The notes under the pieces were generated by a model, which was not told the DNA's origin, made no database searches, and saw nothing but the letters and a program-made list of their open reading frames with translations. The position numbers were made by a program, and so were the translations under genes. This document shows, piece by piece, positions 1-63,132 of a stretch of 63,132 nucleotides of DNA; within the stretch, counting starts at the first letter, position 1, and each line of letters begins with the position of its first letter. This DNA comes from Betaproteobacteria bacterium (GTDB lineage: Bacteria; Pseudomonadota; Gammaproteobacteria; Burkholderiales; SG8-41): the NCBI GenBank assembly GCA_021732605.1, contig JAKFUS010000020.1, forward strand, positions 1-63,132, read 5' to 3'.

Positions 1-2073
1 GCGGCCGGCACCGGCGGCACCGGCGGTGGCGGCTCGACGACACCAGCGGACACCACCACGGTCGGCGGCGGCACCGGCGGTACACCGAGCAGCGGCACCG
101 GCGGCGGCGTGGTCGCCGATGGCGGCGGTTCGCTGTCAGGTCCCGCTGACGGCACGATCACGACCTCCACCTCTACTGATACGACTCAGACCGAAGACGG
201 CGGCGGCATCCTCGCCGGCGACGGCACCGGTGGCCCCGGTGACGGCACGATCAGCACCGGCACCGGCCCGGGCGACGGCACCACCGGACCGGGCGACGGC
301 CTGCTCACCCCCGGCGACGGACTGCCTCCGGGCGGCGGCGGTTCGGGCGGCACACTGGCCGGTGATCCGGGTGATGGCACGACCGGCACCACCGGTGACG
401 GCCTGCCCACCGGTGGCGGCACACTGGCCGATGGCACTGGCGGCGATGGCACGAGCGGTAGCGGAACCGGTACCGGCTTGGCCGGCGGCGGATCAGGTGA
501 CGGTACTTCCGGCACCGGCGGCAGCGGTACTGCGGGCGGTGGTGACGGTTCAGGTCTTTTTGGCGGCGGCTCCGGTGGCGGCGGGCTGGCGGGTGATGGT
601 TCGTCTGGCTCAGGCGGTGATGGCCTGGCCGGTGGCTCCGGCGGCAGTGGACTCGGTGGTGATGGCGGCGCGACTGGCGGCGGCGGATTGGCTGATGGTT
701 CCGGCAGTGGCAGTGGCGGTGCCGGCGGCAGCGGTCTGGCGGGCTCAGGCAGCGGCGATGGTTCACTCAGCGGTGGCGCATCCGGCAGCGGCCTTGCCGG
801 TGGCGGCAGTGGCACCGGTGGTAGTGGTACGGGCGACGGCGGCGGCTTCGCCGGCGCGGGTGGCGCAGGCAGTGGCAGCGGCGGCGCCGATGGTACGGGT
901 GTTACAGGTGACGGCGTGGCCGGTGGCGGGGCTAGCGGTGGCGGCAGCCTGGCTGATGGTTCGGGCAGTGCGAGCGGTGGTAGCGGTCTCGCAGGAGGCG
1001 CGGGGTCCGGCAGCGGCGCTGATGGTACCGCAGGCGGCAGCGGTGGCAATCTCGCGGGCAGCGGCAGCAGCGGTGCATCCGGCACTGGAGTCGGCGGTGA
1101 CAATCTTGCCGGCGGTGCTACAGGTGGTGGCGGTGTTGCCGATGGTTCGGGCAGCGCCAGTGGCGGCACTGGCCTCGCAGGCGGTACTGGATCCGGTGCT
1201 GGCAGCGATGGTAGTGCCGGTGGTACGGGCGGCAACCTCGCCGGCAGCGGCAGTGGTTTGTCCGATGGCGGATTTGGCGGCGGTGCCGGCGGCGGCACTT
1301 CGGGCAGCGGCAGCGGAATCGCTGGTTCCGATAATGGTCTGGCCGGCGGTCAGGGCGGTGTGCTGGCTGGTGGCGGCAGCTCCGGTGCTGGTGGTGCGGC
1401 AGGCAGCGGTAATGCCGGCGGTCCCGGCGGTGCTGCGGGCGGCGGTAGCGGCGGTACCAGCAGCAGCAAGGTATTTGCTGATGGCACGGGTGCCGGCAAT
1501 GCTGCGGGCGCAGGGGCTGATGACAACACCATCGCCGGCAGCGGCACCGGGCTGTCAGGCGATAAAAATAATTTGGAAGCCGGCCGGGCCGACAGCCGCA
1601 ATCCAGGCAGCACGGCGAATGATGGTGACCTGCTGGCGCGCAGCGGCACTGCGATCGATGGCGCTGACGTTGATACCCCTGACGTTAATTCCCGCTTCCG
1701 CGGCGGCGCCTCGGGTGGCAACACCATCACCAATGCCGGTGAGGCACAAAGCCGCGATCCGGCAACCAACACTCAGTCACCAGACAACGTGGCGCGCAGC
1801 GGTACGGGGGTCGGCGGCCCTGCCGTTGATAACCCTGACGTTGATACCCGTTTTCGCGGTGGTGCCACCGGCGGCAAAGCAGCAGCCGACGCCGGTGAGA
1901 GCAGCAGTGGCGCTGCGGGCAGCGCGACCGCGAAAAAAGACGAGGAACGCGAGCGGTTCTTTGAAGACGAACGGGATGCGCAACGCATCCGCCTTGTCGG
2001 CAGCAACCGGTTGATCTCGGTTCAGGGTGAAGGGGTCAACCTGTTGCAGGGCAATCGCCCCGCCGCGCCATAA
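1..2073 (+). CDS. Gly-rich low-complexity protein, 3' part only
   Basis: The reading frame is open from the first base, so the start lies outside the window; 690 residues are visible. Roughly the first 500 are almost only Gly, Ser, Ala, Asp and Thr in irregular 10-40 residue units such as ADGSGSASGGSGLAGG. Near the C-terminus a unit of about 60 residues occurs twice (ARSGTAIDGADVDTPDVNSRFRGG, written here as ARSGTAIDGADVD then TPDVNSRFRGG, and again as ARSGTGVGGPAVD then NPDVDTRFRGG). The tail is charged (KKDEERERFFEDERDAQRIR) and ends in a compact SNRLISVQGEGVNLLQG segment. This resembles large secreted or surface repeat proteins, but I recognise no family, and the N-terminal export or adhesion domains are not visible. 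It converges on the minus-strand Tad operon. Long open frames on other strands here are composition artefacts. Confidence 0.75.
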   Translation, partial: AAGTGGTGGGGSTTPADTTTVGGGTGGTPSSGTGGGVVADGGGSLSGPADGTITTSTSTDTTQTEDGGGILAGDGTGGPGDGTISTGTGPGDGTTGPGDGLLTPGDGLPPGGGGSGGTLAGDPGDGTTGTTGDGLPTGGGTLADGTGGDGTSGSGTGTGLAGGGSGDGTSGTGGSGTAGGGDGSGLFGGGSGGGGLAGDGSSGSGGDGLAGGSGGSGLGGDGGATGGGGLADGSGSGSGGAGGSGLAGSGSGDGSLSGGASGSGLAGGGSGTGGSGTGDGGGFAGAGGAGSGSGGADGTGVTGDGVAGGGASGGGSLADGSGSASGGSGLAGGAGSGSGADGTAGGSGGNLAGSGSSGASGTGVGGDNLAGGATGGGGVADGSGSASGGTGLAGGTGSGAGSDGSAGGTGGNLAGSGSGLSDGGFGGGAGGGTSGSGSGIAGSDNGLAGGQGGVLAGGGSSGAGGAAGSGNAGGPGGAAGGGSGGTSSSKVFADGTGAGNAAGAGADDNTIAGSGTGLSGDKNNLEAGRADSRNPGSTANDGDLLARSGTAIDGADVDTPDVNSRFRGGASGGNTITNAGEAQSRDPATNTQSPDNVARSGTGVGGPAVDNPDVDTRFRGGATGGKAAADAGESSSGAAGSATAKKDEERERFFEDERDAQRIRLVGSNRLISVQGEGVNLLQGNRPAAP

Positions 2074-2117
2074 CACGGCGCGGCACCACCCACACTTTCA
2101 GACTTCGCACAGCCCGC

Positions 2118-2603
2118 TCAGGGCTGGTAGTCGCGCATCGGCGGGCGCAGGGGTTTTCCATCTAGCGGTGTCCCCGGCGTATCGCAGGTCCCCACCCGCT
2201 TCGCCGAAATTTTCTGGATCACCTGCATTTCTTCCGGATACTGGGAAAGCGTCATCACCACGCCGCGCACCTGATTGCCGCTGAATACCATGCGACCACT
2301 GCCCTGCATTTGCGCCACGCTGCTGGTGCAACTTAACGTCCAGGTCATGACGTCATTTTTGGTCTGGGTATTAATGGCGCGACACGGCGACTCCGGCGGC
2401 GCCAGGTGCGGCTGAAAACTGTCTTTAGTGAAACAGCGGGTGTAGAAATACGTCGGTGGCGGGCGGACTTTCATGCCCTTGATCTCGGTGTCCACCGTGA
2501 CATGCCAGTTGCCGTCATTGAAGTTGAGCGCGTAGGACGGCGCGGAACATAACGCGATCACCAGCACAAACAGCGCCCGCACCTGCGCAATAGCCTGTTT
2601 CAT
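2118..2603 (-). CDS. DUF3617-family periplasmic protein
   Basis: A 161-residue protein with an N-terminal signal peptide (hydrophobic FVLVIALCSAPSYA, cleavage probably after SYA). It is followed by the pattern typical of DUF3617: a start like NWHVTVDTEIKGMKV, a cysteine pair around CFTKDSF...SPC, and a late CDTPGTPLDG. The domain has no established biochemical role. The gene starts 9 bases after the TadE-like gene and is the last gene on this strand at this end, so it is probably cotranscribed with the tail of the Tad operon. Its connection to pili is only by position. Confidence 0.7.
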   Translation of the reverse strand: MKQAIAQVRALFVLVIALCSAPSYALNFNDGNWHVTVDTEIKGMKVRPPPTYFYTRCFTKDSFQPHLAPPESPCRAINTQTKNDVMTWTLSCTSSVAQMQGSGRMVFSGNQVRGVVMTLSQYPEEMQVIQKISAKRVGTCDTPGTPLDGKPLRPPMRDYQP

Positions 2604-2612
2604 TGACGGGCG

Positions 2613-3467
2613 TTACGGCGCCTGGGTCATCGGGCTTTGCATGCGCACCGTGGCATTGGCCGTGATCGGGATGCGGTAGCCGCCGATGTTCCAGTCGATC
2701 CCGGGAATCGTGGTGGGTATGGCGGGCATGCTGGGCAGGGAAATCCCCAGCCCCGAAGGAATGTAGCTGTTCACCAGATTCACCAGACTTTGCACCTGAT
2801 CATTGATGTCGGCGCAGCGCCTTCCGGCAAGGTTGGTCGGCACTTCCGCCTCTGAGTAATATTTGGCGGCGAGAACGTCCTCTCCGACAAAGCCGAAATA
2901 CAGCGAGTAAATCACCTTGTTGACGATCGGCACGATCAGCCGCGTGCAATAGGTGACCTGTATGGTCAGCAGATTGGCATCCTGTACGCTCAGGCCGCCC
3001 TTGACGGTGGTGGGCCGATACATCAGGTTGTCATTGGGTATTTCTGTGCCTGACTCGGAATCGGTCTTGTGCGCGTTGTAAGCGTCCGCCGTCGGACTCA
3101 GCACATCAATTCTGGTATTGAGCGGATTGAATACCTCCACGGCGGCGATGACCCTTGCCTTGAAGAAATCACCGTAATCACCCTTGGTCGTGGCAAACAG
3201 CGGCGTCATGCCGCCGGCCAACCCGTCCTTGATTGAAAGCATCTTGCCGTTTTTCAACGCGCCCTGCCGCGCCGCCATGAAGGTCGCGTAATTCAGCGTC
3301 GATTTCGCCTGATAGATCAGTGCGAACTGGAATCCACCCAGGATCAGCAGCAGCAGGGTTGGATAGATGATCAGGAACTCGACCAGGGCCTGGCCCGAGC
3401 GCCGCGGCCGGATTACGGCCCTATCCGGTTTATTTTTTTTGCGGCGATTCATCTTTGGGCGATTCAT
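2613..3467 (-). CDS. TadE-like minor pilin / pseudopilin
   Basis: A 284-residue protein. A basic N-terminus is followed by the TadE signature RRSGQALVEFLIIYPTLLLL, a single hydrophobic pilin-like helix at about residues 23-48 with the conserved Glu five residues into it. The rest is predicted periplasmic. TadE-family proteins are processed by the TadV/CpaA prepilin peptidase and are needed for Flp pilus assembly; no such peptidase is in this window. The start overlaps the end of the tadD-like gene by about 38 bases (a second Met five codons in would shorten this to 23), which suggests translational coupling. It is the second TadE-like gene of the cluster. Confidence 0.8.
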   Translation of the reverse strand: MNRPKMNRRKKNKPDRAVIRPRRSGQALVEFLIIYPTLLLLILGGFQFALIYQAKSTLNYATFMAARQGALKNGKMLSIKDGLAGGMTPLFATTKGDYGDFFKARVIAAVEVFNPLNTRIDVLSPTADAYNAHKTDSESGTEIPNDNLMYRPTTVKGGLSVQDANLLTIQVTYCTRLIVPIVNKVIYSLYFGFVGEDVLAAKYYSEAEVPTNLAGRRCADINDQVQSLVNLVNSYIPSGLGISLPSMPAIPTTIPGIDWNIGGYRIPITANATVRMQSPMTQAP

Positions 3468-3939
3468 TGGGCGAGATCGGCAGCCCGGGGGTTTTCTCGA
3501 GATGCCCGATCAATTTCTCGGTTTCCAGATAAAGCGGATTGTCGGCGTTCAAGTAATTATGCGACTGGATCAGCGCAGCCCAGCCCTGGCGCAAGCGCAC
3601 GATGCCCAGGTTGTACCATGCCCGTGCTTCATTGCCATTGATCGACAGTACGCGCTGGTAGGCATCGGCAGCGGCGTCGGGCCGGTGTGCGCGCGCGTAG
3701 AGATTGCCCAGACGGAACCAGATCTCCGGATCATTCGGCGTCTTTCGCAATAACGCCATATACAGTTTCTCGGCCTGGGCATCCTCGCCTGATTCGTAGG
3801 TCAGCTGGGCCTCATTGCTCAACTGGAACAGGTCGCTACGTTGCGGCAAATCCGATGTTCCGCTCATGGTTTGACAGGCCGCGAGCACGGTTACGACGCC
3901 AAACACCATCAACAGTCTGCGTGGTTTCACTGTGTTCAC
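3430..3939 (-). CDS. tadD: TadD-like TPR lipoprotein
   Basis: I place the start at the GTG at 3939: it has GGGAG five bases upstream, lies 13 bases after the stop of the DUF192 gene, and gives a proper lipoprotein signal (MVFGVVTVLAAC lipobox). An ATG at 4041 would run into the preceding gene and spoil the signal. The mature 169-residue protein has two to three tetratricopeptide repeats (for example LRKTPNDPEIWFRLGNLYAR and YQRVLSINGNEARAWYNLG). TadD is the lipoprotein of Tad systems, probably helping secretin assembly in the outer membrane. It sits between DUF192 and a TadE gene. Confidence 0.75.
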   Translation of the reverse strand: MNTVKPRRLLMVFGVVTVLAACQTMSGTSDLPQRSDLFQLSNEAQLTYESGEDAQAEKLYMALLRKTPNDPEIWFRLGNLYARAHRPDAAADAYQRVLSINGNEARAWYNLGIVRLRQGWAALIQSHNYLNADNPLYLETEKLIGHLEKTPGLPISPNESPKDESPQKK

Positions 3940-3952
3940 GATAACTCCCGGG

Positions 3953-4312
3953 TCATTGAGCGCCTTCCTGCCATGCGACGACATCACCCAGTTTGATTCC
4001 GGTCTCCGCCAGCACACCCTCTGCCAGCTCCAGCGTGGCATGAGCCTTCAGGCTGGCGGAAAATCGCCAGGGTTTCAATCCGTAAACCAGCTTGCAGACG
4101 CGGCCCTGCCGGTCGAGATAAACCAGATCCAGCGGATAACGCATGCCCATGCAGTGCACGGAACGGCAGGGTTCGAGCAACAGGGCTTCGCTGTCTCCCA
4201 ACCGGGCGCGGCCGAGGAGTCCGCGCATGCGTTCCCAGGCATTGCCTGCTTTCCACACCGTGCGCACCACGCAGCGTCCCCGGTTCTGATCGAACAATGC
4301 ACCAAGCCGCAT
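3953..4312 (-). CDS. DUF192 family protein inside the Tad operon
   Basis: A 119-residue DUF192 protein. The landmarks are the RMRGLLGR segment, the central CRSVHCMGMRYPLDLVYLDR block and a C-terminal LAEGVLAETGIKLGDVV stretch. DUF192 proteins are small, often periplasmic, beta-rich proteins of unknown function. This copy shows no clear signal peptide from the ATG used. It lies 30 bases after tadC and 13 bases before the tadD GTG, so it is embedded in the operon rather than at its edge. Most Tad loci known to me do not include it. Confidence 0.75.
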   Translation of the reverse strand: MRLGALFDQNRGRCVVRTVWKAGNAWERMRGLLGRARLGDSEALLLEPCRSVHCMGMRYPLDLVYLDRQGRVCKLVYGLKPWRFSASLKAHATLELAEGVLAETGIKLGDVVAWQEGAQ

Positions 4313-4342
4313 TGCAAGCTCGTGAGGGCCTGATGACAGACC

Positions 4343-5230
4343 CTACACCACTCCGGAATTGAGGAATTTCATCACAATGGGGAATCCGAGGACGATGAAG
4401 GTCACCGGAAAGATAAACATCATCAGCGGACCGATCAGTTTGACCGGCGCTTCCATCGCCAGTTTTTCGGCGCGCTGAAAACGTTCCACACGCCGTTGCT
4501 CGGCCTGCCCCCTCAACGCAGCGCCAAGGCTGGCGCCCATTTTTTCCGCCTGAATTACCGTGCCGACGAAGCTCGAAATCTCCGTCATCTGCAGGCGGCC
4601 TTCCATGCGGCGCAGCGCATCGGCGCGCGGCAGCCCGGAGCGCAGATCGCGAACCACCATGTAGAACTCGTGCTTCAGCGGCCCCGGCGGACCCTTGTCC
4701 ATCGCCTGGCTGATGGCGCCGGTCATGTTGAGTCCCGCTTCCACCGCCATGGTGATGAAGTCCAGATACGACGGCAGGGTGCGCTGCACCGCCTTGGCCC
4801 GCCGGCCACGCACATCCGACAGCCAGAGGTCAGGATAAAAGTAACCGACCAGCAACCCCACCAGCAGCGTGTTGGTCGAACTGGTCTCGAGCAAGTGCAG
4901 ACAAAGCCACATCATGCCGAAACCGGTCAGCGTCGACAGCAGGCGAATGGCGTAGAACTGCTCGGCATTCACCAGGTAACTCACGCCGGTCATGGCCAGC
5001 CGCTTGTGGGTTTTTTCCAGCGAATCGGCGGGGATGAACTGGCAGAGGTGGTATTCGAGAAAACGGATCAGTGGCCAGGACAGTCGCAGCATAGACGGCA
5101 GGGGATCCATGTATGCGCGATCCTCATCCGGAACCTCGCCTTTGAGCTTGGGCAACCCGATGGCGAATATCAGCACCGCACCGCCGATCAGCAGCGCAAT
5201 CAGCATCGGTATCAGGGTTTCCATGTTCAT
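4343..5230 (-). CDS. tadC: TadC, inner-membrane platform protein of the Tad pilus
   Basis: A 295-residue type II secretion F-domain protein. It has an N-terminal transmembrane segment (LIPMLIALLIGGAVLIFAIG), two more around residues 105-135, then the cytoplasmic GspF domain (SYLDFITMAVEAGLNMTGAI...GLPRADALRRM...FVGTVIQAEKMGASLGAALR). A C-terminal membrane helix pair ends in FPVTFIVLGFPIVMKFL. With TadB it forms the platform that couples the ATPase to pilin extraction. The start codon overlaps the tadB stop by four bases (ATGA), so translation is coupled. Confidence 0.92.
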   Translation of the reverse strand: MNMETLIPMLIALLIGGAVLIFAIGLPKLKGEVPDEDRAYMDPLPSMLRLSWPLIRFLEYHLCQFIPADSLEKTHKRLAMTGVSYLVNAEQFYAIRLLSTLTGFGMMWLCLHLLETSSTNTLLVGLLVGYFYPDLWLSDVRGRRAKAVQRTLPSYLDFITMAVEAGLNMTGAISQAMDKGPPGPLKHEFYMVVRDLRSGLPRADALRRMEGRLQMTEISSFVGTVIQAEKMGASLGAALRGQAEQRRVERFQRAEKLAMEAPVKLIGPLMMFIFPVTFIVLGFPIVMKFLNSGVV

Positions 5231-6087
5231 ACGTCAATGCTCACGATTTTCTGGATCGCCACGTAACCGATGACTTCCATCACTGCTATCACCGACAGCG
5301 TGGCCCATCCGACCAGCGTGTCATAGAGCGGCGCCATCGCCTCCGGCTCCATGTGGGTCAGGATGAACATCAGGAACAGCGGCAGGCTGGTCATCACCAG
5401 TCCCTGCATCTTGCCCTGCGCAGTCAACGCCTTGATCTTGCCTTCCATCTGGTGCTTCATGCGCAGCGTGTCGGCCAGGGTCTCGAGGATGTCGGCCAGG
5501 TTGCCGCCGACTTCGCGCGAAATGCGCATGCCCGACACCACCATGATGAAATCCTGGATCGGCAGCCTTTTTTCCATGTTCTTCAGCGCCGTATCGAAAT
5601 CCACACCGACGCGCTGTTCGCGCAACAACAGGTCGAATTCCTGCGACAGCGGCGGCTTCTGTTCCTTGACCATGCTTTCCATGGCCACGGTCAGGCTGGC
5701 GCCGGCCCGCATCGCGCCGGAGACCATCAGCAGCGCATCCGGCAGCTGTTTTTCGAACTGGTCAAAGCGGCGCTTCTTCAGCCAGCGCACATACAACCGG
5801 GGAAAGATGATGATGAAAATGGCCGCACCAACCACCAGCACGGCATTCCCGCTAAAACCCCACAGCAGCGCCGGCACGATGAACAGCGCCGCCATGTTGT
5901 AGTAAAACAATTTCTGCGGATCAACTGCGATGAACATGTCGCGCAGGCCACCCTCCTCCTCGGAATGGCGGGCAATGCTCTGCTTCTGCCTGGACATCAG
6001 GTCGCGTCCGACCTGAATGACCGACCAGAAAATGACGATGCCGATGAATGCCAGTATCGCCAGCAGTGCGTCAAGACTTTCGAACAT
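5227..6087 (-). CDS. tadB: TadB, inner-membrane platform protein of the Tad pilus
   Basis: A 286-residue partner of TadC with the same fold. It has a short N-terminal helix, a transmembrane pair at about residues 65-100, the GspF domain (LPDALLMVSGAMRAGASLTVAME...EQRVGVDFDTALKNMEKRLP...REVGGNLADILETLADTLR) and C-terminal helices. The ATG is joined to the CpaF stop as TGATG, and its own stop overlaps tadC. In Tad systems TadB and TadC are a split version of the single GspF/PilC platform of other type IV filament machines. Gene order tadA-tadB-tadC is canonical. Confidence 0.92.
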   Translation of the reverse strand: MFESLDALLAILAFIGIVIFWSVIQVGRDLMSRQKQSIARHSEEEGGLRDMFIAVDPQKLFYYNMAALFIVPALLWGFSGNAVLVVGAAIFIIIFPRLYVRWLKKRRFDQFEKQLPDALLMVSGAMRAGASLTVAMESMVKEQKPPLSQEFDLLLREQRVGVDFDTALKNMEKRLPIQDFIMVVSGMRISREVGGNLADILETLADTLRMKHQMEGKIKALTAQGKMQGLVMTSLPLFLMFILTHMEPEAMAPLYDTLVGWATLSVIAVMEVIGYVAIQKIVSIDV

Positions 6088-7835
6088 CAGCGTCCGCTCT
6101 CCGGCTTGAACAGGCTCAGGTCCACTGCAATGCCGCGCTGCTGAAGCTCCTGATAGAGCTCGGGGATGTTGCCGGTGGCGACAAACTTGCCTTTGATCTT
6201 TCCGTTCTCGTCATAGCCGTCCTGCTTGAACAGGAAAATATCCTGCATCTGGATGACTTCGCCCTCCATCCCGGTAATCTCGGAAATGTGGGTCACTTTG
6301 CGCGATCCATCGGGGAAGCGGCTTTGCTGGATGATGACGTGTACCGCCGAGGCAATCTGCTCGCGGATGGCGCGTATCGGCAGATCCAGGCCCGACATCA
6401 GGGTCATGACCTCCAGCCGCGCCAGACAGTCGCGCGGCGTGTTGGCGTGGGCGGTGGTCAGCGAGCCGTCATGGCCGGTGTTCATCGCCTGCAACATGTC
6501 GAGCGCTTCGCCGCCACGGCACTCGCCGACGACGATGCGGTCTGGGCGCATGCGCAGACAGTTCTTGACCAGATCCCGGATGTGCACCGCACCCTTGCCC
6601 TCGGAATTGGGCGGGCGCGATTCGAGGGAAATGATATGCGGCTGCGACAACTGGAGTTCGGCTGCGTCCTCGACGGTGATGATGCGTTCGTCGTCGGGAA
6701 TGTAATTCGACAGCACATTGAGCAGCGTGGTTTTACCGGAGCCGGTGCCACCCGAAATGACGATATTGCAGGCATGTAGCACCGCCTGCTCCATGAAGCC
6801 CATCATCGGCGCAGTAATCGAGCCGAATTTGATCAGGTCCTTGTCCTTGAGCTTTTCCTTGGAGAATTTCCGGATCGTGATGTTGGCGCCCTTCAGCGCC
6901 AGCGGCGGAATCACGGCGTTGACGCGGGAACCGTCTTTCAGGCGTGCATCCACCATCGGCGAGGACTCGTCGATACGGCGGCCCAGCGGCGCAACGATGC
7001 GCTCAATGGCGCCGACCACCGCTTTTTCACCGGAGAACGTAATCTCCGACAGCGTTAACTTGCCTTTGCGTTCGACATAAATCTGGTCATAACGGTTGAC
7101 CATGATCTCGGTCACCGTCGGGTCGGCCAGCAAATCCTCAAGCGGACCAAGACCGACGACTTCATCGAGTACCAGCTTGCCAATGCGCGCCTTGTCGAGG
7201 TTCGCAGGAAAACTTTTGTCGTTGGCAATGATCTCGTCAATCATTGCTTTGGTGGTATCGCGAAGCTCCTGCTCGGCCATGCGCGACACATCGAGGCGGC
7301 GCAGATCCATGGCCTGAATCAGCTTCAGGTGCACCTTGTTGCGCGCTTCGTTGATTTCCTTGATGGCCTTGGACACAACCGCATGCGATGCCGACTCTTC
7401 TTCGGCTGTCGGCTTGGCGGCCGGGGGGGCAGCAACCGGTGCGACGGCGGCAGGCGCCGGTTTGGGCGCGGCAGCCTGCACGGGAGGGGTACGCGCTTCC
7501 GGTGCAGCAACCGGCGGTGTAGCTGCAACGGCAGCACCAGCGCTCTGCTGGTCGATGGCAATGCTGTAGCCGCCGATCAGGATCACATCCCCGGGTTTGA
7601 GCGGGCCATTCAGCCCGTCGATGTTCTTGCCGTTGACTTCGGTGCCGCCTATCGCGCCATGGTCTTCGACATAAAAACCGTCCGGGCGCTGGCGAATGGT
7701 TGCGTGCTTCTTGGCGACCGACCAACCACGCACCACGACCAGATTTTCGTCTCCCTTGCCGATGGAACAGGAGTCAATTGCGCAATCGACTTTCTCTTTT
7801 TGCCCCTTGGGACTCGTGACTTCGATGGAAAACAT
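6087..7835 (-). CDS. tadA: FHA-CpaF/TadA fusion, Tad pilus ATPase
   Basis: A 582-residue secretion ATPase with an unusual front end. Residues 1-95 form an FHA phosphothreonine-binding domain (IGKGDENLVVVRGWSVAKKHATIRQR...GTEVNGKNI). A Pro/Ala-rich linker follows at about 100-150. The CpaF/TadA ATPase then carries Walker A GGTGSGKTTLLN, a Walker B region RPDRIVVGECRGGEALDMLQAMNTGHDG and the HAN motif. It powers Flp pilin assembly at the inner membrane. Canonical TadA lacks an FHA domain, so activity or docking here could depend on Ser/Thr phosphorylation. A kinase gene sits upstream at 14255-15598. Start: ATG with AAGGGGCAGAAGCAGG upstream, just after a 9-bp repeat tract. Confidence 0.93.
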   Translation of the reverse strand: MFSIEVTSPKGQKEKVDCAIDSCSIGKGDENLVVVRGWSVAKKHATIRQRPDGFYVEDHGAIGGTEVNGKNIDGLNGPLKPGDVILIGGYSIAIDQQSAGAAVAATPPVAAPEARTPPVQAAAPKPAPAAVAPVAAPPAAKPTAEEESASHAVVSKAIKEINEARNKVHLKLIQAMDLRRLDVSRMAEQELRDTTKAMIDEIIANDKSFPANLDKARIGKLVLDEVVGLGPLEDLLADPTVTEIMVNRYDQIYVERKGKLTLSEITFSGEKAVVGAIERIVAPLGRRIDESSPMVDARLKDGSRVNAVIPPLALKGANITIRKFSKEKLKDKDLIKFGSITAPMMGFMEQAVLHACNIVISGGTGSGKTTLLNVLSNYIPDDERIITVEDAAELQLSQPHIISLESRPPNSEGKGAVHIRDLVKNCLRMRPDRIVVGECRGGEALDMLQAMNTGHDGSLTTAHANTPRDCLARLEVMTLMSGLDLPIRAIREQIASAVHVIIQQSRFPDGSRKVTHISEITGMEGEVIQMQDIFLFKQDGYDENGKIKGKFVATGNIPELYQELQQRGIAVDLSLFKPESGR

Positions 7836-7849
7836 CCTGCTTCTGCCCC

Positions 7850-7894
7850 TTAGTCAACTTGATCAACTAAATCAACTGAATCAACTTAATCAAC
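7850..7894 (-). repeat. Five 9-bp tandem units across the rcpA stop codon
   Basis: Read on the minus strand the units are GTTGATTAA, GTTGATTCA, GTTGATTTA, GTTGATCAA and GTTGACTAA. The first unit encodes the last two residues of the secretin (Val-Asp) and its stop. The array stays in that reading frame and ends 14 bases before the cpaF ATG. A 9-bp unit keeps the frame, so unit number can change spacing, and loss of the first TAA would extend the secretin by Val-Asp-X units. Confidence 0.85.
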
Positions 7895-9262
7895 AATGCC
7901 TTTTTTTCCGATAAACCCCTCATAACGCTCGCGCAGATCCTTGCCTTTTTCGACACGCTCCCGGTTTAGCGTCGCGCTGGGATCAAATACCTGCGGCGTC
8001 ACGAATACGACCAGATCGCTGCGGTTATTGCGAAAACTGGTGGAGCGGAACAGCGCGCCAAGAATCGGCAGATCCCCCAGCCATGGCAGCTTGTCCACCT
8101 GGTTGGAAAGATCGGAATTGACCAGACCTGACATGACGATGGTCTGACCGGTCTTGACGTTGATTTCCGAGTCGGTCTGACGGGTCAGGAATCCGGGATT
8201 GCCCTGGACCGAGGTTGCAGGATCGATGGAGCTCACTTCGGTCTGGATCGTCGCCATGATGTTGCTGTCCACGTCGGCGACGGGTTTGATGATGAGCTTG
8301 ATGCCGTAGTCCTTATACGTCACTGAAGGCGCGCTCAGGCCCGAGGCCGGCACCACAATCGGAATCTGTCCACCGGCAAGAAACTTGGCCTCACCACCGC
8401 TTCTGGTGGAAAGCTCAGGTGTGGCGAGAATATAGGCATCACCATTGGTTACCGCGAGGTTGATCCGCGAAGTAATGCTGGTGGCGATGCCGAGATAACC
8501 GACGGCCGGACTGACGCGCGGCGGCAGCCCCGGCAGTATCGGCACGGCGGAGCCCGGCAGGGCATTGGGCGAAGAGCGGCCCGGCACGGCGCCGGCCAGA
8601 CCCGGATCGGTCTGACGGGCGGTAAAGCCACCGGAGGTGATGGCGTCAAATGCGAGTCCGCCCGTCGGGCCGGTAATCGATTGCTGCCACTGGACGCCGA
8701 GATTTTCGAAGGCCGACCGGCGGAATTCGATCAGCTGGACCTTGAGGTAAATCATCTTCCTCATCGTCACGTCTTCCTCGCGCGTCATGTTCAGCACCTG
8801 AGGAAATTTGCCGACCGCGTTGCTGATCAATGCCAGATTGGCCTTGGACGTCGCACCGGTGACCACTGCATGGCTGCCGACCCGCTCCACCCGCATGCCG
8901 GGAATCGCGCTGAGGATTTTTCTGACCTGGACCACGGTTTCACCAACATCACCCGCTGCGATGCGCACGCTGTATTTTTTCAGCGTGCCGTCCTTCAGCC
9001 AGATGAACAAGCCGGTGTCGCCAAACGCCTCGGCCAGCAGGACTATTTCCCTGTCCAGTACGGTCGTTGTCAGCAGCCGCCCGTTGCCGACTGCGACGCG
9101 CTGCACTTTGCTGATCGGCAACGTCCTGATCTCACCCTGGAACATGGTGATTAACGTTCCGGGATCTTCCGCAGCCGGTTCCTGGGCGGAAAGTTGTGTC
9201 GTGGCGACGGCAAAAAACAAAATGGCCAGACAATAAAATGATGTGCGTTTCAACATGGTCAT
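7886..9262 (-). CDS. rcpA: RcpA/CpaC, Tad outer-membrane secretin
   Basis: A 458-residue protein with a signal peptide (FYCLAILFFAVATTQLSAQ). An N-terminal pilus-secretin domain (TMFQGEIRTLPISKVQRVAVG) and a BON-like region at about 100-165 precede the secretin beta-domain. The latter has the family motifs VQLIEFRRSAFENLG, GGEAKFLAGGQIPI, GIKLIIKPVAD and GLVNSDLSNQVDKLPWLGDLPILGALFRS. It forms the outer-membrane channel for the Flp pilus. A second ATG two codons downstream (9256) has AGGGG seven bases upstream and may be the true start. It follows cpaB across an AT-rich repeat spacer. Confidence 0.92.
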   Translation of the reverse strand: MTMLKRTSFYCLAILFFAVATTQLSAQEPAAEDPGTLITMFQGEIRTLPISKVQRVAVGNGRLLTTTVLDREIVLLAEAFGDTGLFIWLKDGTLKKYSVRIAAGDVGETVVQVRKILSAIPGMRVERVGSHAVVTGATSKANLALISNAVGKFPQVLNMTREEDVTMRKMIYLKVQLIEFRRSAFENLGVQWQQSITGPTGGLAFDAITSGGFTARQTDPGLAGAVPGRSSPNALPGSAVPILPGLPPRVSPAVGYLGIATSITSRINLAVTNGDAYILATPELSTRSGGEAKFLAGGQIPIVVPASGLSAPSVTYKDYGIKLIIKPVADVDSNIMATIQTEVSSIDPATSVQGNPGFLTRQTDSEINVKTGQTIVMSGLVNSDLSNQVDKLPWLGDLPILGALFRSTSFRNNRSDLVVFVTPQVFDPSATLNRERVEKGKDLRERYEGFIGKKGIVD

Positions 9263-9279
9263 GCCCCTGGAATCCGTCG

Positions 9280-9340
9280 TTACGTACTTTTATTACGTGC
9301 TTTTTTGTTACGTGCTTTTTTTATTACCTGCTTTTATTAT
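9280..9340 (-). repeat. AT-rich imperfect tandem repeat between cpaB and rcpA
   Basis: On the plus strand TTACGTACTTTTA, TTACGTGCTTTTTTG, TTACGTGCTTTTTTTA and TTACCTGCTTTTATTA follow one another, with unit starts at 9280, 9293, 9308 and 9324. The array fills most of the gap between the cpaB stop and the secretin start. No open frame or terminator is seen in it. Confidence 0.8.
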
Positions 9341-10359
9341 TTCTGGCCGGTCTGCGCCGGCTGCAGATACTGCAACGCTGCTGCGGGTATGTTGGATGGC
9401 AAACCCGGCGTTGCGCCAGGTCCCGCCGTTGCGGGGACTCCGGGCGCTCCGGGCGTCGGCGGCGCCATGCCCGGCACGCTCACATTGATGGTATTGCCCA
9501 CGCCGCCGCCACCTTTGCCGCCGATGATGAACTGGATTTCCGATCCATCAAGCTCTTCAGGGCCTTCTTTGATGTAACCCTTCTTGAGCAGATTCTTGGT
9601 GTTGATTTTGCCGAGCCTGACGATTTCCTGATCGGGCTCCTTGCGCAACACCGCCCGGATGCGGCCCAGTTGCTGGGCCAATGCAATTCGTGCGGCCTGG
9701 TCGGGTGACACCTCAAAGGTCAAGTTGGAGTAACGCACCACACCCTGCGGAACTCCGGGCTGCGGAGCGGCAAAAGCATCGGATTTGCGCACGGTCTGGC
9801 CGGTGGCAATCACCTTCAGCCGTTGCATCAGCAATGTGATCTGCTGGTTATTGCCGCTGAGATCAGAGAGATCGGGCATGATCAGAAACAGATCGACCAG
9901 ATTGCCGGGCCGGACCATCTGGGCGATCGAATTGAGTTCGTCAATCTCGATGGTAATGGCACGGGAACCGGTTTCGATCAATGTTGAAAAATCCCGCCCT
10001 TTCTCTTCTACGTCGGAAGTGCGCAGGGGAAGCCCGCGCTCGACGTTGCGGATCAGCTTGGCGCCGTCGTATTTCTCGAAAGTGTCCGGTGTAATCATGT
10101 CGGGGCTGACCAGATCAGCGGGAATGCTGCGTCCCGCAAACATGTCACCACTGATGGCGCTGCCCCCGGGCAGGCTCTTGCGCGGCACCACAACCTTGGC
10201 CGTGGGTCCGCCCTTGGCTTTGTCCGCAAGTTCCTCCTGGATTCTTTTTTCCCTGACGTCCAGGTACTGTTTGGTCAGCCAGGCTGCCGCCAGTGCCATG
10301 ATGATGGCGACGAAGAGCATGAGCCAGGTACGATTGATACGGTCGAGTCGGAGGGCCAT
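9337..10359 (-). CDS. cpaB: CpaB/RcpC, Tad pilus assembly protein
   Basis: A 340-residue protein. One N-terminal transmembrane helix (TWLMLFVAIIMALAAAWLTKQYL) is followed by a SAF/beta-clip domain (AKVVVPRKSLPGGSAISGDMF...ERGLPLRTSD) and the RcpC domain (AITIEIDELNSIAQMVRPGN, VDLFLIMPD, VIATGQTV). The C-terminal 60 residues are Gly/Pro/Ala-rich. CpaB/RcpC is periplasmic and is thought to help the secretin and pilus engage peptidoglycan. It lies 13 bases after the small pilin-like gene and directly upstream of rcpA, as in other Tad loci. Confidence 0.9.
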   Translation of the reverse strand: MALRLDRINRTWLMLFVAIIMALAAAWLTKQYLDVREKRIQEELADKAKGGPTAKVVVPRKSLPGGSAISGDMFAGRSIPADLVSPDMITPDTFEKYDGAKLIRNVERGLPLRTSDVEEKGRDFSTLIETGSRAITIEIDELNSIAQMVRPGNLVDLFLIMPDLSDLSGNNQQITLLMQRLKVIATGQTVRKSDAFAAPQPGVPQGVVRYSNLTFEVSPDQAARIALAQQLGRIRAVLRKEPDQEIVRLGKINTKNLLKKGYIKEGPEELDGSEIQFIIGGKGGGGVGNTINVSVPGMAPPTPGAPGVPATAGPGATPGLPSNIPAAALQYLQPAQTGQK

Positions 10360-10372
10360 GTGCGGGCTTCTT

Positions 10373-10618
10373 TTAGAGCGGAGTTATATTGTTGGAAAAA
10401 GAAATGGCCCAGGAGTAGGCGCCGAAAAAATCCTTCAGCGCCTTTACAACATCTCCGATCGCGGAATGGACCACCCCTGATTCATCCGTGTAACTGATTA
10501 AAACCACCACCACCAGCATGACCACCATGGTGTATTCCACGCTGGCCTGGCCAGAAATTCGCCGACATCCCCGTAAACCGCGGCAAACTCCCCTGCTTTT
10601 CAATGCTCCCGTTTTCAT
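10373..10618 (-). CDS. Small Flp/TadE-like pilin of unusual form
   Basis: An 81-residue protein. A basic N-terminus precedes RRISGQASVEYTMVVMLVVVVLI, which matches the Flp/TadE processing region (Gly, then a hydrophobic helix with Glu at position five). The remaining 40 residues (YTDESGVVHSAIGDVVKALK and on) are longer and more polar than in the main Flp pilin. It overlaps the upstream gene by four bases (ATGA) and precedes cpaB. It may be a minor pilin or a tip or initiator subunit. Confidence 0.7.
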   Translation of the reverse strand: MKTGALKSRGVCRGLRGCRRISGQASVEYTMVVMLVVVVLISYTDESGVVHSAIGDVVKALKDFFGAYSWAISFSNNITPL

Positions 10619-11343
10619 GGCTTATCGACAAAAGTAGCCAGCACATTGGTGCCTGACGTACCCGCTTTCCCCGGCGAAATCGTCAGATTCGCTTCATGAT
10701 AACCCCGTTTCATGACGAGTACGTGGGAAATACCTTTGGTTCCACCCACGGGGCGATCCATGATGGCGCTCCAACCGTCATCAGCCATCGTGCGCCGGTA
10801 AAAATTCAGATTGGCATCCGGTGAATACATGTTCGTCAGCAATATGGTGCGGCCGGTTTTGCCCGCATCATAGTGGTCAACATCGTTCAGAACCGTGCTA
10901 CCCGCCATGTTGGGAAATCCAGCGCCCAGGGTTTTTAGCTGTCCGCCGTCGGGTTTGGTGCTGATCCCCAACAATGCCTTGGCCCCGCGACCGTGAGCCA
11001 TTACCTGCACGGTATAAAAACAGCCTTTGCGCAGCGTGGCTATGGCTGGCATGCCGCTGACTTCGTATTCATGGAAATAGGGCGGCGCATCGCTCCAGCG
11101 CTGCTTGTAAAAAGCCAGCACCTGCTGCGGCGTCTGTTCGGTGGTCAATTCCTTGATTTGCATCGGCATGCCGTTCATGCGCATGTTCTCCGCCACCCAT
11201 TGCACCTGGCCCACATGCGGCACCGGGAATTCCGGGCAGGGCACCGCCGCTTTCTCCTGCGCGAGCGCAAATGTGCAACTGCCTGCGATCAAAAGCGCCG
11301 CGGACCAAAGTGTTGCAATGTTCAACCCCTTGAACATCATCAT
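10615..11343 (-). CDS. Exported protein of unknown function in the Tad operon
   Basis: A 242-residue protein with a signal peptide (LWSAALLIAGSCTFALAQ, cleavage after ALA). The mature part shows TPQQVLAFYKQRWSD and PDANLNFYRRTMADDGWSAIMD, a repeated alpha-beta pattern in which a short helix precedes an aromatic strand. I do not recognise the family. The gene begins with three consecutive ATG codons, 48 bases after a TadE-like gene across a very AT-rich spacer, and overlaps the next gene by four bases. A periplasmic role in Flp pilus assembly is inferred from position only. Confidence 0.65.
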   Translation of the reverse strand: MMMFKGLNIATLWSAALLIAGSCTFALAQEKAAVPCPEFPVPHVGQVQWVAENMRMNGMPMQIKELTTEQTPQQVLAFYKQRWSDAPPYFHEYEVSGMPAIATLRKGCFYTVQVMAHGRGAKALLGISTKPDGGQLKTLGAGFPNMAGSTVLNDVDHYDAGKTGRTILLTNMYSPDANLNFYRRTMADDGWSAIMDRPVGGTKGISHVLVMKRGYHEANLTISPGKAGTSGTNVLATFVDKP

Positions 11344-11391
11344 TTTATACCGTCGTTAACCCGGTCTATATAAATATATAAATTAAATCAA

Positions 11392-12165
11392 TTAGTTAAG
11401 TCTATCAGGTGGTAGCTGGTCGACTTCGATTTTGCCCAACTCAAGCACGGTGGGTACCAGTTCCGGTGTAAACGGCACGAGTATCCAGCGCACCGCATCC
11501 AGCACCGGGTTGCTCAAGATGGAAGTCGGCGTCAGGCCCTGTATCTGCTTTTTGACATGCGCCGCGCCGTTTGCCCCCCAGCCGTTGGCGAGGATCACGT
11601 TTTTGTCGGTAATCGAGAGGTTGAGCCGGGCCGGGTCGGCGCCCGCTCCGCTGCCCAGCACCTCGCTGATCACCGAGGCGGTGTTGGCAATGCTGATTGT
11701 AGCCGTGCCCGTGTACAAGCCGTTCATTTCAAGATTGAAAGGGCCGATTGCATTCGCCACCGACACGGCAAAGCCGAGAATCGTATTGGCCGTGCCCGGC
11801 GAGTCGGCATTGGTAATGGAATTGCTCGAACCGGCAAGCATGGCGGTGCCAGCGCGGTCGTACCATAACTCGCTGGTCAGAAATTTTCCCGCCATCTCGG
11901 TCTTGATGGTCGCTTCACTTTTATCGTTGCCTTCCCAGTCGCCGCTGCTCGAGGCCGACTGGCCGTACCATACCGTGCGCTCCCATGCGTTATAACGCGC
12001 CGCCTGGATCGCCGACGCTTTCATGTCGGTATATTTACCGAGGAGCGGAATGATCAGGAACAACGGGATCAGGAACAGCACGGCGCCGATCACAAATTCG
12101 GTGAGCGCCTGCCCCCGCCCGGCGGACGGACGCACACGGAAAAATGCCTGCCGGGATGCCATCAT
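11392..12165 (-). CDS. TadE-like minor pilin protein
   Basis: A 257-residue protein with a basic leader and GRGQALTEFVIGAVLFLIPLFL, the TadE-type processing site and hydrophobic helix (conserved Glu at position five after the Gly-Gln pair). The rest is a predicted periplasmic domain without recognisable motifs. The ATG overlaps the stop of the TadG-like gene (ATGA), a coupled pair that matches the TadE-TadG partnership of other Tad loci. Confidence 0.8.
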   Translation of the reverse strand: MMASRQAFFRVRPSAGRGQALTEFVIGAVLFLIPLFLIIPLLGKYTDMKASAIQAARYNAWERTVWYGQSASSSGDWEGNDKSEATIKTEMAGKFLTSELWYDRAGTAMLAGSSNSITNADSPGTANTILGFAVSVANAIGPFNLEMNGLYTGTATISIANTASVISEVLGSGAGADPARLNLSITDKNVILANGWGANGAAHVKKQIQGLTPTSILSNPVLDAVRWILVPFTPELVPTVLELGKIEVDQLPPDRLN

Positions 12166-13712
12166 GGGAAAGTTTGCGACAGGATCGACGCGCCCTGCTC
12201 CAGCAGATTGTTGTGCATCAGCCGTGCCTGCCAGTACGGGCTGTAGAGACTGCCGTATTCGGTTTTACCGTCTCCGCGCGGAAACAGCTTTGTCGGACGC
12301 GCGAAATAGGACTGTGCCTTTGACAGGGCCTTGATCGTATTGCCTTCGGTGCCATCGGCGAGCCACAACCGGCCGGTATCACCGCCGCCGATGTTCATGC
12401 TCGGCGAGCTGCTGATGGCAATTGTGCTCATCGGCTTCTCGACCTCAATCAGCAGTTCCGGGCCGCTGGTGTTCTGATGCGCCGTGGCAGTCGCCTGCGC
12501 GCGATCCGTGACATCCCAGTATTTTTTCAATCCGCCATTGCTGTCCAGCGTGGCGCCCGTGCCGTTGCCGACGTTGATCCAGGCCGGCGCCATGGTCAGT
12601 GGATTGACGAAAGCAGAACCATAGGCTTCGGCAAAATTGTGGTTGAAGTTGCCGCTCCCCGGCTGCAGATCGTTCGCCGAACCGGCGAGCGCCGCGCCAT
12701 AACCCTGCGGGGTTGGAATCGGGATCGGGATCGGCACGGGAAAGGGCACAAAGATCCATACCATCAGGATGGTGAAAAGCCCGGTCGAGTCCGCTCCCGT
12801 CCAGCTTTTCATGTAGGTACCGGTCTTGTTTTTCAACTCGGTCCCGCCGCTGTGGTACATGATCATGAACATCGTACCGAAATTACCGGGGATGGCTTTG
12901 GTCGGGTCGATCAGTATCGGCAGCGGCCACGGATAGCTGCGGAAATTATAAAAACCATCCTGCGAATTGAAAATGACGTTGGCCTGCCGGTCCTGAGAGC
13001 CGCCGCTGACGCTGTCCGAACCGCCCGTAGTGCCGCTCTTGGTCGGATCGTAGTCGCTGGTAAAGTTGTAAACGTCGTAGACATGCTTGGCCCCGAACCC
13101 GATCTGGGTCAGCGAACTACTGAGCGAAGCATCGGGATCGTTCTGCCGAATCACTTCGGGAATGATCTCGAGCCAAAGCGACAATGCCGTTGCTGCGTGG
13201 TATGCGGTGCTGCCGTAATAAAACGCGTCGATCAGGAAATCGAGCACCGTGATCAGCGGCCCAGCGACTGCATTCATCACCGACTCGATGCCGCCCGCGG
13301 CACTTTTGGCCACGTTCCATACGGAGGTCCACATGGAGCCCAATGCAGACAGACTGGCGAAGGTCTGGGGCACCCAATTGAACGGGCCCGACTTGTAGGT
13401 ACTGTCGAGGTTGCGTGCCCAGGACCGCAAACCGACAATCTGGGCGACCGCCACCTGGTTGGCGATCATCGCCCGGTTGGCGTAAGCGGTGAAGTTGTAG
13501 TCGCGGGCCTCGGTCACGGCGCCGCTGTAGGCTGCGGCGTCCGCGGTGTTCTGCAACTTCATTTTCTGGGTCGTCAACTGGGCCACGTTGTACAGCAACA
13601 ACAGGCCCAGCAGCACTACCACCGTGGTCACGCCGATAAACGCCAGCGCCTGGCCTCGCTGGCGGACAAGCAATGGAAAACTCCGCCCCCGCGGGGGGGC
13701 AGGGTTGCGCAT
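12162..13712 (-). CDS. tadG: TadG-like protein with N-terminal Tad domain
   Basis: A 516-residue protein. After a basic start, RQRGQALAFIGVTTVVVLL forms the membrane helix of the putative Flp-assembly Tad domain. It continues as YNVAQLTTQKMKLQNTADAAAYSGAVTEARDYN, the conserved segment of that domain. The large C-terminal part is extracytoplasmic and of lower complexity (for example PVPIPIPIPTPQGYG). No von Willebrand A domain with an obvious MIDAS motif is seen, unlike some TadG proteins. It is 31 bases downstream of flp and overlaps the TadE-like gene. Confidence 0.82.
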   Translation of the reverse strand: MRNPAPPRGRSFPLLVRQRGQALAFIGVTTVVVLLGLLLLYNVAQLTTQKMKLQNTADAAAYSGAVTEARDYNFTAYANRAMIANQVAVAQIVGLRSWARNLDSTYKSGPFNWVPQTFASLSALGSMWTSVWNVAKSAAGGIESVMNAVAGPLITVLDFLIDAFYYGSTAYHAATALSLWLEIIPEVIRQNDPDASLSSSLTQIGFGAKHVYDVYNFTSDYDPTKSGTTGGSDSVSGGSQDRQANVIFNSQDGFYNFRSYPWPLPILIDPTKAIPGNFGTMFMIMYHSGGTELKNKTGTYMKSWTGADSTGLFTILMVWIFVPFPVPIPIPIPTPQGYGAALAGSANDLQPGSGNFNHNFAEAYGSAFVNPLTMAPAWINVGNGTGATLDSNGGLKKYWDVTDRAQATATAHQNTSGPELLIEVEKPMSTIAISSSPSMNIGGGDTGRLWLADGTEGNTIKALSKAQSYFARPTKLFPRGDGKTEYGSLYSPYWQARLMHNNLLEQGASILSQTFP

Positions 13713-13743
13713 GCCCGGAATGACCTGAAAAAACTACGAGTGC

Positions 13744-14022
13744 TTACTTGCTGACGGTGTTCTCGTAGTCACCCATGCCTTTTTTCTTGCTGGCATCGGT
13801 AGAGGCATCCTTCGAAGCATCCTGGGCGCCCTTGATTTCGTTGGTCGCTTTTTTGCCTGACAGTTCCTGGGCCATACCCGCAGTCTGCTGGCGCACGGTC
13901 TGACCGAAGAAGCTGTACACGCCAATCGCTGCAATTGCGATCAAAGCCACAATGATGATGTATTCCGTCATGCCCTGGCCGCGTTGTTTTGCCAGCGCCG
14001 ATACTTTGGAAATAAGGTTCAT
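13744..14022 (-). CDS. flp: Flp major pilin
   Basis: A 92-residue Flp prepilin. A basic leader of about 15 residues is followed by RGQGMTEYIIIVALIAIAAIG, the Flp motif in which cleavage before Met leaves Glu and Tyr at the start of the hydrophobic helix. The C-terminal 40 residues are Lys/Asp/Ala-rich (KDASTDASKKKG). A strong GGGGAG ribosome site lies six bases before the ATG. It is the first structural gene of the Tad operon and probably the most highly expressed; its upstream region holds a palindrome and a short tandem repeat. Confidence 0.9.
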   Translation of the reverse strand: MNLISKVSALAKQRGQGMTEYIIIVALIAIAAIGVYSFFGQTVRQQTAGMAQELSGKKATNEIKGAQDASKDASTDASKKKGMGDYENTVSK

Positions 14023-14068
14023 TTGGTGCTCCCCATGATTATCTCTAGCAACGGTTTCGTGTTTTTAC

Positions 14069-14104
14069 CCTGTCTTACACCTTGCCTTACACCCTGCCCA
14101 CCGT
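14069..14104. repeat. 12-bp imperfect tandem repeat upstream of flp
   Basis: Three units in a row: CCTGTCTTACAC, CTTGCCTTACAC and CCTGCCCACCGT. They lie 47-82 bases upstream of the flp ATG, where a promoter or regulator site would be expected. Confidence 0.65.
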
Positions 14105-14125
14105 CAGTTTCAGGTGGTTCTGAAT

Positions 14126-14142
14126 GCTAGCATAGTGCTAGC
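14126..14142. promoter_or_regulatory. Perfect palindrome upstream of flp
   Basis: GCTAGCA-TAG-TGCTAGC is a perfect 7-bp inverted repeat with a 3-bp spacer, about 105 bases upstream of the flp ATG. No T-run follows, so a protein-binding site is more likely than a terminator. No regulator gene for it is visible. Confidence 0.45.
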
Positions 14143-14254
14143 GGAAAAACTTTTCGCGACACGAAAATCGCCTGAAACCGGGTCCACAAGAAGAAATCCC
14201 GGAAGTAATTTCCCATATCGCCGGGACCGGGAAACCGTGCCCCCGGCAGGCGCC

Positions 14255-15598
14255 TCAAAAAACGCTGATATTCCGCTCTGTTAGCAGTTGCGACAGCCGC
14301 AAATTGGCCATTCCCAGGCGGTCCACCAGCAGCTCCAGAAAGGCGCCGTTGAAATGATGGCGGCACAACTCGGATGCCTGCGGCAAAGTCTCCGCGCGAA
14401 TCTCGATGACCACGATGTCGGTAGTGGCAACGACACTCGCCGAGCGCTGGAATTTCTGTTTGCCCAGATACGCCATTTCCCCGAAACACTCGCCGCTTTT
14501 CAGCACGGTCAGCAGCCGGTCCTGCTTGCGCACCTGCACCTCACCGCCGGCGAGAATGAAAAAAGATGAGCCGATGTCTCCTTCCTGGATCAATACCGAA
14601 TCCAGCGGCAACTGGTGCCATTTCGCCAGCCGCAGCACCTCCCACAGTTCAACATCGGTGAAAGTGCGAAAAAACTCGAGTTTGCGCAGGGTGTCGAATT
14701 TTTCGGCTTCGGGCATGCCATCGCGGGCTTTCGCGCGGGATCCGCCCAGCACGTCAACCAGGTCTCCGGCGAGGTCCCCCCAGGTCTGATATCGATCCGC
14801 CGTGTTTTTCTTCAGCATGCGCAACACGATGGCATCGATCTGCGGCGGCACCTCATTGCGGAAGCGGCTGGGGGGCGCGGGGTCCACATTGATGATCTGG
14901 TAAATGATGCTGTAGTTATTGGTGCCCAGAAACGGCAGGCGCCCGGTCAGCAACTGGTAAAACACCACGCCCAGCGAAAAAATATCGGTCTGGTACGTCA
15001 GCTGCTGCTCCCGCACCTGTTCGGGAGACATGTACGCCGGTGATCCGATGCCGGTAATCTGGGTGGAATCGCTGGCCGCATTCAATGCAGCGCCAAAATC
15101 CGAAATTTTGATATCGGTTTCGCCGGCGAGCAGGATGTTCGCCGGTTTGATGTCGCGATGAATCACCCCCTCGCGCGCGGCGTAATCCAGCGCCTTTGCG
15201 CATTTGTAGATGATTTCAAGCACGCGGGACAGCGGCAGCAGATGGTCCACCCGCGCGTATGGCTCGAGCGTCGTGCCATCCACATATTCCATGATGATGT
15301 AGCTGGCTTCCTCCTCGGCCACTGCATCGTAAATGGCCACGATGTGCGGATGGGACAATTTGCCGGCGAAGGAGGCCTCGGTCACGAAGAGTTTGCGGTA
15401 ACGCCGTCCGTGTTCCTGGTCACCCAGCGCCTCGGGAAACACGGCCTTGACTGCGACTTCCCGATCCTGGAACGGATCGTAGGCCTTGTAAACAACGCTG
15501 GTTGCGCCCCGACCCAGTTCCTTGATGATTTCGTACTTGCCGATCAGCCGCGTTTCGGCGGGTTGCGGAACCGTATCTGTGCCAGCGTCGTTGGTCAT
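14255..15598 (-). CDS. Ser/Thr protein kinase with C-terminal cyclic-nucleotide-binding domain
   Basis: A 447-residue soluble protein. The eukaryotic-type kinase domain occupies residues 20-280: Gly loop ELGRGATSVVYKA, VAVK lysine, catalytic HRDIKPANIL, DFG, and the GSPAYMSPEQV activation-segment end. Residues about 310-425 form a CRP-type cyclic-nucleotide domain. Its phosphate-binding cassette reads GECFGEMAYL...QRSASVVA, keeping the Glu and the Arg-X-Ala pattern needed for cAMP or cGMP. No membrane segment is seen. It lies between the M48 protease gene and flp on the same strand. I infer a kinase switched by cAMP; the FHA-CpaF fusion and the FHA protein at 36772 are plausible readers. Confidence 0.9.
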   Translation of the reverse strand: MTNDAGTDTVPQPAETRLIGKYEIIKELGRGATSVVYKAYDPFQDREVAVKAVFPEALGDQEHGRRYRKLFVTEASFAGKLSHPHIVAIYDAVAEEEASYIIMEYVDGTTLEPYARVDHLLPLSRVLEIIYKCAKALDYAAREGVIHRDIKPANILLAGETDIKISDFGAALNAASDSTQITGIGSPAYMSPEQVREQQLTYQTDIFSLGVVFYQLLTGRLPFLGTNNYSIIYQIINVDPAPPSRFRNEVPPQIDAIVLRMLKKNTADRYQTWGDLAGDLVDVLGGSRAKARDGMPEAEKFDTLRKLEFFRTFTDVELWEVLRLAKWHQLPLDSVLIQEGDIGSSFFILAGGEVQVRKQDRLLTVLKSGECFGEMAYLGKQKFQRSASVVATTDIVVIEIRAETLPQASELCRHHFNGAFLELLVDRLGMANLRLSQLLTERNISVF

Positions 15599-15664
15599 CC
15601 GGCAAAAGTATCACTAAACCGGTAATGCCGCCGCTTCACACAAAACAGCGGGCTGAATGACGCG

Positions 15665-17095
15665 TCACCGCTTGCGCTCCTGTTCAAGCTGCATCCGGCG
15701 CAACTCCCGCAGGCGGGCTTCAATCGCGGAAAGCTGGTAAAAGTCGCCCTCACCCGTCTTCAGTGCGATTTGCATCTGCTCAACGGCAGCCCCGAGTTGC
15801 CCGCTTCGGAAGTAAGCCTCCCCTTGCGCGCGATGCTGCTGCAGGCGATTGCCCTGCGCCGCGTAAGCCTGCGCCTGCAGCCGGTAGAGCCGGGAATCGG
15901 AGGGCTGCGTCCGCAGCTGGCTGTCGATCATCTGCAGCACGGCGGCTGGCTGACGCGCACGCATCAGTTCCTCGGCGTGACCATAAAACAATGCACGGGA
16001 AGCCGGATAGGCGCGCCGGGCATCCTGATAACATTTCACTGCGTTCGCGGAGTCCCCTGCGGCGACCGCCAGCTGGCAAGCCAGATTTTCGATGATCGGG
16101 CTCGGTGTTTTGCGCAGCGGCGCGATTTCCTTCTGGGCACGGGGAAAATCGCGCGCGCGTATCAGGCTGGCAACCAGTCCGTAACGGCTGGCCGTTTCCG
16201 AGAGGAATTTGCGTTCGGTGAAACTGGTCTCGAAAAAAGCCACGGCATCACGCGGCGTTCCGGTCTCGGCACGCAACTTCGCACGTATCAGCTGAAAATC
16301 AAGACTGTCGGGTATTTGCCGGTACGGCAGGTTCTCGATACGGTTCTGGATGTCGGCAATCCGTTCGAACGTCAACGGGTGGGTGCGCAGGTAGGACGGC
16401 GCGCCGCCCTCATAAATCCGTGTGGCACGCTGCAAACGTTCGAAAAAAACCGCCATCCCGCGGGGATCAAGTCCTGCGCCCTCCAGCAATTGCAATCCGA
16501 TCCGGTCCGCTTCGCGCTCATTGTCGCGCGTGAAATTCAGCTGGCTCTGCACGATGCCTGCCTGCCCGAACACCACCGCGGCCTCGCCAATCTGCGAATT
16601 GGAGCGCGCAGCAAGTATGGCAACCGCCAACGCGGCGATGGACAACAACTGGTTCTGGCCCTGCTGGCCGATCATCCGCGCAATGTGGCGCTGCGTCACA
16701 TGCGCAACCTCATGGCCAACCACGCCGGCAACCTCGGATTCGCTTTGCGCGGCCAGCAGCAATCCGCTATTGATCCCGATGAACCCGCCAGGCAACGCAA
16801 AGGCGTTGATCTGCGGATCGCGCATCACGAAAAACTCAAACTCCTGCCGAAACGCGTCGCTGCGCGCAGTCAACCGGCCACCCAGGCTGTTGACATAGTC
16901 AGCCACCTCCGCATCATCCAGGTAGCCGGGATCGCGACGGATTTCGAGCATGATGCTCTCGCCGAGACGACGCTCGTCGGCCGGCGTGATCGCTGCGGCG
17001 GATACGTCGCCGAGTTCTGGCAAACCCTGCGCAAGCACGCGGGGAACACACAGCAGAATCAACAGCAGGAGCGGGGGGAATAGGCGTTGCAGCAT
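15665..17095 (-). CDS. bepA: BepA-like M48 periplasmic metalloprotease with TPRs
   Basis: A 476-residue protein with a signal peptide ([18 protein letters not shown]). The M48 domain has the zinc motif HEVAH followed by TQRHIARM and the third ligand in NEREADRIG. The C-terminal half is TPR-like ([22 protein letters not shown]). This domain order and length match BepA/YfgC, an outer-membrane quality-control protease that acts on LptD and on stalled secretins or porins. Its position upstream of a secretin operon could be functional. It is divergent from moaC, with 36 bases between the starts. Confidence 0.88.
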
Positions 17096-17131
17096 GGTGC
17101 TATGATAATTCCGGCAAGTCGGAGTTCAATA

Positions 17132-17638
17132 ATGAAAAAACAATCTGTTACAGCTACCTTGACACATTTTGACGCAAATGGTCAGGCATGGATGGTTGAT
17201 GTCGCCAACAAAGCGGAAACCCACCGGCTGGCCCGCGCCGTGGGCCGCATCATGATGCAAGCGGCGACCCTGCGACAGATCATTTCCGGCAGCGCAAAAA
17301 AAGGCGATGTGCTCGGCATCGCACGGATTGCCGGCATCCAGGCCGCCAAACACACCCCGACGCTGATTCCGCTGTGCCATCCGCTGGCGCTGACCCGGGT
17401 GGAAATCGATTTTAAGATCGAGCGCCGCCACAACGCCGTAAGCTGTACGGCTACTGCGGAAACGGTAGGCCGCACCGGCGTGGAAATGGAAGCCTTGACG
17501 GCTGCCAGCATCGCCCTGTTGACCATCTACGACATGTGCAAGGGCGTGGATCGCGGCATGCGCATCGAAACGCTGCAGCTTGAGGAAAAACGCGGCGGAA
17601 AATCCGGGACATGGAAGGCGCCACGGCGCGCCGGCTGA
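17132..17638 (+). CDS. moaC: Cyclic pyranopterin monophosphate synthase
   Basis: 168 residues. The start ATG at 17132 has GGAG seven bases upstream; an earlier in-frame ATG at 17087 would overlap the divergent gene and adds no family sequence. MoaC motifs are clear: [61 protein letters not shown] and [15 protein letters not shown]. It makes cyclic pyranopterin monophosphate, the first molybdopterin intermediate, with MoaA. The molybdenum or tungsten formate dehydrogenase at 53371-57917 needs this cofactor. Confidence 0.95.
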
Positions 17639-17745
17639 ACGCTCAGACTCTTCGGCGCTGAGAATATTCCCTCAGGGCATATCAAAGCGCTGAATTCCAT
17701 GCGGTATTGGCTGGGTTAAAATCCGGGCACAGGAGGACTCCAACC

Positions 17746-18213
17746 ATGAAAGCATCCGTGAAAATTATGCGTCGTAATTTCCTGAAAATCTCGGCTGGCG
17801 CCTGCGCGGCGGCTGCGGGCCTGCTCCAGTCAGGTGCAGCGTGGGCGGCCACGTGGAACAAAAACGGCTTCGATTCCAAAACGGCAGTCGATGCACAGAA
17901 CAGCCTTGGCGCAACCAATCTGATCGACAGCAGGGACATCACCATTACCGCACCGGATATCGCCGAGAACGGCGCCATCGTGCCCGTCGCGATCACCAGC
18001 AAAATCCCCAACACCCAGAGCATCTCCATCATCGCCGAAAAAAATCCCTTCCCTCTGGCCGCGAGTTTCGACATCAGCGCTGGCGGTGAGGCTTATGTCT
18101 CGACCCGGCTCAAGATGGGCCAGACCTCGAACGTGCGCGCCATTGTCAAGGCGGACGGGAAGTTCTACACCGCGATCAAGGAAGTCAAAATAACCGTCGG
18201 TGGCTGCGGCTGA
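17746..18213 (+). CDS. soxY: Thiosulfate-oxidation carrier protein SoxY
   Basis: 155 residues from the ATG at 17746, which has AGGAGG nine bases upstream. The N-terminus is a Tat signal (RRNFLK then a hydrophobic Ala/Gly stretch), as usual for SoxY. The protein ends in GGCG, the swinging C-terminal arm whose cysteine carries the sulfur substrate. The core contains APDIAENGAIVPVAI and KNPFPLAASFDI. It starts a soxYZAX operon; soxB, soxC and soxD are not in the window. Confidence 0.95.
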   Translation: MKASVKIMRRNFLKISAGACAAAAGLLQSGAAWAATWNKNGFDSKTAVDAQNSLGATNLIDSRDITITAPDIAENGAIVPVAITSKIPNTQSISIIAEKNPFPLAASFDISAGGEAYVSTRLKMGQTSNVRAIVKADGKFYTAIKEVKITVGGCG

Positions 18214-18257
18214 TCATTTGATGCCTGCAACCACACCTGCGAAAAGAGGAAAACCCA

Positions 18258-18575
18258 ATGGCTGAACCAATGAAAATCCGCGCCACGCTGCAGGGCGATA
18301 CCGCGGACGTGCGCATCCTGATGCGGCATCCGATGGAAACCGGCACCCGCAAAACCGCGACCGGCGTCGTGCCCCTGCATTTCATCCAAAGCGTGCTCGT
18401 CGAACACAACGGAAAAACCGTGCTTGACGCGCAATGGAGCCAGGCCATTTCGCGGGATCCGTTTCTCGGCCTGCGTGTCAAGGGCGCCAAGCTGGGCGAC
18501 AAGATCAGCGTCACCTGGACCGACAACAAGGGCGACAAGCGCAGCGATGACGTCGCGGTGTCCGCGGGCACATAG
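18258..18575 (+). CDS. soxZ: Thiosulfate-oxidation carrier protein SoxZ
   Basis: 105 residues, the usual SoxZ length, without signal peptide; it is exported bound to SoxY. Family motifs: MKIRATLQGDTADVRILMRHPMETG (split: MKIRATLQGDTADV and RILMRHPMETG) and GDKISVTWTDNKGD. The start has GAGGA upstream. It lies 44 bases after soxY and before soxA. Confidence 0.95.
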   Translation: MAEPMKIRATLQGDTADVRILMRHPMETGTRKTATGVVPLHFIQSVLVEHNGKTVLDAQWSQAISRDPFLGLRVKGAKLGDKISVTWTDNKGDKRSDDVAVSAGT

Positions 18576-18618
18576 CCACCGCGAAACAGCTTCATCACAA
18601 TAAAAATAGGAGGAGACC

Positions 18619-19428
18619 GTGAAAAGAATGCGCGGCAGCAACCTGATCTTGGGCGCAGCCCTCTGCCTTGCCATGGCGCCATCTGCCCTGGCGCAGGGCA
18701 ATGACCTTTCCATTGGTCGCAAGATGCTGATGGAAGACAATCCCGGCGAACTGTGGATCGACCAGGGCAAGGACTTGTTTCACCAGAAGCGCGGACCCAA
18801 AAATGTCTCGCTGGAGCAATGCGATTTCGGCATGGGATCGGGAAAACTCGAAGGCGCTGCAGCGCGTCTGCCCCGCTATTTTGCCGACACCGACCGCGTC
18901 GAGGATCTGGAATCGCGATTGCTGACCTGCATGACGCGGCTGCAGGGATTTGACCGCAACCAGTTGATCAAAGACGCCATCAGCGCCCCGGCCAGCCGGG
19001 GTTCGGACATCGAAGCCCTGGCGCTGTACGTGACCTCGCGCTCCAATGGCATGAAAGTCAATGTCTCGCTGAGTCACAAGAAAGAATTCGACATGTACAA
19101 GGCCGGCGAATATCTGTTCTATCGCCGCAGCGGCCAGACCGATTTCGGTTGCGTGCAATGCCACGGCGAGGCCGACAAGCGCATCCGCCTGCAGGATCTG
19201 GTGCACATGACCAGCAAAGCGGGCGCGCAGGAGGTGGCTGCAAGCTGGCCCGCTTATCGCGGCGCGCATTATGTCGTGCGCACCATGCAGTGGCGCTTGA
19301 ACGACTGCGTATGGCAGATGCGCCTTCCCGACCTCAAATATGCGACGGATTATTCGATTGCATTGACCACCTACCTCAACCGCCAGGGCAATGACGCCGT
19401 GATGCAGGTGCCCGGGTTCAAACGTTAG
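18619..19428 (+). CDS. soxA: SoxA, c-type cytochrome subunit of SoxAX
   Basis: 269 residues from a GTG start (AGGAGGAG just upstream). A signal peptide (LILGAALCLAMAPSALAQ) is followed by two cytochrome-like halves. Only one CxxCH haem site is present (CVQCH, about residue 176). The N-terminal half keeps Cys at EQCDFG and LLTCM but has lost its haem motif, as in mono-haem SoxA. The active-site cysteine region is NDCVWQMRLPD. SoxAX joins thiosulfate oxidatively to the SoxY cysteine in the periplasm. Confidence 0.95.
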   Translation: MKRMRGSNLILGAALCLAMAPSALAQGNDLSIGRKMLMEDNPGELWIDQGKDLFHQKRGPKNVSLEQCDFGMGSGKLEGAAARLPRYFADTDRVEDLESRLLTCMTRLQGFDRNQLIKDAISAPASRGSDIEALALYVTSRSNGMKVNVSLSHKKEFDMYKAGEYLFYRRSGQTDFGCVQCHGEADKRIRLQDLVHMTSKAGAQEVAASWPAYRGAHYVVRTMQWRLNDCVWQMRLPDLKYATDYSIALTTYLNRQGNDAVMQVPGFKR

Positions 19429-19437
19429 AGGGATGCG

Positions 19438-20070
19438 ATGAAAACGACTTGGATCAAGTGGTCGGCATCTGCGGTCACCGGATTGATGGTTGCCGGTTGC
19501 GCCAGCTACCCGGATCAGGCGACAACGCGGCAAATGGCGGAAAAAATGGTCTTTGAGGCTTTTGACGCTTCGCTGGCACACATGAAACGCCTGGAGCAGG
19601 ACCGGTCGCAGCAGATCTGCAGCAAGATCGGTGACGCGAAACTGAGCCGGGAAGAAGCCGCAGAAGTGGTTAAACTCGCGCGCGCCTCAATCCAGTATCC
19701 GGCTTCAGGCCAGCTCACTGGTGACTGGAAGGCCGGGGACAGGCTGGCACACGATGGTTCCGGCGACCGTATCCGCAGCGGCAAGACCGAGGCCAACAAA
19801 CAAAACGGCGCCCTGTGCCAGAATTGCCATGCCCTCGCGCCTGGCGAAATCAACGTCGGCAATGTCGGCCCGCCACTGACCGGTTACGGCAAGCAGCGCG
19901 GCAATTCCGAGGCCATCGTCAAATACACCTACGAAAAAATCTACAATGCCTGGGCGTATTTTCCGTGTTCCAACATGCCGCGTCTGGGCGCCACCAGGCA
20001 CCTGACGCCGGAGCAGGTCACGCACATGGTGGCCTACCTGCTTGACCCGCAGTCGCCGATCAACAAGTAA
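19438..20070 (+). CDS. soxX: SoxX, cytochrome c subunit of SoxAX, lipobox-bearing
   Basis: 210 residues, beginning nine bases after soxA. The haem motif is CQNCH (residues ~126-130), and a Met ligand lies in CSNMPRLGA. The end, HLTPEQVTHMVAYLLDP, is typical of SoxX. The N-terminal signal reads SAVTGLMVAGCASYP, a good lipobox (V-A-G-C), so the mature protein may be lipid-anchored instead of free in the periplasm. About 100 residues precede the haem domain. A strong terminator follows. Confidence 0.93.
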   Translation: MKTTWIKWSASAVTGLMVAGCASYPDQATTRQMAEKMVFEAFDASLAHMKRLEQDRSQQICSKIGDAKLSREEAAEVVKLARASIQYPASGQLTGDWKAGDRLAHDGSGDRIRSGKTEANKQNGALCQNCHALAPGEINVGNVGPPLTGYGKQRGNSEAIVKYTYEKIYNAWAYFPCSNMPRLGATRHLTPEQVTHMVAYLLDPQSPINK

Positions 20071-20091
20071 TTCCGGCAGCTAAGAGAATAC

Positions 20092-20120
20092 AGAGGCTTG
20101 GACAACCAAGCCTCTTTTTT
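20092..20120 (+). terminator. Rho-independent terminator of soxYZAX
   Basis: AGAGGCTTGG-ACAA-CCAAGCCTCT is a perfect 10-bp stem with a 4-nt loop followed by a run of T, 22 bases after the soxX stop. Confidence 0.93.
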
Positions 20121-20193
20121 CAGTGCGCATACTCCCCTGCAAAATCCTGAATGGGTTTGCCCGGGCACCCTTTCAACTTCATCGGCGACAGTC

Positions 20194-20222
20194 TTGAATC
20201 TGGCAGAATGCCCAACATTAAT
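20194..20222 (+). promoter_or_regulatory. Predicted sigma-70 promoter of the GT-methyltransferase gene
   Basis: TTGAAT at 20194-20199 and ATTAAT at 20217-20222 are 17 bases apart, 27 bases upstream of the ATG at 20249. The surrounding region is AT-rich. Judged by eye only. Confidence 0.45.
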
Positions 20223-20248
20223 TTTCTTTAAGTATTAAATTCCAACAG

Positions 20249-21748
20249 ATGACCACTCACGATACCGCACGAAAGCCGGCCATCAATGTATGCCTGGTGC
20301 AGCCGCCCGGCTACATCCATGCATTGGCCCTGCTGGAAGCAGCGGAGTATGTGAGTGAAAAATCCATCCTCGCCGGGTATCAGGCCAGTCTGAATAAGAA
20401 CAGGCTCCTTTCAAGCGGGTTGAACATTGTTTTTGGAGCGCATATCTGCCCACAGGAAAGCCTCGCCTACCCTCCGAATACGGTGATTTTCAATACCGAG
20501 CAGATTCCGGAAAAAAGCGTATGGATCAATTCCCAATACAAAAATTGCCTGGATCGTCATTTTGTATGGGATTACTCACAACTCAATCTTGCAGTTCTAG
20601 GCCACGAAAGAGCCCAACAGATCAATTTTTACCATGTCGAAAAACTCCGGAGAATAGTCCCGGACCAACAGCCGGAATACGACTTGATATTTTATGGGTC
20701 GATGAATGACCGAAGAAAAAAAATTATTGAAAAGCTCCGAAACCGGGGATTAAAAGTCCTCACGGTATTCGGACTTTACGGGCCCGAACGGGATAGCCAA
20801 TTGAGCAAAGCGCGTGCCGTATTGAATCTTCATTTTTATGAATCACAGATATTTCAGCAGATCCGGGCTTTCTATGCATTGTCCAATGGCATACCCGTCA
20901 TCTCGGAAAATTTTCCCGAAGCCTCTGCTCTGCCTATTTATGGGGAAGTAATATTTACCCCGGGTCGCGAACCATTTGAGGATTACGTTTTAAATCTGCT
21001 TGCGCACAATGAGCGATTCGAACAGACGGCGCGGGGGAAAATTAGCCGTTTTCATGCATCAAAAGACAACATCGAGTTCGGCCAGGCGCTGGAGAAAACC
21101 ATCGATGCCGTTCTTGGCAAACAATCTCAAGAGGTTGCGGTCAAGCCACCAGTACCGTCCAGAATCAACCTTGGCTGTGGCAAAGATTACCGGCCGGATT
21201 ATCTGAATATCGATGTCGATCCAAACGTGAACCCGGACGTGATCGTCGATTTGTCTGCGCTGGTGGAATTGCCCGTTTCCGTTCAATCCCCGATTTACGG
21301 AACAGTCACCCTCGCCGAAAACCATGTTGATGAAATCATCGCAGTGAATGTGCTGGAACAGGTTCAGCAACTGCCACAACTGATGGGTAATTGCCTGAAA
21401 CTGCTTAAGGCGGGCGGGCGATTCACGATTCAAGTGCCGTACGATCTCTCGCTGGGGGCGTGGCAGGATCCACAGCACGTCAGAGCATTCAACGAGAATT
21501 CCTGGCTTTATTACACCGATTGGTTCTGGAAACTGGGCTGGTTTCATGAACGATTCGATTGCACGGAAACGTCGTTGAACCTCACCGACTATGGCAAGAG
21601 CCTGGTCAGTCGCAATGTGCCCCAGGAAGAAATCCTGCGCACAGCCAGAGCCATCGATTCCATGAGGGTGGTTTTGACCAAGCGCAAAACAACCCCTGAA
21701 GAAAAAACCATGGCTCGGGCCAATGACAGCCGCTTGAATACGGGCTAA
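20249..21748 (+). CDS. Glycosyltransferase-methyltransferase fusion
   Basis: A 499-residue cytosolic protein. Residues 1-285 resemble the C-terminal nucleotide-sugar half of glycosyltransferases of the CgeB/GT1-like kind: FNTEQIPEKSVWINSQYKN, YDLIFYGSMNDRRKKIIEKL, SKARAVLNLHFYESQIFQQIR and ALSNGIPVISENF. Residues 305-475 are a class I SAM methyltransferase: INLGCGKDYRPDYLNIDVD, then NVLEQVQQLPQLMGNCLKLLKAGGRFTIQVP. No clear ribosome site precedes the ATG. The N-terminal half is visibly richer in A/T codons than its neighbours, a sign of transfer. It probably modifies a surface glycan or glycoprotein, together with the TPR glycosyltransferases that converge on it. Confidence 0.75.
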   Translation: MTTHDTARKPAINVCLVQPPGYIHALALLEAAEYVSEKSILAGYQASLNKNRLLSSGLNIVFGAHICPQESLAYPPNTVIFNTEQIPEKSVWINSQYKNCLDRHFVWDYSQLNLAVLGHERAQQINFYHVEKLRRIVPDQQPEYDLIFYGSMNDRRKKIIEKLRNRGLKVLTVFGLYGPERDSQLSKARAVLNLHFYESQIFQQIRAFYALSNGIPVISENFPEASALPIYGEVIFTPGREPFEDYVLNLLAHNERFEQTARGKISRFHASKDNIEFGQALEKTIDAVLGKQSQEVAVKPPVPSRINLGCGKDYRPDYLNIDVDPNVNPDVIVDLSALVELPVSVQSPIYGTVTLAENHVDEIIAVNVLEQVQQLPQLMGNCLKLLKAGGRFTIQVPYDLSLGAWQDPQHVRAFNENSWLYYTDWFWKLGWFHERFDCTETSLNLTDYGKSLVSRNVPQEEILRTARAIDSMRVVLTKRKTTPEEKTMARANDSRLNTG

Positions 21749-21816
21749 TCTTCCGCCTCAGCCTCAGCCTTTCAAAAAATACTTTAAAAACAAATACTTA
21801 CAGTTACACGGTCAAT

Positions 21817-24285
21817 CTAGGGCACGGGCGTTACCGAAAACCCCTGGGGCATCTCTGCCCGCTGATACCGCTCATACATAGTGATGTAGGCGGATTCGAT
21901 GTGGCGCCGGTAGCGGTCAATGTCGAATAGCGGGTGCGTGGTCCTGTTTCGCGCCAACCGGGACTTGATGTCGGCCAGCAAAGCCGACGTTGTCGCCAGT
22001 TTGAATGCCAACGTTTCGTAATCAGCTAGGTTCTCAGTAATCAGTTCCGGCAGTCCCACAGCTCGCAGCAAACTCGCAGCAACCCGTCCCGGGAAAGCAT
22101 GCCCTCTGCATGTCAGCACCGGCAGTTCCGCCCACAAGGCGTCACTTGCCGTGGTGTGCGCATTGCACGGCAGCGTGTCCAGAAACAAATCCGCCAGACG
22201 GTGACGCGCCAGATGATCCGGCGGCAGCATGCGTGCTGCGAACACCAGCCGATCGGCGCGCACGCCCCTGGCCTCGGCCTCCAGCTTCAAGTTGCGCGAT
22301 GCCGACGCATTGTCTTCCAGCAGCCACAGCACGCTGCCTGTCACGCGCTGGAGCAATCGCATCCACACGTCAAAAACATCCGGCGTAATCTTGTAGTTGT
22401 TGTTGAAGCAGCAGAACACGAAACCCCGTTCCGGCAATCCGGCTTCGGCACGGCTCACGGTCTGCTCAGCAATCACCCGCTTGGAATCATTGACCTGGTA
22501 GCTGTCGGGCAGGCGCACCACTTTCTCCGCATAAAACCGGTCGTGCTCCTGCGGAATCACCTCCGGGTCACCGATGATGTAGTCCATGTAGTCTGCCCCC
22601 GTCGTGCCCGGATACCCGAGGTAATTGACCTGGATCGGTGCCGCGCGCCGCGCAAAAATCGCCGGACGGCAGCCGTCGGTAAAGCCCTTGAGATCAACCG
22701 CAATGTCGATTTCACGGGCACGCAGCAAAGCCGCAACCTCCATATCGCTTTGATTTCGCACATCATTGAATTGTTCAAAAGCCTTTTGCAGCCTGGCGCG
22801 CATCGCGTCCTGCACATCTGCTCCGAATGACCAAGCCGACACTTCGAACCGTGACCGGTCATGCCGCTCGAACAGTTCCGCCATCAAGTGTGCCGTTGCG
22901 TGATCACGAAAATCGGCAGACAGGTAGGCGATGCGGATGCGGTCATGCCGGTAACGTTCGCCGGTCCACAGGGGTGTAGCCGTCGGGTAGCGCCGCGCCA
23001 CGTACGTCCGGGCACTGGCCAGATGCTCCTCAGCGGAATCAGACAGAACAGCGACCTGAAACGGCAAAGCCACCTGCCCACCGGCACGCACGGCATCCAG
23101 CAACCTTGCCCGTGATTCGTAAAATCCGGCCCAGTTGCAGCACCATACCTCGGAGTAAAGCCGGTTCCCCGCCGCATCTTCGTATTGCGGGTCGAGCTCG
23201 AGCAGACTGGCGTAATCCTGCGCGGCCCGTTCATGCAAACCCAACCTGCGAAACAATCCGCCGCGGTTGTTCAGGGCATCGGCCAACCGTGGATTCAAGG
23301 CCAGCGCCTGGTCATAACTGGCGAGGGCCGCATCAAGTTGCTCCAGCCTGACCAGAGCGGCGCCGCGATTGCTATGCGCCCGCGCATATCCGGGATGACA
23401 GGCAATGGCGCGGTCATAACTGGCGAGGGCCTCGGCATGCCGGTTCAGGCCGGCCAGTGCAATGCCGCGGTTGTAATGGGCGTCGGCGTAATCCGGACGC
23501 ACGACCAATGCCCGGTCATAACTGGCCACGGCATCGGCATGACGCCGGTCATTCCACAGCGCAATACCCCGGTTGTTCAACACTTCCGCATAGTCCGGCT
23601 TCAGCATCAAGGCCTGGTCATAACGCGCCACGGCCTCGGCGTAACGCCGCAGTTTCACCAGCAGCACGCCGCAATGGAACAGCAGATCGACATCTTCCGG
23701 GTCGCCCTGCAGCGCCGCCTCATATCCGGCCAGCGCCTCGGCAAAACGCTGCAGCGCCGACAACAGTTCGCAACGCCGAAGCCGTGCCACACGATGACCG
23801 GGATTGACGACCAGCACGGCTTCGTAATCCGCCAGCGCCTCTGCCGGCCTTCTCAGGTCGATGAGGGCAGCAGCGCGATTGAGCAATGTGTCGGGGTTTT
23901 CCGGATCCAGCGCCAGAGCCCGGTCATAACTCGCCACTGCCTCTTCATGGCGGGCGAGTCCTCGCAACACGTTGCCACGGTTGCCATGCGCCGTCGCATG
24001 ATCCGGGGCCTGCGCAATGGCCCGGTCCATCAGTTTCGCAGCTTCGTCCAGACGCCCGCGCTGCGCCTGGATCACCCCCAGAAACTGCAGTGCATCGGCA
24101 TTGTCCGGTTCCTGCTGCAGCAGCGCGCGATACAGTGTTTCGGCTTGTTCCAGATTTCCCTGCTGCAGCAAGGTCAGCGCCTGCTGCAAAACATCAGGCG
24201 CTGCGATCCCCTCAGCCGGTGCTTCAGCGCCTGTACGACTTTTAAAACGGGAACGCAGGGCATCGAAAAAATTTTGCGCGGACAT
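21817..24285 (-). CDS. TPR protein with O-GlcNAc-transferase-like (GT41) domain
   Basis: 822 residues from the ATG at 24285. Residues ~30-390 hold about ten tetratricopeptide repeats of the YDRALALDPENPDTLLNRA type. Residues ~400-805 are a SPINDLY/OGT-type GT41 catalytic region: HDRIRIAYLSADFRDHATAH (the catalytic-base His region), IQVNYLGYPGTTGADYMDYI, FCCFNNNYKITPDVFDVWMR, and LFLDTLPCNAHTTASDALW, the UDP-binding segment. Bacterial homologues glycosylate proteins in the cytoplasm, including pilins, flagellins and adhesins. It precedes the pilin/PglL region on the same strand. Confidence 0.88.
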   Translation of the reverse strand: MSAQNFFDALRSRFKSRTGAEAPAEGIAAPDVLQQALTLLQQGNLEQAETLYRALLQQEPDNADALQFLGVIQAQRGRLDEAAKLMDRAIAQAPDHATAHGNRGNVLRGLARHEEAVASYDRALALDPENPDTLLNRAAALIDLRRPAEALADYEAVLVVNPGHRVARLRRCELLSALQRFAEALAGYEAALQGDPEDVDLLFHCGVLLVKLRRYAEAVARYDQALMLKPDYAEVLNNRGIALWNDRRHADAVASYDRALVVRPDYADAHYNRGIALAGLNRHAEALASYDRAIACHPGYARAHSNRGAALVRLEQLDAALASYDQALALNPRLADALNNRGGLFRRLGLHERAAQDYASLLELDPQYEDAAGNRLYSEVWCCNWAGFYESRARLLDAVRAGGQVALPFQVAVLSDSAEEHLASARTYVARRYPTATPLWTGERYRHDRIRIAYLSADFRDHATAHLMAELFERHDRSRFEVSAWSFGADVQDAMRARLQKAFEQFNDVRNQSDMEVAALLRAREIDIAVDLKGFTDGCRPAIFARRAAPIQVNYLGYPGTTGADYMDYIIGDPEVIPQEHDRFYAEKVVRLPDSYQVNDSKRVIAEQTVSRAEAGLPERGFVFCCFNNNYKITPDVFDVWMRLLQRVTGSVLWLLEDNASASRNLKLEAEARGVRADRLVFAARMLPPDHLARHRLADLFLDTLPCNAHTTASDALWAELPVLTCRGHAFPGRVAASLLRAVGLPELITENLADYETLAFKLATTSALLADIKSRLARNRTTHPLFDIDRYRRHIESAYITMYERYQRAEMPQGFSVTPVP

Positions 24286-24343
24286 CAATCATCGTCCCTG
24301 TTCAGTACACAAAAATACGCGAGCCAGGCTGTGTCGCATGCGA

Positions 24344-26725
24344 TTACCCGCGGAACTCCGCGATGAATTTCTCCAGTGCCGTCGCGGCGGGCGTCAGGGA
24401 ACCCGACCAGTCGCCGGGAGTGTCCTGCCGAAATATGCGCATGCTCGGATACCAAGGGCTGTCATTACCCTCGGTAAACCAGTACCACAGCAAGGCACTG
24501 CCGCCGCGGGGCAACAACATCCACACGGGGACATCCATGGCGCCGGCAAAATGAACCGTACTGTTGCTGGTGGATATCACCAGATCCATGGCGGCCACCT
24601 GCGCCGCAAATCCATCGAGATCTTTAAGCGCATCAACCGAGGTGTCTTGGTGCACCGTCAATCCGGTCTCATTCTTTAGCCGGGTCAGTTCCGCCGTGCA
24701 ATCGCCATACTGCAGATTGACGAACACCGCGTCGGGCAAGGCCAGCAGCGGCGCCAGTTGCGCCAAGTCCAGACTTTTTTGTGTGCCGACCTTGTAGTTG
24801 CCGCTGCGCCAGGAGATCCCGATGACCGGCCCCGGCCCCAATGCACGGTAATGCTGACGAAATGCCGACACCCGGTTTGCATCCGGAATCAGATAGGAAC
24901 CGCGCCAGACAAAAGCATCGAATTGCGCGCGCAACCACCGGCACAAGGACCCGAGCGGACTTTGCCAGCGTGCTTCGAGGGTTGCAGCATGCGGCGGTTG
25001 ACTGCTGGTCACCACCTGCGCCTGCGGAAACGAACGCCTGAACAGCGGCACCAGTCGCGCTTCGCATTCGATGATCAGGCGCGCGCCTCCGGCCATCAGA
25101 TCGGGCAGCATGCCGGCATACAGCACCGTGTCGCCGATGCCCTGCTCCTGCCACAGCAGGATGCACTGGCCAGCCAGCGGCTCACCGCGCCAAGGCAACT
25201 GCGAAACCTGGTGGCGCAGCGCATTGAACCCTTTCAGTTTCAGGTTCCAGCGCCGCTCATAACCCTCCCACCCGGCTTGCAATTGTTTTTGCGCCAGACG
25301 CAGCAGAGCCAGATTGTAGTGCGCCAGATCATGTTCAGCATCCAGGGTCAGCGCCTGGCGATAGGCCGCCTCGGCTTCACTGAACCGTTCATCGGCTTGC
25401 AGCACGGAGCCTAGATTGACATGGGTGCCGGGACTGTCGGGCTGCAAAGCCAGTGCGCGGCGGTATGCGGCCTCGGCTTCGGCATAGCGGGCCGACTCAC
25501 GTAAAACCGTGCCGAGACTGTCGTGAGCTTCAGCAACATCGGGTTTTAATTCCAGCACACGCGTAAAGGCTTTGCCGGCCTCGGCCAACTGCCTTTTTTC
25601 CAGCATCAGGCGGCCAAAGTTATAGTGCGCCAGTGCTGAGTCCGGCTGCAGCGCCAAAGCGCGGCGGTGAAAGATTTCCGCTTCAGCGACGCGCCCGTCA
25701 TCCTGCAGACAGGAAGCGAGATTGCTGCAGGCCTCCGGATAATTGGGATTCAGGTCCAAGGCGCGACGATAAGCGACCTCAGCCTCTGCCCGACGATTCG
25801 TTTTGATCAACAGATTCGCCAGCCGGGTATGGGCCGCCGGATTGTCCGGCTGCAGCAACAATGCCTGACGATGCGCGGCTTCGGCTTCCGCGTTTTTCCC
25901 CTCGCTCATCAGCGCCAAACCAAGATTGGCCCAGCCCTCAGCATAATCCGGCTTCAGGGACAGCGCTTGGCGAAGCGCCGCTGCGGCTTCGGCATGTCGG
26001 GCATTTTTTTGCAACAACTGCCCGAGATTGCCATGAATCGCGGCGTCCTCCGGACGTTGCTGCAGCGCTTTTTGATAGGCCTCCTCGGCTTCCGCATCGC
26101 AATCCAGCGCCTTGAGCAAATTGCCCAGATTGTTCCAGGCATCGGGGTAGGCCGGTTGTAGTGACAAGGCCTGTCGATACGCCGCCACCGCCGCATCCGT
26201 TTGCTTAAGTTCAGCCAGTACCAGACCGAGCCTGAAATGCATTTCGGCATCGTCAGGCTGCAAAACCAGCACACCGCGATAGACCGGCTCAGCTTCGGCA
26301 TAACGCGCTGACCGCAACAGCAGGCCGCCGAGGCTGAGAAGCGTCGATGCATTATTATCCGGGGCCAGCTTCAAGGCATTGCGATACGCCGTGATCGCAT
26401 CATCCAGCCTACCCTGCCGATCATGCACGAAGGCGAGATTGTTGAAATACTCGGGCAAGGCCTGAAGTTCGATCGATTTCCGGATCAGGCGCTCGGCTTC
26501 CGCAAGTTTACCGGTCTGACCATGACTGACGCCGAGGAAATGCAGCGCAGGTGCATAGTCGGGGTTGTGCCGCAGGATGCGCTGATACTCTGCCTGCGCC
26601 TCCGTCACCCGACCGGCCTGATGTGCAGCGAGCGCTGCTTCGAATATTTGCTCAGGCGTCGATGGTCCTGATTCACCCTCCTGCCCTGTGACAGCCCGCC
26701 ACGCACGCTGCAACAGCTTTTTCAT
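24344..26725 (-). CDS. TPR protein with glycosyltransferase-9-like C-terminal domain
   Basis: 793 residues. Residues ~30-500 are about thirteen TPR units (AEAAYRRALALQPDSPGTHV and relatives). Residues ~510-790 form a domain seen at the end of many bacterial TPR proteins, similar to ADP-heptose-type (GT9/GT-B) transferases: LWQEQGIGDTVLYAGMLPDL, ARLIIECEARLVPLFRRSFP, GPVIGISWRSGNYKVGTQKS, LDLVISTSNSTVHFAGAMDVPVW. It lies 59 bases upstream of the GT41 gene on the same strand, so the two are probably cotranscribed. The donor and target are unknown; pilin or another surface protein is likely from context. Confidence 0.8.
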   Translation of the reverse strand: MKKLLQRAWRAVTGQEGESGPSTPEQIFEAALAAHQAGRVTEAQAEYQRILRHNPDYAPALHFLGVSHGQTGKLAEAERLIRKSIELQALPEYFNNLAFVHDRQGRLDDAITAYRNALKLAPDNNASTLLSLGGLLLRSARYAEAEPVYRGVLVLQPDDAEMHFRLGLVLAELKQTDAAVAAYRQALSLQPAYPDAWNNLGNLLKALDCDAEAEEAYQKALQQRPEDAAIHGNLGQLLQKNARHAEAAAALRQALSLKPDYAEGWANLGLALMSEGKNAEAEAAHRQALLLQPDNPAAHTRLANLLIKTNRRAEAEVAYRRALDLNPNYPEACSNLASCLQDDGRVAEAEIFHRRALALQPDSALAHYNFGRLMLEKRQLAEAGKAFTRVLELKPDVAEAHDSLGTVLRESARYAEAEAAYRRALALQPDSPGTHVNLGSVLQADERFSEAEAAYRQALTLDAEHDLAHYNLALLRLAQKQLQAGWEGYERRWNLKLKGFNALRHQVSQLPWRGEPLAGQCILLWQEQGIGDTVLYAGMLPDLMAGGARLIIECEARLVPLFRRSFPQAQVVTSSQPPHAATLEARWQSPLGSLCRWLRAQFDAFVWRGSYLIPDANRVSAFRQHYRALGPGPVIGISWRSGNYKVGTQKSLDLAQLAPLLALPDAVFVNLQYGDCTAELTRLKNETGLTVHQDTSVDALKDLDGFAAQVAAMDLVISTSNSTVHFAGAMDVPVWMLLPRGGSALLWYWFTEGNDSPWYPSMRIFRQDTPGDWSGSLTPAATALEKFIAEFRG

Positions 26726-26743
26726 CAGCCCGGGCGAAAGGGA

Positions 26744-27058
26744 TCAGTTTTTCTTGGCTGGCGAAAGCGCCAGCACCACATCGTAGGTTATGGCATCGAC
26801 AAAACCCTGATCGTAGCCGGCGTCCTGCAACTCCCATTTGAAGGTATTGCCGAGATGCGCTTTTTTGTACCAGTTCACTTTATGCGTACGCATAAACGCT
26901 GCAGTTCGAGAAATGATGGCATCACGCGTGTTCTGCAGCCGTTCCGGGGTGATTTTTTTACCGGCATTCGCCGGCGGCAAACGTCCGATCAGATCCTGCG
27001 CCAGGGCACGTGCAAACTGATCCACTTCTTTGGTATCAAACCAGGGGAGGATGGCCAT
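26744..27058 (-). CDS. Conserved hypothetical protein beside the O-ligase gene
   Basis: 104 residues from the ATG at 27058 (a start at 27124 would add 22 residues and nearly touch the upstream gene). The sequence MAILPWFDTKEVDQFARALA...DLIGRLPP then THKVNWYKKAHLGNTFKWEL and DAGYDQGFVDAITYDVV is soluble, with no signal or membrane segment. I recognise it as a pattern of conserved betaproteobacterial hypotheticals but know no function. It sits 18 bases before a TPR glycosyltransferase gene and after the PglL-like gene, so it is probably one transcription unit. Confidence 0.65.
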   Translation of the reverse strand: MAILPWFDTKEVDQFARALAQDLIGRLPPANAGKKITPERLQNTRDAIISRTAAFMRTHKVNWYKKAHLGNTFKWELQDAGYDQGFVDAITYDVVLALSPAKKN

Positions 27059-27131
27059 CGCGAGGTTGAGTATTTCGTTGATAGAAATTAACTGCCGGGT
27101 TGGAAGCACTTTAGCACAGGACATATCCCGA

Positions 27132-28637
27132 CTAATCAGTAATCCAGCCCAGCGCCCAGAATCGTGGAAACAAGGGCAATCCCGGTGCGAGATGCCGCAG
27201 AAATTCCTGTTGCCGCTCGGCTAAAGATCCGATTTCAGGAATGACGCCATAGATCACCGCTGCGACAGCGAACAGCACCAAGGCGGCTAGAAACACCCAT
27301 TCTGCTCGGCCGACCATGCGAACCGGCTGCGTCACGGATTGCACCATGCCCAGCGCCCAACCGCTTAACAGCGCAAACAACACCTGACTGACCGGCATCA
27401 CCAACACACCATCCACCATGGCCTGCGCAGAAGCCCCGGTCAGCGCCGCAAGCAAGGCAATGTGGAATAAGCGTGGCTCAGTTCTACCGTGATTACTAAC
27501 CTGCGCAGTGTCACGGCGCACTGCCGCGGCCCAGGACAGTCCGCCGACAGCCCACACCCCCGTCAACAACAAGCCCGCCGGCAAACCCCACTCTGCGAAC
27601 CATTGCAGCAAGGCATTATGCGGATGGGCTGCGACCTCATTCGCCCAGTAAGCATAGTGCATCGGGCCGATGCCCAGCAGCGGCTGCTGCAGGGCAAAGT
27701 CCAGCGCCTTACTCCACAACACTTCCCGCAGCGACAAGGAAATAATGTCGTCAGTACGGTGCAGGAACGATGCCGGCAGGTCCATCAACTGCGGGATGCC
27801 GAGAACAAAAATGCCGTAACACAAGAAGCCGCACAACAGCCCGGCACACTGCCATTTCACCCACCGTCGGCCATCCCCGCTGCCAAACAGGAGTACCGCC
27901 AGGACACCCACGACCAACGCAACCCAAGTACCCCGTGTCCCGGATCCGACTACCAGCATCCACCAGATTATCGGCACACTGCACAACATCATAATGCGCA
28001 CCCGAGTTGCCCCCCACCACATCGCCGGCAGCAACAGGAACGGCAACAGCATGGTCTGCACATGGCCAAAAAAACGCACGTTGGCAAACCCGGTGTACAG
28101 CTCTCGAATATCAAAGCCCTGACCATAAGCCGGCGCCACCAGCAGCATGCCGGCATAGACCAGGCAGGTGGTCACGGCATACGCTGTCGCCGTGCCGAAG
28201 AACAGCAGCAGCAACCCTGCGTCTGCACGCTCGCCCAGTGCCCGACGATTGGCCGCGATGGACAGGCCGAGCACCATCAACAGCAGAAACAAGCCCCAGT
28301 CGAGCAGGGCCCAGCGCGGCAGTTGTGCCCTAGCGCTGGACATGAGGCCCAGCACAAATGCCGTCAGCAGCGCATAACGGATCGGCCGTGGCAATCCTGA
28401 CCAGACCATCGTCAACCGGCCTGCCGAACCAGGCACCAGCAAGGTCAGCAGCACGGCCGCAATCGCGCCAAGTTGGGCCATACGCTGACCGTCATGCCAG
28501 GTCAGTGCGTGGGCAAAATCAAAATTCGGTGCCAGAAAAACAAAAACAGCCACAACAACCATGACCCATGGTCGCGGACACGGCAGGTTCCACCTGGTAA
28601 CGAAAAATTTTTGCATCAATAATTTTTGAAATGGCAT
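27132..28637 (-). CDS. PglL/WaaL-type O-oligosaccharyltransferase
   Basis: About 501 residues with at least ten transmembrane segments. The Wzy_C-type periplasmic region is recognisable: FLHRTDDIISLSLREVLWSKALD, then QQPLLGIGPMHYAYWANEVAAHPHNALLQWFAEWGLPAG (given here in parts: QQPLLGIGPMHYAYW and AAHPHNALLQWFAEWG). The conserved His of the HPHN motif is the signature residue of O-antigen ligases and pilin O-transferases. It lies directly downstream of the pilin gene, so PglL-like en-bloc glycosylation of pilin is the best guess. Start: ATG at 28637; a GTG one codon earlier is also possible. Confidence 0.85.
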   Translation of the reverse strand: MPFQKLLMQKFFVTRWNLPCPRPWVMVVVAVFVFLAPNFDFAHALTWHDGQRMAQLGAIAAVLLTLLVPGSAGRLTMVWSGLPRPIRYALLTAFVLGLMSSARAQLPRWALLDWGLFLLLMVLGLSIAANRRALGERADAGLLLLFFGTATAYAVTTCLVYAGMLLVAPAYGQGFDIRELYTGFANVRFFGHVQTMLLPFLLLPAMWWGATRVRIMMLCSVPIIWWMLVVGSGTRGTWVALVVGVLAVLLFGSGDGRRWVKWQCAGLLCGFLCYGIFVLGIPQLMDLPASFLHRTDDIISLSLREVLWSKALDFALQQPLLGIGPMHYAYWANEVAAHPHNALLQWFAEWGLPAGLLLTGVWAVGGLSWAAAVRRDTAQVSNHGRTEPRLFHIALLAALTGASAQAMVDGVLVMPVSQVLFALLSGWALGMVQSVTQPVRMVGRAEWVFLAALVLFAVAAVIYGVIPEIGSLAERQQEFLRHLAPGLPLFPRFWALGWITD

Positions 28638-28742
28638 CACGCCTGCGCAGCCTCAAAACTTGAACGGATGATCTTGTAATTACAGCAAAAAGCCAATGTC
28701 GACACTCGCTCCGCCAAGCACAAGGCGCCACATCAGGGTACG

Positions 28743-28772
28743 AAAAAAACCCCGGTTTCCCGGGGTTTTTTT
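28743..28772. terminator. Bidirectional-looking terminator after pilA
   Basis: A7 - CCCCGG - TTTC - CCGGGG - T7. The 6-bp GC stem is extended by A/T pairs on both sides, so it can work on either strand. It lies 18 bases after the pilin stop and separates pilin from the O-ligase gene. Confidence 0.9.
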
Positions 28773-28790
28773 ACTAAAACAAGCAGTAGA

Positions 28791-29228
28791 TCAGGTACCC
28801 ACGCCGGTTTTCGATTTGCCACAGTTCGTACCGCTATTGGTGTAGGACCAGCTCACCGAAGTAGGACCCGGTAACGGACCAATAGTAACAATACAGTCAC
28901 CAACAGCCGGAGTACCGTTCAGCACCAAATTACCTGAAGTGGCCGTTTGCGAAAAGGCAGACAAATTGCCGCCGGCCGCCGGGGGCACAGCGCCGGTCGT
29001 GGCGCTGATCTTGTCCGTTGTATCGCACAGCGTGATGAAGCCGTTGTTGTTCTGCAGGCACTCAGCGATGGCGGTCTTGTACGACTGAACGCGGGAAATA
29101 TTGTCCTGCCATTTCGCGCGGGTGATGTAGTCCTGGTACTGCGGAATGGCGATGGCTGCCAGAATGCCGATAATCGCGACAACGATCATCAGTTCGATCA
29201 GCGTAAAGCCTTTTTGCATGTTTCTCAT
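28791..29228 (-). CDS. pilA: Type IV major pilin
   Basis: 145 residues with a 7-residue leader MRNMQKG before [20 protein letters not shown], the class IVa prepilin site with Glu5 in the mature helix. Two cysteines near the C-terminus (VGDCIVTIG and GTNCGKSK) probably form the D-loop; another pair is at AECLQNN and ITLCDTT. GGGAG eight bases upstream fixes the first ATG as the start. A good sigma-54 promoter lies upstream. No pilB, pilC or pilD is adjacent; a GspE/PilB-like ATPase is at 31170. Confidence 0.95.
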
Positions 29229-29527
29229 TGTAGATACTCCCGGAAGATTAAAAAATTTGAGCAGGCCTGAGCCCGCTACCCTTGTATATGCAAGGGGCGT
29301 ACCACCTTAGCAAACTAAACTTGGCAACATAATGAAGATGTCATAACCATTTGATTTATATCTATATTTTTTATTTTTTTGATGCCGTTTTTGGCTGACT
29401 GTGAATTCAGTCACGTAAGGGCAGTCGCTGCCAGACCCGTCAAAACTCCACAATGCGTACATTACAGATCGCTTTAGCGCTTTACGTCACGGGGTGACAT
29501 TTTTCGTCACATGCCGTCCTGCAAGCG
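29229..29527 (-). other. Region upstream of pilA
   Basis: A non-coding gap of 299 bases. It holds the sigma-54 promoter. Further up are three copies of the GTCAC half-palindrome (around 29410, 29485 and 29508) that may be activator sites or a weak terminator of the upstream HD-GYP gene (GTCAC-CCC-GTGAC, GTGAC-GAAAAAT-GTCAC on the minus strand). Confidence 0.5.
29289..29304 (-). promoter_or_regulatory. Sigma-54 promoter of pilA
   Basis: The minus strand reads TGGTACG-CCCC-TTGCA against the consensus TGGCACG-N4-TTGCA. GG and GC are exactly 10 bases apart, and the site is about 60 bases upstream of the pilA ATG. Sigma-54 control with PilS/PilR is standard for pilA; neither regulator gene is in this window. 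Confidence 0.85.
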
Positions 29528-31144
29528 TTAGATCGGTGGCGGCTGGTAACCCGGAATCCGGGTGACGTCGACAACGTCGATCTGTTCGGGATCGAGAAAT
29601 TCCTGCGCATATTTCTCGTAGACTTTCTCCCACATGAATACATCGAACAGGTCCGGATCGACGTGGCCGTTCAGCTTGAACTTGCCGAGTATGGTCAGCG
29701 ACTCGGTCAGGGTCTTGCCTTTCTTGTACGGCCGGTCTTTCGCTGTCAGTGCCTCAAAAATATCGGCAATGCCCATGCAACGCGCCTGCACCGACATCTG
29801 GTCGCGCGTCAGCCCCCGCGGGTAACCCTTGCCGTCCATGCGTTCGTGATGGCCACCGGCATATTCAGGCACCCGCTTCAGGTGCCGTGGCCACGGCAAT
29901 GATTCCAGCATCTGTATGGTGACGTCGATGTGGTGATTGATGATTTGCCGCTCCGCCGCAGTCAGCGTGCCGGCTCGTATGGTCAGGTTTTCAATTTCAT
30001 CCGTCGCCAGAAAATTACCGATGCTGCCGTCAGGGCGCTGCCACTGGTACCTCGTTGCAATTGCTTTTATCCGGGCGATATCCTCATCGCGCATGGATTC
30101 GCCGCCGACATTGGTCCGCCGCAGGAATTCGCGATCCTGCTCGATGTCGCGGAGCAGGGCTTCCGTGGCCGAGGCCGATGAACCGCCGGTCAGCAGCGCC
30201 AGCTGGGCGTCGCGTTTGATGACCTCGAAGCGCGTGTCGATCAGTTCGATGCGGTCATATATTGTCTGCAGCTTGGTCGCCTTGTCGACAACGTGCACGG
30301 GGGTCGTCACCTTGCCGCAATCGTGCAGCAGTCCGGCTATTTTCAGTTCGTAGCGGTCGCGATCGGTCATCACGAAATCTTTGAGCGGCCCGACCTGACA
30401 ATCGTTGACCGCTTCGGCCAGCAGCAGCGTCAGCGTCGGCACCCGCTCGCAATGTCCCCCCGTGTACGGCGACTTGTCGTCGATCGCGGCGTTGATCATC
30501 TGGATGAACGATTCGAACAGGCTTTCCAGATGGTTGATCAGCAACCGGTTGGTCAGTGCAATTGCCGCCTGGGAAGCCAGCGACTCCGCCAGCTGCTGGT
30601 CGTTTTCCGAGAACGGCACCACCTCCCCGGTTAGGCGGTTCTTGGCATTGATCAACTGCAACACGCCGATGATTTCATTCTCGTGATTCTTCATCGGCAC
30701 GGTCAGGAATGACGTCGAGCGATAACCGGTCTTTTTGTCAAAATTCTTGGTGCCCGAGAAGTCGAATCCGGCTTCGCTGTAGGCATCCGCCACGTTCACC
30801 GAGCAGTCATGGTGCACGGCATATGTCGCGACCATGCTGTTGATAGGATTACCGTCCTTGTCGAACAGGTGGACCGGATAAAATGGGATGTCCACACCGC
30901 TGGTGCCGCCCATGGCAATGCCCAGCGTGTCGTTGCGCATGATTTCGAAACGCAGCGCCCGCTCGTCGGACATGCGGTAGAGCGTGCCACCATCGGCGCT
31001 GGTGATGTCTTTCGCCGCGATCAGGATGGCTTCGAGCAGCCGGTTGATGTCGCGCTCGCGGGAGAGTGCCACGCCGATGCGCAGCAGCTCCCCGAGCCGG
31101 TGGGCAAGCTCGGTTGCCGCCGGCAGAAGTTCCGGTTGATTCAT
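29528..31144 (-). CDS. GAF-HD-GYP protein, probable c-di-GMP phosphodiesterase
   Basis: 538 residues, soluble. Residues ~20-200 are a GAF sensor domain (DITSADGGTLYRMSDERALR, STSFLTVPMKNHENEIIGVLQLINAKN). The HD pair is LLHDCGK (His-Asp at 274-275) and the GYP motif is HHERMDGKGYP (432-442). About 100 extra residues lie between the HD pair and the HHE/GYP motif, more than in canonical HD-GYP proteins. HD-GYP enzymes hydrolyse c-di-GMP in two steps to GMP. The gene is 25 bases after the GAF-ATPase gene and is the last of the signalling operon, next to pilA. Confidence 0.88.
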   Translation of the reverse strand: MNQPELLPAATELAHRLGELLRIGVALSRERDINRLLEAILIAAKDITSADGGTLYRMSDERALRFEIMRNDTLGIAMGGTSGVDIPFYPVHLFDKDGNPINSMVATYAVHHDCSVNVADAYSEAGFDFSGTKNFDKKTGYRSTSFLTVPMKNHENEIIGVLQLINAKNRLTGEVVPFSENDQQLAESLASQAAIALTNRLLINHLESLFESFIQMINAAIDDKSPYTGGHCERVPTLTLLLAEAVNDCQVGPLKDFVMTDRDRYELKIAGLLHDCGKVTTPVHVVDKATKLQTIYDRIELIDTRFEVIKRDAQLALLTGGSSASATEALLRDIEQDREFLRRTNVGGESMRDEDIARIKAIATRYQWQRPDGSIGNFLATDEIENLTIRAGTLTAAERQIINHHIDVTIQMLESLPWPRHLKRVPEYAGGHHERMDGKGYPRGLTRDQMSVQARCMGIADIFEALTAKDRPYKKGKTLTESLTILGKFKLNGHVDPDLFDVFMWEKVYEKYAQEFLDPEQIDVVDVTRIPGYQPPPI

Positions 31145-31169
31145 GAGAGTCAGCGCGACGGGAAGGGGG

Positions 31170-33548
31170 CTATTTGATACAAACAGCGCGCACCTGTTTC
31201 ATGTCGGTAATGCCCATCAGCACTTTTTCAATACCGTCCTGCTTCAGGGTGCGCATACCGAATTCCAGCGCGGTTGCCACCATTTCCGCGACGCGCGCAT
31301 GCTCCTGGATGTTCTTCTTCAGGGCGTCGGTACCCACCAGCAACTCGTGCAGGCCCACCCGACCCTTGTAACCACTGCCACCACAGGTTTCGCAGCCTAC
31401 CGGATCGTGAATCACCAGCTTGCCGCTATCGCCGCCGTAATTGGCAATCCAGTCCTCCAGCAGCTTGGCCTCGGCAGCCTTGGGATCTTTTTTCCAGGTC
31501 TCGGTGTTCTTCAGTTCCATCGCATACTCGACCATCAGCGCCTGAACCTCTTCGGCAGTCGCCTCGTGCGGCTTCTTGCACTTGCCGCACAGCCGCTTGG
31601 CCAGACGCTGCGCCAGGATGCCGAGCAGCGCATCGGCAAAGTTGAACGGATCCATGCCCATGTCGAGCAGGCGGATGATCGATTCCGGCGCACTGTTGGT
31701 ATGCAGCGTGGCGAACACCAGGTGACCCGTCAGCGAAGCTTCAATGCCGGTGCCGGCGGTTTCCTTGTCGCGCATCTCGCCGACCATGATGATGTCCGGA
31801 TCGGCGCGGAGGAAGGCTTTCATCGCCACCGCAAAGGTCATCCCCGCCTTCGGATTCATCTGCACCTGGCGCAGGCCTTTCTGCGTAATCTCGACCGGGT
31901 CTTCCGCGGTCCAGATCTTGGTGTCGGAGGTATTCAGGTAACCGAGCACCGAGTGCAGCGTTGTCGTCTTGCCGGAACCGGTTGGGCCGCACACGAAAAA
32001 CAGCCCGTACGGCTTGGACACGACTTCCTTCAGTGTCTCGTTGTTGTATTTGGTCAGGCCGAGCTTGTCCAGCGGGATCGGCTCGCCCGCCGCCAGTATC
32101 CGCATCACGATGTCTTCGACGCCGCCGGCTGATGGGATGGTGGCTACCCGCAATTCGATGTCCAGCGGCCCGTATTTCTTGAATTTGATCTTGCCGTCCT
32201 GCGGGCGGCGGCGCTCTGAAATATCCAGGTCACACATGATCTTCAGGCGTGCCGCGAGCGCGCTGCGGTAACTCGCCGGTATCTGGATGTACGGTTGCAG
32301 CGTACCATCGCGACGGAAGCGGATTTCGGTTTTCGCCTTGCCGGGATAGGGTTCAATGTGGATGTCCGATGCACCCATCTGGTAGGCATCGATGATGATC
32401 TTGTTGACGAGCTTGACCAGCTCATTGTCGGACGCGGCCGAGGCGACATCTTCGCTGCCAGAGGCTTCGACATCTCCGTCTTCATCCATCGTGCCGAGCA
32501 TGTCTTCGATGTTGCCGGAGTCCTCAAGCCCGCTGCTGGCGCCAAACATCTGGTCCAGCGTGGTCACGAACTCGGTGTTGGTGGTGACCCGGTAGACGAT
32601 CTTGCTTTTGGGAAACACATTGCTGACCATGCGCGATGCCTTGACCCGCTCCGGGTCTGTGGTCATCACGACAATGCCTTCTTTGGTTTCGTCCAGCGGT
32701 ATCCACTGGTTGATCTGGCAGAACTCGCGGTTCATGTTTTTCATCAGATCCGGCGGCTTGATGCGATCCTGCTTGAACGGCTCGTAGGGCACGCCGAAAT
32801 ACGTTCCCAGCGCATCACCCAGTGCCGGCAGCTTGACCTGAAACTCGTCCTTCAGCACGATTTCGACATCGAGATTCTTGCGCCGCGCCGAGCGTTGAGC
32901 GAGCTCCAGCTCCTCGCCTGAAATCACCGCGTTGGTGACCAGCCCGTCGTACTTGCTGCGCACCTGCATCATCGGGCCCTGGCGCTGGCGGAAAGCAATG
33001 GCCAGCGTTTCGGTCAGCGACAACACGCCTTCTTCCATCATCGATGGAAACGGCTGCCCGGCCTTGTTGTTGATGATCTGCACAACACCGATCAGATCCT
33101 TGGATTTGGCATCCATGACCGGCGCCACCAGCATCTGCTTGGTGCGGTACCCGGTCTTTGCATCAACAGCCTTCAGGAAATTCAGTTGTGCGCTGTAGGT
33201 CTTGAGTTCTCCGTCATCGTAGACGTCGCGGATGTTGACGATCCGCTTGTTGGCGGCGACAAAGCCGGCAATCGACTGCTCGTTGATCGGCAGCTTGATG
33301 TCCTTGAACGAAGTCAGCCCCGTCTTCACCTTGGAAATGATCGAGCCCTTGTCCTCACTGAGCAGGTAAATAGTCAGGCGGTCGGCATTGAACAAGGTGC
33401 AGAGTTCCTGCGACATCTCGAGAATGATCTCGTCGATGTTTTTGGTCGCATGAATTTTATTGGTAACCGTCTGCAGTTTCTGCTGGAAATTCAGCTTTTC
33501 AGCCAGATTGTCTGCAACTGCCGGTTTGCTCTGGAGTACGGTGCTCAT
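31170..33548 (-). CDS. GAF-domain GspE/PilB-type ATPase
   Basis: 792 residues from the ATG at 33548 (AAAGGGG five bases upstream; a GTG two codons earlier is possible). Residues ~25-185 are a GAF domain closely resembling the one in the adjacent HD-GYP protein (SKDLIGVVQIINNKAG). A GspE N-terminal-type domain follows at ~205-330. The ATPase has Walker A GPTGSGKTTTLHS, an Asp box ADPDIIMVGEMRDKETA and His box GHLVFATLHTNSA. The tetracysteine zinc site is CGKCKKPH...CETCGGSGY. It may extend a type IV pilus or drive type II secretion under ligand control by the GAF domain. Confidence 0.9.
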   Translation of the reverse strand: MSTVLQSKPAVADNLAEKLNFQQKLQTVTNKIHATKNIDEIILEMSQELCTLFNADRLTIYLLSEDKGSIISKVKTGLTSFKDIKLPINEQSIAGFVAANKRIVNIRDVYDDGELKTYSAQLNFLKAVDAKTGYRTKQMLVAPVMDAKSKDLIGVVQIINNKAGQPFPSMMEEGVLSLTETLAIAFRQRQGPMMQVRSKYDGLVTNAVISGEELELAQRSARRKNLDVEIVLKDEFQVKLPALGDALGTYFGVPYEPFKQDRIKPPDLMKNMNREFCQINQWIPLDETKEGIVVMTTDPERVKASRMVSNVFPKSKIVYRVTTNTEFVTTLDQMFGASSGLEDSGNIEDMLGTMDEDGDVEASGSEDVASAASDNELVKLVNKIIIDAYQMGASDIHIEPYPGKAKTEIRFRRDGTLQPYIQIPASYRSALAARLKIMCDLDISERRRPQDGKIKFKKYGPLDIELRVATIPSAGGVEDIVMRILAAGEPIPLDKLGLTKYNNETLKEVVSKPYGLFFVCGPTGSGKTTTLHSVLGYLNTSDTKIWTAEDPVEITQKGLRQVQMNPKAGMTFAVAMKAFLRADPDIIMVGEMRDKETAGTGIEASLTGHLVFATLHTNSAPESIIRLLDMGMDPFNFADALLGILAQRLAKRLCGKCKKPHEATAEEVQALMVEYAMELKNTETWKKDPKAAEAKLLEDWIANYGGDSGKLVIHDPVGCETCGGSGYKGRVGLHELLVGTDALKKNIQEHARVAEMVATALEFGMRTLKQDGIEKVLMGITDMKQVRAVCIK

Positions 33549-33611
33549 GGTCACCCCTTTCTGTTTCCCTTGCTGCTGGTGCTGGCGCGGCTTCGATCCG
33601 TCGCGCCGGAC

Positions 33612-34379
33612 TCAGAATTCAAAAACCTGATTCTGTTCAAGCATGTGCAGTCGGCGCCGGGGCACCCGGGCCACGATCTGCTCCATGATCAATTCCGCTT
33701 CCCGCGGTTTGAAGTGTGTCACATAAATGGCCGGATCCAGTTGCAGTTTGACCAGTTCCTCCGCCAGCAGGCTTGGACAGAGGTGTTTGGAGATGATGGC
33801 CAGCTCGCGCTCCGAGTCAGACAATGCAGACTCAATGAGGAGATATTTTAAGTTATTGATTTCATTAATGTATTTCCAGACCTCGTCCTGGCTGGTGGTA
33901 TCCCCGCTAAACACCAGACTGGCGGCACCGGAATCCAGGTGATAGCCCACCGCCGGAACCACGTGATTCGCGGTCACTGGCGTGATCATCCGTCCCCCGG
34001 TAAGCCGCACCGGCTCGCCCACCCGGATCGGGGCGTAGCGCAGCACCGGTGACTGCGGGTCCGGAATCTGCCGGAAGTCGGGCCACAACTTCCAGTTGAA
34101 CAGGTGCGCGCTGAGAATATCCAGTGTCTCCTGGATCGCATGCAGGGTGACCGGTTTGCTGCGCTGCAAGCCAACGGTGTCGAGCAGGAACGGAATGGAG
34201 GTCACGTGATCGAGGTGGGAATGCGTCACGAAAATATGGTCGATGTCCGCCAACTGCTGCAGCGACAGGTCGCCCACCCCGGTCCCGGCATCGATCAGCA
34301 CATCGTCGTCCAGCAGCATCGAAGTCGTGCGCAGGTCGCCGCCGATACCACCGCTGCAGCCGAGGATACGCAGCTTCAT
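33612..34379 (-). CDS. MBL-fold class II 3',5'-cyclic-nucleotide phosphodiesterase
   Basis: 255 residues of the metallo-beta-lactamase fold: zinc motif HSHLDH (residues ~53-58), further His/Asp ligands at ANHVVPAVGYHL, FSGDTT and VTHFKPRE. The pattern, including the LDHVTSIPFLLDTV segment, is that of PDE1-type class II cyclic-nucleotide phosphodiesterases. It is translationally coupled to the upstream CHASE2 cyclase gene (TAATG, one-base overlap), which strongly suggests it removes the cyclase product. Confidence 0.85.
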   Translation of the reverse strand: MKLRILGCSGGIGGDLRTTSMLLDDDVLIDAGTGVGDLSLQQLADIDHIFVTHSHLDHVTSIPFLLDTVGLQRSKPVTLHAIQETLDILSAHLFNWKLWPDFRQIPDPQSPVLRYAPIRVGEPVRLTGGRMITPVTANHVVPAVGYHLDSGAASLVFSGDTTSQDEVWKYINEINNLKYLLIESALSDSERELAIISKHLCPSLLAEELVKLQLDPAIYVTHFKPREAELIMEQIVARVPRRRLHMLEQNQVFEF

Positions 34380-36643
34380 TACTTGGTCTCAAACTTGTGC
34401 ACACCGTTCCATGCGGAATCCGGCGGGTTGGCACGGTAACCGGCGATCCGCTCCAGAAACACATCGTAGAGATAGGGTTTGGGTGAAATCTTCTTCAAAT
34501 TGATGAGTTGCAATTCCGCCTTGTCCCATTCCTGTGCCCGGTAAAACCGCAACGCCTGGTTCCAGAGTTTGATCTCGTCAAGCCGGGTTTGTTCAACCTC
34601 ACCTTCCAGCCCGAACGGCTCAAAGATCGCCACCGGTTCGTCCTTGCCTTTGACCTGCACCAGATCGATTTCGCGCAGCACGATGCCGGTGATACGCTTT
34701 TTGGTGGGTTCGCCGATGATGATATCGGCCCCGTACTGCTTGGTAATGCCCTCCAGCCGCGACCCCAGATTCACCGCGTCACCCATCACGGTATAGGCCT
34801 TGCGGATCTTTGAGCCCATGTCGCCGACGCGCATCACCCCGGAGTTGACGCCGATGCCGATCGCAAACGGCGGCCAGCCTTTGTCACTAAATTTTTTGTT
34901 GAGCACCGCCGACTGCTTCATCATGTCCAGCGCGGCCAGCACGGCGTTCTGCGCATGATTGGCATCGGACATCGGGGCGCCCCAGAAAGCCATGATCGCG
35001 TCACCGATGTACTTGTCCAGCGTGCCGCGATGCCCCTCCCGGATCACCATGCTCATCGTGGTCAGATAATCATTGATGTACAGCGACAAATCATCCGGGG
35101 ACAAGCTTTCCGAAATGGTCGTGAATCCACGCACGTCCGAAAATAGCACCGTGAGCTCTTCGGCGCGCGGCGCCATGTTGAACTGCCCGGGATTCAGCGC
35201 CATTTGCTCGACGAGTTCCGGCGGCACGTACTGCCCGAACAATCCCGTGATCAACCGCGTACCGCGCGCCTCGACCAGGAATCCGTAGGCCATGTTGAAG
35301 GTAAACAGGATCAGCACCAGCAGGACGCCGGAGGCCAGCGGCAGCACCAGATGCCCGGTATGAAACACCACCAGGTTGGCACCGATCACCGCCACCAGAA
35401 CCAGCGCCGTGACCAGCATGGATTTGAATGGTGTCAGCAGCGGCAGCAGCAGCGCCAGCGCAGCGCCGGACAGCAGCAGCAGCACGAATTCCGCCCCCAC
35501 CACATACGGCGGGCGCTGCTTGATATTGCCGTCGAGGATGCCGCTGATCAGGTTGGCGTGAATCTCCACCCCGGGATACACCGGGTCCACCGGCGTCGCC
35601 CGCAGGTCGAGCAGGCCCGGCGCCGTGGTGCCGATCAGCGCGATCTTGCCGCGCAGTTCTTCGACCGGAATACGTTCGTTCAGCACATCAACCAGCGAGT
35701 AATAGCGGTAGCTGCCCTTGGCGCCGCGATACGGCACCAGCGCCGCCGCCTGAAAATCGACGGGGATTTCGAAGGGACCGGTCTTGATCCACTCCAGGCC
35801 GCTGTAATCGGCGGTACTGCCGTCCTGGCTCACCACCGGCACCACGGGGGGCCGGTCATGCACCGCCCGCACCATCGCCAGCGACAGCGGCTCGAAATAG
35901 GCGCCGGCGTGTTCCACCAGTATCGGCACGCGCCGGGTAATACCATCCTGATCCGGCAGCGGATTGATATGGCCTGAACTGGAGGCGGCACGCTGCAAGC
36001 GTTCCAGGTTTGCGGTGTAGCCGGACCACGAGGTCACGCCTACTTTGCGTTCGCCAAAAGCGCCGGCAGGCAACACCGGCGGCGGCAACATACCCTTCTT
36101 GGTGGCATTCGCCGGATCATCGCTCAAGAACACATGCCCCAGCACCACCGCACGCCCCTTCATCTTGCGGGCGAAAATGTCGTCATATTCGAGTTGCGGC
36201 CGCACCTGATCCAGCACCGACTGGAATTGCGGCACGGCCTTCAGCTCGCGTTGGCCGAGGCGCTCCAGCACGCGGATGCCGGAGGATTCATCGCGCTCGG
36301 CAAACACCACGTCGAAACCGACAACGGCGATGCCGTATTTGTCGAACAGCTTGTCGAGCAGCACCGCCAGCCGGTCGCGCGGCCATGGCCAGCGGCCTTC
36401 GCCGCCTTTTTCCTTTTCCTGCAGGCTTTTTTCGTCGATGTCGAGAATCACCACACGCGGATCGACGGTGCGCGGCATCGTCAACCGGAGTCGGGTGTCG
36501 TAAACGATCGCCTCCAGATTGTCGAGCAGCGGAACGCGCAAATAGACATTGTCGAGCAGCGGAACGCGTAGATGTATCGCGTGCGCGAGAAACAGGGCAA
36601 CAATCGCCATGCCTATCGCTATGCGGGCCAGATGTTTTTTCAC
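34379..36643 (-). CDS. CHASE2-domain class III adenylate/guanylate cyclase
   Basis: 754 residues from a GTG start. An N-terminal membrane helix precedes a periplasmic CHASE2 sensor (~40-330: DPRVVILDIDEKSLQE, GRWPWPRDRLAVLLDKLF, GKIALIGTTAPGLLDLRATP). Three membrane helices follow (~365-440), then a class III cyclase domain (~480-670). That domain has metal-binding Asp motifs LFSDVRGFTTISESL and DKYIGDAIMAFWGAP and the transition-state segment MGDAVNLGSRLEGITKQYG. The product is probably cAMP, though cGMP cannot be excluded by eye. A 10-residue direct duplication is present near the N-terminus (RVPLLDN twice). Confidence 0.9.
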   Translation of the reverse strand: MKKHLARIAIGMAIVALFLAHAIHLRVPLLDNVYLRVPLLDNLEAIVYDTRLRLTMPRTVDPRVVILDIDEKSLQEKEKGGEGRWPWPRDRLAVLLDKLFDKYGIAVVGFDVVFAERDESSGIRVLERLGQRELKAVPQFQSVLDQVRPQLEYDDIFARKMKGRAVVLGHVFLSDDPANATKKGMLPPPVLPAGAFGERKVGVTSWSGYTANLERLQRAASSSGHINPLPDQDGITRRVPILVEHAGAYFEPLSLAMVRAVHDRPPVVPVVSQDGSTADYSGLEWIKTGPFEIPVDFQAAALVPYRGAKGSYRYYSLVDVLNERIPVEELRGKIALIGTTAPGLLDLRATPVDPVYPGVEIHANLISGILDGNIKQRPPYVVGAEFVLLLLSGAALALLLPLLTPFKSMLVTALVLVAVIGANLVVFHTGHLVLPLASGVLLVLILFTFNMAYGFLVEARGTRLITGLFGQYVPPELVEQMALNPGQFNMAPRAEELTVLFSDVRGFTTISESLSPDDLSLYINDYLTTMSMVIREGHRGTLDKYIGDAIMAFWGAPMSDANHAQNAVLAALDMMKQSAVLNKKFSDKGWPPFAIGIGVNSGVMRVGDMGSKIRKAYTVMGDAVNLGSRLEGITKQYGADIIIGEPTKKRITGIVLREIDLVQVKGKDEPVAIFEPFGLEGEVEQTRLDEIKLWNQALRFYRAQEWDKAELQLINLKKISPKPYLYDVFLERIAGYRANPPDSAWNGVHKFETK
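36518..36568 (-). repeat. 30-bp offset direct duplication in the cyclase gene
   Basis: A 21-base stretch at 36518-36538 recurs at 36548-36568, an offset of 30 bases. In protein this gives LRVPLLDNVY followed by LRVPLLDNLE, just after the first membrane helix. The reading frame is kept. Confidence 0.9.
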
Positions 36644-36652
36644 CCTGTCGTC

Positions 36653-36733
36653 CTAAAGCCGCCCCTGCCGTAACAGGGCCATCACATCGTCCGGGTGCGT
36701 CGTGAATCCGCCCCGGCCCCTGTCGACCATCAC
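36653..36733 (-). other. Possible tiny gene or gene remnant between cyclase and FHA genes
   Basis: The 128-base gap upstream of the cyclase GTG carries one minus-strand frame with plausible protein character from a GTG/ATG pair at 36733/36730: MVDRGRGGFTTHP, then DDVMALLRQGRL and a stop, 25-26 residues. The frame stays open further upstream towards the FHA gene. No ribosome site is obvious. It could be a leader peptide, a remnant, or chance. Confidence 0.25.
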
Positions 36734-36771
36734 ATCGCGGGCGTGCTGCAGAAATGCCCCGCGTGCGCTTA

Positions 36772-37611
36772 TTATTTCTTTACAAAAAATTCCATTTTCA
36801 CACCCGCGAGTTCTATGACGTCGTGATCCTGCAGCGGCTGGGCCTGGGCATCAATCATCTTGCCGTTGATCACCGGAAACTTCGCACCTTCAACATGGGT
36901 AATGAAGTAACCCTGCGGACGGCGCGTAATGACTGCGACCTGAAGGCCGGGCTTGCCCAGCGTTGTCAGGTTCTTGACGAGATCGAGCTCCTTGCCGGCG
37001 CTGGGGCCGGTCAGAATCTGCACGGCCGCCAGGGGCTGCGCGTCGGCGGGTTTGGTCGGCGCGGCTGCCGCTGGCGCAACTGCGGCGGGTGCGGGTGTGG
37101 CTGGCGGTGCAACGGAAGGCGCAGGCGCAGCTACAGCCGGTGCGGGTGCTGCTGGTTTGGCTGCAGGCGGCATGGACCGCGGTGTGGGCGGCGGCGTGGA
37201 TGGCTTCGGTGGGGGAGCGGGTTCATTGGCCGGCTTGGCAGGAGCGGGCGCAGCGGCAGCCGCTTTGGGCGGCGCGCGCAGGATCATCGTTTTCTCGAAA
37301 TCCTCACCGGCATGGCCGGCAGGCGTTTCGGCGACATATTTCAGTTTGTATTTGCCGATTTCGATCACATCGTTGTTCTGCAGGATGTGTTTCTTGATCG
37401 GATTGCCGTTGACCAGGGTACCGTTGGTCGAGCCCATGTCCTCGAGAAACGAATCGTTGAGGATGGTCACGATGCAGGCGTGCTCTCCGCTGACCGCCAG
37501 ATTCTCGATCTGGATCTCGTTGGAGGGCTTGCGCCCGATCATGATCCGCTCCTTGTCTAGCGGAACCTCGCGGATCATCGAGCCTTCAAGAGAAAGTATC
37601 AACTTCGCCAT
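36772..37611 (-). CDS. Double-FHA phosphopeptide-binding protein
   Basis: 279 residues. The first FHA domain (1-95) has all family residues: IMIGRKPSNEIQIENLAVSGEHA (in parts IMIGRKPSNEIQI and VSGEHA) and DMGSTNGTLVNGNPI. A 90-residue Pro/Ala linker follows (~115-205). The C-terminal ~75 residues form a degenerate second FHA (DLVKNLTTLGKPGLQVAVITRR, FPVINGKMI). It lies between the PP2C phosphatase and the cyclase and probably reads Thr phosphorylation by the CHASE2-kinase. The end of the first FHA continues into EKTMILRAPP; Thr in such a segment is a frequent kinase target in other systems. Confidence 0.88.
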   Translation of the reverse strand: MAKLILSLEGSMIREVPLDKERIMIGRKPSNEIQIENLAVSGEHACIVTILNDSFLEDMGSTNGTLVNGNPIKKHILQNNDVIEIGKYKLKYVAETPAGHAGEDFEKTMILRAPPKAAAAAPAPAKPANEPAPPPKPSTPPPTPRSMPPAAKPAAPAPAVAAPAPSVAPPATPAPAAVAPAAAAPTKPADAQPLAAVQILTGPSAGKELDLVKNLTTLGKPGLQVAVITRRPQGYFITHVEGAKFPVINGKMIDAQAQPLQDHDVIELAGVKMEFFVKK

Positions 37612-37628
37612 AGTAGTATCCCCGTTGC

Positions 37629-38441
37629 TTATCTGAGCCAGGACTTCAACCGGTCAACCAAACCAGCGCGGGCCGGGAAACTCTTCAGCACACGCACCAG
37701 AATAACCGAAACATTGTCACGCCCGCCATTGTCGTTTGCCTGCTGCACCAGCTGCGCGGCAGCCAGGGGCAGATTGGCCTGCAGCGACGACAGCGTCAAC
37801 TCCATGTCCTCATCCGTCACCATGTCGTTGAGGCCGTCTGAACACAGCAGGTAAATATCACCGGTCTGCACCGGATAACTGTGAACTTCGGCCTCGACTT
37901 CGGGATCAATACCCACTGCCCGCGTCACCAGGTTCTTGTTCTGCGAGTGGCGGGCCTGCGCCTTGGTGATCAGGCCGCTGTCGATCTGTTCCTGCAGCAG
38001 CGAATGGTCGCGCGTGACCTGCTCGAGCTTGTTTTCGCGAAAGCGGTACAGCCTTGAGTCACCGATATGCCCGACCACCAGCGAGTTATCGTGCCACAGC
38101 GCAACGACCAGCGTAGTGCCCATGCCGGCGTACTGCGCCTGATTTTGCGCGGCCTGGAAAATTGCATTATTGGCACGAACCGAATGCTCGCCCACCAGGC
38201 GTTCCGCGGTCGCAGCATCGATTTCGCCGCCGACCGCCGCCAGCGCTTTTTTCAGCTCCGCGCTGATCATCGCCACCGCAATGCCACTGGCCACCTCTCC
38301 GGCATTGTAACCGCCCATGCCGTCGGCCAGCACGGCAAGGCCGGTCGCAGCGTCAGCGGAGATGCTGTCCTCGTTATGCGACCGCACCATCCCCGGGTGG
38401 GTGGCGGTCGTGATTTCGATGGCTTTTGACAAATCGTTCAT
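37629..38441 (-). CDS. PP2C-type Ser/Thr protein phosphatase
   Basis: 270 residues, soluble. The PPM/PP2C motifs are all present: TATHPGMVRSHNEDS, LADGMGGYNAGEVAS, VVALWHDNSLVVGHIGDSRL, LLCSDGLNDMV and GGRDNVSVILV. These carry the metal-binding aspartates. It is placed directly after the CHASE2-kinase (eight bases between) and before the FHA gene, the classic kinase-phosphatase-FHA set. Confidence 0.93.
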   Translation of the reverse strand: MNDLSKAIEITTATHPGMVRSHNEDSISADAATGLAVLADGMGGYNAGEVASGIAVAMISAELKKALAAVGGEIDAATAERLVGEHSVRANNAIFQAAQNQAQYAGMGTTLVVALWHDNSLVVGHIGDSRLYRFRENKLEQVTRDHSLLQEQIDSGLITKAQARHSQNKNLVTRAVGIDPEVEAEVHSYPVQTGDIYLLCSDGLNDMVTDEDMELTLSSLQANLPLAAAQLVQQANDNGGRDNVSVILVRVLKSFPARAGLVDRLKSWLR

Positions 38442-38449
38442 TCAGGGCC

Positions 38450-41017
38450 TCAGGATACAGCGGTGACCGCTTTGGGTTTTGCCGTCAACGTTCCCAGGCA
38501 GAGCCGGATGGCTTTCGCCATCTGCTCTCCGTTCTGGTAGCGTTGATCGGGGTCTTTTGCCAGCGCCTTGTTGGTTACTGCGGCCACACAGGCCGGAAGA
38601 TCGGGCCGCAGCGTGCGGATGTCGGGGTGCGCTTCGTTGGCAATCTTGAACATCAGCTGCGCCATGGATTCGCCCTGGAAGGGCAGTTTGCTGCTGAGCA
38701 TCTGGTACAAGGTGACGCCCAGTGAGAACAGGTCGGAGCGCCCCTCCACTTTTTTGCCGGACAGTTGTTCCGGAGACATGTACGACGGGGTGCCGAGCAC
38801 CATGCCGGTCTTGGTTTTGGAGGAATCGGTTACCCGCGCAATGCCGAAGTCCGTCACTTTCGCAGTGTCACTCTCGGGCTCGTACATGATGTTCGCCGGT
38901 TTGATGTCGCGGTGCACGACGTTCTGCTGATGCGCGTAACCCAGCGCCTCGCTGACACGCGCAATGATCGACAGCACCCGCGGCACCGGCAGCAGCGCGT
39001 CGGCTTTGGTGTACGGCACCAGATCGCGGCCCTTGAGGAACTCCATCGCGATATACGCCAGATCGTGTTCTTCGCCGGCATCGTAAATGGTGACAATGTT
39101 CGGGTGGGTGAGACGCCCTGCTGTTTCCGCCTCGCGGAAAAAGCGCTCTTTGACCTCGACCAGTTCATCACCCTCGAACTCCTGCGACAAGGCCATGGTC
39201 TTGATCGCCACCACGCGGCCGATCTTCGGATCCTTGCCGAGGTACACCACACCCATTGCGCCCTTGCCGAGTTCTTTCTCCACCTGATAGCGGCCGAGCA
39301 TCGGTTTTTCCATGCCGCCGCCGGCCAGCATCATGGTGCCGCCGGGATGCCCTTGTGCACCGCCGAGAATCACCGTTTCCGACAACGCCTTGGCCCGCGT
39401 CAGCCGCTGCTCCAGATCGCGGAATTTGGGATTGAATTCCGCCATGTACTGAAACACCGACTCCGCCTTGTTGAACTGCCGCTTGCGCTCGAAATCCAAA
39501 GCCAGGGCATAGAGGTTTTCCATCACCGGGTCAGCCAGCGGACATTGGCGGAACTTGTCCCATGCCAGATCGAGCTGGCCCTGGGCCTGGTAGGCGATGC
39601 CCAGCATGCGACTGGATTCCGCCGATTCAGCATCGGATTTTTCCTTGCCGCGTTCGGTGACCAGGAAACGTTTGGTGGTCAGCGCGGCGTAACCCACTGC
39701 CAGGAGCACCACCGACCCCATGAACTGGATCCAGGTCAGCTGCGTCACCATCAGCCCGAAATGTGCGCCCAGCAGCGCCACGCCGATCGCGAGACTGAGC
39801 AACGCGGCAATACCTGCCTTCAACCGTGGCAGCACCAGAATCAGATACAAGGCCACAAGCAAAAAGACACCAATCTGCACCCAGATGCCCCACGACGGGG
39901 TGACGAAAAAATGCTCGCCGAGGATGCTCGACACGGTGTGGGCCAGGGTCAGCACTGGCGCCGTCGCCGGCGATACCGGCGTCACCTGCGCTGAACCGAG
40001 ACCTGCGGCAGTGGGGCCGATCAGCACGATCTTGTCCTGGTATTTGGCGGCCGGCACCTTGCCGCTCAACACGTCAAAAAACGAATCCACCGGGAATGCC
40101 GAACGACCATCACGGTCGGCGTAAAAGAAGGTGTGCATGCGCAGTTCGGGGTCCGTGCGCACCCGCAGCTTGCCGATTTGCAGCGCCTCACCCCAGGCCG
40201 GCTTGATGTCGGCCGTGCCCAGGTTCAGGCTGCGTGCTGCCACCACCACCGATAACGCGGGAAACACCTGATCGTAATAACGCACCAGCAGCGGTTCGGC
40301 GCGCACGGCGCCATCGACGTCGATATCGGCGTTCAGGTGGCCGATACCGGCTACTGCCGGCCCCAGTTCTGCCACCGGATACAAGGGAAACACGCCGGGA
40401 GGCGGCAGCGCATCTGCACCGCGCGGCCCGGGTATGGCGCTGGCCAGCACGTAAGCAGGCAACGGTTTGTCCGGATTGCCCTGCGGTTCGGTCAGTTGCT
40501 GGAACACCAGGGGCAACACAACATTGCCGGCGCCCTTCATGCTGCTGGCGAGTTTGCGGTCGGTGTTGAGCGCCTGCTCCGCTTCGGTCAGTACCGCGCC
40601 GATCCGTGCCAGACCTTCGCTGGCCGTAACCGCCTTTGGGTCAGTTCCGCCCTGAGCGGTCAGCTCATTGTGCAGATTCAGCAGCTTTTCAACATACACC
40701 AGCCCGGCATCACGCTGGGGCTCGAAAAAAAACGTGGTGTTGGCAATGACCTTGGCTTTGGCTCCCGCCAGCAAGTCAATCATGCGGGCGTGGACATCGC
40801 GCGACCAAGGCCAGCGACCGATATTGGCGATGCTGGCATCGTCTATGGCGATGACCGCGATGCGATCAGACGGTGTGCGGGCGGCAGCCTGGACACCAAG
40901 GTCGTAGGCCTTGCGTTCCAGGCTCTGGATCAGGTCCCCACGCGCAGCGATCAGCATGATCACAGCAACGATGAATCCGATAAACCAGTCGGCCTTCCAG
41001 AAACTCAGCTTTTTCAT
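38450..41017 (-). CDS. CHASE2-domain membrane Ser/Thr protein kinase
   Basis: 855 residues. One N-terminal helix is followed by an extracytoplasmic CHASE2 sensor (~30-330: RIAVIAIDDASIANIGRWPW, KIVLIGPTAAGLGSAQVTP), then membrane helices at ~345-425 and a TPR-like linker (~440-540). The kinase domain (~575-840) has ELGKGAMGVVYLG, VAIK, HRDIKPANIMY, DFGIARV and GTPSYMSPEQLSG. The CHASE2 domain is the same type as in the cyclase of this operon, so kinase and cyclase may respond to related envelope signals. It is the first gene of the operon, ~85 bases after a predicted transcription start. Confidence 0.92.
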   Translation of the reverse strand: MKKLSFWKADWFIGFIVAVIMLIAARGDLIQSLERKAYDLGVQAAARTPSDRIAVIAIDDASIANIGRWPWSRDVHARMIDLLAGAKAKVIANTTFFFEPQRDAGLVYVEKLLNLHNELTAQGGTDPKAVTASEGLARIGAVLTEAEQALNTDRKLASSMKGAGNVVLPLVFQQLTEPQGNPDKPLPAYVLASAIPGPRGADALPPPGVFPLYPVAELGPAVAGIGHLNADIDVDGAVRAEPLLVRYYDQVFPALSVVVAARSLNLGTADIKPAWGEALQIGKLRVRTDPELRMHTFFYADRDGRSAFPVDSFFDVLSGKVPAAKYQDKIVLIGPTAAGLGSAQVTPVSPATAPVLTLAHTVSSILGEHFFVTPSWGIWVQIGVFLLVALYLILVLPRLKAGIAALLSLAIGVALLGAHFGLMVTQLTWIQFMGSVVLLAVGYAALTTKRFLVTERGKEKSDAESAESSRMLGIAYQAQGQLDLAWDKFRQCPLADPVMENLYALALDFERKRQFNKAESVFQYMAEFNPKFRDLEQRLTRAKALSETVILGGAQGHPGGTMMLAGGGMEKPMLGRYQVEKELGKGAMGVVYLGKDPKIGRVVAIKTMALSQEFEGDELVEVKERFFREAETAGRLTHPNIVTIYDAGEEHDLAYIAMEFLKGRDLVPYTKADALLPVPRVLSIIARVSEALGYAHQQNVVHRDIKPANIMYEPESDTAKVTDFGIARVTDSSKTKTGMVLGTPSYMSPEQLSGKKVEGRSDLFSLGVTLYQMLSSKLPFQGESMAQLMFKIANEAHPDIRTLRPDLPACVAAVTNKALAKDPDQRYQNGEQMAKAIRLCLGTLTAKPKAVTAVS

Positions 41018-41108
41018 CCCTTTTGCGCCCGTTCCGCGTTGTTTTTATGTTTCAGGAGAACGACTTAACGACGGAGTTTCACAGATTTTACGATATTAGC
41101 CTCTAAGG

Positions 41109-41137
41109 ATTATGTTTTTTTAAGAACTTAGTGCCAA
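41109..41137 (-). promoter_or_regulatory. Sigma-70 promoter of the signalling operon
   Basis: On the minus strand TTGGCA (41132-41137), a 17-base spacer and CATAAT (41109-41114): five of six consensus bases in each box. The start of transcription would be about 41102, giving a leader of ~85 bases before the kinase ATG. Confidence 0.75.
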
Positions 41138-41244
41138 ACGTCACACGCCATCGTCATTCGTCCGACCGCCGGTCACGGCGCACCGATAAACGCATGACGA
41201 AAACACCGGATACGGTCTGACATCTCGAATAATTATAAAAGCAC

Positions 41245-41257
41245 CAATAAAAACAAT
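41245..41257. repeat. CAATAAAAACAAT element, copy 1
   Basis: An exact 13-base element, also found at 50106-50118 and 53862-53874. This copy lies between the frc-operon terminator and the signalling-operon promoter. Confidence 0.5.
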
Positions 41258-41273
41258 TACTTACGATAAGACA

Positions 41274-41303
41274 AAAGAAAAGGCCACGCCGCAGCGTGGC
41301 CTT
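41274..41303 (-). terminator. Terminator of the frc operon
   Basis: On the minus strand AAGGCCACGC-TGCG-GCGTGGCCTT followed by TTCTTTTG: a perfect 10-bp stem with a 4-nt loop and a T-rich tail, about 28 bases after the stop of the 10-formyl-THF hydrolase-like gene. Confidence 0.9.
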
Positions 41304-41331
41304 GCCTAATGTCGGGAAGTGGTTGTTTGAT

Positions 41332-42264
41332 TCAGGTGCCGAGCAATGCGCCCTTGGCCAAGCCGTTGGCACGTGCAAAATCGCCACCCGAGAGTTTTTT
41401 GCCGTCCTCGCCGCGCGCGCGCAGCACTTCGATCACACCACCCTGCGCCGTCACTTTGAAACTGCCTTCGGTGACTTCGGAAATCTCGCCGATTTTGCCG
41501 GCAACATCGGCAAAGCGACGGAACAGGTGTTTGCGCGCATCAAAAATCTGCACTTTTTTGCCGTTCAGCGTGGTCCATGCACCCGGCGCAGGATTGGTGC
41601 CGCGGATCACGTTGTAGACAAAATCGACATGATGGGCCCAATGGATCTGCGCTTCACCGGCGCGGCACCAGCCTTCGTAACTCGCCTTCGATTCGTCCTG
41701 CACCGTTTCCTTGTGTTTACCGGCAAACACCAGATCGGCCGCTTCGATAATGGCCTTCACGCCCATCGGGAACAGTTTGTTGAAATAAACCTCGCCGATG
41801 GTTTCGTCAGGGCCGATGTCACAGGTTTTCTGCAGAATTACCGGACCTTCGTCGAGACCTTCGTTCGGGCGGAAAATGGTCAGTCCGGTCTTGGTATCGC
41901 CGCGGATGATCGGCCAGTTGATGGACGAGGGGCCGCGGTACAGCGGCAGCAGCGACGGGTGGTACTGGATCATGCCAAGGCGCGGCAGTTGCACAAAGGT
42001 ATCCGGCGCAAACTGCAGCACATAGGCCATCACGCCGATGTCGACGTTCAGCGATTTCAGCGCATCATGCGCCTCCGGCACCCGCAATGACGGGAACTGG
42101 AACACTTTCAGGCCATGCGCTTCGGCGGCGGTGCGCAGCGGATCGGCTTTCGCGCCGGGCTTCTCCGGGGCGCAGAACACACCGGCCACTTCGTCCTTGC
42201 GCGCGAGAAAGCCTTCCAGCACTTCTTTGCCAAAATCCTGCTGCCCGATAATTGCAATTTTCAT
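41332..42264 (-). CDS. Formyltransferase-fold protein like the 10-formyl-THF hydrolase domain of ALDH1L1
   Basis: 310 residues. An N-terminal formyltransferase domain (1-200) starts MKIAIIGQQDFGKEVLEGFL, and a C-terminal FMT_C-like barrel follows (~205-300: NPAPGAWTTLNGKKVQIFDA). The sequence is closer to the hydrolase domain of 10-formyltetrahydrofolate dehydrogenase than to ordinary methionyl-tRNA formyltransferase: YHPSLLPLYRGPSSINW and GLDEGPVILQK. Of the Asn-His-Asp catalytic set, His102 and Asp138 are kept, but Asn is replaced by Gln100 (IQYH). Being 38 bases after frc, it probably handles the formyl group of formyl-CoA or 10-formyl-THF. A transferase between those two is a possibility I cannot test. 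Confidence 0.75.
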   Translation of the reverse strand: MKIAIIGQQDFGKEVLEGFLARKDEVAGVFCAPEKPGAKADPLRTAAEAHGLKVFQFPSLRVPEAHDALKSLNVDIGVMAYVLQFAPDTFVQLPRLGMIQYHPSLLPLYRGPSSINWPIIRGDTKTGLTIFRPNEGLDEGPVILQKTCDIGPDETIGEVYFNKLFPMGVKAIIEAADLVFAGKHKETVQDESKASYEGWCRAGEAQIHWAHHVDFVYNVIRGTNPAPGAWTTLNGKKVQIFDARKHLFRRFADVAGKIGEISEVTEGSFKVTAQGGVIEVLRARGEDGKKLSGGDFARANGLAKGALLGT

Positions 42265-42302
42265 TGTTAATCCTCTGTAAATCCCGCGCTGTTACCAGGA
42301 AA

Positions 42303-43571
42303 TTATTTTTTCTTCGGCGGCGCGCTGAACGCGCCCGCGGTCTTCAGCTTGCCGATCTGTTCGTCGTTGTAACCCAGCACCTCTTTCAGCACTTCATCGG
42401 TGTGTTCGCCGAGCAGCGGCGAGCGCTCAATGACCGCCGGGGAAGCCGACAGCTTGATCGGCATGCCGACGTTCCACCACTTGCCGCGCTGTGGATGGTC
42501 GAGCTCGACATACATGTCCCGGCCGCGGATATGTTCGTCATTGGCGAGATCCTCGGTGGACATGATCGGCCCGCAGGGCACATCCAGCGGATTGAGGATG
42601 GCCATGAATTCGCGCTTGGTGTATTTCTCCGCGAACTTGGTAATCAGGGTCCACATCAGTTGCTGGTTCTTGCGGCGTTCGCCGATGGTCGAAAATTGAG
42701 GGTCGGTGGCCAGACCCGGCATGCCGAGATCAGGTCCGATGCGTTTGGCAAGCGCATCCCACACCGCCTCCTGCACAACGATATACAACCAGTCGTTTGC
42801 GCCATGCGGCTTGCAGTGGATCGCGTTGCCGAGCTGGCCACCGCCGGAATCGTTGCCGGCGCGCGGTACTTCGCCCATGTTCTGGTAGGTCGGCACCGAA
42901 TACTCGGCCAGTGGCTGCCGGGTCAGCCGTTGATGGTCGCGCCATTTGACACGGCAGAGATTCATCACGCCATCCATCATCGCGACCTCGACATATTGCC
43001 CCTGCCCGGTGCGATTCGCCTGGTGCAATGCGGCCAGGAGGCCGATCGCCAGATGCAGCCCCGTGCCCGAGTCACCGATCTGCGCACCGGTGACAAACGG
43101 CGGGCTGTCCGGCATGCCGGTGGTGCTCATCGCGCCGCCCATCGCCTGCGCCACGTTTTCGTAGGCCTTGAACTCGGCGTACGGCCCGCTCGAACCAAAG
43201 CCCTTGATCGAGCCCATGACGATTTTCGGATTGATCTCGTGGATTTTTTCCCACGTAAATCCAAAACGATCCAGCACACCGGGACCGAAGTTCTCCATCA
43301 CGATGTCGCACTGCTTCAGCAAATCAACAAATACCGTCTTGCCTTCGGCCGATTTCATGTTGACCGTGATCGACCGCTTGTTGCAGTTGAGCATGGTGAA
43401 ATACAGGCTGTCCGCGTTCGGCACGTCGCGTAGCTGGCCGCGCGTAGCATCGCCCTGAGGCGGTTCGAACTTGATGACGTCGGCGCCCATCCACGCCAAC
43501 AGTTGCGAGCAGGTCGGGCCTGCCTGCACGTGGGTCATGTCGAGAATTCGAACACCTTTTAAAGCTTCCAT
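42303..43571 (-). CDS. frc: Formyl-CoA:oxalate CoA-transferase
   Basis: 422 residues from the ATG at 43571 (GGAG six bases upstream; an in-frame ATG at 43625 adds non-family residues). A class III CoA-transferase: VRILDMTHVQAGPTCSQLL, NADSLYFTMLNCNKRSITV, ENFGPGVLDRFGFTWE, GAQIGDSGTGLHLAIG with the catalytic Asp167, and LLGEHTDEVLKEVLG. It moves CoA from formyl-CoA to oxalate, giving oxalyl-CoA and formate. Some class III homologues prefer other acids, but the oxalyl-CoA decarboxylase gene nearby supports Frc. It is divergent from the CRP/FNR gene, with a TTGAC-N4-GTCAA box about 105 bases upstream. Confidence 0.92.
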   Translation of the reverse strand: MEALKGVRILDMTHVQAGPTCSQLLAWMGADVIKFEPPQGDATRGQLRDVPNADSLYFTMLNCNKRSITVNMKSAEGKTVFVDLLKQCDIVMENFGPGVLDRFGFTWEKIHEINPKIVMGSIKGFGSSGPYAEFKAYENVAQAMGGAMSTTGMPDSPPFVTGAQIGDSGTGLHLAIGLLAALHQANRTGQGQYVEVAMMDGVMNLCRVKWRDHQRLTRQPLAEYSVPTYQNMGEVPRAGNDSGGGQLGNAIHCKPHGANDWLYIVVQEAVWDALAKRIGPDLGMPGLATDPQFSTIGERRKNQQLMWTLITKFAEKYTKREFMAILNPLDVPCGPIMSTEDLANDEHIRGRDMYVELDHPQRGKWWNVGMPIKLSASPAVIERSPLLGEHTDEVLKEVLGYNDEQIGKLKTAGAFSAPPKKK

Positions 43572-43673
43572 GCTGATCTCCAAAAATTCTGCAGCAGATG
43601 AAAAACTGTCCGCAATATTTCCCATTGTATCTAGCGGGAGGGCGCACTATAGGTAATGCCCACCTCCCGGGCC

Positions 43674-43687
43674 TTGACCGGAGTCAA
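43674..43687. promoter_or_regulatory. CRP/FNR-type operator, frc-regulator intergenic
   Basis: TTGAC-CGGA-GTCAA, a perfect 5-bp inverted repeat with FNR-like spacing (TTGAT-N4-ATCAA). It is 103 bases upstream of the frc ATG and 165 upstream of the regulator ATG. Confidence 0.8.
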
Positions 43688-43759
43688 GATTCCATTCCAA
43701 TAATTTACTTAAATTAAACAAATAGTTATAAAATTCAAACACCTGCTTGCCGGCGTGCG

Positions 43760-43809
43760 TTTTACGTTCCTTTTTACGTTCCTCTCTTTATGTTCCTATT
43801 CTACGTTCC
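43760..43809 (+). repeat. Tandem TACGTTCC micro-repeat
   Basis: Four units ending in TACGTTCC, TACGTTCC, TATGTTCC and TACGTTCC, with unit starts at 43763, 43775, 43789 and 43802 (period 12-14), separated by T-rich linkers. It ends 42 bases before the regulator ATG. Confidence 0.8.
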
Positions 43810-43851
43810 GGCTTTCACTCCCATTAGCGTTCGCATTTTAATTCTCCACTC

Positions 43852-44460
43852 ATGACCCAGCTCGCGCTGCATCCCCAGTCCAAAGTCATCCGCCTGCAAT
43901 TGCGGCAAAACATGGTTTTGCAAAACCTGGGCGTGGCGCAGTGGAACGAGTTTGAGCCGTTGCTGGAAATCACCGACTATGCCAAGGGCGAAACGCTGGA
44001 ACTTCAGGGTACGCACGCGATGGAGCAGTATTTCATCATCGACGGCATTCTGAAACGCACCGTTTCCAATGCGCAGGGCAAGGAAATGATTCTGCGGTTT
44101 GCCGCGGAAAGCGACATCGACACCAGCTACGCCGCATGGCGTCTGAAGACCCCCATGCCGTATTCGATCCGTGCGGTCACTCGCGTGCGCGCAGCCAAGC
44201 TGTCAATGCTGCAGTGGGCTGCGTTCCTCGAACGACATGCCAAAATCAAGGCCGAGTTTGAGCTTGAAGTGATGAAGCTGATGAGCGAAGTCATGGCGCA
44301 CACCATTACCCTGCATCTGCTCAACGCCCCGGGACGGGTGCAACGCTTCATGCGCAAACACACCGAACTCGCCGAGCGTCTGCCGAAAAAGGAGTTGGCC
44401 TCCTACCTCAACCTGTCGCCGGAAACGCTGAGCCGCCTCAAGCGGCGCGGCAAGATTTAG
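43852..44460 (+). CDS. Cysteine-free CRP/FNR-family regulator
   Basis: 202 residues. A cyclic-nucleotide-type beta-roll sensor domain (about 20-125: ITDYAKGETLELQGTHAMEQY, FIIDGILKRTVSNAQGKEMIL) is followed by a dimer helix and a compact C-terminal helix-turn-helix (LPKKELASYLNLSPETLSRLKRRGKI, given as ELASYLNLSPETLSRLKRR). The recognition helix carries E-T-L-S-R, the E..SR motif by which FNR-type proteins read TTGAT/TTGAC half-sites. There is no cysteine at all, so an FNR iron-sulfur cluster is impossible, and the canonical cAMP cassette is not evident. It lies between frc and oxc and matches four TTGAC-N4-GTCAA boxes, so it is the likely oxalate-pathway regulator. Confidence 0.88.
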   Translation: MTQLALHPQSKVIRLQLRQNMVLQNLGVAQWNEFEPLLEITDYAKGETLELQGTHAMEQYFIIDGILKRTVSNAQGKEMILRFAAESDIDTSYAAWRLKTPMPYSIRAVTRVRAAKLSMLQWAAFLERHAKIKAEFELEVMKLMSEVMAHTITLHLLNAPGRVQRFMRKHTELAERLPKKELASYLNLSPETLSRLKRRGKI

Positions 44461-44544
44461 CGCGCCCTGCAGCAGGATTCGCGAGTACTTTTGATGCATC
44501 GCAATACCCGGTATGGGGAAGGCCATACTGGCCGAGGGCAAAAA

Positions 44545-44558
44545 TTGACCGGGGTCAA
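44545..44558. promoter_or_regulatory. CRP/FNR-type operator upstream of oxc
   Basis: TTGAC-CGGG-GTCAA, a perfect inverted repeat differing from the frc box only in the spacer, 220 bases upstream of the oxc ATG. Confidence 0.8.
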
Positions 44559-44680
44559 GAGTGCGGTCAGACGCTTTCCCCTATCATTCACCCGTTAAAT
44601 CAAAGCCATGTTTAGATGGTCTGGATCTGCCGCAAATCGAAGAGATTCGGCATTCGTTTCAGCCCTGCATACCTTCCGCG

Positions 44681-44741
44681 GCAACTACACCTCGCAACTA
44701 CACCTCGCAACTACACCTCATTAACACCTCATTAAAACGCC
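44681..44741 (+). repeat. 13-bp tandem repeat in the oxc leader
   Basis: GCAACTACACCTC occurs three times without a mismatch (44681, 44694 and 44707), followed by two 11-base variants ATTAACACCTC and ATTAAAACGCC. It ends 36 bases before the oxc ATG. Confidence 0.92.
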
Positions 44742-44777
44742 TGTTTAATTGACGGCAAGAAGACGAGACGGCTCAAC

Positions 44778-46514
44778 ATGACAACTGACACGCAAGCACA
44801 AGAACAGACCGACGGCTTCAATCTGGTGATCGATGCCCTCAAACTCAACGGCATCGATACGATTTTCGGTCTGCCCGGCATTCCCATTACCGACCTCACG
44901 CGCAAGATACAGGCTGCGGGCATGCGCATGATTTCCTTCCGCCATGAGCAGAACGCCGGCAATGCCGCCGCGATCGCCGGCTTCCTGACGCAAAAGCCCG
45001 GCATCTGCCTGACGGTGTCCGCTCCCGGTTTCCTCAATGGCTTGACCGCACTGACCAACGCCACCACCAACTGCTTCCCGATGATCCTGATCAGCGGCTC
45101 CAGCGAGCGCGAGATCGTCGATCTGCAGCAGGGTGACTACGAAGAGATGGACCAGCTCGCCATCGCCAAGCCGCTGTGCAAAGCCGCCTTCCGCGTACTC
45201 AACGCCGAGGACATCGGCATCGGCATCGCGCGCGCCATCCGCGCTGCGGTCTCCGGGCGTCCGGGCGGCGTCTACCTCGACTTGCCGGCCAAACTCTTTT
45301 CTCAAAGCATGGACGCTGCCGCCGGCAAAGCCTCGCTGATCAAGGTGGTTGATCCGGCGCCGCGCCAGATCCCGGCACCGGATGCGGTACAACGTGCGCT
45401 CAATTTGCTGAAGACCGCCAAGCGTCCGCTGATCGTGCTCGGCAAAGGCGCCGCCTATGCCCAGGCCGACGCCGACATCCGCGCCCTGGTCGAAAAAACC
45501 GGCATCCCCTATCTGCCGATGTCCATGGCCAAAGGCCTGCTGCCGGACAACCATAAACAGTCCGCAGCCGCAGCACGCTCCTATGTGCTGCCCGAAGCGG
45601 ACGTCGTGGTGCTGATCGGCGCGCGGCTGAACTGGCTGCTGTCGCACGGCAAGGGCAAGACCTGGGGTGGCAAGGATCACAAGGCTTGGGGCAGCCAGAA
45701 GTATGTCCAGATCGATATTTCGCCGCAGGAGGCGGACAGCAATGTGCGCATTGATGCGCCGGTGGTCGGTGACATCGGCTCCTGCGTGTCAGCCATGCTG
45801 GGGGCCATCAACGCCGCGGGCGCCGGCTGGCCGCAGCCGTCCGCGGACTGGCTCGGCGCCATCGACGAACGCAAGACCAAGAACATCGCCAAAATGGCAG
45901 AAACACTGGCGAAGAATCCTTCGCCGATGAATTTCCACAGCGCGCTGAACGTGATGCGCGACGTCATCAAGGCCAACCCGGACGCCATGCTGGTCAACGA
46001 AGGCGCCAACGCGCTGGACTTCACGCGCAGCATTGTCGACATGTACAGGCCGCGCAAACGCCTCGACGTCGGCACCTGGGGCGTGATGGGCATCGGCATG
46101 GGCTTTGCGGTCGCAGCCGCCGTAGTCAGCGGCCAGCCGGTGATCGCGGTGGAAGGCGACAGTGCCTTCGGTTTCTCCGGCATGGAGGTCGAGACCATCT
46201 GCCGCTACAACCTGCCGGTATGCGTGGTGGTAATGAACAACAATGGTGTCTACAAGGGCACCGATGTCAACCCGACCGGCGGCCCCGATGTGGCGCCCAC
46301 GGTGTTTGTCAAAGGCGCGCGTTACGACAAAATGATGGAAGCCTTCGGCGGCGTGGGCGTGCATGCCACGACCCCGGCGGAATTGCGCAAGGCAGTGGAA
46401 GAAGCCGTGCGTTCGCGCAAACCCACGCTGATCAATGCGGTCATCGATGAAACCGCGGGCACCGAAAGCGGCCGCATCACCAGCTTGAATCCGACGGCGG
46501 CAAAAAAGAAATAA
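44778..46514 (+). CDS. oxc: Oxalyl-CoA decarboxylase
   Basis: 578 residues, a thiamin-diphosphate enzyme. The pyrimidine domain holds the catalytic Glu in [17 protein letters not shown] and an oxalyl-CoA-type segment [20 protein letters not shown]. The ThDP-binding motif is [19 protein letters not shown]...[11 protein letters not shown]. Length and motifs match Oxc of oxalotrophs. It converts oxalyl-CoA to formyl-CoA and CO2, closing the cycle with Frc. A strong terminator follows. Confidence 0.94.
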
Positions 46515-46530
46515 AACAAGGCAACAAAAA

Positions 46531-46567
46531 AATCCGGCCCGGGCAGTTTTTCCGGGCCGGATTTTTT
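46531..46567 (+). terminator. Terminator of oxc
   Basis: A 12-bp perfect stem (AATCCGGCCCGG / CCGGGCCGGATT) with a 9-nt loop and a T-run, 17 bases after the oxc stop. Confidence 0.95.
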
Positions 46568-46577
46568 TATCGTTGCG

Positions 46578-46682
46578 CTTCAGTTGCGGGAAGCATCAAC
46601 CTGCGTTTTGAACTTGGGCTGCGGCAAGCATCATCCTGCACGTCGCCCTCAAGCCGCGAGAAGCTTCAACTCGCATTCCTCA
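46578..46682. repeat. Three 35-bp imperfect repeats overlapping the tctA end
   Basis: Units start at 46578, 46613 and 46648, exactly 35 bases apart. Each has the core CTTCAG-TTGCGGGAAGC-TCAACCTGC with substitutions. The last unit overlaps the final codons and stop of tctA (46666), so the tctA C-terminus may have been shaped by repeat turnover. Confidence 0.8.
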
Positions 46683-48162
46683 TTCTTGCCTTCAGCTTGC
46701 CAATCAAGGGCCAGAACAGCATCAGCAATCCCAGCGCCATGATGCTGCCGACCAGTCCGTTGGAGAAAAACACCCGCACGTCACCCTGCGAGATCAGCAT
46801 TGACTGACGGAAAGCATCCTCGGCCTGGTCACCCAGCACCAGGGCCAGCACCAGCGGCGCCATCGGGTAGGACAGTTTCTTGAAGGCGTAACCCATGACA
46901 CCGAACAGCAGCATGAACCAGATGTCCAGCATCGCGTTATTCACCGTGAAAGCGCCGATGGCGCAGATCACGATGATCACCGGCGCCACGATCGAGAACG
47001 GGATGCGCAGGATTGCGGCGAACAGCGGCACGCAGGTCAGCACGATGATCAGTCCGACGATGTTGCCCAGATACATGCTGGCAATCAGGCCCCAGACAAA
47101 ATCCTTCTGCTCGACAAACAGCAGCGGCCCCGGCTGCAGGCCCCAGATCAGCAGCCCGCCCAGCAGCACCGCAGCCGTCGGCGACCCGGGGATGCCCAGC
47201 GACAGCATCGGCAGCAGGGCCGCCGTGCCCGCAGCATGGGCGGCAGTCTCCGGCGCGATGATGCCTTCGGGCATGCCGGTGCCGAACTTGGCGCCGTCCG
47301 GGGACATGCGCTTGGCGATGCCGTAGCTCATGAAAGAAGCCGGCGTCGCCCCACCCGGCGTAATGCCCATCCAGCAGCCGATGATGCAGCTGCGCAGCGA
47401 AGTCAGCCAGTATTTCGGCAGCTTTTTCCAGGTATCAATGACAATCCGCATATCGATCTTGGCGGCGCGGCCCTGGAACGACAGCCCCTCTTCCATCGAC
47501 AACAGGATCTCTCCGATGCCAAACAAGCCGATCACCGCGATCAGGAAGTCGAAACCGCGCATCAGTTCGTGCCAGCCGAAGATCAGCCGCAACTGCCCGG
47601 TCACCGTATCGATGCCGACCGCAGCCAGCGCGAATCCGAGCATCATCGCAGCGACAATTTTAAATGGCGGTTCCTTGCCCATGCCGATAAAGCTGCAGAA
47701 GGTCAGGAAAAACACCGAGAAAAACTCCGGCGGCCCGAATTTCAATGCAAATTTCGCCACCAGCGGCGCGAGGAAAGTGATCATCACCACAGCAAAAAAC
47801 GCGCCGATGAACGAAGACGTGAACGCCGTAGTCAGGGCCTCGCCTGCCTTGCCCTGCTGCGCCATCGGGTAACCGTCGAAGGTGGTCGCCACCGACCAGG
47901 GCTCGCCCGGAATATTGAACAGGATGGAGGTGATGGCACCGCCGAACAGCGCGCCCCAGTAAATGCAGGACAGCATGATCACCGCCGAGGTCGGCGGCAT
48001 CGTAAATGTCAGCGGCAGCAGAATCGCGATACCGTTGGCCCCGCCCAGTCCGGGCAATACGCCGATCAGTACACCCAGGACGATGCCGATGACCATCAAC
48101 ATCAGGTTGAACGGCGTCAGCGCAACGGAGAAGCCGTGAAATAGGGCGTTGATTTCTTCCAA
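46666..48162 (-). CDS. tctA: TctA, large membrane subunit of tripartite tricarboxylate transporter
   Basis: 498 residues with about eleven membrane segments, starting at a TTG with AGGAG eight bases upstream. TctA motifs: GVLIGVLPGLGGANGIAILLPL, LSCIYWGALFGGAITSILFNIPGE, GIGEILLSMEEG, GCWMGITPGGATPASFMSYG and PEGIIAPETAAHAAGTAALLPM (split as PEGIIAPETAAHAAG). It is the secondary-active channel part of TTT systems that import di- and tricarboxylates. The operon runs tctC-tctB-tctA, and the upstream CRP/FNR box suggests oxalate or a related acid as substrate. Confidence 0.93.
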   Translation of the reverse strand: MEEINALFHGFSVALTPFNLMLMVIGIVLGVLIGVLPGLGGANGIAILLPLTFTMPPTSAVIMLSCIYWGALFGGAITSILFNIPGEPWSVATTFDGYPMAQQGKAGEALTTAFTSSFIGAFFAVVMITFLAPLVAKFALKFGPPEFFSVFFLTFCSFIGMGKEPPFKIVAAMMLGFALAAVGIDTVTGQLRLIFGWHELMRGFDFLIAVIGLFGIGEILLSMEEGLSFQGRAAKIDMRIVIDTWKKLPKYWLTSLRSCIIGCWMGITPGGATPASFMSYGIAKRMSPDGAKFGTGMPEGIIAPETAAHAAGTAALLPMLSLGIPGSPTAAVLLGGLLIWGLQPGPLLFVEQKDFVWGLIASMYLGNIVGLIIVLTCVPLFAAILRIPFSIVAPVIIVICAIGAFTVNNAMLDIWFMLLFGVMGYAFKKLSYPMAPLVLALVLGDQAEDAFRQSMLISQGDVRVFFSNGLVGSIMALGLLMLFWPLIGKLKARMRNAS

Positions 48163-48189
48163 GTCGCCTGCTCCTCTAAATCAATATGG

Positions 48190-48714
48190 TCAGTAACCGA
48201 TGAAGCTCAGGGGATTGAAAGCGCCCTTGAACAGCGGCACCTTGAACCATACTTCGAACATCATGAAAGTAGCGACGCTGACGGCGATGCCGAGCAGTAC
48301 GCTTTTGATCAAGGTGTATTTGCCCAGCCAGACCATGAAAAAAGCAATATAGGCCACTGACGCGACATAAATGCCGATCATCTGAATGCCAAATACAAAA
48401 AACGCGGCCGGCACCAGCACCGACATCACCAGCTTCAACTGCTCCCACTCGACGAACACCTTGTGTTCGCCACGCGACTTGCCGAACAGCACCTGGCCCA
48501 GGGTCCCCAGGCTGGCAATACAAATGATTACGGCGATGTAAAACGGGAAATATCCGGCTTCGGGACCGTCCGACGCCCAGCGAAACCCGAGGCGGACGCT
48601 GTCATACATGACCAGGGAGCCCAGAATCAGCAGAAATACGGCAACAACGATCTCTGCAGTCCGCACCGAGATGCCGGAGGGCGCTGCTTCACCGGAAACC
48701 TGTTTATCTTCCAT
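48190..48714 (-). CDS. tctB: TctB, small membrane subunit of tripartite tricarboxylate transporter
   Basis: 174 residues from the ATG at 48714 (a TTG three codons earlier is also possible). Four membrane segments (IVVAVFLLILGSLVMYDSV, GYFPFYIAVIICIASLGTL, and two near the C-terminus with a FGIQMIGIYVASVAYIAFFM stretch). The length and four-helix layout match TctB. It follows tctC after a hairpin-containing gap and precedes tctA by 27 bases. Confidence 0.88.
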   Translation of the reverse strand: MEDKQVSGEAAPSGISVRTAEIVVAVFLLILGSLVMYDSVRLGFRWASDGPEAGYFPFYIAVIICIASLGTLGQVLFGKSRGEHKVFVEWEQLKLVMSVLVPAAFFVFGIQMIGIYVASVAYIAFFMVWLGKYTLIKSVLLGIAVSVATFMMFEVWFKVPLFKGAFNPLSFIGY

Positions 48715-48772
48715 GCGATTCAACCCAGTGCTTTAAGAAAAACCTGAAGTCATCCCCGAGGGATGCAAAGTT

Positions 48773-48800
48773 CCGGCGGACCGCTAAGGTGGCCCGCCGG
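48773..48800 (-). terminator. Intercistronic hairpin between tctC and tctB
   Basis: CCGGCGG at 48773-48779 pairs with CCGCCGG at 48794-48800 around a partly paired loop; no T-run follows. Such hairpins often protect the upstream message, here tctC, and lower expression of the membrane subunits. Confidence 0.55.
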
Positions 48801-48816
48801 GATACACGATCAACGA

Positions 48817-49827
48817 TCAGGGTTTGGCGAGGAAACCGGCTTCCTTCATCAGGTCGCGGTGCAGCGCTTCCGCCTTGGCCACCCAGTCGGCATAGGATTT
48901 GCCGGTCATGTAGGTTTGGTTAAATGCGCCGTCTTCCATGAATTTTTTCCATTCCGGAGTCGCACGCACCTTGTTGAACAGATCAACATAAAACGCAACC
49001 ACGTCCGGCGCCACGCCGGCCGGCATGAAAATGCCGCGCAGCATCACGTATTCCATCGGAACTCCGGATTCCTTGCAGGTCGGAATGTCGTTCCAGGACT
49101 GGGTTGCGGTGACCTTGTCTTTATACGGCATGCGCTGATCGTCAAACACACACAAGGCGCGCAGTGCCCCGGCGCGCCACTGCGCCACTGCTTCGATCGG
49201 ATTGTTGACACTCGAGTTGATGTGTTTGCCGACCAGCTGCGTTGCCACTGCACCGCCGCCCTTGAAAGGGATGTAGGTGAACTTGACGCCTGCCGCCTTT
49301 TCAATGGCCACGGTAATGATCTGGTCTTCCTGCTTGGAACCGGTGCCGCCCATCTTGAAGGTGTTCGGGCCACCCTTTTTCACCGCGTCCAGATATTCCC
49401 TGGCTGTTTTGTAGGGATCTTCCGCATTCACCCACAGCACGAAGTTGTCCAGTGACAGCATCGCAACCGGCGTCAGCTCTTTCCAGTTGAAAGGCACACC
49501 GGTGGCCATCGGCGTCGTGAACAGGTTCGACAGTGTAATGATGATCTTGTGCGGATCGCCCTTTGCGGCCTTCACCTCGAGGAAACCTTCGGCACCGGCA
49601 CCACCCGATTTGTTGACGGGAATGAGTGCCTGCTTCATCAGGTTGTGCTTGGCAACAATGCCCTGAATCAGGCGTGCCATCTGGTCGGCACCGCCACCGG
49701 TTCCGGCGGGAATCACGAATTCAACCGGTTTGGTCGGCTCCCAGGCTGCGACAGGGCCGGATACGGTCACCAGTCCGCAGACTGCGAGCGACAGCAGACC
49801 ACGCGACAATACTCGTTGGATATCCAT
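48817..49827 (-). CDS. tctC: TctC-type periplasmic substrate-binding protein
   Basis: 336 residues from the ATG at 49827, which has GAGGAGGAG upstream; an ATG at 49932 would add a non-signal extension. Signal peptide: VLSRGLLSLAVCGLVTVSGPVAAW. Bug/TctC-family landmarks: PVEFVIPAGTGGGADQMARLIQ, NKSGGAGAEGFLEVKAAKGD, FTYIPFKGGGAVATQLVGKHIN and YKTAREYLDAVKKGG-type lobe segments. It delivers a carboxylate to TctAB. The upstream operator ties it to the oxalate genes. Confidence 0.92.
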   Translation of the reverse strand: MDIQRVLSRGLLSLAVCGLVTVSGPVAAWEPTKPVEFVIPAGTGGGADQMARLIQGIVAKHNLMKQALIPVNKSGGAGAEGFLEVKAAKGDPHKIIITLSNLFTTPMATGVPFNWKELTPVAMLSLDNFVLWVNAEDPYKTAREYLDAVKKGGPNTFKMGGTGSKQEDQIITVAIEKAAGVKFTYIPFKGGGAVATQLVGKHINSSVNNPIEAVAQWRAGALRALCVFDDQRMPYKDKVTATQSWNDIPTCKESGVPMEYVMLRGIFMPAGVAPDVVAFYVDLFNKVRATPEWKKFMEDGAFNQTYMTGKSYADWVAKAEALHRDLMKEAGFLAKP

Positions 49828-49949
49828 GTAATGCTCCTCCTCGTTAATGGAACGACGGGTGCTGAGTTTTATCTGCGGCAATTGCCGCAGCTCAACCTTA
49901 TTGGAACGTCGTAGCGTCCCATTCTTTCGCATTTGCCGCCGCGAAAGAA

Positions 49950-49963
49950 TTGACCAAAATCAA
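49950..49963. promoter_or_regulatory. CRP/FNR-type operator upstream of tctC
   Basis: TTGAC-CAAA-ATCAA, one mismatch from the other boxes and closest of the four to the FNR consensus. It is 123 bases upstream of the tctC ATG. A further TTGAT half-site lies a few bases away. Confidence 0.7.
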
Positions 49964-50105
49964 GAATCAAGTATATCCACGGCCGCATGGAGTGTCATAG
50001 AGGCTGCGCTGCCGTTTCAGTTGCGAACCTGATCGGGACGCAAGGCGGTTCACTGTTTGCGCTCGCGGGGACGGGTGCCGTCAGCGGTGACGGGGAATAA
50101 AATAT

Positions 50106-50118
50106 CAATAAAAACAAT
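50106..50118. repeat. CAATAAAAACAAT element, copy 2
   Basis: Exact 13-base copy in the AT-rich patch between tctC and the stress-protein gene. The context ATCAATAAAAACAATA is shared with the copy at 53862. Confidence 0.5.
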
Positions 50119-50245
50119 AATTTACGGATCTCACCCGAGAGGGCGGTGGCAGTCAGTTCCGGCATCACGGCGCAATCGTCCAAGCGGTAACGCCCGCATC
50201 AGCGCAGCGCTCGCAGAGAGCCCGGGCTGCGGCCTGGGGCAGTCA

Positions 50246-50274
50246 ATATGCGCCGTGGCCCCCACGGCGCATAT
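50246..50274 (-). terminator. Hairpin after the usp gene
   Basis: A perfect 13-bp stem (ATATGCGCCGTGG / CCACGGCGCATAT) with a 3-nt loop, 22 bases after the usp stop. There is no T-run, so it is either a weak terminator or a message-end stabiliser. Confidence 0.6.
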
Positions 50275-50295
50275 CAGGACAGCACATCGCCCCTC

Positions 50296-50724
50296 TTACT
50301 TGACCACAGTCACCGGAACAGTCGTCAGGTAAAGAACCTTGGTCGCGATGGAACCGAGCACCAGGCCGCCCACCGAACCCAGGCCCCGGCTTCCCATCAT
50401 GATCTGGTCACAAGCCTTGGTTTTCGCATACTCAACAATCACTTCGGCAGGTTCGCCAACGCCGATGTGGTGGGTGTAGGCCATTCGCGCAGCATCGAGA
50501 CGCTCGCGGGCCAGCTTCAGAGCCGCAGTACCTTCCTCACGGTAATATTCATTCAGCGATTCATTGCTGATGAACATCTTTACGTTGACACCGGCAATCG
50601 GCATTTGCACATGGAGCAAATGTACTTCGACGGGGGCCTTGAAGGCGCTGCCGGTTTTAACCAGAAATTCAATCACCCGTCCGGAGGTCTCCGATCCGTC
50701 GACAGCAACCAGTATTTTAGGCAT
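50296..50724 (-). CDS. Universal stress protein (UspA family)
   Basis: 142 residues from the ATG at 50724; a longer open frame upstream overlaps terC and has no family sequence. Motifs: MPKILVAVDGSETSGRVIEF at the start and the ATP-binding GSRGLGSVGGLVLGSIATKV (G-2X-G-9X-G-S/T), so it is the ATP-binding UspA type. It is eight bases downstream of terC and shares its transcript. The role in this operon is unknown. Confidence 0.88.
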   Translation of the reverse strand: MPKILVAVDGSETSGRVIEFLVKTGSAFKAPVEVHLLHVQMPIAGVNVKMFISNESLNEYYREEGTAALKLARERLDAARMAYTHHIGVGEPAEVIVEYAKTKACDQIMMGSRGLGSVGGLVLGSIATKVLYLTTVPVTVVK

Positions 50725-50732
50725 TTTCTTTC

Positions 50733-51458
50733 TCAGTCCTTTTTGGGTTCTGCTTGCGCGAGATCGACTGGCGTCGCATGAGTAGTTGCAGACGCGCGTC
50801 GAGCCAGCCATTTGCCGACCACTACCACTATCAAGACACCCGCCACCGGACCGCCATAATTCATCCAGGCAGCATTGGCCGCTACCCATCCTTGTACTAT
50901 TACGTCGCGCACCAGCATGTCCCCGGCAATCCAGCCCAACAGTGCAGCACCAAAGACGATCACCACCGGGAAACGATCCATAAGTTTCAGCACCAGTGTG
51001 CTGCCCCAGACGATTATCGGCACGCTCACTATCAAGCCGAAGATGACTAGTCCGATGCTGTCCTTGGCCGCAGCCGAAATTGCAATCACGTTGTCGAGGC
51101 TCATCACCGCATCGGCCACAATAATGGTTTTAATGGCCCCGAGCAGATTGGTACTCGCGTCGATTTCGTGCCCGCCCTCATGCTGGGGCATCATCAACTT
51201 CAGCGCGATCCAGAAAAGCAACAAACCACCGACGATCTTGAGGAAAGGTATCTGCAACAGTTGCAGGGCAAAAAAGATCAGTATCACGCGCAGCGCGATC
51301 GCCCCGAATACCCCCCAGAATATGGCCTTTTTGCGCTGACTATCTGGCAGTCGACGCGAAGCAAGGGCGATTACAACCGCGTTATCGCCTCCTAAAATGA
51401 TATCAATGGCGATGATCTGGACTACCGCAACCCAGAATGCCGGTGAGCCGAATTCCAT
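50733..51458 (-). CDS. TerC-family integral membrane protein
   Basis: 241 residues with seven predicted membrane segments. Family signatures: DIILGGDNAVVIALASRRLP and VADAVMSLDNVIAISAAAK, the two acidic repeats GGDN and SLDN thought to bind a metal, found in TerC/Alx manganese exporters. A Lys/Thr-rich cytoplasmic tail ends the protein. It lies 148 bases downstream of fhs. Metal export or exoenzyme metallation are the known family themes. Confidence 0.88.
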   Translation of the reverse strand: MEFGSPAFWVAVVQIIAIDIILGGDNAVVIALASRRLPDSQRKKAIFWGVFGAIALRVILIFFALQLLQIPFLKIVGGLLLFWIALKLMMPQHEGGHEIDASTNLLGAIKTIIVADAVMSLDNVIAISAAAKDSIGLVIFGLIVSVPIIVWGSTLVLKLMDRFPVVIVFGAALLGWIAGDMLVRDVIVQGWVAANAAWMNYGGPVAGVLIVVVVGKWLARRASATTHATPVDLAQAEPKKD

Positions 51459-51606
51459 GATTTTTTACCCGAGCTAGTTAAAAACGTGGTTGAGGGCATT
51501 GTCTCCCCCTCAAATCCAAACGGAGGGTCTAGGACCGCGCCGCACACCGCACCTGCTCTGCAGGCCCCATACGGGGCTGCAGAACCGTGTCAATCATATC
51601 AAACAA

Positions 51607-53283
51607 TCAGAACAGGCCGACCACTTTGCCTTCGTCCGTCAGATCAATACGCTCCGATGACGGCACCTTCGGCAGCCCCGGCATGGTCATGATGTCGCCA
51701 CAGACCATCACCACGAACTCGGCGCCAGCCGACAGCCGCACTTCGCGAATGTTGACCATGTGCCCCGAAGGCGCACCGCGCAAACCCGCGTCGGTAGAGA
51801 ACGAATACTGCGTTTTGGCCACGCACACCGGGTAGTCGCCGTAACCATCTTCCTGCAGTTTCTTGATCTGGCCACGCACCTTGTTGTCGGCGGAAATGTC
51901 AGCTGCACCGTAAATCTTGGTGGCGATGGTTTTCATTTTGTCCCACAGCGGCAGTTTCTCGTCGTAGACGAACTTGAACTGGTTCTCGCCCTGATCGATC
52001 AGTTCGACAACCTTTTTCGCCACTTCGGTCGCGCCAGCGCCACCGTCCGCCCAGTGCCGCGCCAGCAATACAGGCACGTTGTGCGGCGCCATTTTCTTCT
52101 TCAGTAATTCGATTTCAGCATCGGTGTCAAAGGTGAAGTGATTGATCGACACCACGCACTTCAGCCCATAATTCTCACGCACGTTTTTGACATGGCGCTC
52201 GAGGTTGGCCACGCCTTTTTCCAGTGCCGCGAGGTTTTCCTTGTTCAGTTCCTTGACGTCGGCGCCACCGTGGAACTTCAGGGCCCGGATGGTCGCCACG
52301 ATCACGCAGGCGTCTGGTCTCAGACCGGATTTTCGGCACTTGATATCGACAAACTTTTCGGCCCCGAGGTCGGCACCAAAACCGGCCTCGGTCACCACAT
52401 AGTCGGCCAGTTTCAGCGCGGTCTGGGTGGCAATCACGGTGTTGCAGCCGTGAGCAATGTTGGCAAAGGGGCCGCCGTGCACAAACGCCGCGTTGTTCTC
52501 CAGCGTCTGCACCAGGTTCGGCGCCAGCGCGTCTTTCAGCAGCACGGTCATCGCGCCATGTACTTTCAGGTCCTTGGCTCGCACCGGTTTCAGATCGCGG
52601 GTGTACGCAACAACGATATTGCCAAGCCGCGTTTTAAGATCCTTCAGCGAAGTTGCCAGACAGAAAATCGCCATCACTTCGGAAGCAACAACGATGTCAA
52701 AACCGTCCTGGCGCGGATAACCGTTGCCCGGCCCGCCCAGCGATACGGTGATGTCGCGCAGTGCGCGGTCGTTCATGTCCATCACCCGTTTCCAGGTGAT
52801 GCGACGCACGTCGATGCCAAGTTCGTTGCCGTGATGAATGTGGTTATCCATCGCCGCAGCCAGCAGGTTGTTGGCCAGCGCAATGGCGTTGAAGTCGCCA
52901 GTGAAGTGGAGGTTGATGTCTTCCATCGGCACGATCTGCGCGTAACCGCCACCCGCTGCGCCACCCTTCATGCCGAACACGGGACCGAGTGAGGGCTCAC
53001 GCAGGCAAATGATGGCTTTTTTACCAATCTTGTTCAGCGCGTCGCCCAGACCGACGGTGGTCGTGGTCTTGCCTTCGCCGGCCGGTGTCGGGCTGATGGC
53101 AGTGACCAGAATCAGCTTGCCGTTTTTCCTGTCCTTCAGACTGTCGACATACTCCAGCGACACCTTGGCCTTGGTGTGGCCGTACGGCACCAGATGCTCC
53201 TCGGGGATGCCCAACTTTTGCGCAATCTTGACGATGCGCTCCATTTTCGCCGCTTGGGCAATTTCAATATCCGACAGTGCCAT
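51607..53283 (-). CDS. fhs: Formate-tetrahydrofolate ligase
   Basis: 558 residues, the family length. The P-loop is [20 protein letters not shown]; others are [26 protein letters not shown] (in parts [17 protein letters not shown] and NLHFTGDF), [21 protein letters not shown], and [15 protein letters not shown]. It makes 10-formyl-THF from formate, ATP and THF, bringing formate from oxalate or other C1 sources into the folate pool. It follows the formate dehydrogenase genes by 87 bases, so assimilation and oxidation of formate are genetically linked. Confidence 0.95.
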
Positions 53284-53370
53284 GTTGTTTCTCTCCTGAA
53301 CGTGATCAGATGAACGCCCGCAGAACGGGCTGTATTTTTGCCTGCTGTTTCGATTTGCTGCTGTTAAGCG

Positions 53371-56181
53371 TTAAGCCTTCGCGAGTTGCGCCAGCACTTG
53401 CCCACCGCCGTAGCTGGAACGCGGTGTCAGTTCACCACCCTTCATGACCTTGACCGCGCAGTACTTGAACTCGGGAATCTTGCCGAAGGGATCCAGCGCG
53501 GCATTGGTCAGCAGGTTCACCGCCGCTTCGTAGTAACAGAAGGGAATGAACACTGCGCCGCGTGGTGTGCCGTCATCAGCACGCGCATGCAGCGAAATCA
53601 GGCCGCGCCGCGATTCAACGGTGATCACATCACCACCCCGCGCGCCGATCTGGTCGAGATCCAGCGGATGCATGGACACCGTCGGTTCCGGCTCGATCGC
53701 ATCAAGCACGCCGGCTCGGCGCGTCATCGCGCCGGTGTGCCAGTGCTCAAGCTGACGGCCGGTGATCAGCACAAACGGAAACTCGCGATCCGGACGTTCG
53801 TTGGCGGGGATGACATCGGCCGGCACAAATTTGGCCTTGCCTGTACTTGTCGGAAATTTATCAATAAAAACAATAGGTTGTCCTGGATCGCCTTCTTCTT
53901 CGCAGGGATAGGTGACACAGCTCTCGGCTTCCAGCCGCTCCCAGGTGATGCCGGCGATGGAGTTCATCGCCTGGCGCATCTCGTTAAACACATCCTTCGG
54001 ACCGCTGTAATTCCAGTCGAGTCCGAGCCGGCGCGCCAGTTCCTGGATGATCCACAGGTCGGGCTTGGCCTCGCCCGGCGCGTCCAGCGCCTTGCGGCCC
54101 AGTTGCACCATGCGATCGGTGTTGGTCACCGTGCCGTCTTTTTCCGGCCATGCGGTCGCCGGGAAAATCACATCGGCGTAATAACAGGTTTCGGTGAGGA
54201 AAATTTCCTGCACCACCAGGCAGTCGAGTTTCGCCAGCGCTTCGCGCGCATGGTGCGCATCGGGATCCGACATCGCCGGGTTTTCGCCCATCACGTACAT
54301 GCCGCGGATCTCGCCCTGCAGCGTGGCGTGAATGATTTCCACCACCGTCAGGCCGGGTTTGGGATCGAGCTTCATGCCCCACAGTTTTTCGAAACGCGCC
54401 AGCGCCTGCGGATTATCGACGCGCTGGTAATCCGGGAACACCATCGGGATCAGGCCGGAGTCGGAAGCGCCCTGCACGTTGTTCTGCCCGCGCAGCGGAT
54501 GCAGCCCCGTGCCGGGACGGCCGATCTGGCCGGTCATCAGACACAGCGCGATCAGGCAGCGCGCATTGTCGGTGCCGTGGATGTGCTGTGAAATGCCCAT
54601 GCCCCACAGGATCATCGAAGCTTTGGAGGTCGCATAAACCCGCGCCACTTCCCTGATGGTCTCGGCGGGAATGCCGCACACCGGCGCCATCGCTTCCGGG
54701 CTGTAACCTTCGACGTTTTTCTTCAGGTCCTCGTAACCAATGGTGCGCGACTTGATGAAATCCTCATCGACCAGGCCTTCGTGGACGATGACATGCATCA
54801 TCGCGTTCAGCAGCGCGACGTCGGTGTCGGCCTTGAACTGCAGCGAATGCGCGGCATGGCGCGACAGTTCAGAGCGCCTTGGATCGGCGTAAATCAGCTT
54901 GGCGCCGTTTTTCACCGCATTCTTGATCCAGGTCGCCGCCACCGGATGGTTGGAGATCGGATTGGCGCCAATCAGGAAAATGACTTCGGCGTTGGTCACA
55001 TCGCTGACCTGGTTTGACACCGCGCCGGAGTTCACTGCCTCCATCAGTGCCGCCACACTCGAGGCATGGCACAGCCGCGTGCAGTGGTCGACATTGTTGG
55101 AACCAAAACCGGTGCGCACCAGTTTCTGGAACAGATAGGCTTCCTCGTTGGTCCCTTTCGCCGAACCGAACCCGGCCAGTCCTTTTTTTCCGCTCTGGTC
55201 GCGTATTGCACGCAACTTGCCCGCAGCCAGGTCCAGCGCTTCTTCCCAGGTCGCTTCGCGGAAATACTCCAGCGGGTTCGCCGGATCCATCGTGAAGTCG
55301 GCGTGCTTGGGTGCGCCCGGCTTGCGGATCAGCGGCTTGGTCAGTCGCTGCTTGTGGTGCACATAGTCAAAGCCGTAACGGCCCTTGACGCACAGACGCT
55401 CGTGGTTGGACGGGCCATCGCGGCCGTCCACGGAAATGATCTTGTTATCCTTGATGTTGTAGGTCAGCTGGCAGCCGACACCGCAGTACGGGCACACCGA
55501 ATGTACCTGCTTGTCGAGCTTGACCAGTCCGGCTTCGCGCGCCGGCATCAGCGCGCCGGTCGGGCAGGCCTGCACGCATTCACCGCAGGCAACACAGGTC
55601 GAATCACCCATGGCGTCACCGAGGTCGAACACGATCGACGAATGTTCGCCGCGGAAAGCGTAACCGATCACGTCGTTGACCTGCTCTTCGCGGCAGGCGC
55701 GCACGCAGCGCGTGCACTGGATGCAGGAATCAAGATTGACCGCGATGCCGTAATGCGACACATCGGCCTGCGGCTGGTTACGCGCCTTGAAACGCGGCTT
55801 GCCGACCTTGAGTTTGGCCACCCACTGGTCAAGCTCGGAATTACGGGTATGGCGTTTCTCCGGCATGTCGGAGAGCAGCAGCTCCATGACCATTTTCTGC
55901 GAGGCCAGCGCGCGCGCGTTGTCCGTCGTGACTTCCATGCCCGGCGCCGGCTTGCGGCAGCAGGATGCCGCAAGCACGCGTTCACCCTTGACCTCGACCA
56001 TGCAGGCGCGGCAATTGCCGTCGGGCCGCATGCCCTCCTTGTAGCAGAGGTGCGGAATCTCCACGCCGTGGCGCTTCGCCGTCTGGATGATGGTCTCCGA
56101 GGCGTAGCCGACCACGTCCTTGCCGTTCAGCTTGAACTCGACCGGCATTGCCGCCAGTTCATCCTTGTTCATCGCAGTCAT
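53371..56181 (-). CDS. fdsA: NAD-dependent formate dehydrogenase, catalytic subunit
   Basis: 936 residues. Domains in order: a NuoG-type [2Fe-2S] domain (Cys46, 57, 60, 74), a His/Cys [4Fe-4S] region, two [4Fe-4S] ferredoxin clusters (CIQCTRCVRACREE, CVACGECVQACPTG), then the molybdopterin enzyme with its own cluster (CPYCGVGCQLTY) and the metal-ligand Cys in VDHCTRLCHASS (Cys, not selenocysteine). GGAGG seven bases upstream fixes the ATG. It oxidises formate to CO2, passing electrons to the diaphorase subunit and NAD. The layout resembles FDH1 of methylotrophs. An AT-rich patch in the coding region includes a CAATAAAAACAAT element. Confidence 0.93.
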   Translation of the reverse strand: MTAMNKDELAAMPVEFKLNGKDVVGYASETIIQTAKRHGVEIPHLCYKEGMRPDGNCRACMVEVKGERVLAASCCRKPAPGMEVTTDNARALASQKMVMELLLSDMPEKRHTRNSELDQWVAKLKVGKPRFKARNQPQADVSHYGIAVNLDSCIQCTRCVRACREEQVNDVIGYAFRGEHSSIVFDLGDAMGDSTCVACGECVQACPTGALMPAREAGLVKLDKQVHSVCPYCGVGCQLTYNIKDNKIISVDGRDGPSNHERLCVKGRYGFDYVHHKQRLTKPLIRKPGAPKHADFTMDPANPLEYFREATWEEALDLAAGKLRAIRDQSGKKGLAGFGSAKGTNEEAYLFQKLVRTGFGSNNVDHCTRLCHASSVAALMEAVNSGAVSNQVSDVTNAEVIFLIGANPISNHPVAATWIKNAVKNGAKLIYADPRRSELSRHAAHSLQFKADTDVALLNAMMHVIVHEGLVDEDFIKSRTIGYEDLKKNVEGYSPEAMAPVCGIPAETIREVARVYATSKASMILWGMGISQHIHGTDNARCLIALCLMTGQIGRPGTGLHPLRGQNNVQGASDSGLIPMVFPDYQRVDNPQALARFEKLWGMKLDPKPGLTVVEIIHATLQGEIRGMYVMGENPAMSDPDAHHAREALAKLDCLVVQEIFLTETCYYADVIFPATAWPEKDGTVTNTDRMVQLGRKALDAPGEAKPDLWIIQELARRLGLDWNYSGPKDVFNEMRQAMNSIAGITWERLEAESCVTYPCEEEGDPGQPIVFIDKFPTSTGKAKFVPADVIPANERPDREFPFVLITGRQLEHWHTGAMTRRAGVLDAIEPEPTVSMHPLDLDQIGARGGDVITVESRRGLISLHARADDGTPRGAVFIPFCYYEAAVNLLTNAALDPFGKIPEFKYCAVKVMKGGELTPRSSYGGGQVLAQLAKA
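53862..53874. repeat. CAATAAAAACAAT element, copy 3, within fdsA
   Basis: This exact copy lies inside the fdsA coding sequence, where it encodes part of PIVFIDKF in unusually AT-rich codons for this gene. Confidence 0.45.
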
Positions 56182-56219
56182 GCCATTACCTCCGTGCGGC
56201 GCGCATCAACCATCGCGCC

Positions 56220-57917
56220 TCACTTGACCTCTTGGGGAAAATATTTGATTACGGTGCGGATCGGATTGGGCGCAGCCTGCCCCAGCCCGCAAATCGAAGC
56301 GTCGGCCATCGCGGCCGACAGTTCTTCGAGCAAACCCTGATCCCAGCTCGGTGACTCCATCAGCTGCAGCGCCTTCGCCGTGCCGACACGGCAGGGCGTG
56401 CACTGGCCGCAGGATTCCTCGGCAAAAAACTTCATCACGTTACGCGCGGCACCGCTGGCTTTGTCTTTATCCGAAAAAATGATCACGGCGGCAGAACCGA
56501 TAAAACAACCGTAGGGATGCAGGGTGTCGAAATCGAGCGGCACGTCACCCAGCGACGCCGGCAGGATGCCGCCGGAGGCACCACCCGGCAAATAGCCGTA
56601 AAACCCATGCCCCGGCAGCATGCCGCCGCAATATTCGGCAATCAGCTCTTTCACCGTGATGCCCGCCGGCGCGAGATGCACACCGGGTTTCTGCACACGG
56701 CCCGACACCGAAAACGAACGCAGGCCCTTGCGGCCGTGGCGACCATGGCCGGCAAACCAGTCGGCGCCCTTTTCCAGGATGTCGCGCACCCAGTACAGGG
56801 TTTCCATGTTGTGTTCGAGCGTCGGGTAACCGAACAGCCCCACCTGCGCCACATAGGGCGGGCGCAGCCGCGGCATGCCGCGTTTGCCCTCGATGGATTC
56901 GATCATCGCGGATTCTTCACCGCAGATATAGGCTCCGGCACCGCGGCGCAGGAAAATCTGCGGCAGCGGGCAGGGCGGATCGGCCTGCAAGGCCTTGATT
57001 TCTTTTTCGAGTATGGCACGCACACCGGCGTATTCATCACGCAGGTATATATAGATCTCGGACACCTGCACGGTCCACGCGGCAATCAGCATGCCTTCGA
57101 GAAAACGGTGTGGATCGGTTTCCAGGTAATGGCGGTCCTTGAAAGTGCCGGGTTCGCCCTCATCGATATTGACCGCCATCACCCGCGGGCCTTTTTCGCC
57201 GCGTACGATGCGCCATTTGCGCCCCGTCGGGAAACCCGCGCCGCCCAGACCGCGCAGGCTGGAATTTTCCATGGTCTTAATCAGGGTTTCGGCATCACGC
57301 TTGCCGGCCAGGCATTCCGCCGGGATGGTGTAACCGCCCTGCTTGCGATAGTCAGCGTAGGTCACATATTTGCCGACGGCACATTGCGTTTTCTTTGCCC
57401 CCACTAAGGACTTGACCTTGTCGACCGTCGCCTGCGCCACCGGATTCTGGCCAACCACGGCGACCGGTGCCTGCTCACAACGGCCGACGCAAGGCGCCGG
57501 AATCACGCGCACGCCGTCGCCCAATGCTTGCTTCAAGCCGGTCATCAACGCACCCGCGCCGGACAGCTCACAGGACAGGGAATCGCAAACACGCACCGTC
57601 AATGCCGGCGGCGCCTTGTCGCCTTCCTTCACCACATCGAAGTGGTGATAGAAAGTGGCGACCTCATAAACTTCGGTCATCGCCAGCTTCATTTCGCGCG
57701 CAAGTGCGACGATGTGCGCGGCGGCAATGTGGCCGTACTGATCCTGGATGCGATGCAGATTTTCAATCAGCAGGTCGCGGCGGCGCGGATTCACGCCAGT
57801 CTCGCGCTGCGCATCGTTCAGCAACTTCTGCACGTCCGCCAGCGCCCGCGTATCCAACGCGCGGCCCTTGAGGGCCCCACGTGTCCGTTTTCCGCGCTTT
57901 ACGATGCCACCTTCCAA
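56220..57917 (-). CDS. fdsB: NAD-dependent formate dehydrogenase, fused gamma-beta diaphorase subunit
   Basis: 565 residues from a TTG start with AGGAG eight bases upstream; no better ATG is available without losing conserved sequence. Residues 1-170 are NuoE-like with the [2Fe-2S] cysteines (VCDSLSCELSG, CVGRCEQAP). Residues ~215-560 are NuoF-like: FMN/NADH site RGLGGAGFPTGRKWRIV, NIDEGEPGTFKDRHYLE, YICGEESAMIESIEG, and [4Fe-4S] SCGQCTPCRVGT. The gamma and beta subunits, separate in Cupriavidus Fds, are fused as in Methylobacterium FDH1. It passes electrons from the catalytic subunit to NAD. Confidence 0.92.
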   Translation of the reverse strand: MEGGIVKRGKRTRGALKGRALDTRALADVQKLLNDAQRETGVNPRRRDLLIENLHRIQDQYGHIAAAHIVALAREMKLAMTEVYEVATFYHHFDVVKEGDKAPPALTVRVCDSLSCELSGAGALMTGLKQALGDGVRVIPAPCVGRCEQAPVAVVGQNPVAQATVDKVKSLVGAKKTQCAVGKYVTYADYRKQGGYTIPAECLAGKRDAETLIKTMENSSLRGLGGAGFPTGRKWRIVRGEKGPRVMAVNIDEGEPGTFKDRHYLETDPHRFLEGMLIAAWTVQVSEIYIYLRDEYAGVRAILEKEIKALQADPPCPLPQIFLRRGAGAYICGEESAMIESIEGKRGMPRLRPPYVAQVGLFGYPTLEHNMETLYWVRDILEKGADWFAGHGRHGRKGLRSFSVSGRVQKPGVHLAPAGITVKELIAEYCGGMLPGHGFYGYLPGGASGGILPASLGDVPLDFDTLHPYGCFIGSAAVIIFSDKDKASGAARNVMKFFAEESCGQCTPCRVGTAKALQLMESPSWDQGLLEELSAAMADASICGLGQAAPNPIRTVIKYFPQEVK

Positions 57918-57977
57918 AATCTGTTCTCCTCACTCATTGCTTACCGCTCATGCATGCCGGCCACGCGGCTGTTGCGA

Positions 57978-58010
57978 ACAAGACACCGGGCAAAAGCCCC
58001 GGTGTCTTGT
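57978..58010 (-). terminator. Hairpin after sucD
   Basis: A 13-bp perfect stem (ACAAGACACCGGG / CCCGGTGTCTTGT) with a 7-nt loop, 9 bases after the sucD stop and 61 bases before the fdsB start. The tail is T-poor (TTGTTC), so partial read-through into the formate dehydrogenase genes is likely. Confidence 0.7.
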
Positions 58011-58018
58011 CAGCGGAT

Positions 58019-58903
58019 TTATTTCAGTACCGACTTCAGCAACTTGCCCATCTCGGCGGGATTTTTGGTGGTCTTGATGCCACACTCTTCCATCACCGAG
58101 AGTTTTTCTTCCGCAGTGCCCTTGCCGCCGGAAATGATCGCGCCGGCATGGCCCATGCGTTTGCCCGGGGGCGCAGTAACACCGGCAATGAAGCCGACCA
58201 CAGGTTTTTTCATGTTGGCCTTGATCCAGCGCGCACATTCCTCTTCGTTCGAGCCGCCGATCTCGCCGACCATGATCACCGCTTCGGTCTGCGGGTCATC
58301 GTTGAACATTTTCATCACATCAATATGCTTTAACCCGTTCACCGGATCGCCGCCGATGCCGACGCAGGACGACTGGCCCAGCCCGATTTCCATCAACTGG
58401 CCGACCGCTTCGTAGGTCAGTGTGCCGGACCGCGACACCACGCCGATCGGACCTTTTTTGTGAATATGGCCGGGCATGATGCCGATCTTGATTTCTTCCG
58501 GCGTGATCACCCCGGGGCAGTTCGGTCCGATCAGCAGGGTTTTGCTCTTGTTCTGCTCCATCTTGTACTTGAGGCGCACCATGTCACGCACCGGGATGCC
58601 TTCGGTGATGCAAATCACCAGTTCCAGCTGCGCATCCACCGCCTCTTCGATCGCTGCAGCGGCAAAGGGCGGCGGCACGTAGATGACGGACACATTGGCA
58701 CCCGTCGCATCTTTCGCTTCGCGCACCGAATTGAAGATGGGAATGCCTTCATAACTCTGGCCACCCTTTTTCGGCGTTACACCGGCAACGTAGCAGTTCT
58801 TGCCGTTGGCGTATTCCTTGCCGGTCTTGGTATGGAACATCCCCGTTTTACCGGTGATGCCCTGGGTCATGACCCGGCTGTTTTTGTTAATCAGGATAGA
58901 CAT
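58019..58903 (-). CDS. sucD: Succinyl-CoA synthetase alpha subunit
   Basis: 294 residues. Rossmann CoA-binding start [39 protein letters not shown], and the phosphohistidine segment [23 protein letters not shown] with [12 protein letters not shown] and the later [12 protein letters not shown]. It overlaps the sucC stop by one base (TGATG). It makes or uses succinyl-CoA with ATP or GTP in the TCA cycle. Malate-CoA ligase homologues look similar, but the sequence fits ordinary betaproteobacterial SucD. Confidence 0.93.
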
Positions 58904-60072
58904 CAGTTCTTCCCCTTCGCCGCAGCAACCACTTTCTGCGCGGCATCAGCCATGTTGTTGCCGGAAATGATCGGCAGTCCCGATTCGGCGAGGATTTTCT
59001 TGCCGAGATCGACGTTGGTGCCTTCGAGGCGCACCACCAGCGGCACACTGAGGCTGACCTCGCGCGCCGCAGCCACCACGCCCTGCGCAATCACATCGCA
59101 TTTCATGATGCCGCCGAAAATATTGACCAGGATCGCGCGCAGCTCGGGATTGCGCAGCATGATCTTGAACGCCTCAGTGACCTTCTCCGCAGTGGCGCTG
59201 CCGCCGACGTCGAGGAAGTTGGCGGGACTGCCGCCGTAGAGCTTGATGATGTCCATCGACGCCATGGCGAGACCGGCGCCGTTGACCAGGCAGCCGATGT
59301 TGCCGTCGAGCTGGATGTAATTGAGATCGTGCTTGGAGGCCTCGACTTCGGCCGGATCTTCTTCGTCGAGGTCGCGCAGCGCAACCAGGTCGGGGTGGCG
59401 GAACAGCGCATTGCCGTCAAAATCGATCTTGGCATCGAGCGCAATCACCTTGCCATCGCCGGTGAGGATCAAAGGATTGATTTCAGCCAGCGAAGCATCG
59501 TTTTCGTCGAAGGCCTTGTAGAGGGCCTGCAGCAGTGCCCGCGCCTGCGGTATTGATGCCGCGGGCACACCGATTTTGCGCGCCACCTCATCAGCGTCGG
59601 CATCACTCAGCCCTTTGACCGGATCGATCGCAACTTTGTGGATTTTTTCCGGCGTATGTTCAGCCACTTCCTCGATGTCCATGCCACCTTCGCTGGAGGC
59701 CATCAACACCACGCGCTGCGTGCCGCGGTCGATCACCATGCCAACGTAGAGTTCTTTCTTGATATCGGCACCTTCCTCGATCAGCAGCCGCCGCACTTTC
59801 TGTCCTTCGGGGCCGGTCTGGTGCGTCTTCAGCTGCATGCCGAGAATGCTGCTCGCATAAGTTTTCACTTCCGCCGGCGACTTGGCGACCTTGACGCCGC
59901 CGCCCTTACCGCGTCCGCCGGCATGGATTTGCGCCTTGACGACCCACACGCTGCCACCGAGATTGGCGGCAGCGCTGACGGCCTCATCAACGCTGAAACA
60001 AGGGATGCCGCGCGGCGTCGGCACGCCGTATTTGCGCAGCAGTTCTTTGGCCTGGTACTCGTGAATTTTCAT
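58903..60072 (-). CDS. sucC: Succinyl-CoA synthetase beta subunit
   Basis: 389 residues of the ATP-grasp type: [98 protein letters not shown] and [13 protein letters not shown]. Length and sequence are typical of SucC. The operator-like palindrome 91 bases upstream is the same as at the oxalate genes. Succinyl-CoA can donate CoA to oxalate or formate through class III transferases, so SucCD may be the primer of the oxalate cycle here. Confidence 0.93.
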
Positions 60073-60162
60073 TGTTCTGTTCCGCGTGAAATGCGCTCGT
60101 TAAAAAAAGCGCCCTGATTCCGCAGGGACGCCAAATCTATTACAGCGGCTGCAACTCCAGCC

Positions 60163-60176
60163 TTGACCGCAGTCAA
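60163..60176. promoter_or_regulatory. CRP/FNR-type operator upstream of sucC
   Basis: TTGAC-CGCA-GTCAA, a perfect inverted repeat sharing TTGACCG and GTCAA with the frc box, 91 bases upstream of the sucC ATG. Confidence 0.75.
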
Positions 60177-60532
60177 TAAACCCGCGATTGCGCAAATCGC
60201 AGATCCGGCGAATGCCACATAGGTTGGGATGAATTCGGCACATGACCCTGAGGCCAAGGGCGAATGACTCCGGGAATGCTGCTGCATGAATATTGCTGCG
60301 CATCGAGTATACCAAAGCACTATGACCCCTTCGCACTGCAGCACCGTGCTTTGCAGCGGCCGATACAGCGCTGTTCCAGCCTCTCCGCAAGCCTTGGCCA
60401 CGCCATTCAACCCGCGGTCCGGACGCCGGGCCTGGCGCCGCCTCGAAACCGGGAGCGCACAGCTTCGGTTGATGGAAGGTACGGCGTTATTGGCCATTTA
60501 CCGGTAATATGCTGCGCTGCGGCATCGAGAGC

Positions 60533-60632
60533 ACAAAAAAAAGCGCAACCCCGGAGGGTTGCGCTGAAGTTCCACCAAAGGAGGAGGTTTTGGAGGATGT
60601 GTGCCGATGTCTGTAAAGACACCCAACACAGT
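60533..60632 (-). ncRNA. Predicted anti-Shine-Dalgarno small RNA (~100 nt)
   Basis: Minus-strand RNA predicted from a promoter, internal structure and terminator. The 5' hairpin is TGTCT-TTAC-AGACA within an outer GTGT/ACAC pairing. The middle hairpin CCAAA-ACCTCCTCC-TTTGG shows an anti-Shine-Dalgarno CCUCCUCC in its loop, and reading on gives CCUCCUUU, the same as the 3' end of 16S rRNA. A second CCTCC is at 60592-60596. The 3' end is the GC-rich terminator with eight T. The plus strand could alternatively encode a 23-residue peptide after GGAGGAGG, but the minus-strand terminator favours an RNA gene. Anti-SD small RNAs of betaproteobacteria, some toxic when overexpressed, are the closest idea I know. 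Confidence 0.7.
60535..60565 (-). terminator. Intrinsic terminator of the predicted small RNA
   Basis: Minus strand AGCGCAACCC-TCCG-GGGTTGCGCT followed by T7-8: a perfect 10-bp stem with a 4-nt loop. Confidence 0.92.
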
Positions 60633-60636
60633 TCCT

Positions 60637-60664
60637 ATTTTGCCACGGCACTGCGGCCGGTCAA
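60637..60664 (-). promoter_or_regulatory. Sigma-70 promoter of the predicted small RNA
   Basis: Minus strand TTGACC (60659-60664), 16-base spacer, CAAAAT (60637-60642). This places the transcription start near 60631, about 98 bases before the end of the terminator. Confidence 0.6.
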
Positions 60665-60746
60665 GTGATTTTTGCTGCTTCGCAATATAAATTTTATTGT
60701 CGAACGAATTAGAATAAGTAATCTGAGGCGGTTTTTGCTATCTGCC

Positions 60747-60762
60747 CGTGACCTGCATCACA
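60747..60762. promoter_or_regulatory. CRP-like palindrome
   Basis: CGTGA-CCTGCA-TCACA matches the CRP consensus TGTGA-N6-TCACA in all but one base of the half-sites. It lies ~115-130 bases upstream of the small-RNA start and ~137 upstream of the CapA-like ATG; which gene it serves is unclear. Confidence 0.45.
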
Positions 60763-60898
60763 CAATGCACCCGCGCAACCCGGGCCCGCAAGTTTCGCGC
60801 AAGCTTGACGGCACCCGCGCCGAGACGATAAACCCATGCTTCACGCATCGCGCTCATGGCGCGATGCAGATTCACATCACCCCCGGAGAATCCCTGGC

Positions 60899-61942
60899 AT
60901 GAGCCGTACGCTGATGATGTTCACTGGCGACATCAACCTGATGAACGTCACCGATCCCTCGCTACCCTTCGCGCGCGTCGCCGACACCCTGCGCAGCGCC
61001 GATGTGCTGTTCGGCAATCTGGAATGCTGTCTGTATCAGCCATCGGCTGAAGTATCGGTGACGGACGAAGGTTTTTACGCGACGCCGGGCGCCGGCCAGG
61101 CGCTCAAGATCGCCGGTTATCACGCCATGGGCAATGCCAACAACGTCAACTACGGCGCCGAAGCCATCAAGTCCTCGTTGCGCGAATTGGAAAAACTCGG
61201 CATCCCCGTCACCGGCACCGGACTCAACCGGGCACAGGCGCGCAAGCCGGTGATCATCACCCGCAACGGTGTGCGTTACGGTTTCGTGCAGCGCACCTCC
61301 GTCTACTGGCCGACCAACCACGAAGCGGGAGAACACTCACCCGGCGTTGCCGCATTGCGCGGCAATACCGCCTACCAGCTGCCCTTGCACAAGACGCGCC
61401 AGGACATTCCACCGGCCAATCGCCCCGGTGTGCCTCCGGTCATCGTGACCTGGGCCGATGCCAAATGCCTCGCCGATTACGTTGCCGAAATCACCGCGCT
61501 GCGCAAGGAAGTCGATGTGCTGGTCGCATCACAGCACTGGGGGTTCAAGGAGGAAGTCCTCGAGTACATGACCGAGATCGCGCATGCGGTCATCGACGCC
61601 GGCGCCGACATCGTCATCGGCCACGGCCCGCACTACTCACTGCCGGTGGAAATCTACAAAGGCAAACCGGTGTTCTACGGACTCGGCAGTTTTTCCTTCC
61701 ACACCGGGCACGGCGGCATCAAACACGGCGACTGGGTGGGCATGCTCGCCCGCGTCACGCTGAACGGCCGCACTTGCGAAAGCGCTGCATTCGAATTCGT
61801 CCGTCACAACGAGCGCAATGAAACGGTGATCTGCGATCTGGCCGGTGAACAGGCCACGCTGGAGGTCTTGCGTAAACGCAGCGCGCCCTTCAATACCACC
61901 ATCAAAATGGACGGCAACAAGGCCGTGTTCAGCGCCAGCTGA
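60899..61942 (+). CDS. CapA-family (poly-gamma-glutamate-type) metallophosphatase-fold protein
   Basis: 347 residues from the ATG at 60899 (GGAG upstream; an ATG at 60836 adds unrelated residues). CapA-domain motifs: MMFTGDINLMNV, LFGNLECCLY, GYHAMGNANNVNYGAEAI, VLVASQHWGFKEEVLEYM, and the end of the active site GADIVIGHGPHYSLPVEIYKGKPVFYGLG (in parts GADIVIGHGPHYSLP and GKPVFYGLGSFSFH). No signal peptide or membrane anchor is seen, so it is probably cytoplasmic, unlike capsule CapA. CapA-like proteins of this kind occur near amidohydrolase or sugar-acid genes. The function is unknown. Confidence 0.8.
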   Translation: MSRTLMMFTGDINLMNVTDPSLPFARVADTLRSADVLFGNLECCLYQPSAEVSVTDEGFYATPGAGQALKIAGYHAMGNANNVNYGAEAIKSSLRELEKLGIPVTGTGLNRAQARKPVIITRNGVRYGFVQRTSVYWPTNHEAGEHSPGVAALRGNTAYQLPLHKTRQDIPPANRPGVPPVIVTWADAKCLADYVAEITALRKEVDVLVASQHWGFKEEVLEYMTEIAHAVIDAGADIVIGHGPHYSLPVEIYKGKPVFYGLGSFSFHTGHGGIKHGDWVGMLARVTLNGRTCESAAFEFVRHNERNETVICDLAGEQATLEVLRKRSAPFNTTIKMDGNKAVFSAS

Positions 61943-62004
61943 ACGATACATCTATTATAAGTATTTGATTTTATTTATAATTTTAAGGCGCTGTTACTGG
62001 CCTG

Positions 62005-63132
62005 TTACGGCCCCTCATCGGCCGGGGTGCGCAGCTTGCGCTGCGGGTAGACCTTGGCCGGATGTTTTTTCAGCGCTTCTTCATCGACGTCAATGCCCAG
62101 CCCCGGCGCCGTCGGCAAATCGATGTAGCCGTTTTTCGGTTTCAGCTGGTTCGGCGAAATTGTGTCGCAGAAATCGACAAAGGGCAGGAAGTATTCGGTG
62201 ATGATGAAGTTGGGCATGGTCGCCGAGGCATGCACCGTCGACGCCAGCGCGACCAGTGTCGAGTTGTAATTGTGCGGTGACATCGCCACCAGGAAGGACT
62301 CCGCCATCGCGGCGATTTCCTTCAACTCCAGGATGCCGCCGACGCAGGCAACATCGGGATTGAGGATGTCGGCTGAGCGTTTTTCCAGCAGCGGGCGGAA
62401 ACCGGTCTTGGTGTAGGTCGCCTCACCAATCACCACCGGCACGCCGATTTCGCGGCGGATCTGCGCCAGCTCGTCGGGGAATTCCGCCTGGCAGGATTCT
62501 TCCATCCAGTAAAGACCGAACTCGGCGAGTTGTTTGTCGAGCCGGATCGCGTGCATGGGTGCGAGGCGACGGTGCTGCTCAATCAGCAGGTCAATATCAG
62601 GACCAACTGCGTCGCGGATGGCTTTCACCACGCTGATTGCGCGTTTTTCATGTTCCTTGGGGATCCAGCTGCGCCACGGTGACGGCAGCGGATCGAATTT
62701 CATCGCGGTGAAGCCCTGCTTCACCACTTTCTCCGCAGCGCGCGCGTAATCCGCGGGCTCCTTCATGCCGTAACTCCAGCCGTTGGCATAAACGCGGATC
62801 TTCTCCCGGTATTTGCCACCGAGGAGGTTATAGACCGGTTGTTTCGTCGCCTTGCCGACGATGTCCCATAGTGCCTGTTCGATGCCGCTGATCGCGCAAA
62901 AGAGTTCCACCGAACCGCGGCGCGCGGCGTAATCGTCAAAGGCAAACTGGGTGAAATGTTTGATGTCGAAAGGACTGCGCCCGGCCATATACGGGCCCAG
63001 CGCGTTGAGCTGCGCCATCACCGCAGTATCACGGTCATATTGGGAATAGGCCTCACCCCAGCCATGAATGCCGGCGTCGGTTTCGACTTTGACGAAAATG
63101 AGATTTTTGCGCCAGCCGGGATGTACGGCATA
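62005..63132 (-). CDS. Mandelate racemase/muconate-lactonizing enzyme family protein, 5' end cut
   Basis: The frame is open to the right edge: upstream of the first internal Met it reads NLIFVKVETDAGIHGWGEAY, a normal enolase-superfamily N-terminal segment, so the start is outside the window. 375 residues are visible. Barrel landmarks: VYANGWSYGMKEPADYARAA, FTAMKFDPLPSPW, LLIEQHRRLAPMHAI, LYWMEESCQAEFPDEL, VVIGEATYTKTGF, and the catalytic-His segment AMSPHNYNSTL. It fits the D-galactonate/gluconate dehydratase-like branch of the MR/MLE family. It converges on the CapA-like gene with 62 AT-rich bases between. Confidence 0.85.
   Translation of the reverse strand, partial: YAVHPGWRKNLIFVKVETDAGIHGWGEAYSQYDRDTAVMAQLNALGPYMAGRSPFDIKHFTQFAFDDYAARRGSVELFCAISGIEQALWDIVGKATKQPVYNLLGGKYREKIRVYANGWSYGMKEPADYARAAEKVVKQGFTAMKFDPLPSPWRSWIPKEHEKRAISVVKAIRDAVGPDIDLLIEQHRRLAPMHAIRLDKQLAEFGLYWMEESCQAEFPDELAQIRREIGVPVVIGEATYTKTGFRPLLEKRSADILNPDVACVGGILELKEIAAMAESFLVAMSPHNYNSTLVALASTVHASATMPNFIITEYFLPFVDFCDTISPNQLKPKNGYIDLPTAPGLGIDVDEEALKKHPAKVYPQRKLRTPADEGP

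Follow-up and report, generated by a model that had tools for sequence, protein, structure and literature searches.

A probable CRP/FNR-superfamily activator of oxalate and C1 genes encoded between frc and oxc in a betaproteobacterium

The recognition helix ETxSR of FNR-type regulators reads the half-site TTGAT, a TTGACTTAAATCAA box is functional in a reporter, and class II sites of FNR have a common centre at -41.5, as described in the available part of one source (PMC7349173). Among the literature matches listed, from a search with subscription papers outside it, no CRP/FNR regulator of oxalate genes was noted, and for the control of a frc-oxc operon only EvgA of E. coli. Here, we analyse a 63,132-nucleotide stretch of betaproteobacterial DNA (the window) in which, as judged from sequence comparison, the gene between frc and oxc very probably specifies a CRP/FNR-superfamily protein dedicated to activating oxalate and C1 (formyl-CoA/formate) catabolism.

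The regulator is a member of the CRP/FNR superfamily, with an N-terminal beta-roll, a long dimer helix and a C-terminal HTH. Its AlphaFold2 model (pLDDT 90.8) matches the fold of CRP, GlxR and FNR structures, PF00027 was found in 42/42 homologues, and HTH_Crp_2 in 42/42 at E <= 0.01, the window protein scoring below the curated cut-off of the latter. The recognition helix ETLSR, unchanged across 42 aligned homologues, occupies residues 190-198 of 202, and the chain stops just after it. A beta wing behind the helix is absent, the HTH_Crp_2 profile being matched at positions 18-42 of 70 only. Such a wing is usual in the superfamily, not obligatory, and since 3dn7 is similarly short, winglessness was not counted as excluding membership.

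Residues S92, M102 and P103 align with CRP E72, R82 and S83, which we take to be the cAMP-binding Glu, Arg and Ser of the phosphate-binding cassette, and the cAMP phosphate site therefore looks absent; an identity as cAMP-CRP was ruled out on these missing residues. No cysteine is present in the 202 residues, nor in any column that is invariant or nearly so across the 42 homologues, and the identity of an oxygen-sensing FNR was ruled out for the cysteine-free protein. That the oxalate genes are included by happenstance in an oxygen- or redox-controlled FNR regulon is very improbable: helix and site are FNR-like and FNR is among the fold matches, but a protein without any cysteine is without an FNR-type [4Fe-4S] cluster, and the box-plus-promoter matches of the source genome are nearly confined to the oxalate locus.

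An earlier note on this DNA had reported four palindromes, and a scan of the window found each of them, at 43674 (TTGACCGGAGTCAA), 44545 (TTGACCGGGGTCAA), 49950 (TTGACCAAAATCAA) and 60163 (TTGACCGCAGTCAA). The pattern TTGAYN4RTCAA has no other site in the window, where 0.24 are expected, and none of 100 window shuffles held at least four. The source genome (3,480,056 bases scanned in 75 contigs, 96.5% complete) contains 14 such sites versus 4 for the pattern read backwards, so that the motif exceeds chance frequency, contrary to one of the refuting outcomes named in the note; that 4 of the 14 fall inside this 63 kb has a binomial p of 9e-5. The looser TTGAN6TCAA gives 43 genomic sites versus 15 for its reversed form, and among the 43 a stricter form picked post hoc with the sites already known, TTGACC-N3-RTCAA on either strand, retains the four window boxes only. 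Chance palindromes were ruled out by the site counts in window, genome and relatives. Another of the TTGAN6TCAA sites lies at C46:17134 (TTGACCGCGTTCAA), and TTGAYNNNGGTCAA with one mismatch occurs at three extra places in the window (43360, 50300 and 57169), all inside ORFs.

A scan of the source genome for a box followed by a -10, with no more than one mismatch allowed, returned at a 23-bp gap only oxc, sucC and tctC and, at a 22-bp gap, only C3:72062 besides frc and the regulator side; zero-mismatch matches were those of oxc, sucC and frc. Five other genomes gave extra one-mismatch matches elsewhere, as many as 10 in G014 at the 22-bp gap. The start codon lies 109 bp from the box centre for frc, 171 for the regulator, 226 for oxc, 129 for tctC and 97 for sucC, with internal ATGs judged from sequence used as the starts of frc (43571; longest ORF from 43625) and tctC (about 49827; longest ORF from 49932).

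Frc and Oxc both score over their curated equivalog cut-offs (Table 1). The fmt-like formyltransferase behind frc falls under the NCBIfam fmt cut-off, and its gene is found in 62 of the 80 regulator loci (the best 80 of 116). The tripartite transporter with TctC probably takes up oxalate, given its gene linkage. Products of the run behind the sucC box are succinyl-CoA synthetase, a formate dehydrogenase with a NuoF-like subunit and formate-THF ligase, and the spacing of its genes suggests a possible single operon, sucCD-fdhBA-fhs.

Table 1. Genes, boxes and predicted promoter elements in the window
Feature	Position	Strand	Detail
fmt-like formyltransferase behind frc	41332..42264	-	PF00551 and PF02911
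frc, formyl-CoA transferase	42303..43571	-	TIGR03253 557 bits vs cut-off 504
Predicted frc -10 (TATAGT)	43646..43651	-	32 bp from box centre
Box, frc/regulator intergenic region	43674..43687	-	TTGACTCCGGTCAA toward frc
CRP/FNR-superfamily regulator, 202 aa	43852..44460	+	PF00027 E 1.3e-8
Box upstream of oxc	44545..44558	+	TTGACCGGGGTCAA
Predicted oxc -10 (TATCAT)	44582..44587	+	33 bp from box centre
oxc, oxalyl-CoA decarboxylase	44778..46514	+	TIGR03254 976 bits vs cut-off 739
tctA	46666-48162	-	PF01970
tctB	48190-48723	-	PF07331
tctC, solute-binding subunit, tripartite tricarboxylate transporter	48817..49827	-	PF03401
Weak predicted tctC -10 (AAGAAT)	49921..49926	-	one mismatch
Box upstream of tctC	49950..49963	-	TTGATTTTGGTCAA toward tctC
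sucC, sucD, fdhB, fdhA, fhs: same-strand run behind sucC box	51607..60072	-	
Candidate sucC -10 (TAGATT)	60134..60139	-	33 bp from box centre
Box upstream of sucC	60163..60176	-	TTGACTGCGGTCAA toward sucC

In a class II site centred near -41.5 the centre of the -10 hexamer lies about 32 bp from the dyad. With the 80-locus set and the sampled genomes (G handles) pooled, only exact or similar downstream sequences dropped and boxes restricted to those 40-300 bp from a start, the best -10 stood at 32/33 bp, a distance that covers 2 of 56 offsets by chance, in 86/101 distinct promoters of oxc, 29/29 of frc and 24/29 of fhs, and in only 15/46 of tctC. Collapsing similar promoters gave 56/70, 14/14, 21/26 and 10/34, respectively. 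The box dyad at oxc, frc and fhs is thus predicted near -41.5, in the class II position. Where a 2-hydroxyacyl-CoA-lyase-like gene, which encodes another ThDP enzyme, replaces oxc, a box plus a -10-like hexamer at 32/33 bp was present in 10/10 loci and this hexamer scored best in 8/10; these loci, unused in finding the pattern, are nine distinct ones, since L102 and L199 are one genome.

The presence of a -10 at class II distance toward oxc, frc and fhs makes activation the most likely role of the protein. Repressors are common among catabolic regulators, and repression of the oxalate genes, lifted by oxalate or a CoA thioester, would also fit those lineages in which a box close to the start of the regulator gene itself is suggestive of self-repression. 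Such a role is quite unlikely, as a fixed box-to--10 spacing would be needless for it and as the -10 takes the activating position, 32-33 bp away, at the oxc, frc, fhs and lyase-type promoters alike.

Comparison of the regulator loci of relatives (the best 80 of 116, overlapping with the sampled genomes) placed 165 of 171 TTGAY-N4-RTCAA sites in the 300 bp that precede the regulator or an oxalate/formate cluster gene, the recognised starts being those of frc, the regulator, oxc, tctC, fhs, the fmt-like gene and terC. Of the remaining six, the recognised coding sequence, about 714 kb in all, contains one, and five lie elsewhere. Relatives display additional boxes at fhs and other cluster genes. 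Within the same 80 loci the frc/regulator box occurs in 27/32 with frc directly facing the regulator, three of the five box-less ones (L078, L080 and L102) having a lyase-like gene in between, and the tctC box occurs in 38/56 with at least 300 bp upstream and is missing in 18/56.

At oxc, TTGAN6TCAA was found 20-400 bp upstream in 56/59 regulator-positive versus 0/22 regulator-negative genomes, fractions that cover genomes with loci retrieved, among them part of the 56 two-gene genomes of the order sample, and leave out G584 (gene start missing), G177 and G357 (contig ends) and G036 (278 bp upstream, box-less). The three regulator-positive genomes with a box-less oxc are G087, G170 and G212; in G087 and G170 fdhA and fhs flank oxc, and it is fhs that has the box. 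When oxc and the regulator are on separate contigs, the oxc box is kept in four (G038, G044, G092 and G348) of six genomes with upstream DNA and is missing in G087 and G212. The regulator-negative G021, of the same family, has the fmt-like, frc, oxc, tct and fhs genes, and its DNA upstream of oxc and fhs is box-less. Because most oxc boxes physically adjoin the regulator, shared inheritance accounts for some of the association between the two.

At sucC the box was found in 22/24 regulator-positive versus 1/6 regulator-negative genomes examined (G021, G029, G030, G031, G036 and G059), a comparison made on 30 of the 57 genomes in which sucC was matched; the regulator-positive genomes without it are G058 and G003 (265 bp upstream), and the regulator-negative one with it is G031 (7% contamination). 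The best sucC -10 stands at 28 bp in 16/23 boxed loci and at 32/33 bp in 7, and in the window, too, TAGATT at 33 bp is slightly outscored by an alternative at 28 bp. The note had assigned CoA priming to sucCD, for which we find no support: SucC is the single match in the genome at E <= 1e-60, and is therefore presumably the TCA-cycle enzyme. In the available part of PMC3720670, YfdE and UctC, neither of which is Frc, are described as forming no oxalyl-CoA from succinyl-CoA plus oxalate.

One may ask whether another CRP/FNR protein, global and of ANR, DNR or CRP type, reads the boxes, the neighbouring gene being incidental. The source genome (G000) has six more places above the HTH_Crp_2 cut-off, among them the CRP-like L173, whose E-x-x-S-R helix (SREMVSR) might read similar sites, TTGA-N6-TCAA being a generic FNR-type site; moreover, two regulator-negative genomes keep such a site, G031 as a box at sucC and G021 as a near-box (TTGACCAAGCTCAA) that lies upstream of tctC at a distance of 206 bp. 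Nevertheless, the other five of the six (L170-L172, L174 and L175, some partial) carry VRREG[VI]TE or VRRESITQ, not ETLSR, and several relatives' box-plus--10 matches at the 22-bp gap are of a distinct TTGATNTRGRTCAA type, which we take to resemble ANR/DNR sites. Together with the box-less oxc of genomes devoid of the regulator and the boxes kept at unlinked oxc genes, this makes another reader unlikely. Conservation of the box at frc and oxc in relatives, and its absence from oxc-bearing genomes without the regulator, strongly support the proposal of the earlier note that frc, oxc, tctC and sucC form one regulon of the adjacent ETLSR protein, as far as comparison of sequences can indicate.

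The regulator's own promoter departs from this pattern. Toward the regulator the best -10 was at class II distance in 2/84 promoters, counted on genes with the box at least 40 bp from the start, versus 3 by chance and 86/101 for oxc, and the suggested self-activation through the divergent box is accordingly unsupported; the -10 geometry lends class II autoactivation no general support. In several lineages the box lies about 20-35 bp from the regulator's start codon, and autorepression therefore fits better there. On the regulator side in the window, TAAATT (43710-43715) lies 32 bp from the box centre in an AT-rich stretch, and class II autoactivation may apply in the source genome.

Computation here established the boxes and their conservation, showed that they depend on the regulator gene being present, and gave the class II spacing; we infer that the regulator is both the binder of the boxes and the activator. 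A regulator dimer would bind TTGAC-N4-GTCAA boxes (TTGAC-N3-GGTCAA in the direction of the gene) near -41.5 at frc and oxc, and probably also at tctC and sucC, would contact RNA polymerase in the manner known from class II promoters of FNR and CRP, and would thereby jointly induce the uptake, activation and decarboxylation of oxalate and the use of formate. The signal would be neither oxygen nor cAMP but a metabolite of the pathway, namely oxalate, oxalyl-CoA, formyl-CoA or formate. One may tentatively speculate, though we consider it doubtful, that a wingless, cysteine-free CRP/FNR subfamily with formyl-CoA or oxalyl-CoA as ligand runs a transferable 'formyl-CoA module'. Formyl-CoA would be the common denominator because box and spacing persist with a lyase-like enzyme replacing oxc and have also spread to fhs and fmt-like genes; the 2-hydroxyacyl-CoA-lyase family is described, in the available part of the source, as releasing formyl-CoA.

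The finding supplies a gene, a precise site, a small target set and a promoter architecture, and oxalate sensing by environmental users is therefore directly testable. With it, a family whose best-known signals are cAMP and oxygen would gain a branch that probably senses a metabolite, and the box can flag C1 genes of uncertain function, such as the lyase-type decarboxylase, TTT-type oxalate uptake and the fmt-like enzyme.

Among known systems, EvgA likewise activates transcription of a frc-oxc operon, in the homologues yfdXWUVE of E. coli (PMC3720670, available part), but it is a two-component acid-response regulator, unrelated in protein and site to those described here. The best PDB sequence match, 3dn7 (E 1.4e-10), is a likewise short chain of 194 aa, remote and deposited under the name cyclic nucleotide binding regulatory protein. 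The nearest folds listed by Foldseek (best E 1.5e-11; identity roughly 14-21 percent among the matches listed) include E. coli CRP and GlxR/Mtb CRP, with which the regulator shares the cNMP-binding domain match, whereas the regulator appears to lack their cAMP phosphate site and differs in DNA site. The likeness to FNR/ANR, as far as the available part of the source describes them, extends to the CRP/FNR fold, the ETxSR helix, the TTGA-N6-TCAA site and a centre near -41.5. In contrast to FNR/ANR, which read TTGAT-N4-ATCAA, the regulator is cysteine-free and without the Fe-S sensor, its half-site is TTGAC, its chain stops directly after the recognition helix, and its targets are oxalate and formate genes.

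The four TTGAY-N4-RTCAA palindromes reported in the earlier note were recovered at the same places, and they are the sole sites of this form in the window, where 0.24 would be expected; no shuffle out of 100 gave as many as four. The genome from which the window derives holds 14 such places, these four included (binomial p 9e-5). The stricter form TTGACC-N3-RTCAA, picked after the sites had been seen and read off the site list, accounts for 4 of the 43 TTGA-N6-TCAA sites in this genome, all four being the window boxes. By comparative standards the predicted regulon is real, and no other candidate for binding the boxes comes near the adjacent CRP/FNR protein.

Coordinates of boxes and genes in the window, and of lyase-like enzymes in fetched loci of relatives
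Feature	Sequence	Position
Box at frc/regulator	window	43674
Box at oxc	window	44545
Box at tctC	window	49950
Box at sucC	window	60163
fmt-like formyltransferase	window	41332-42264
Regulator gene (+)	window	43852-44460
TctCBA	window	46666-49827
Lyase-like enzyme beside regulator	L196	3840-5534
Lyase-like enzyme beside regulator	L200	6626-8413
Lyase-like enzyme beside regulator	L195	
Lyase-like enzyme beside regulator	L197	
Lyase-like enzyme beside regulator	L198	
Lyase-like enzyme beside regulator	L199	
Lyase-like enzyme beside regulator	L159	
Lyase-like enzyme beside regulator	L078	
Lyase-like enzyme beside regulator	L080	

The products of frc and oxc score above curated equivalog cut-offs. 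These genes are adjoined by an fmt-like formyltransferase, the TctCBA transporter and formate-THF ligase, and the cluster also includes formate dehydrogenase alpha, a NuoF-like subunit and sucCD. The fmt-like protein is a candidate formyl-CoA/formyl-THF enzyme, and its gene has a box of its own in some lineages (G078, G122, G261, G185, G280); TctCBA, often linked to oxc/frc, is a candidate tripartite (TTT) oxalate importer. On the minus strand sucC, sucD, fdhB, fdhA and fhs succeed one another, separated by about 100 bp at most, and the sucC box may therefore head all five. SucC was found as a single copy at E <= 1e-60 in the window's own genome, which is 96.5% complete. CoA priming by sucCD, as put forward in the earlier note, is a hypothesis.

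Among the relatives' loci with regulator homologues (the best 80 of 116) the neighbourhood is stable: 74 have oxc, 68 tctA, 67 frc, 63 tctC and 62 the fmt-like gene. In these best 80 of 116, a TTGA-N6-TCAA site occurs no more than 400 bp ahead of oxc in 74/74, the regulator in 78/80, tctC in 39/63, fhs in 21/43 and frc in 27/67. Of the 171 TTGAY-N4-RTCAA sites, 165 precede a recognised start by 300 bp or less, one falls inside recognised coding sequence, of which there is about 714 kb, and five lie elsewhere. Counted where frc faces the regulator, the box is present in 27 of 32 loci, a lyase-like gene intervening in three of the five boxless ones, while frc behind oxc had its own box in none of 35 loci. 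Contigs titled Bordetella parapertussis also carry this cluster (L045, L054-L057, L059, L061, L062, L103, L106, L122); several are highly identical to the window, and going by their titles the contigs look like mislabelled environmental MAGs.

The regulator is present in 39 of 61 relatives as a strong match (40 at E <= 0.001), oxc in 39 and both in 37. The corresponding numbers in the order sample of 349 genomes were 64, 63 and, by list comparison, 56; in the phylum sample, also 349 genomes, the regulator occurred in six, all of the same order, and oxc in 25. Among fetched genomes in which 300 bp or more precede oxc, 56/59 regulator-positive and 0/22 regulator-negative ones have a box between 20 and 400 bp ahead of this gene, and the best -10 hexamer is 32/33 bp from the box centre in 47 of the 59. 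The sucC box was present in 22/24 regulator-positive and 1/6 regulator-negative genomes examined, the single exception being G031 (L325). G021, of the same family, lacks the regulator and has kept its fmt-like, frc, oxc, tct and fhs genes; the box is absent upstream of its oxc and fhs, and 206 bp before its tctC there is a near-box, TTGACCAAGCTCAA (L160:9931). In six genomes with upstream DNA at hand oxc and regulator are on different contigs, a separation that in drafts holds only as far as the contigs extend; the box is kept at the unlinked oxc of four (G038, G044, G092, G348) and is lacking at that of G212 and G087. Loci of G038, G044, G092 and G212 are L155-L158, L182 and L184. In G087 and its congener G170, oxc lies between fdhA and fhs, with a box at fhs. 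Three homologues of the regulator are present in G348 (59, 54 and 54 percent; L185 on G348:C55, L220, L221), where oxc is preceded by two boxes in tandem.

A -10 matrix scored at all offsets relative to the box centre (chance being 2 of 56 offsets) had a single dominant peak for oxc, frc and fhs, 32-33 bp away, the best hexamer lying there in 86/101, 29/29 and 24/29 promoters, respectively; tctC was weaker (15/46). With similar promoters collapsed these became 56/70, 14/14, 21/26 and 10/34. At sucC, 16 of 23 boxed loci have a hexamer at 28 bp that slightly outscores the one at 33 bp. Box and -10 together were scanned for in six genomes of the genus, where reversed-pattern controls gave 0-1 per strand: with one mismatch, matches in the window's own genome were confined to oxc, sucC, tctC, frc, the regulator side and a single additional place, and the other five had extra matches elsewhere. 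In G007:C3, G005:C39, G001:C3 and G014:C3, sites resembling TTGATNTRGRTCAA have a -10-like hexamer 32 bp away, and perhaps form an ANR/DNR-type regulon of their own in the relatives concerned.

In the order sample, eight genomes carry the regulator and lack oxc. Seven of them have another ThDP enzyme as the regulator's neighbour, mostly accompanied by frc and the fmt-like gene; none was found in the 11 kb fetched from the eighth (G320). Among solved structures 2-hydroxyacyl-CoA lyase is the closest to this enzyme, whose identity to OXC of the window is 27 percent; possibly the enzyme represents a second oxalyl-CoA decarboxylase lineage or another formyl-CoA-releasing enzyme. In ten lyase-type loci (nine distinct), three of them from the best-80-of-116 set, the enzyme is preceded by a box that has a -10-like hexamer 32/33 bp away, and this hexamer scores best in 8/10. 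Since these promoters were not used to find the geometry, they serve as a check on the spacing. Box and spacing are kept where the lyase-like enzyme replaces oxc, which points to oxalyl-CoA or formyl-CoA chemistry as what is being regulated. Proteins in L195, L159 and G320 (L201) exceed the oxalate/formate antiporter cut-off, the OxlT-type antiporter of the first two being near the lyase-like enzyme.

The regulator has 202 residues, no cysteine and a cNMP-binding domain, and its AlphaFold2 model (pLDDT 90.8) gives low-identity matches to structures of CRP, GlxR and FNR. ETLSR, the recognition helix, is the same in all 42 aligned homologues, and the chain stops a few residues beyond it, the usual wing being absent. 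In alignment with CRP, the positions of the cAMP-binding residues hold other residues. Control of the regulator's own gene, proposed in the earlier note, is not supported as class II self-activation, the best -10 lying at 32-33 bp in 2 of 84 regulator promoters. It is the architecture of box and -10 that speaks for the regulator being an activator: the 32-33 bp offset is the class II position, which for FNR is centred at -41.5 according to PMC7349173.
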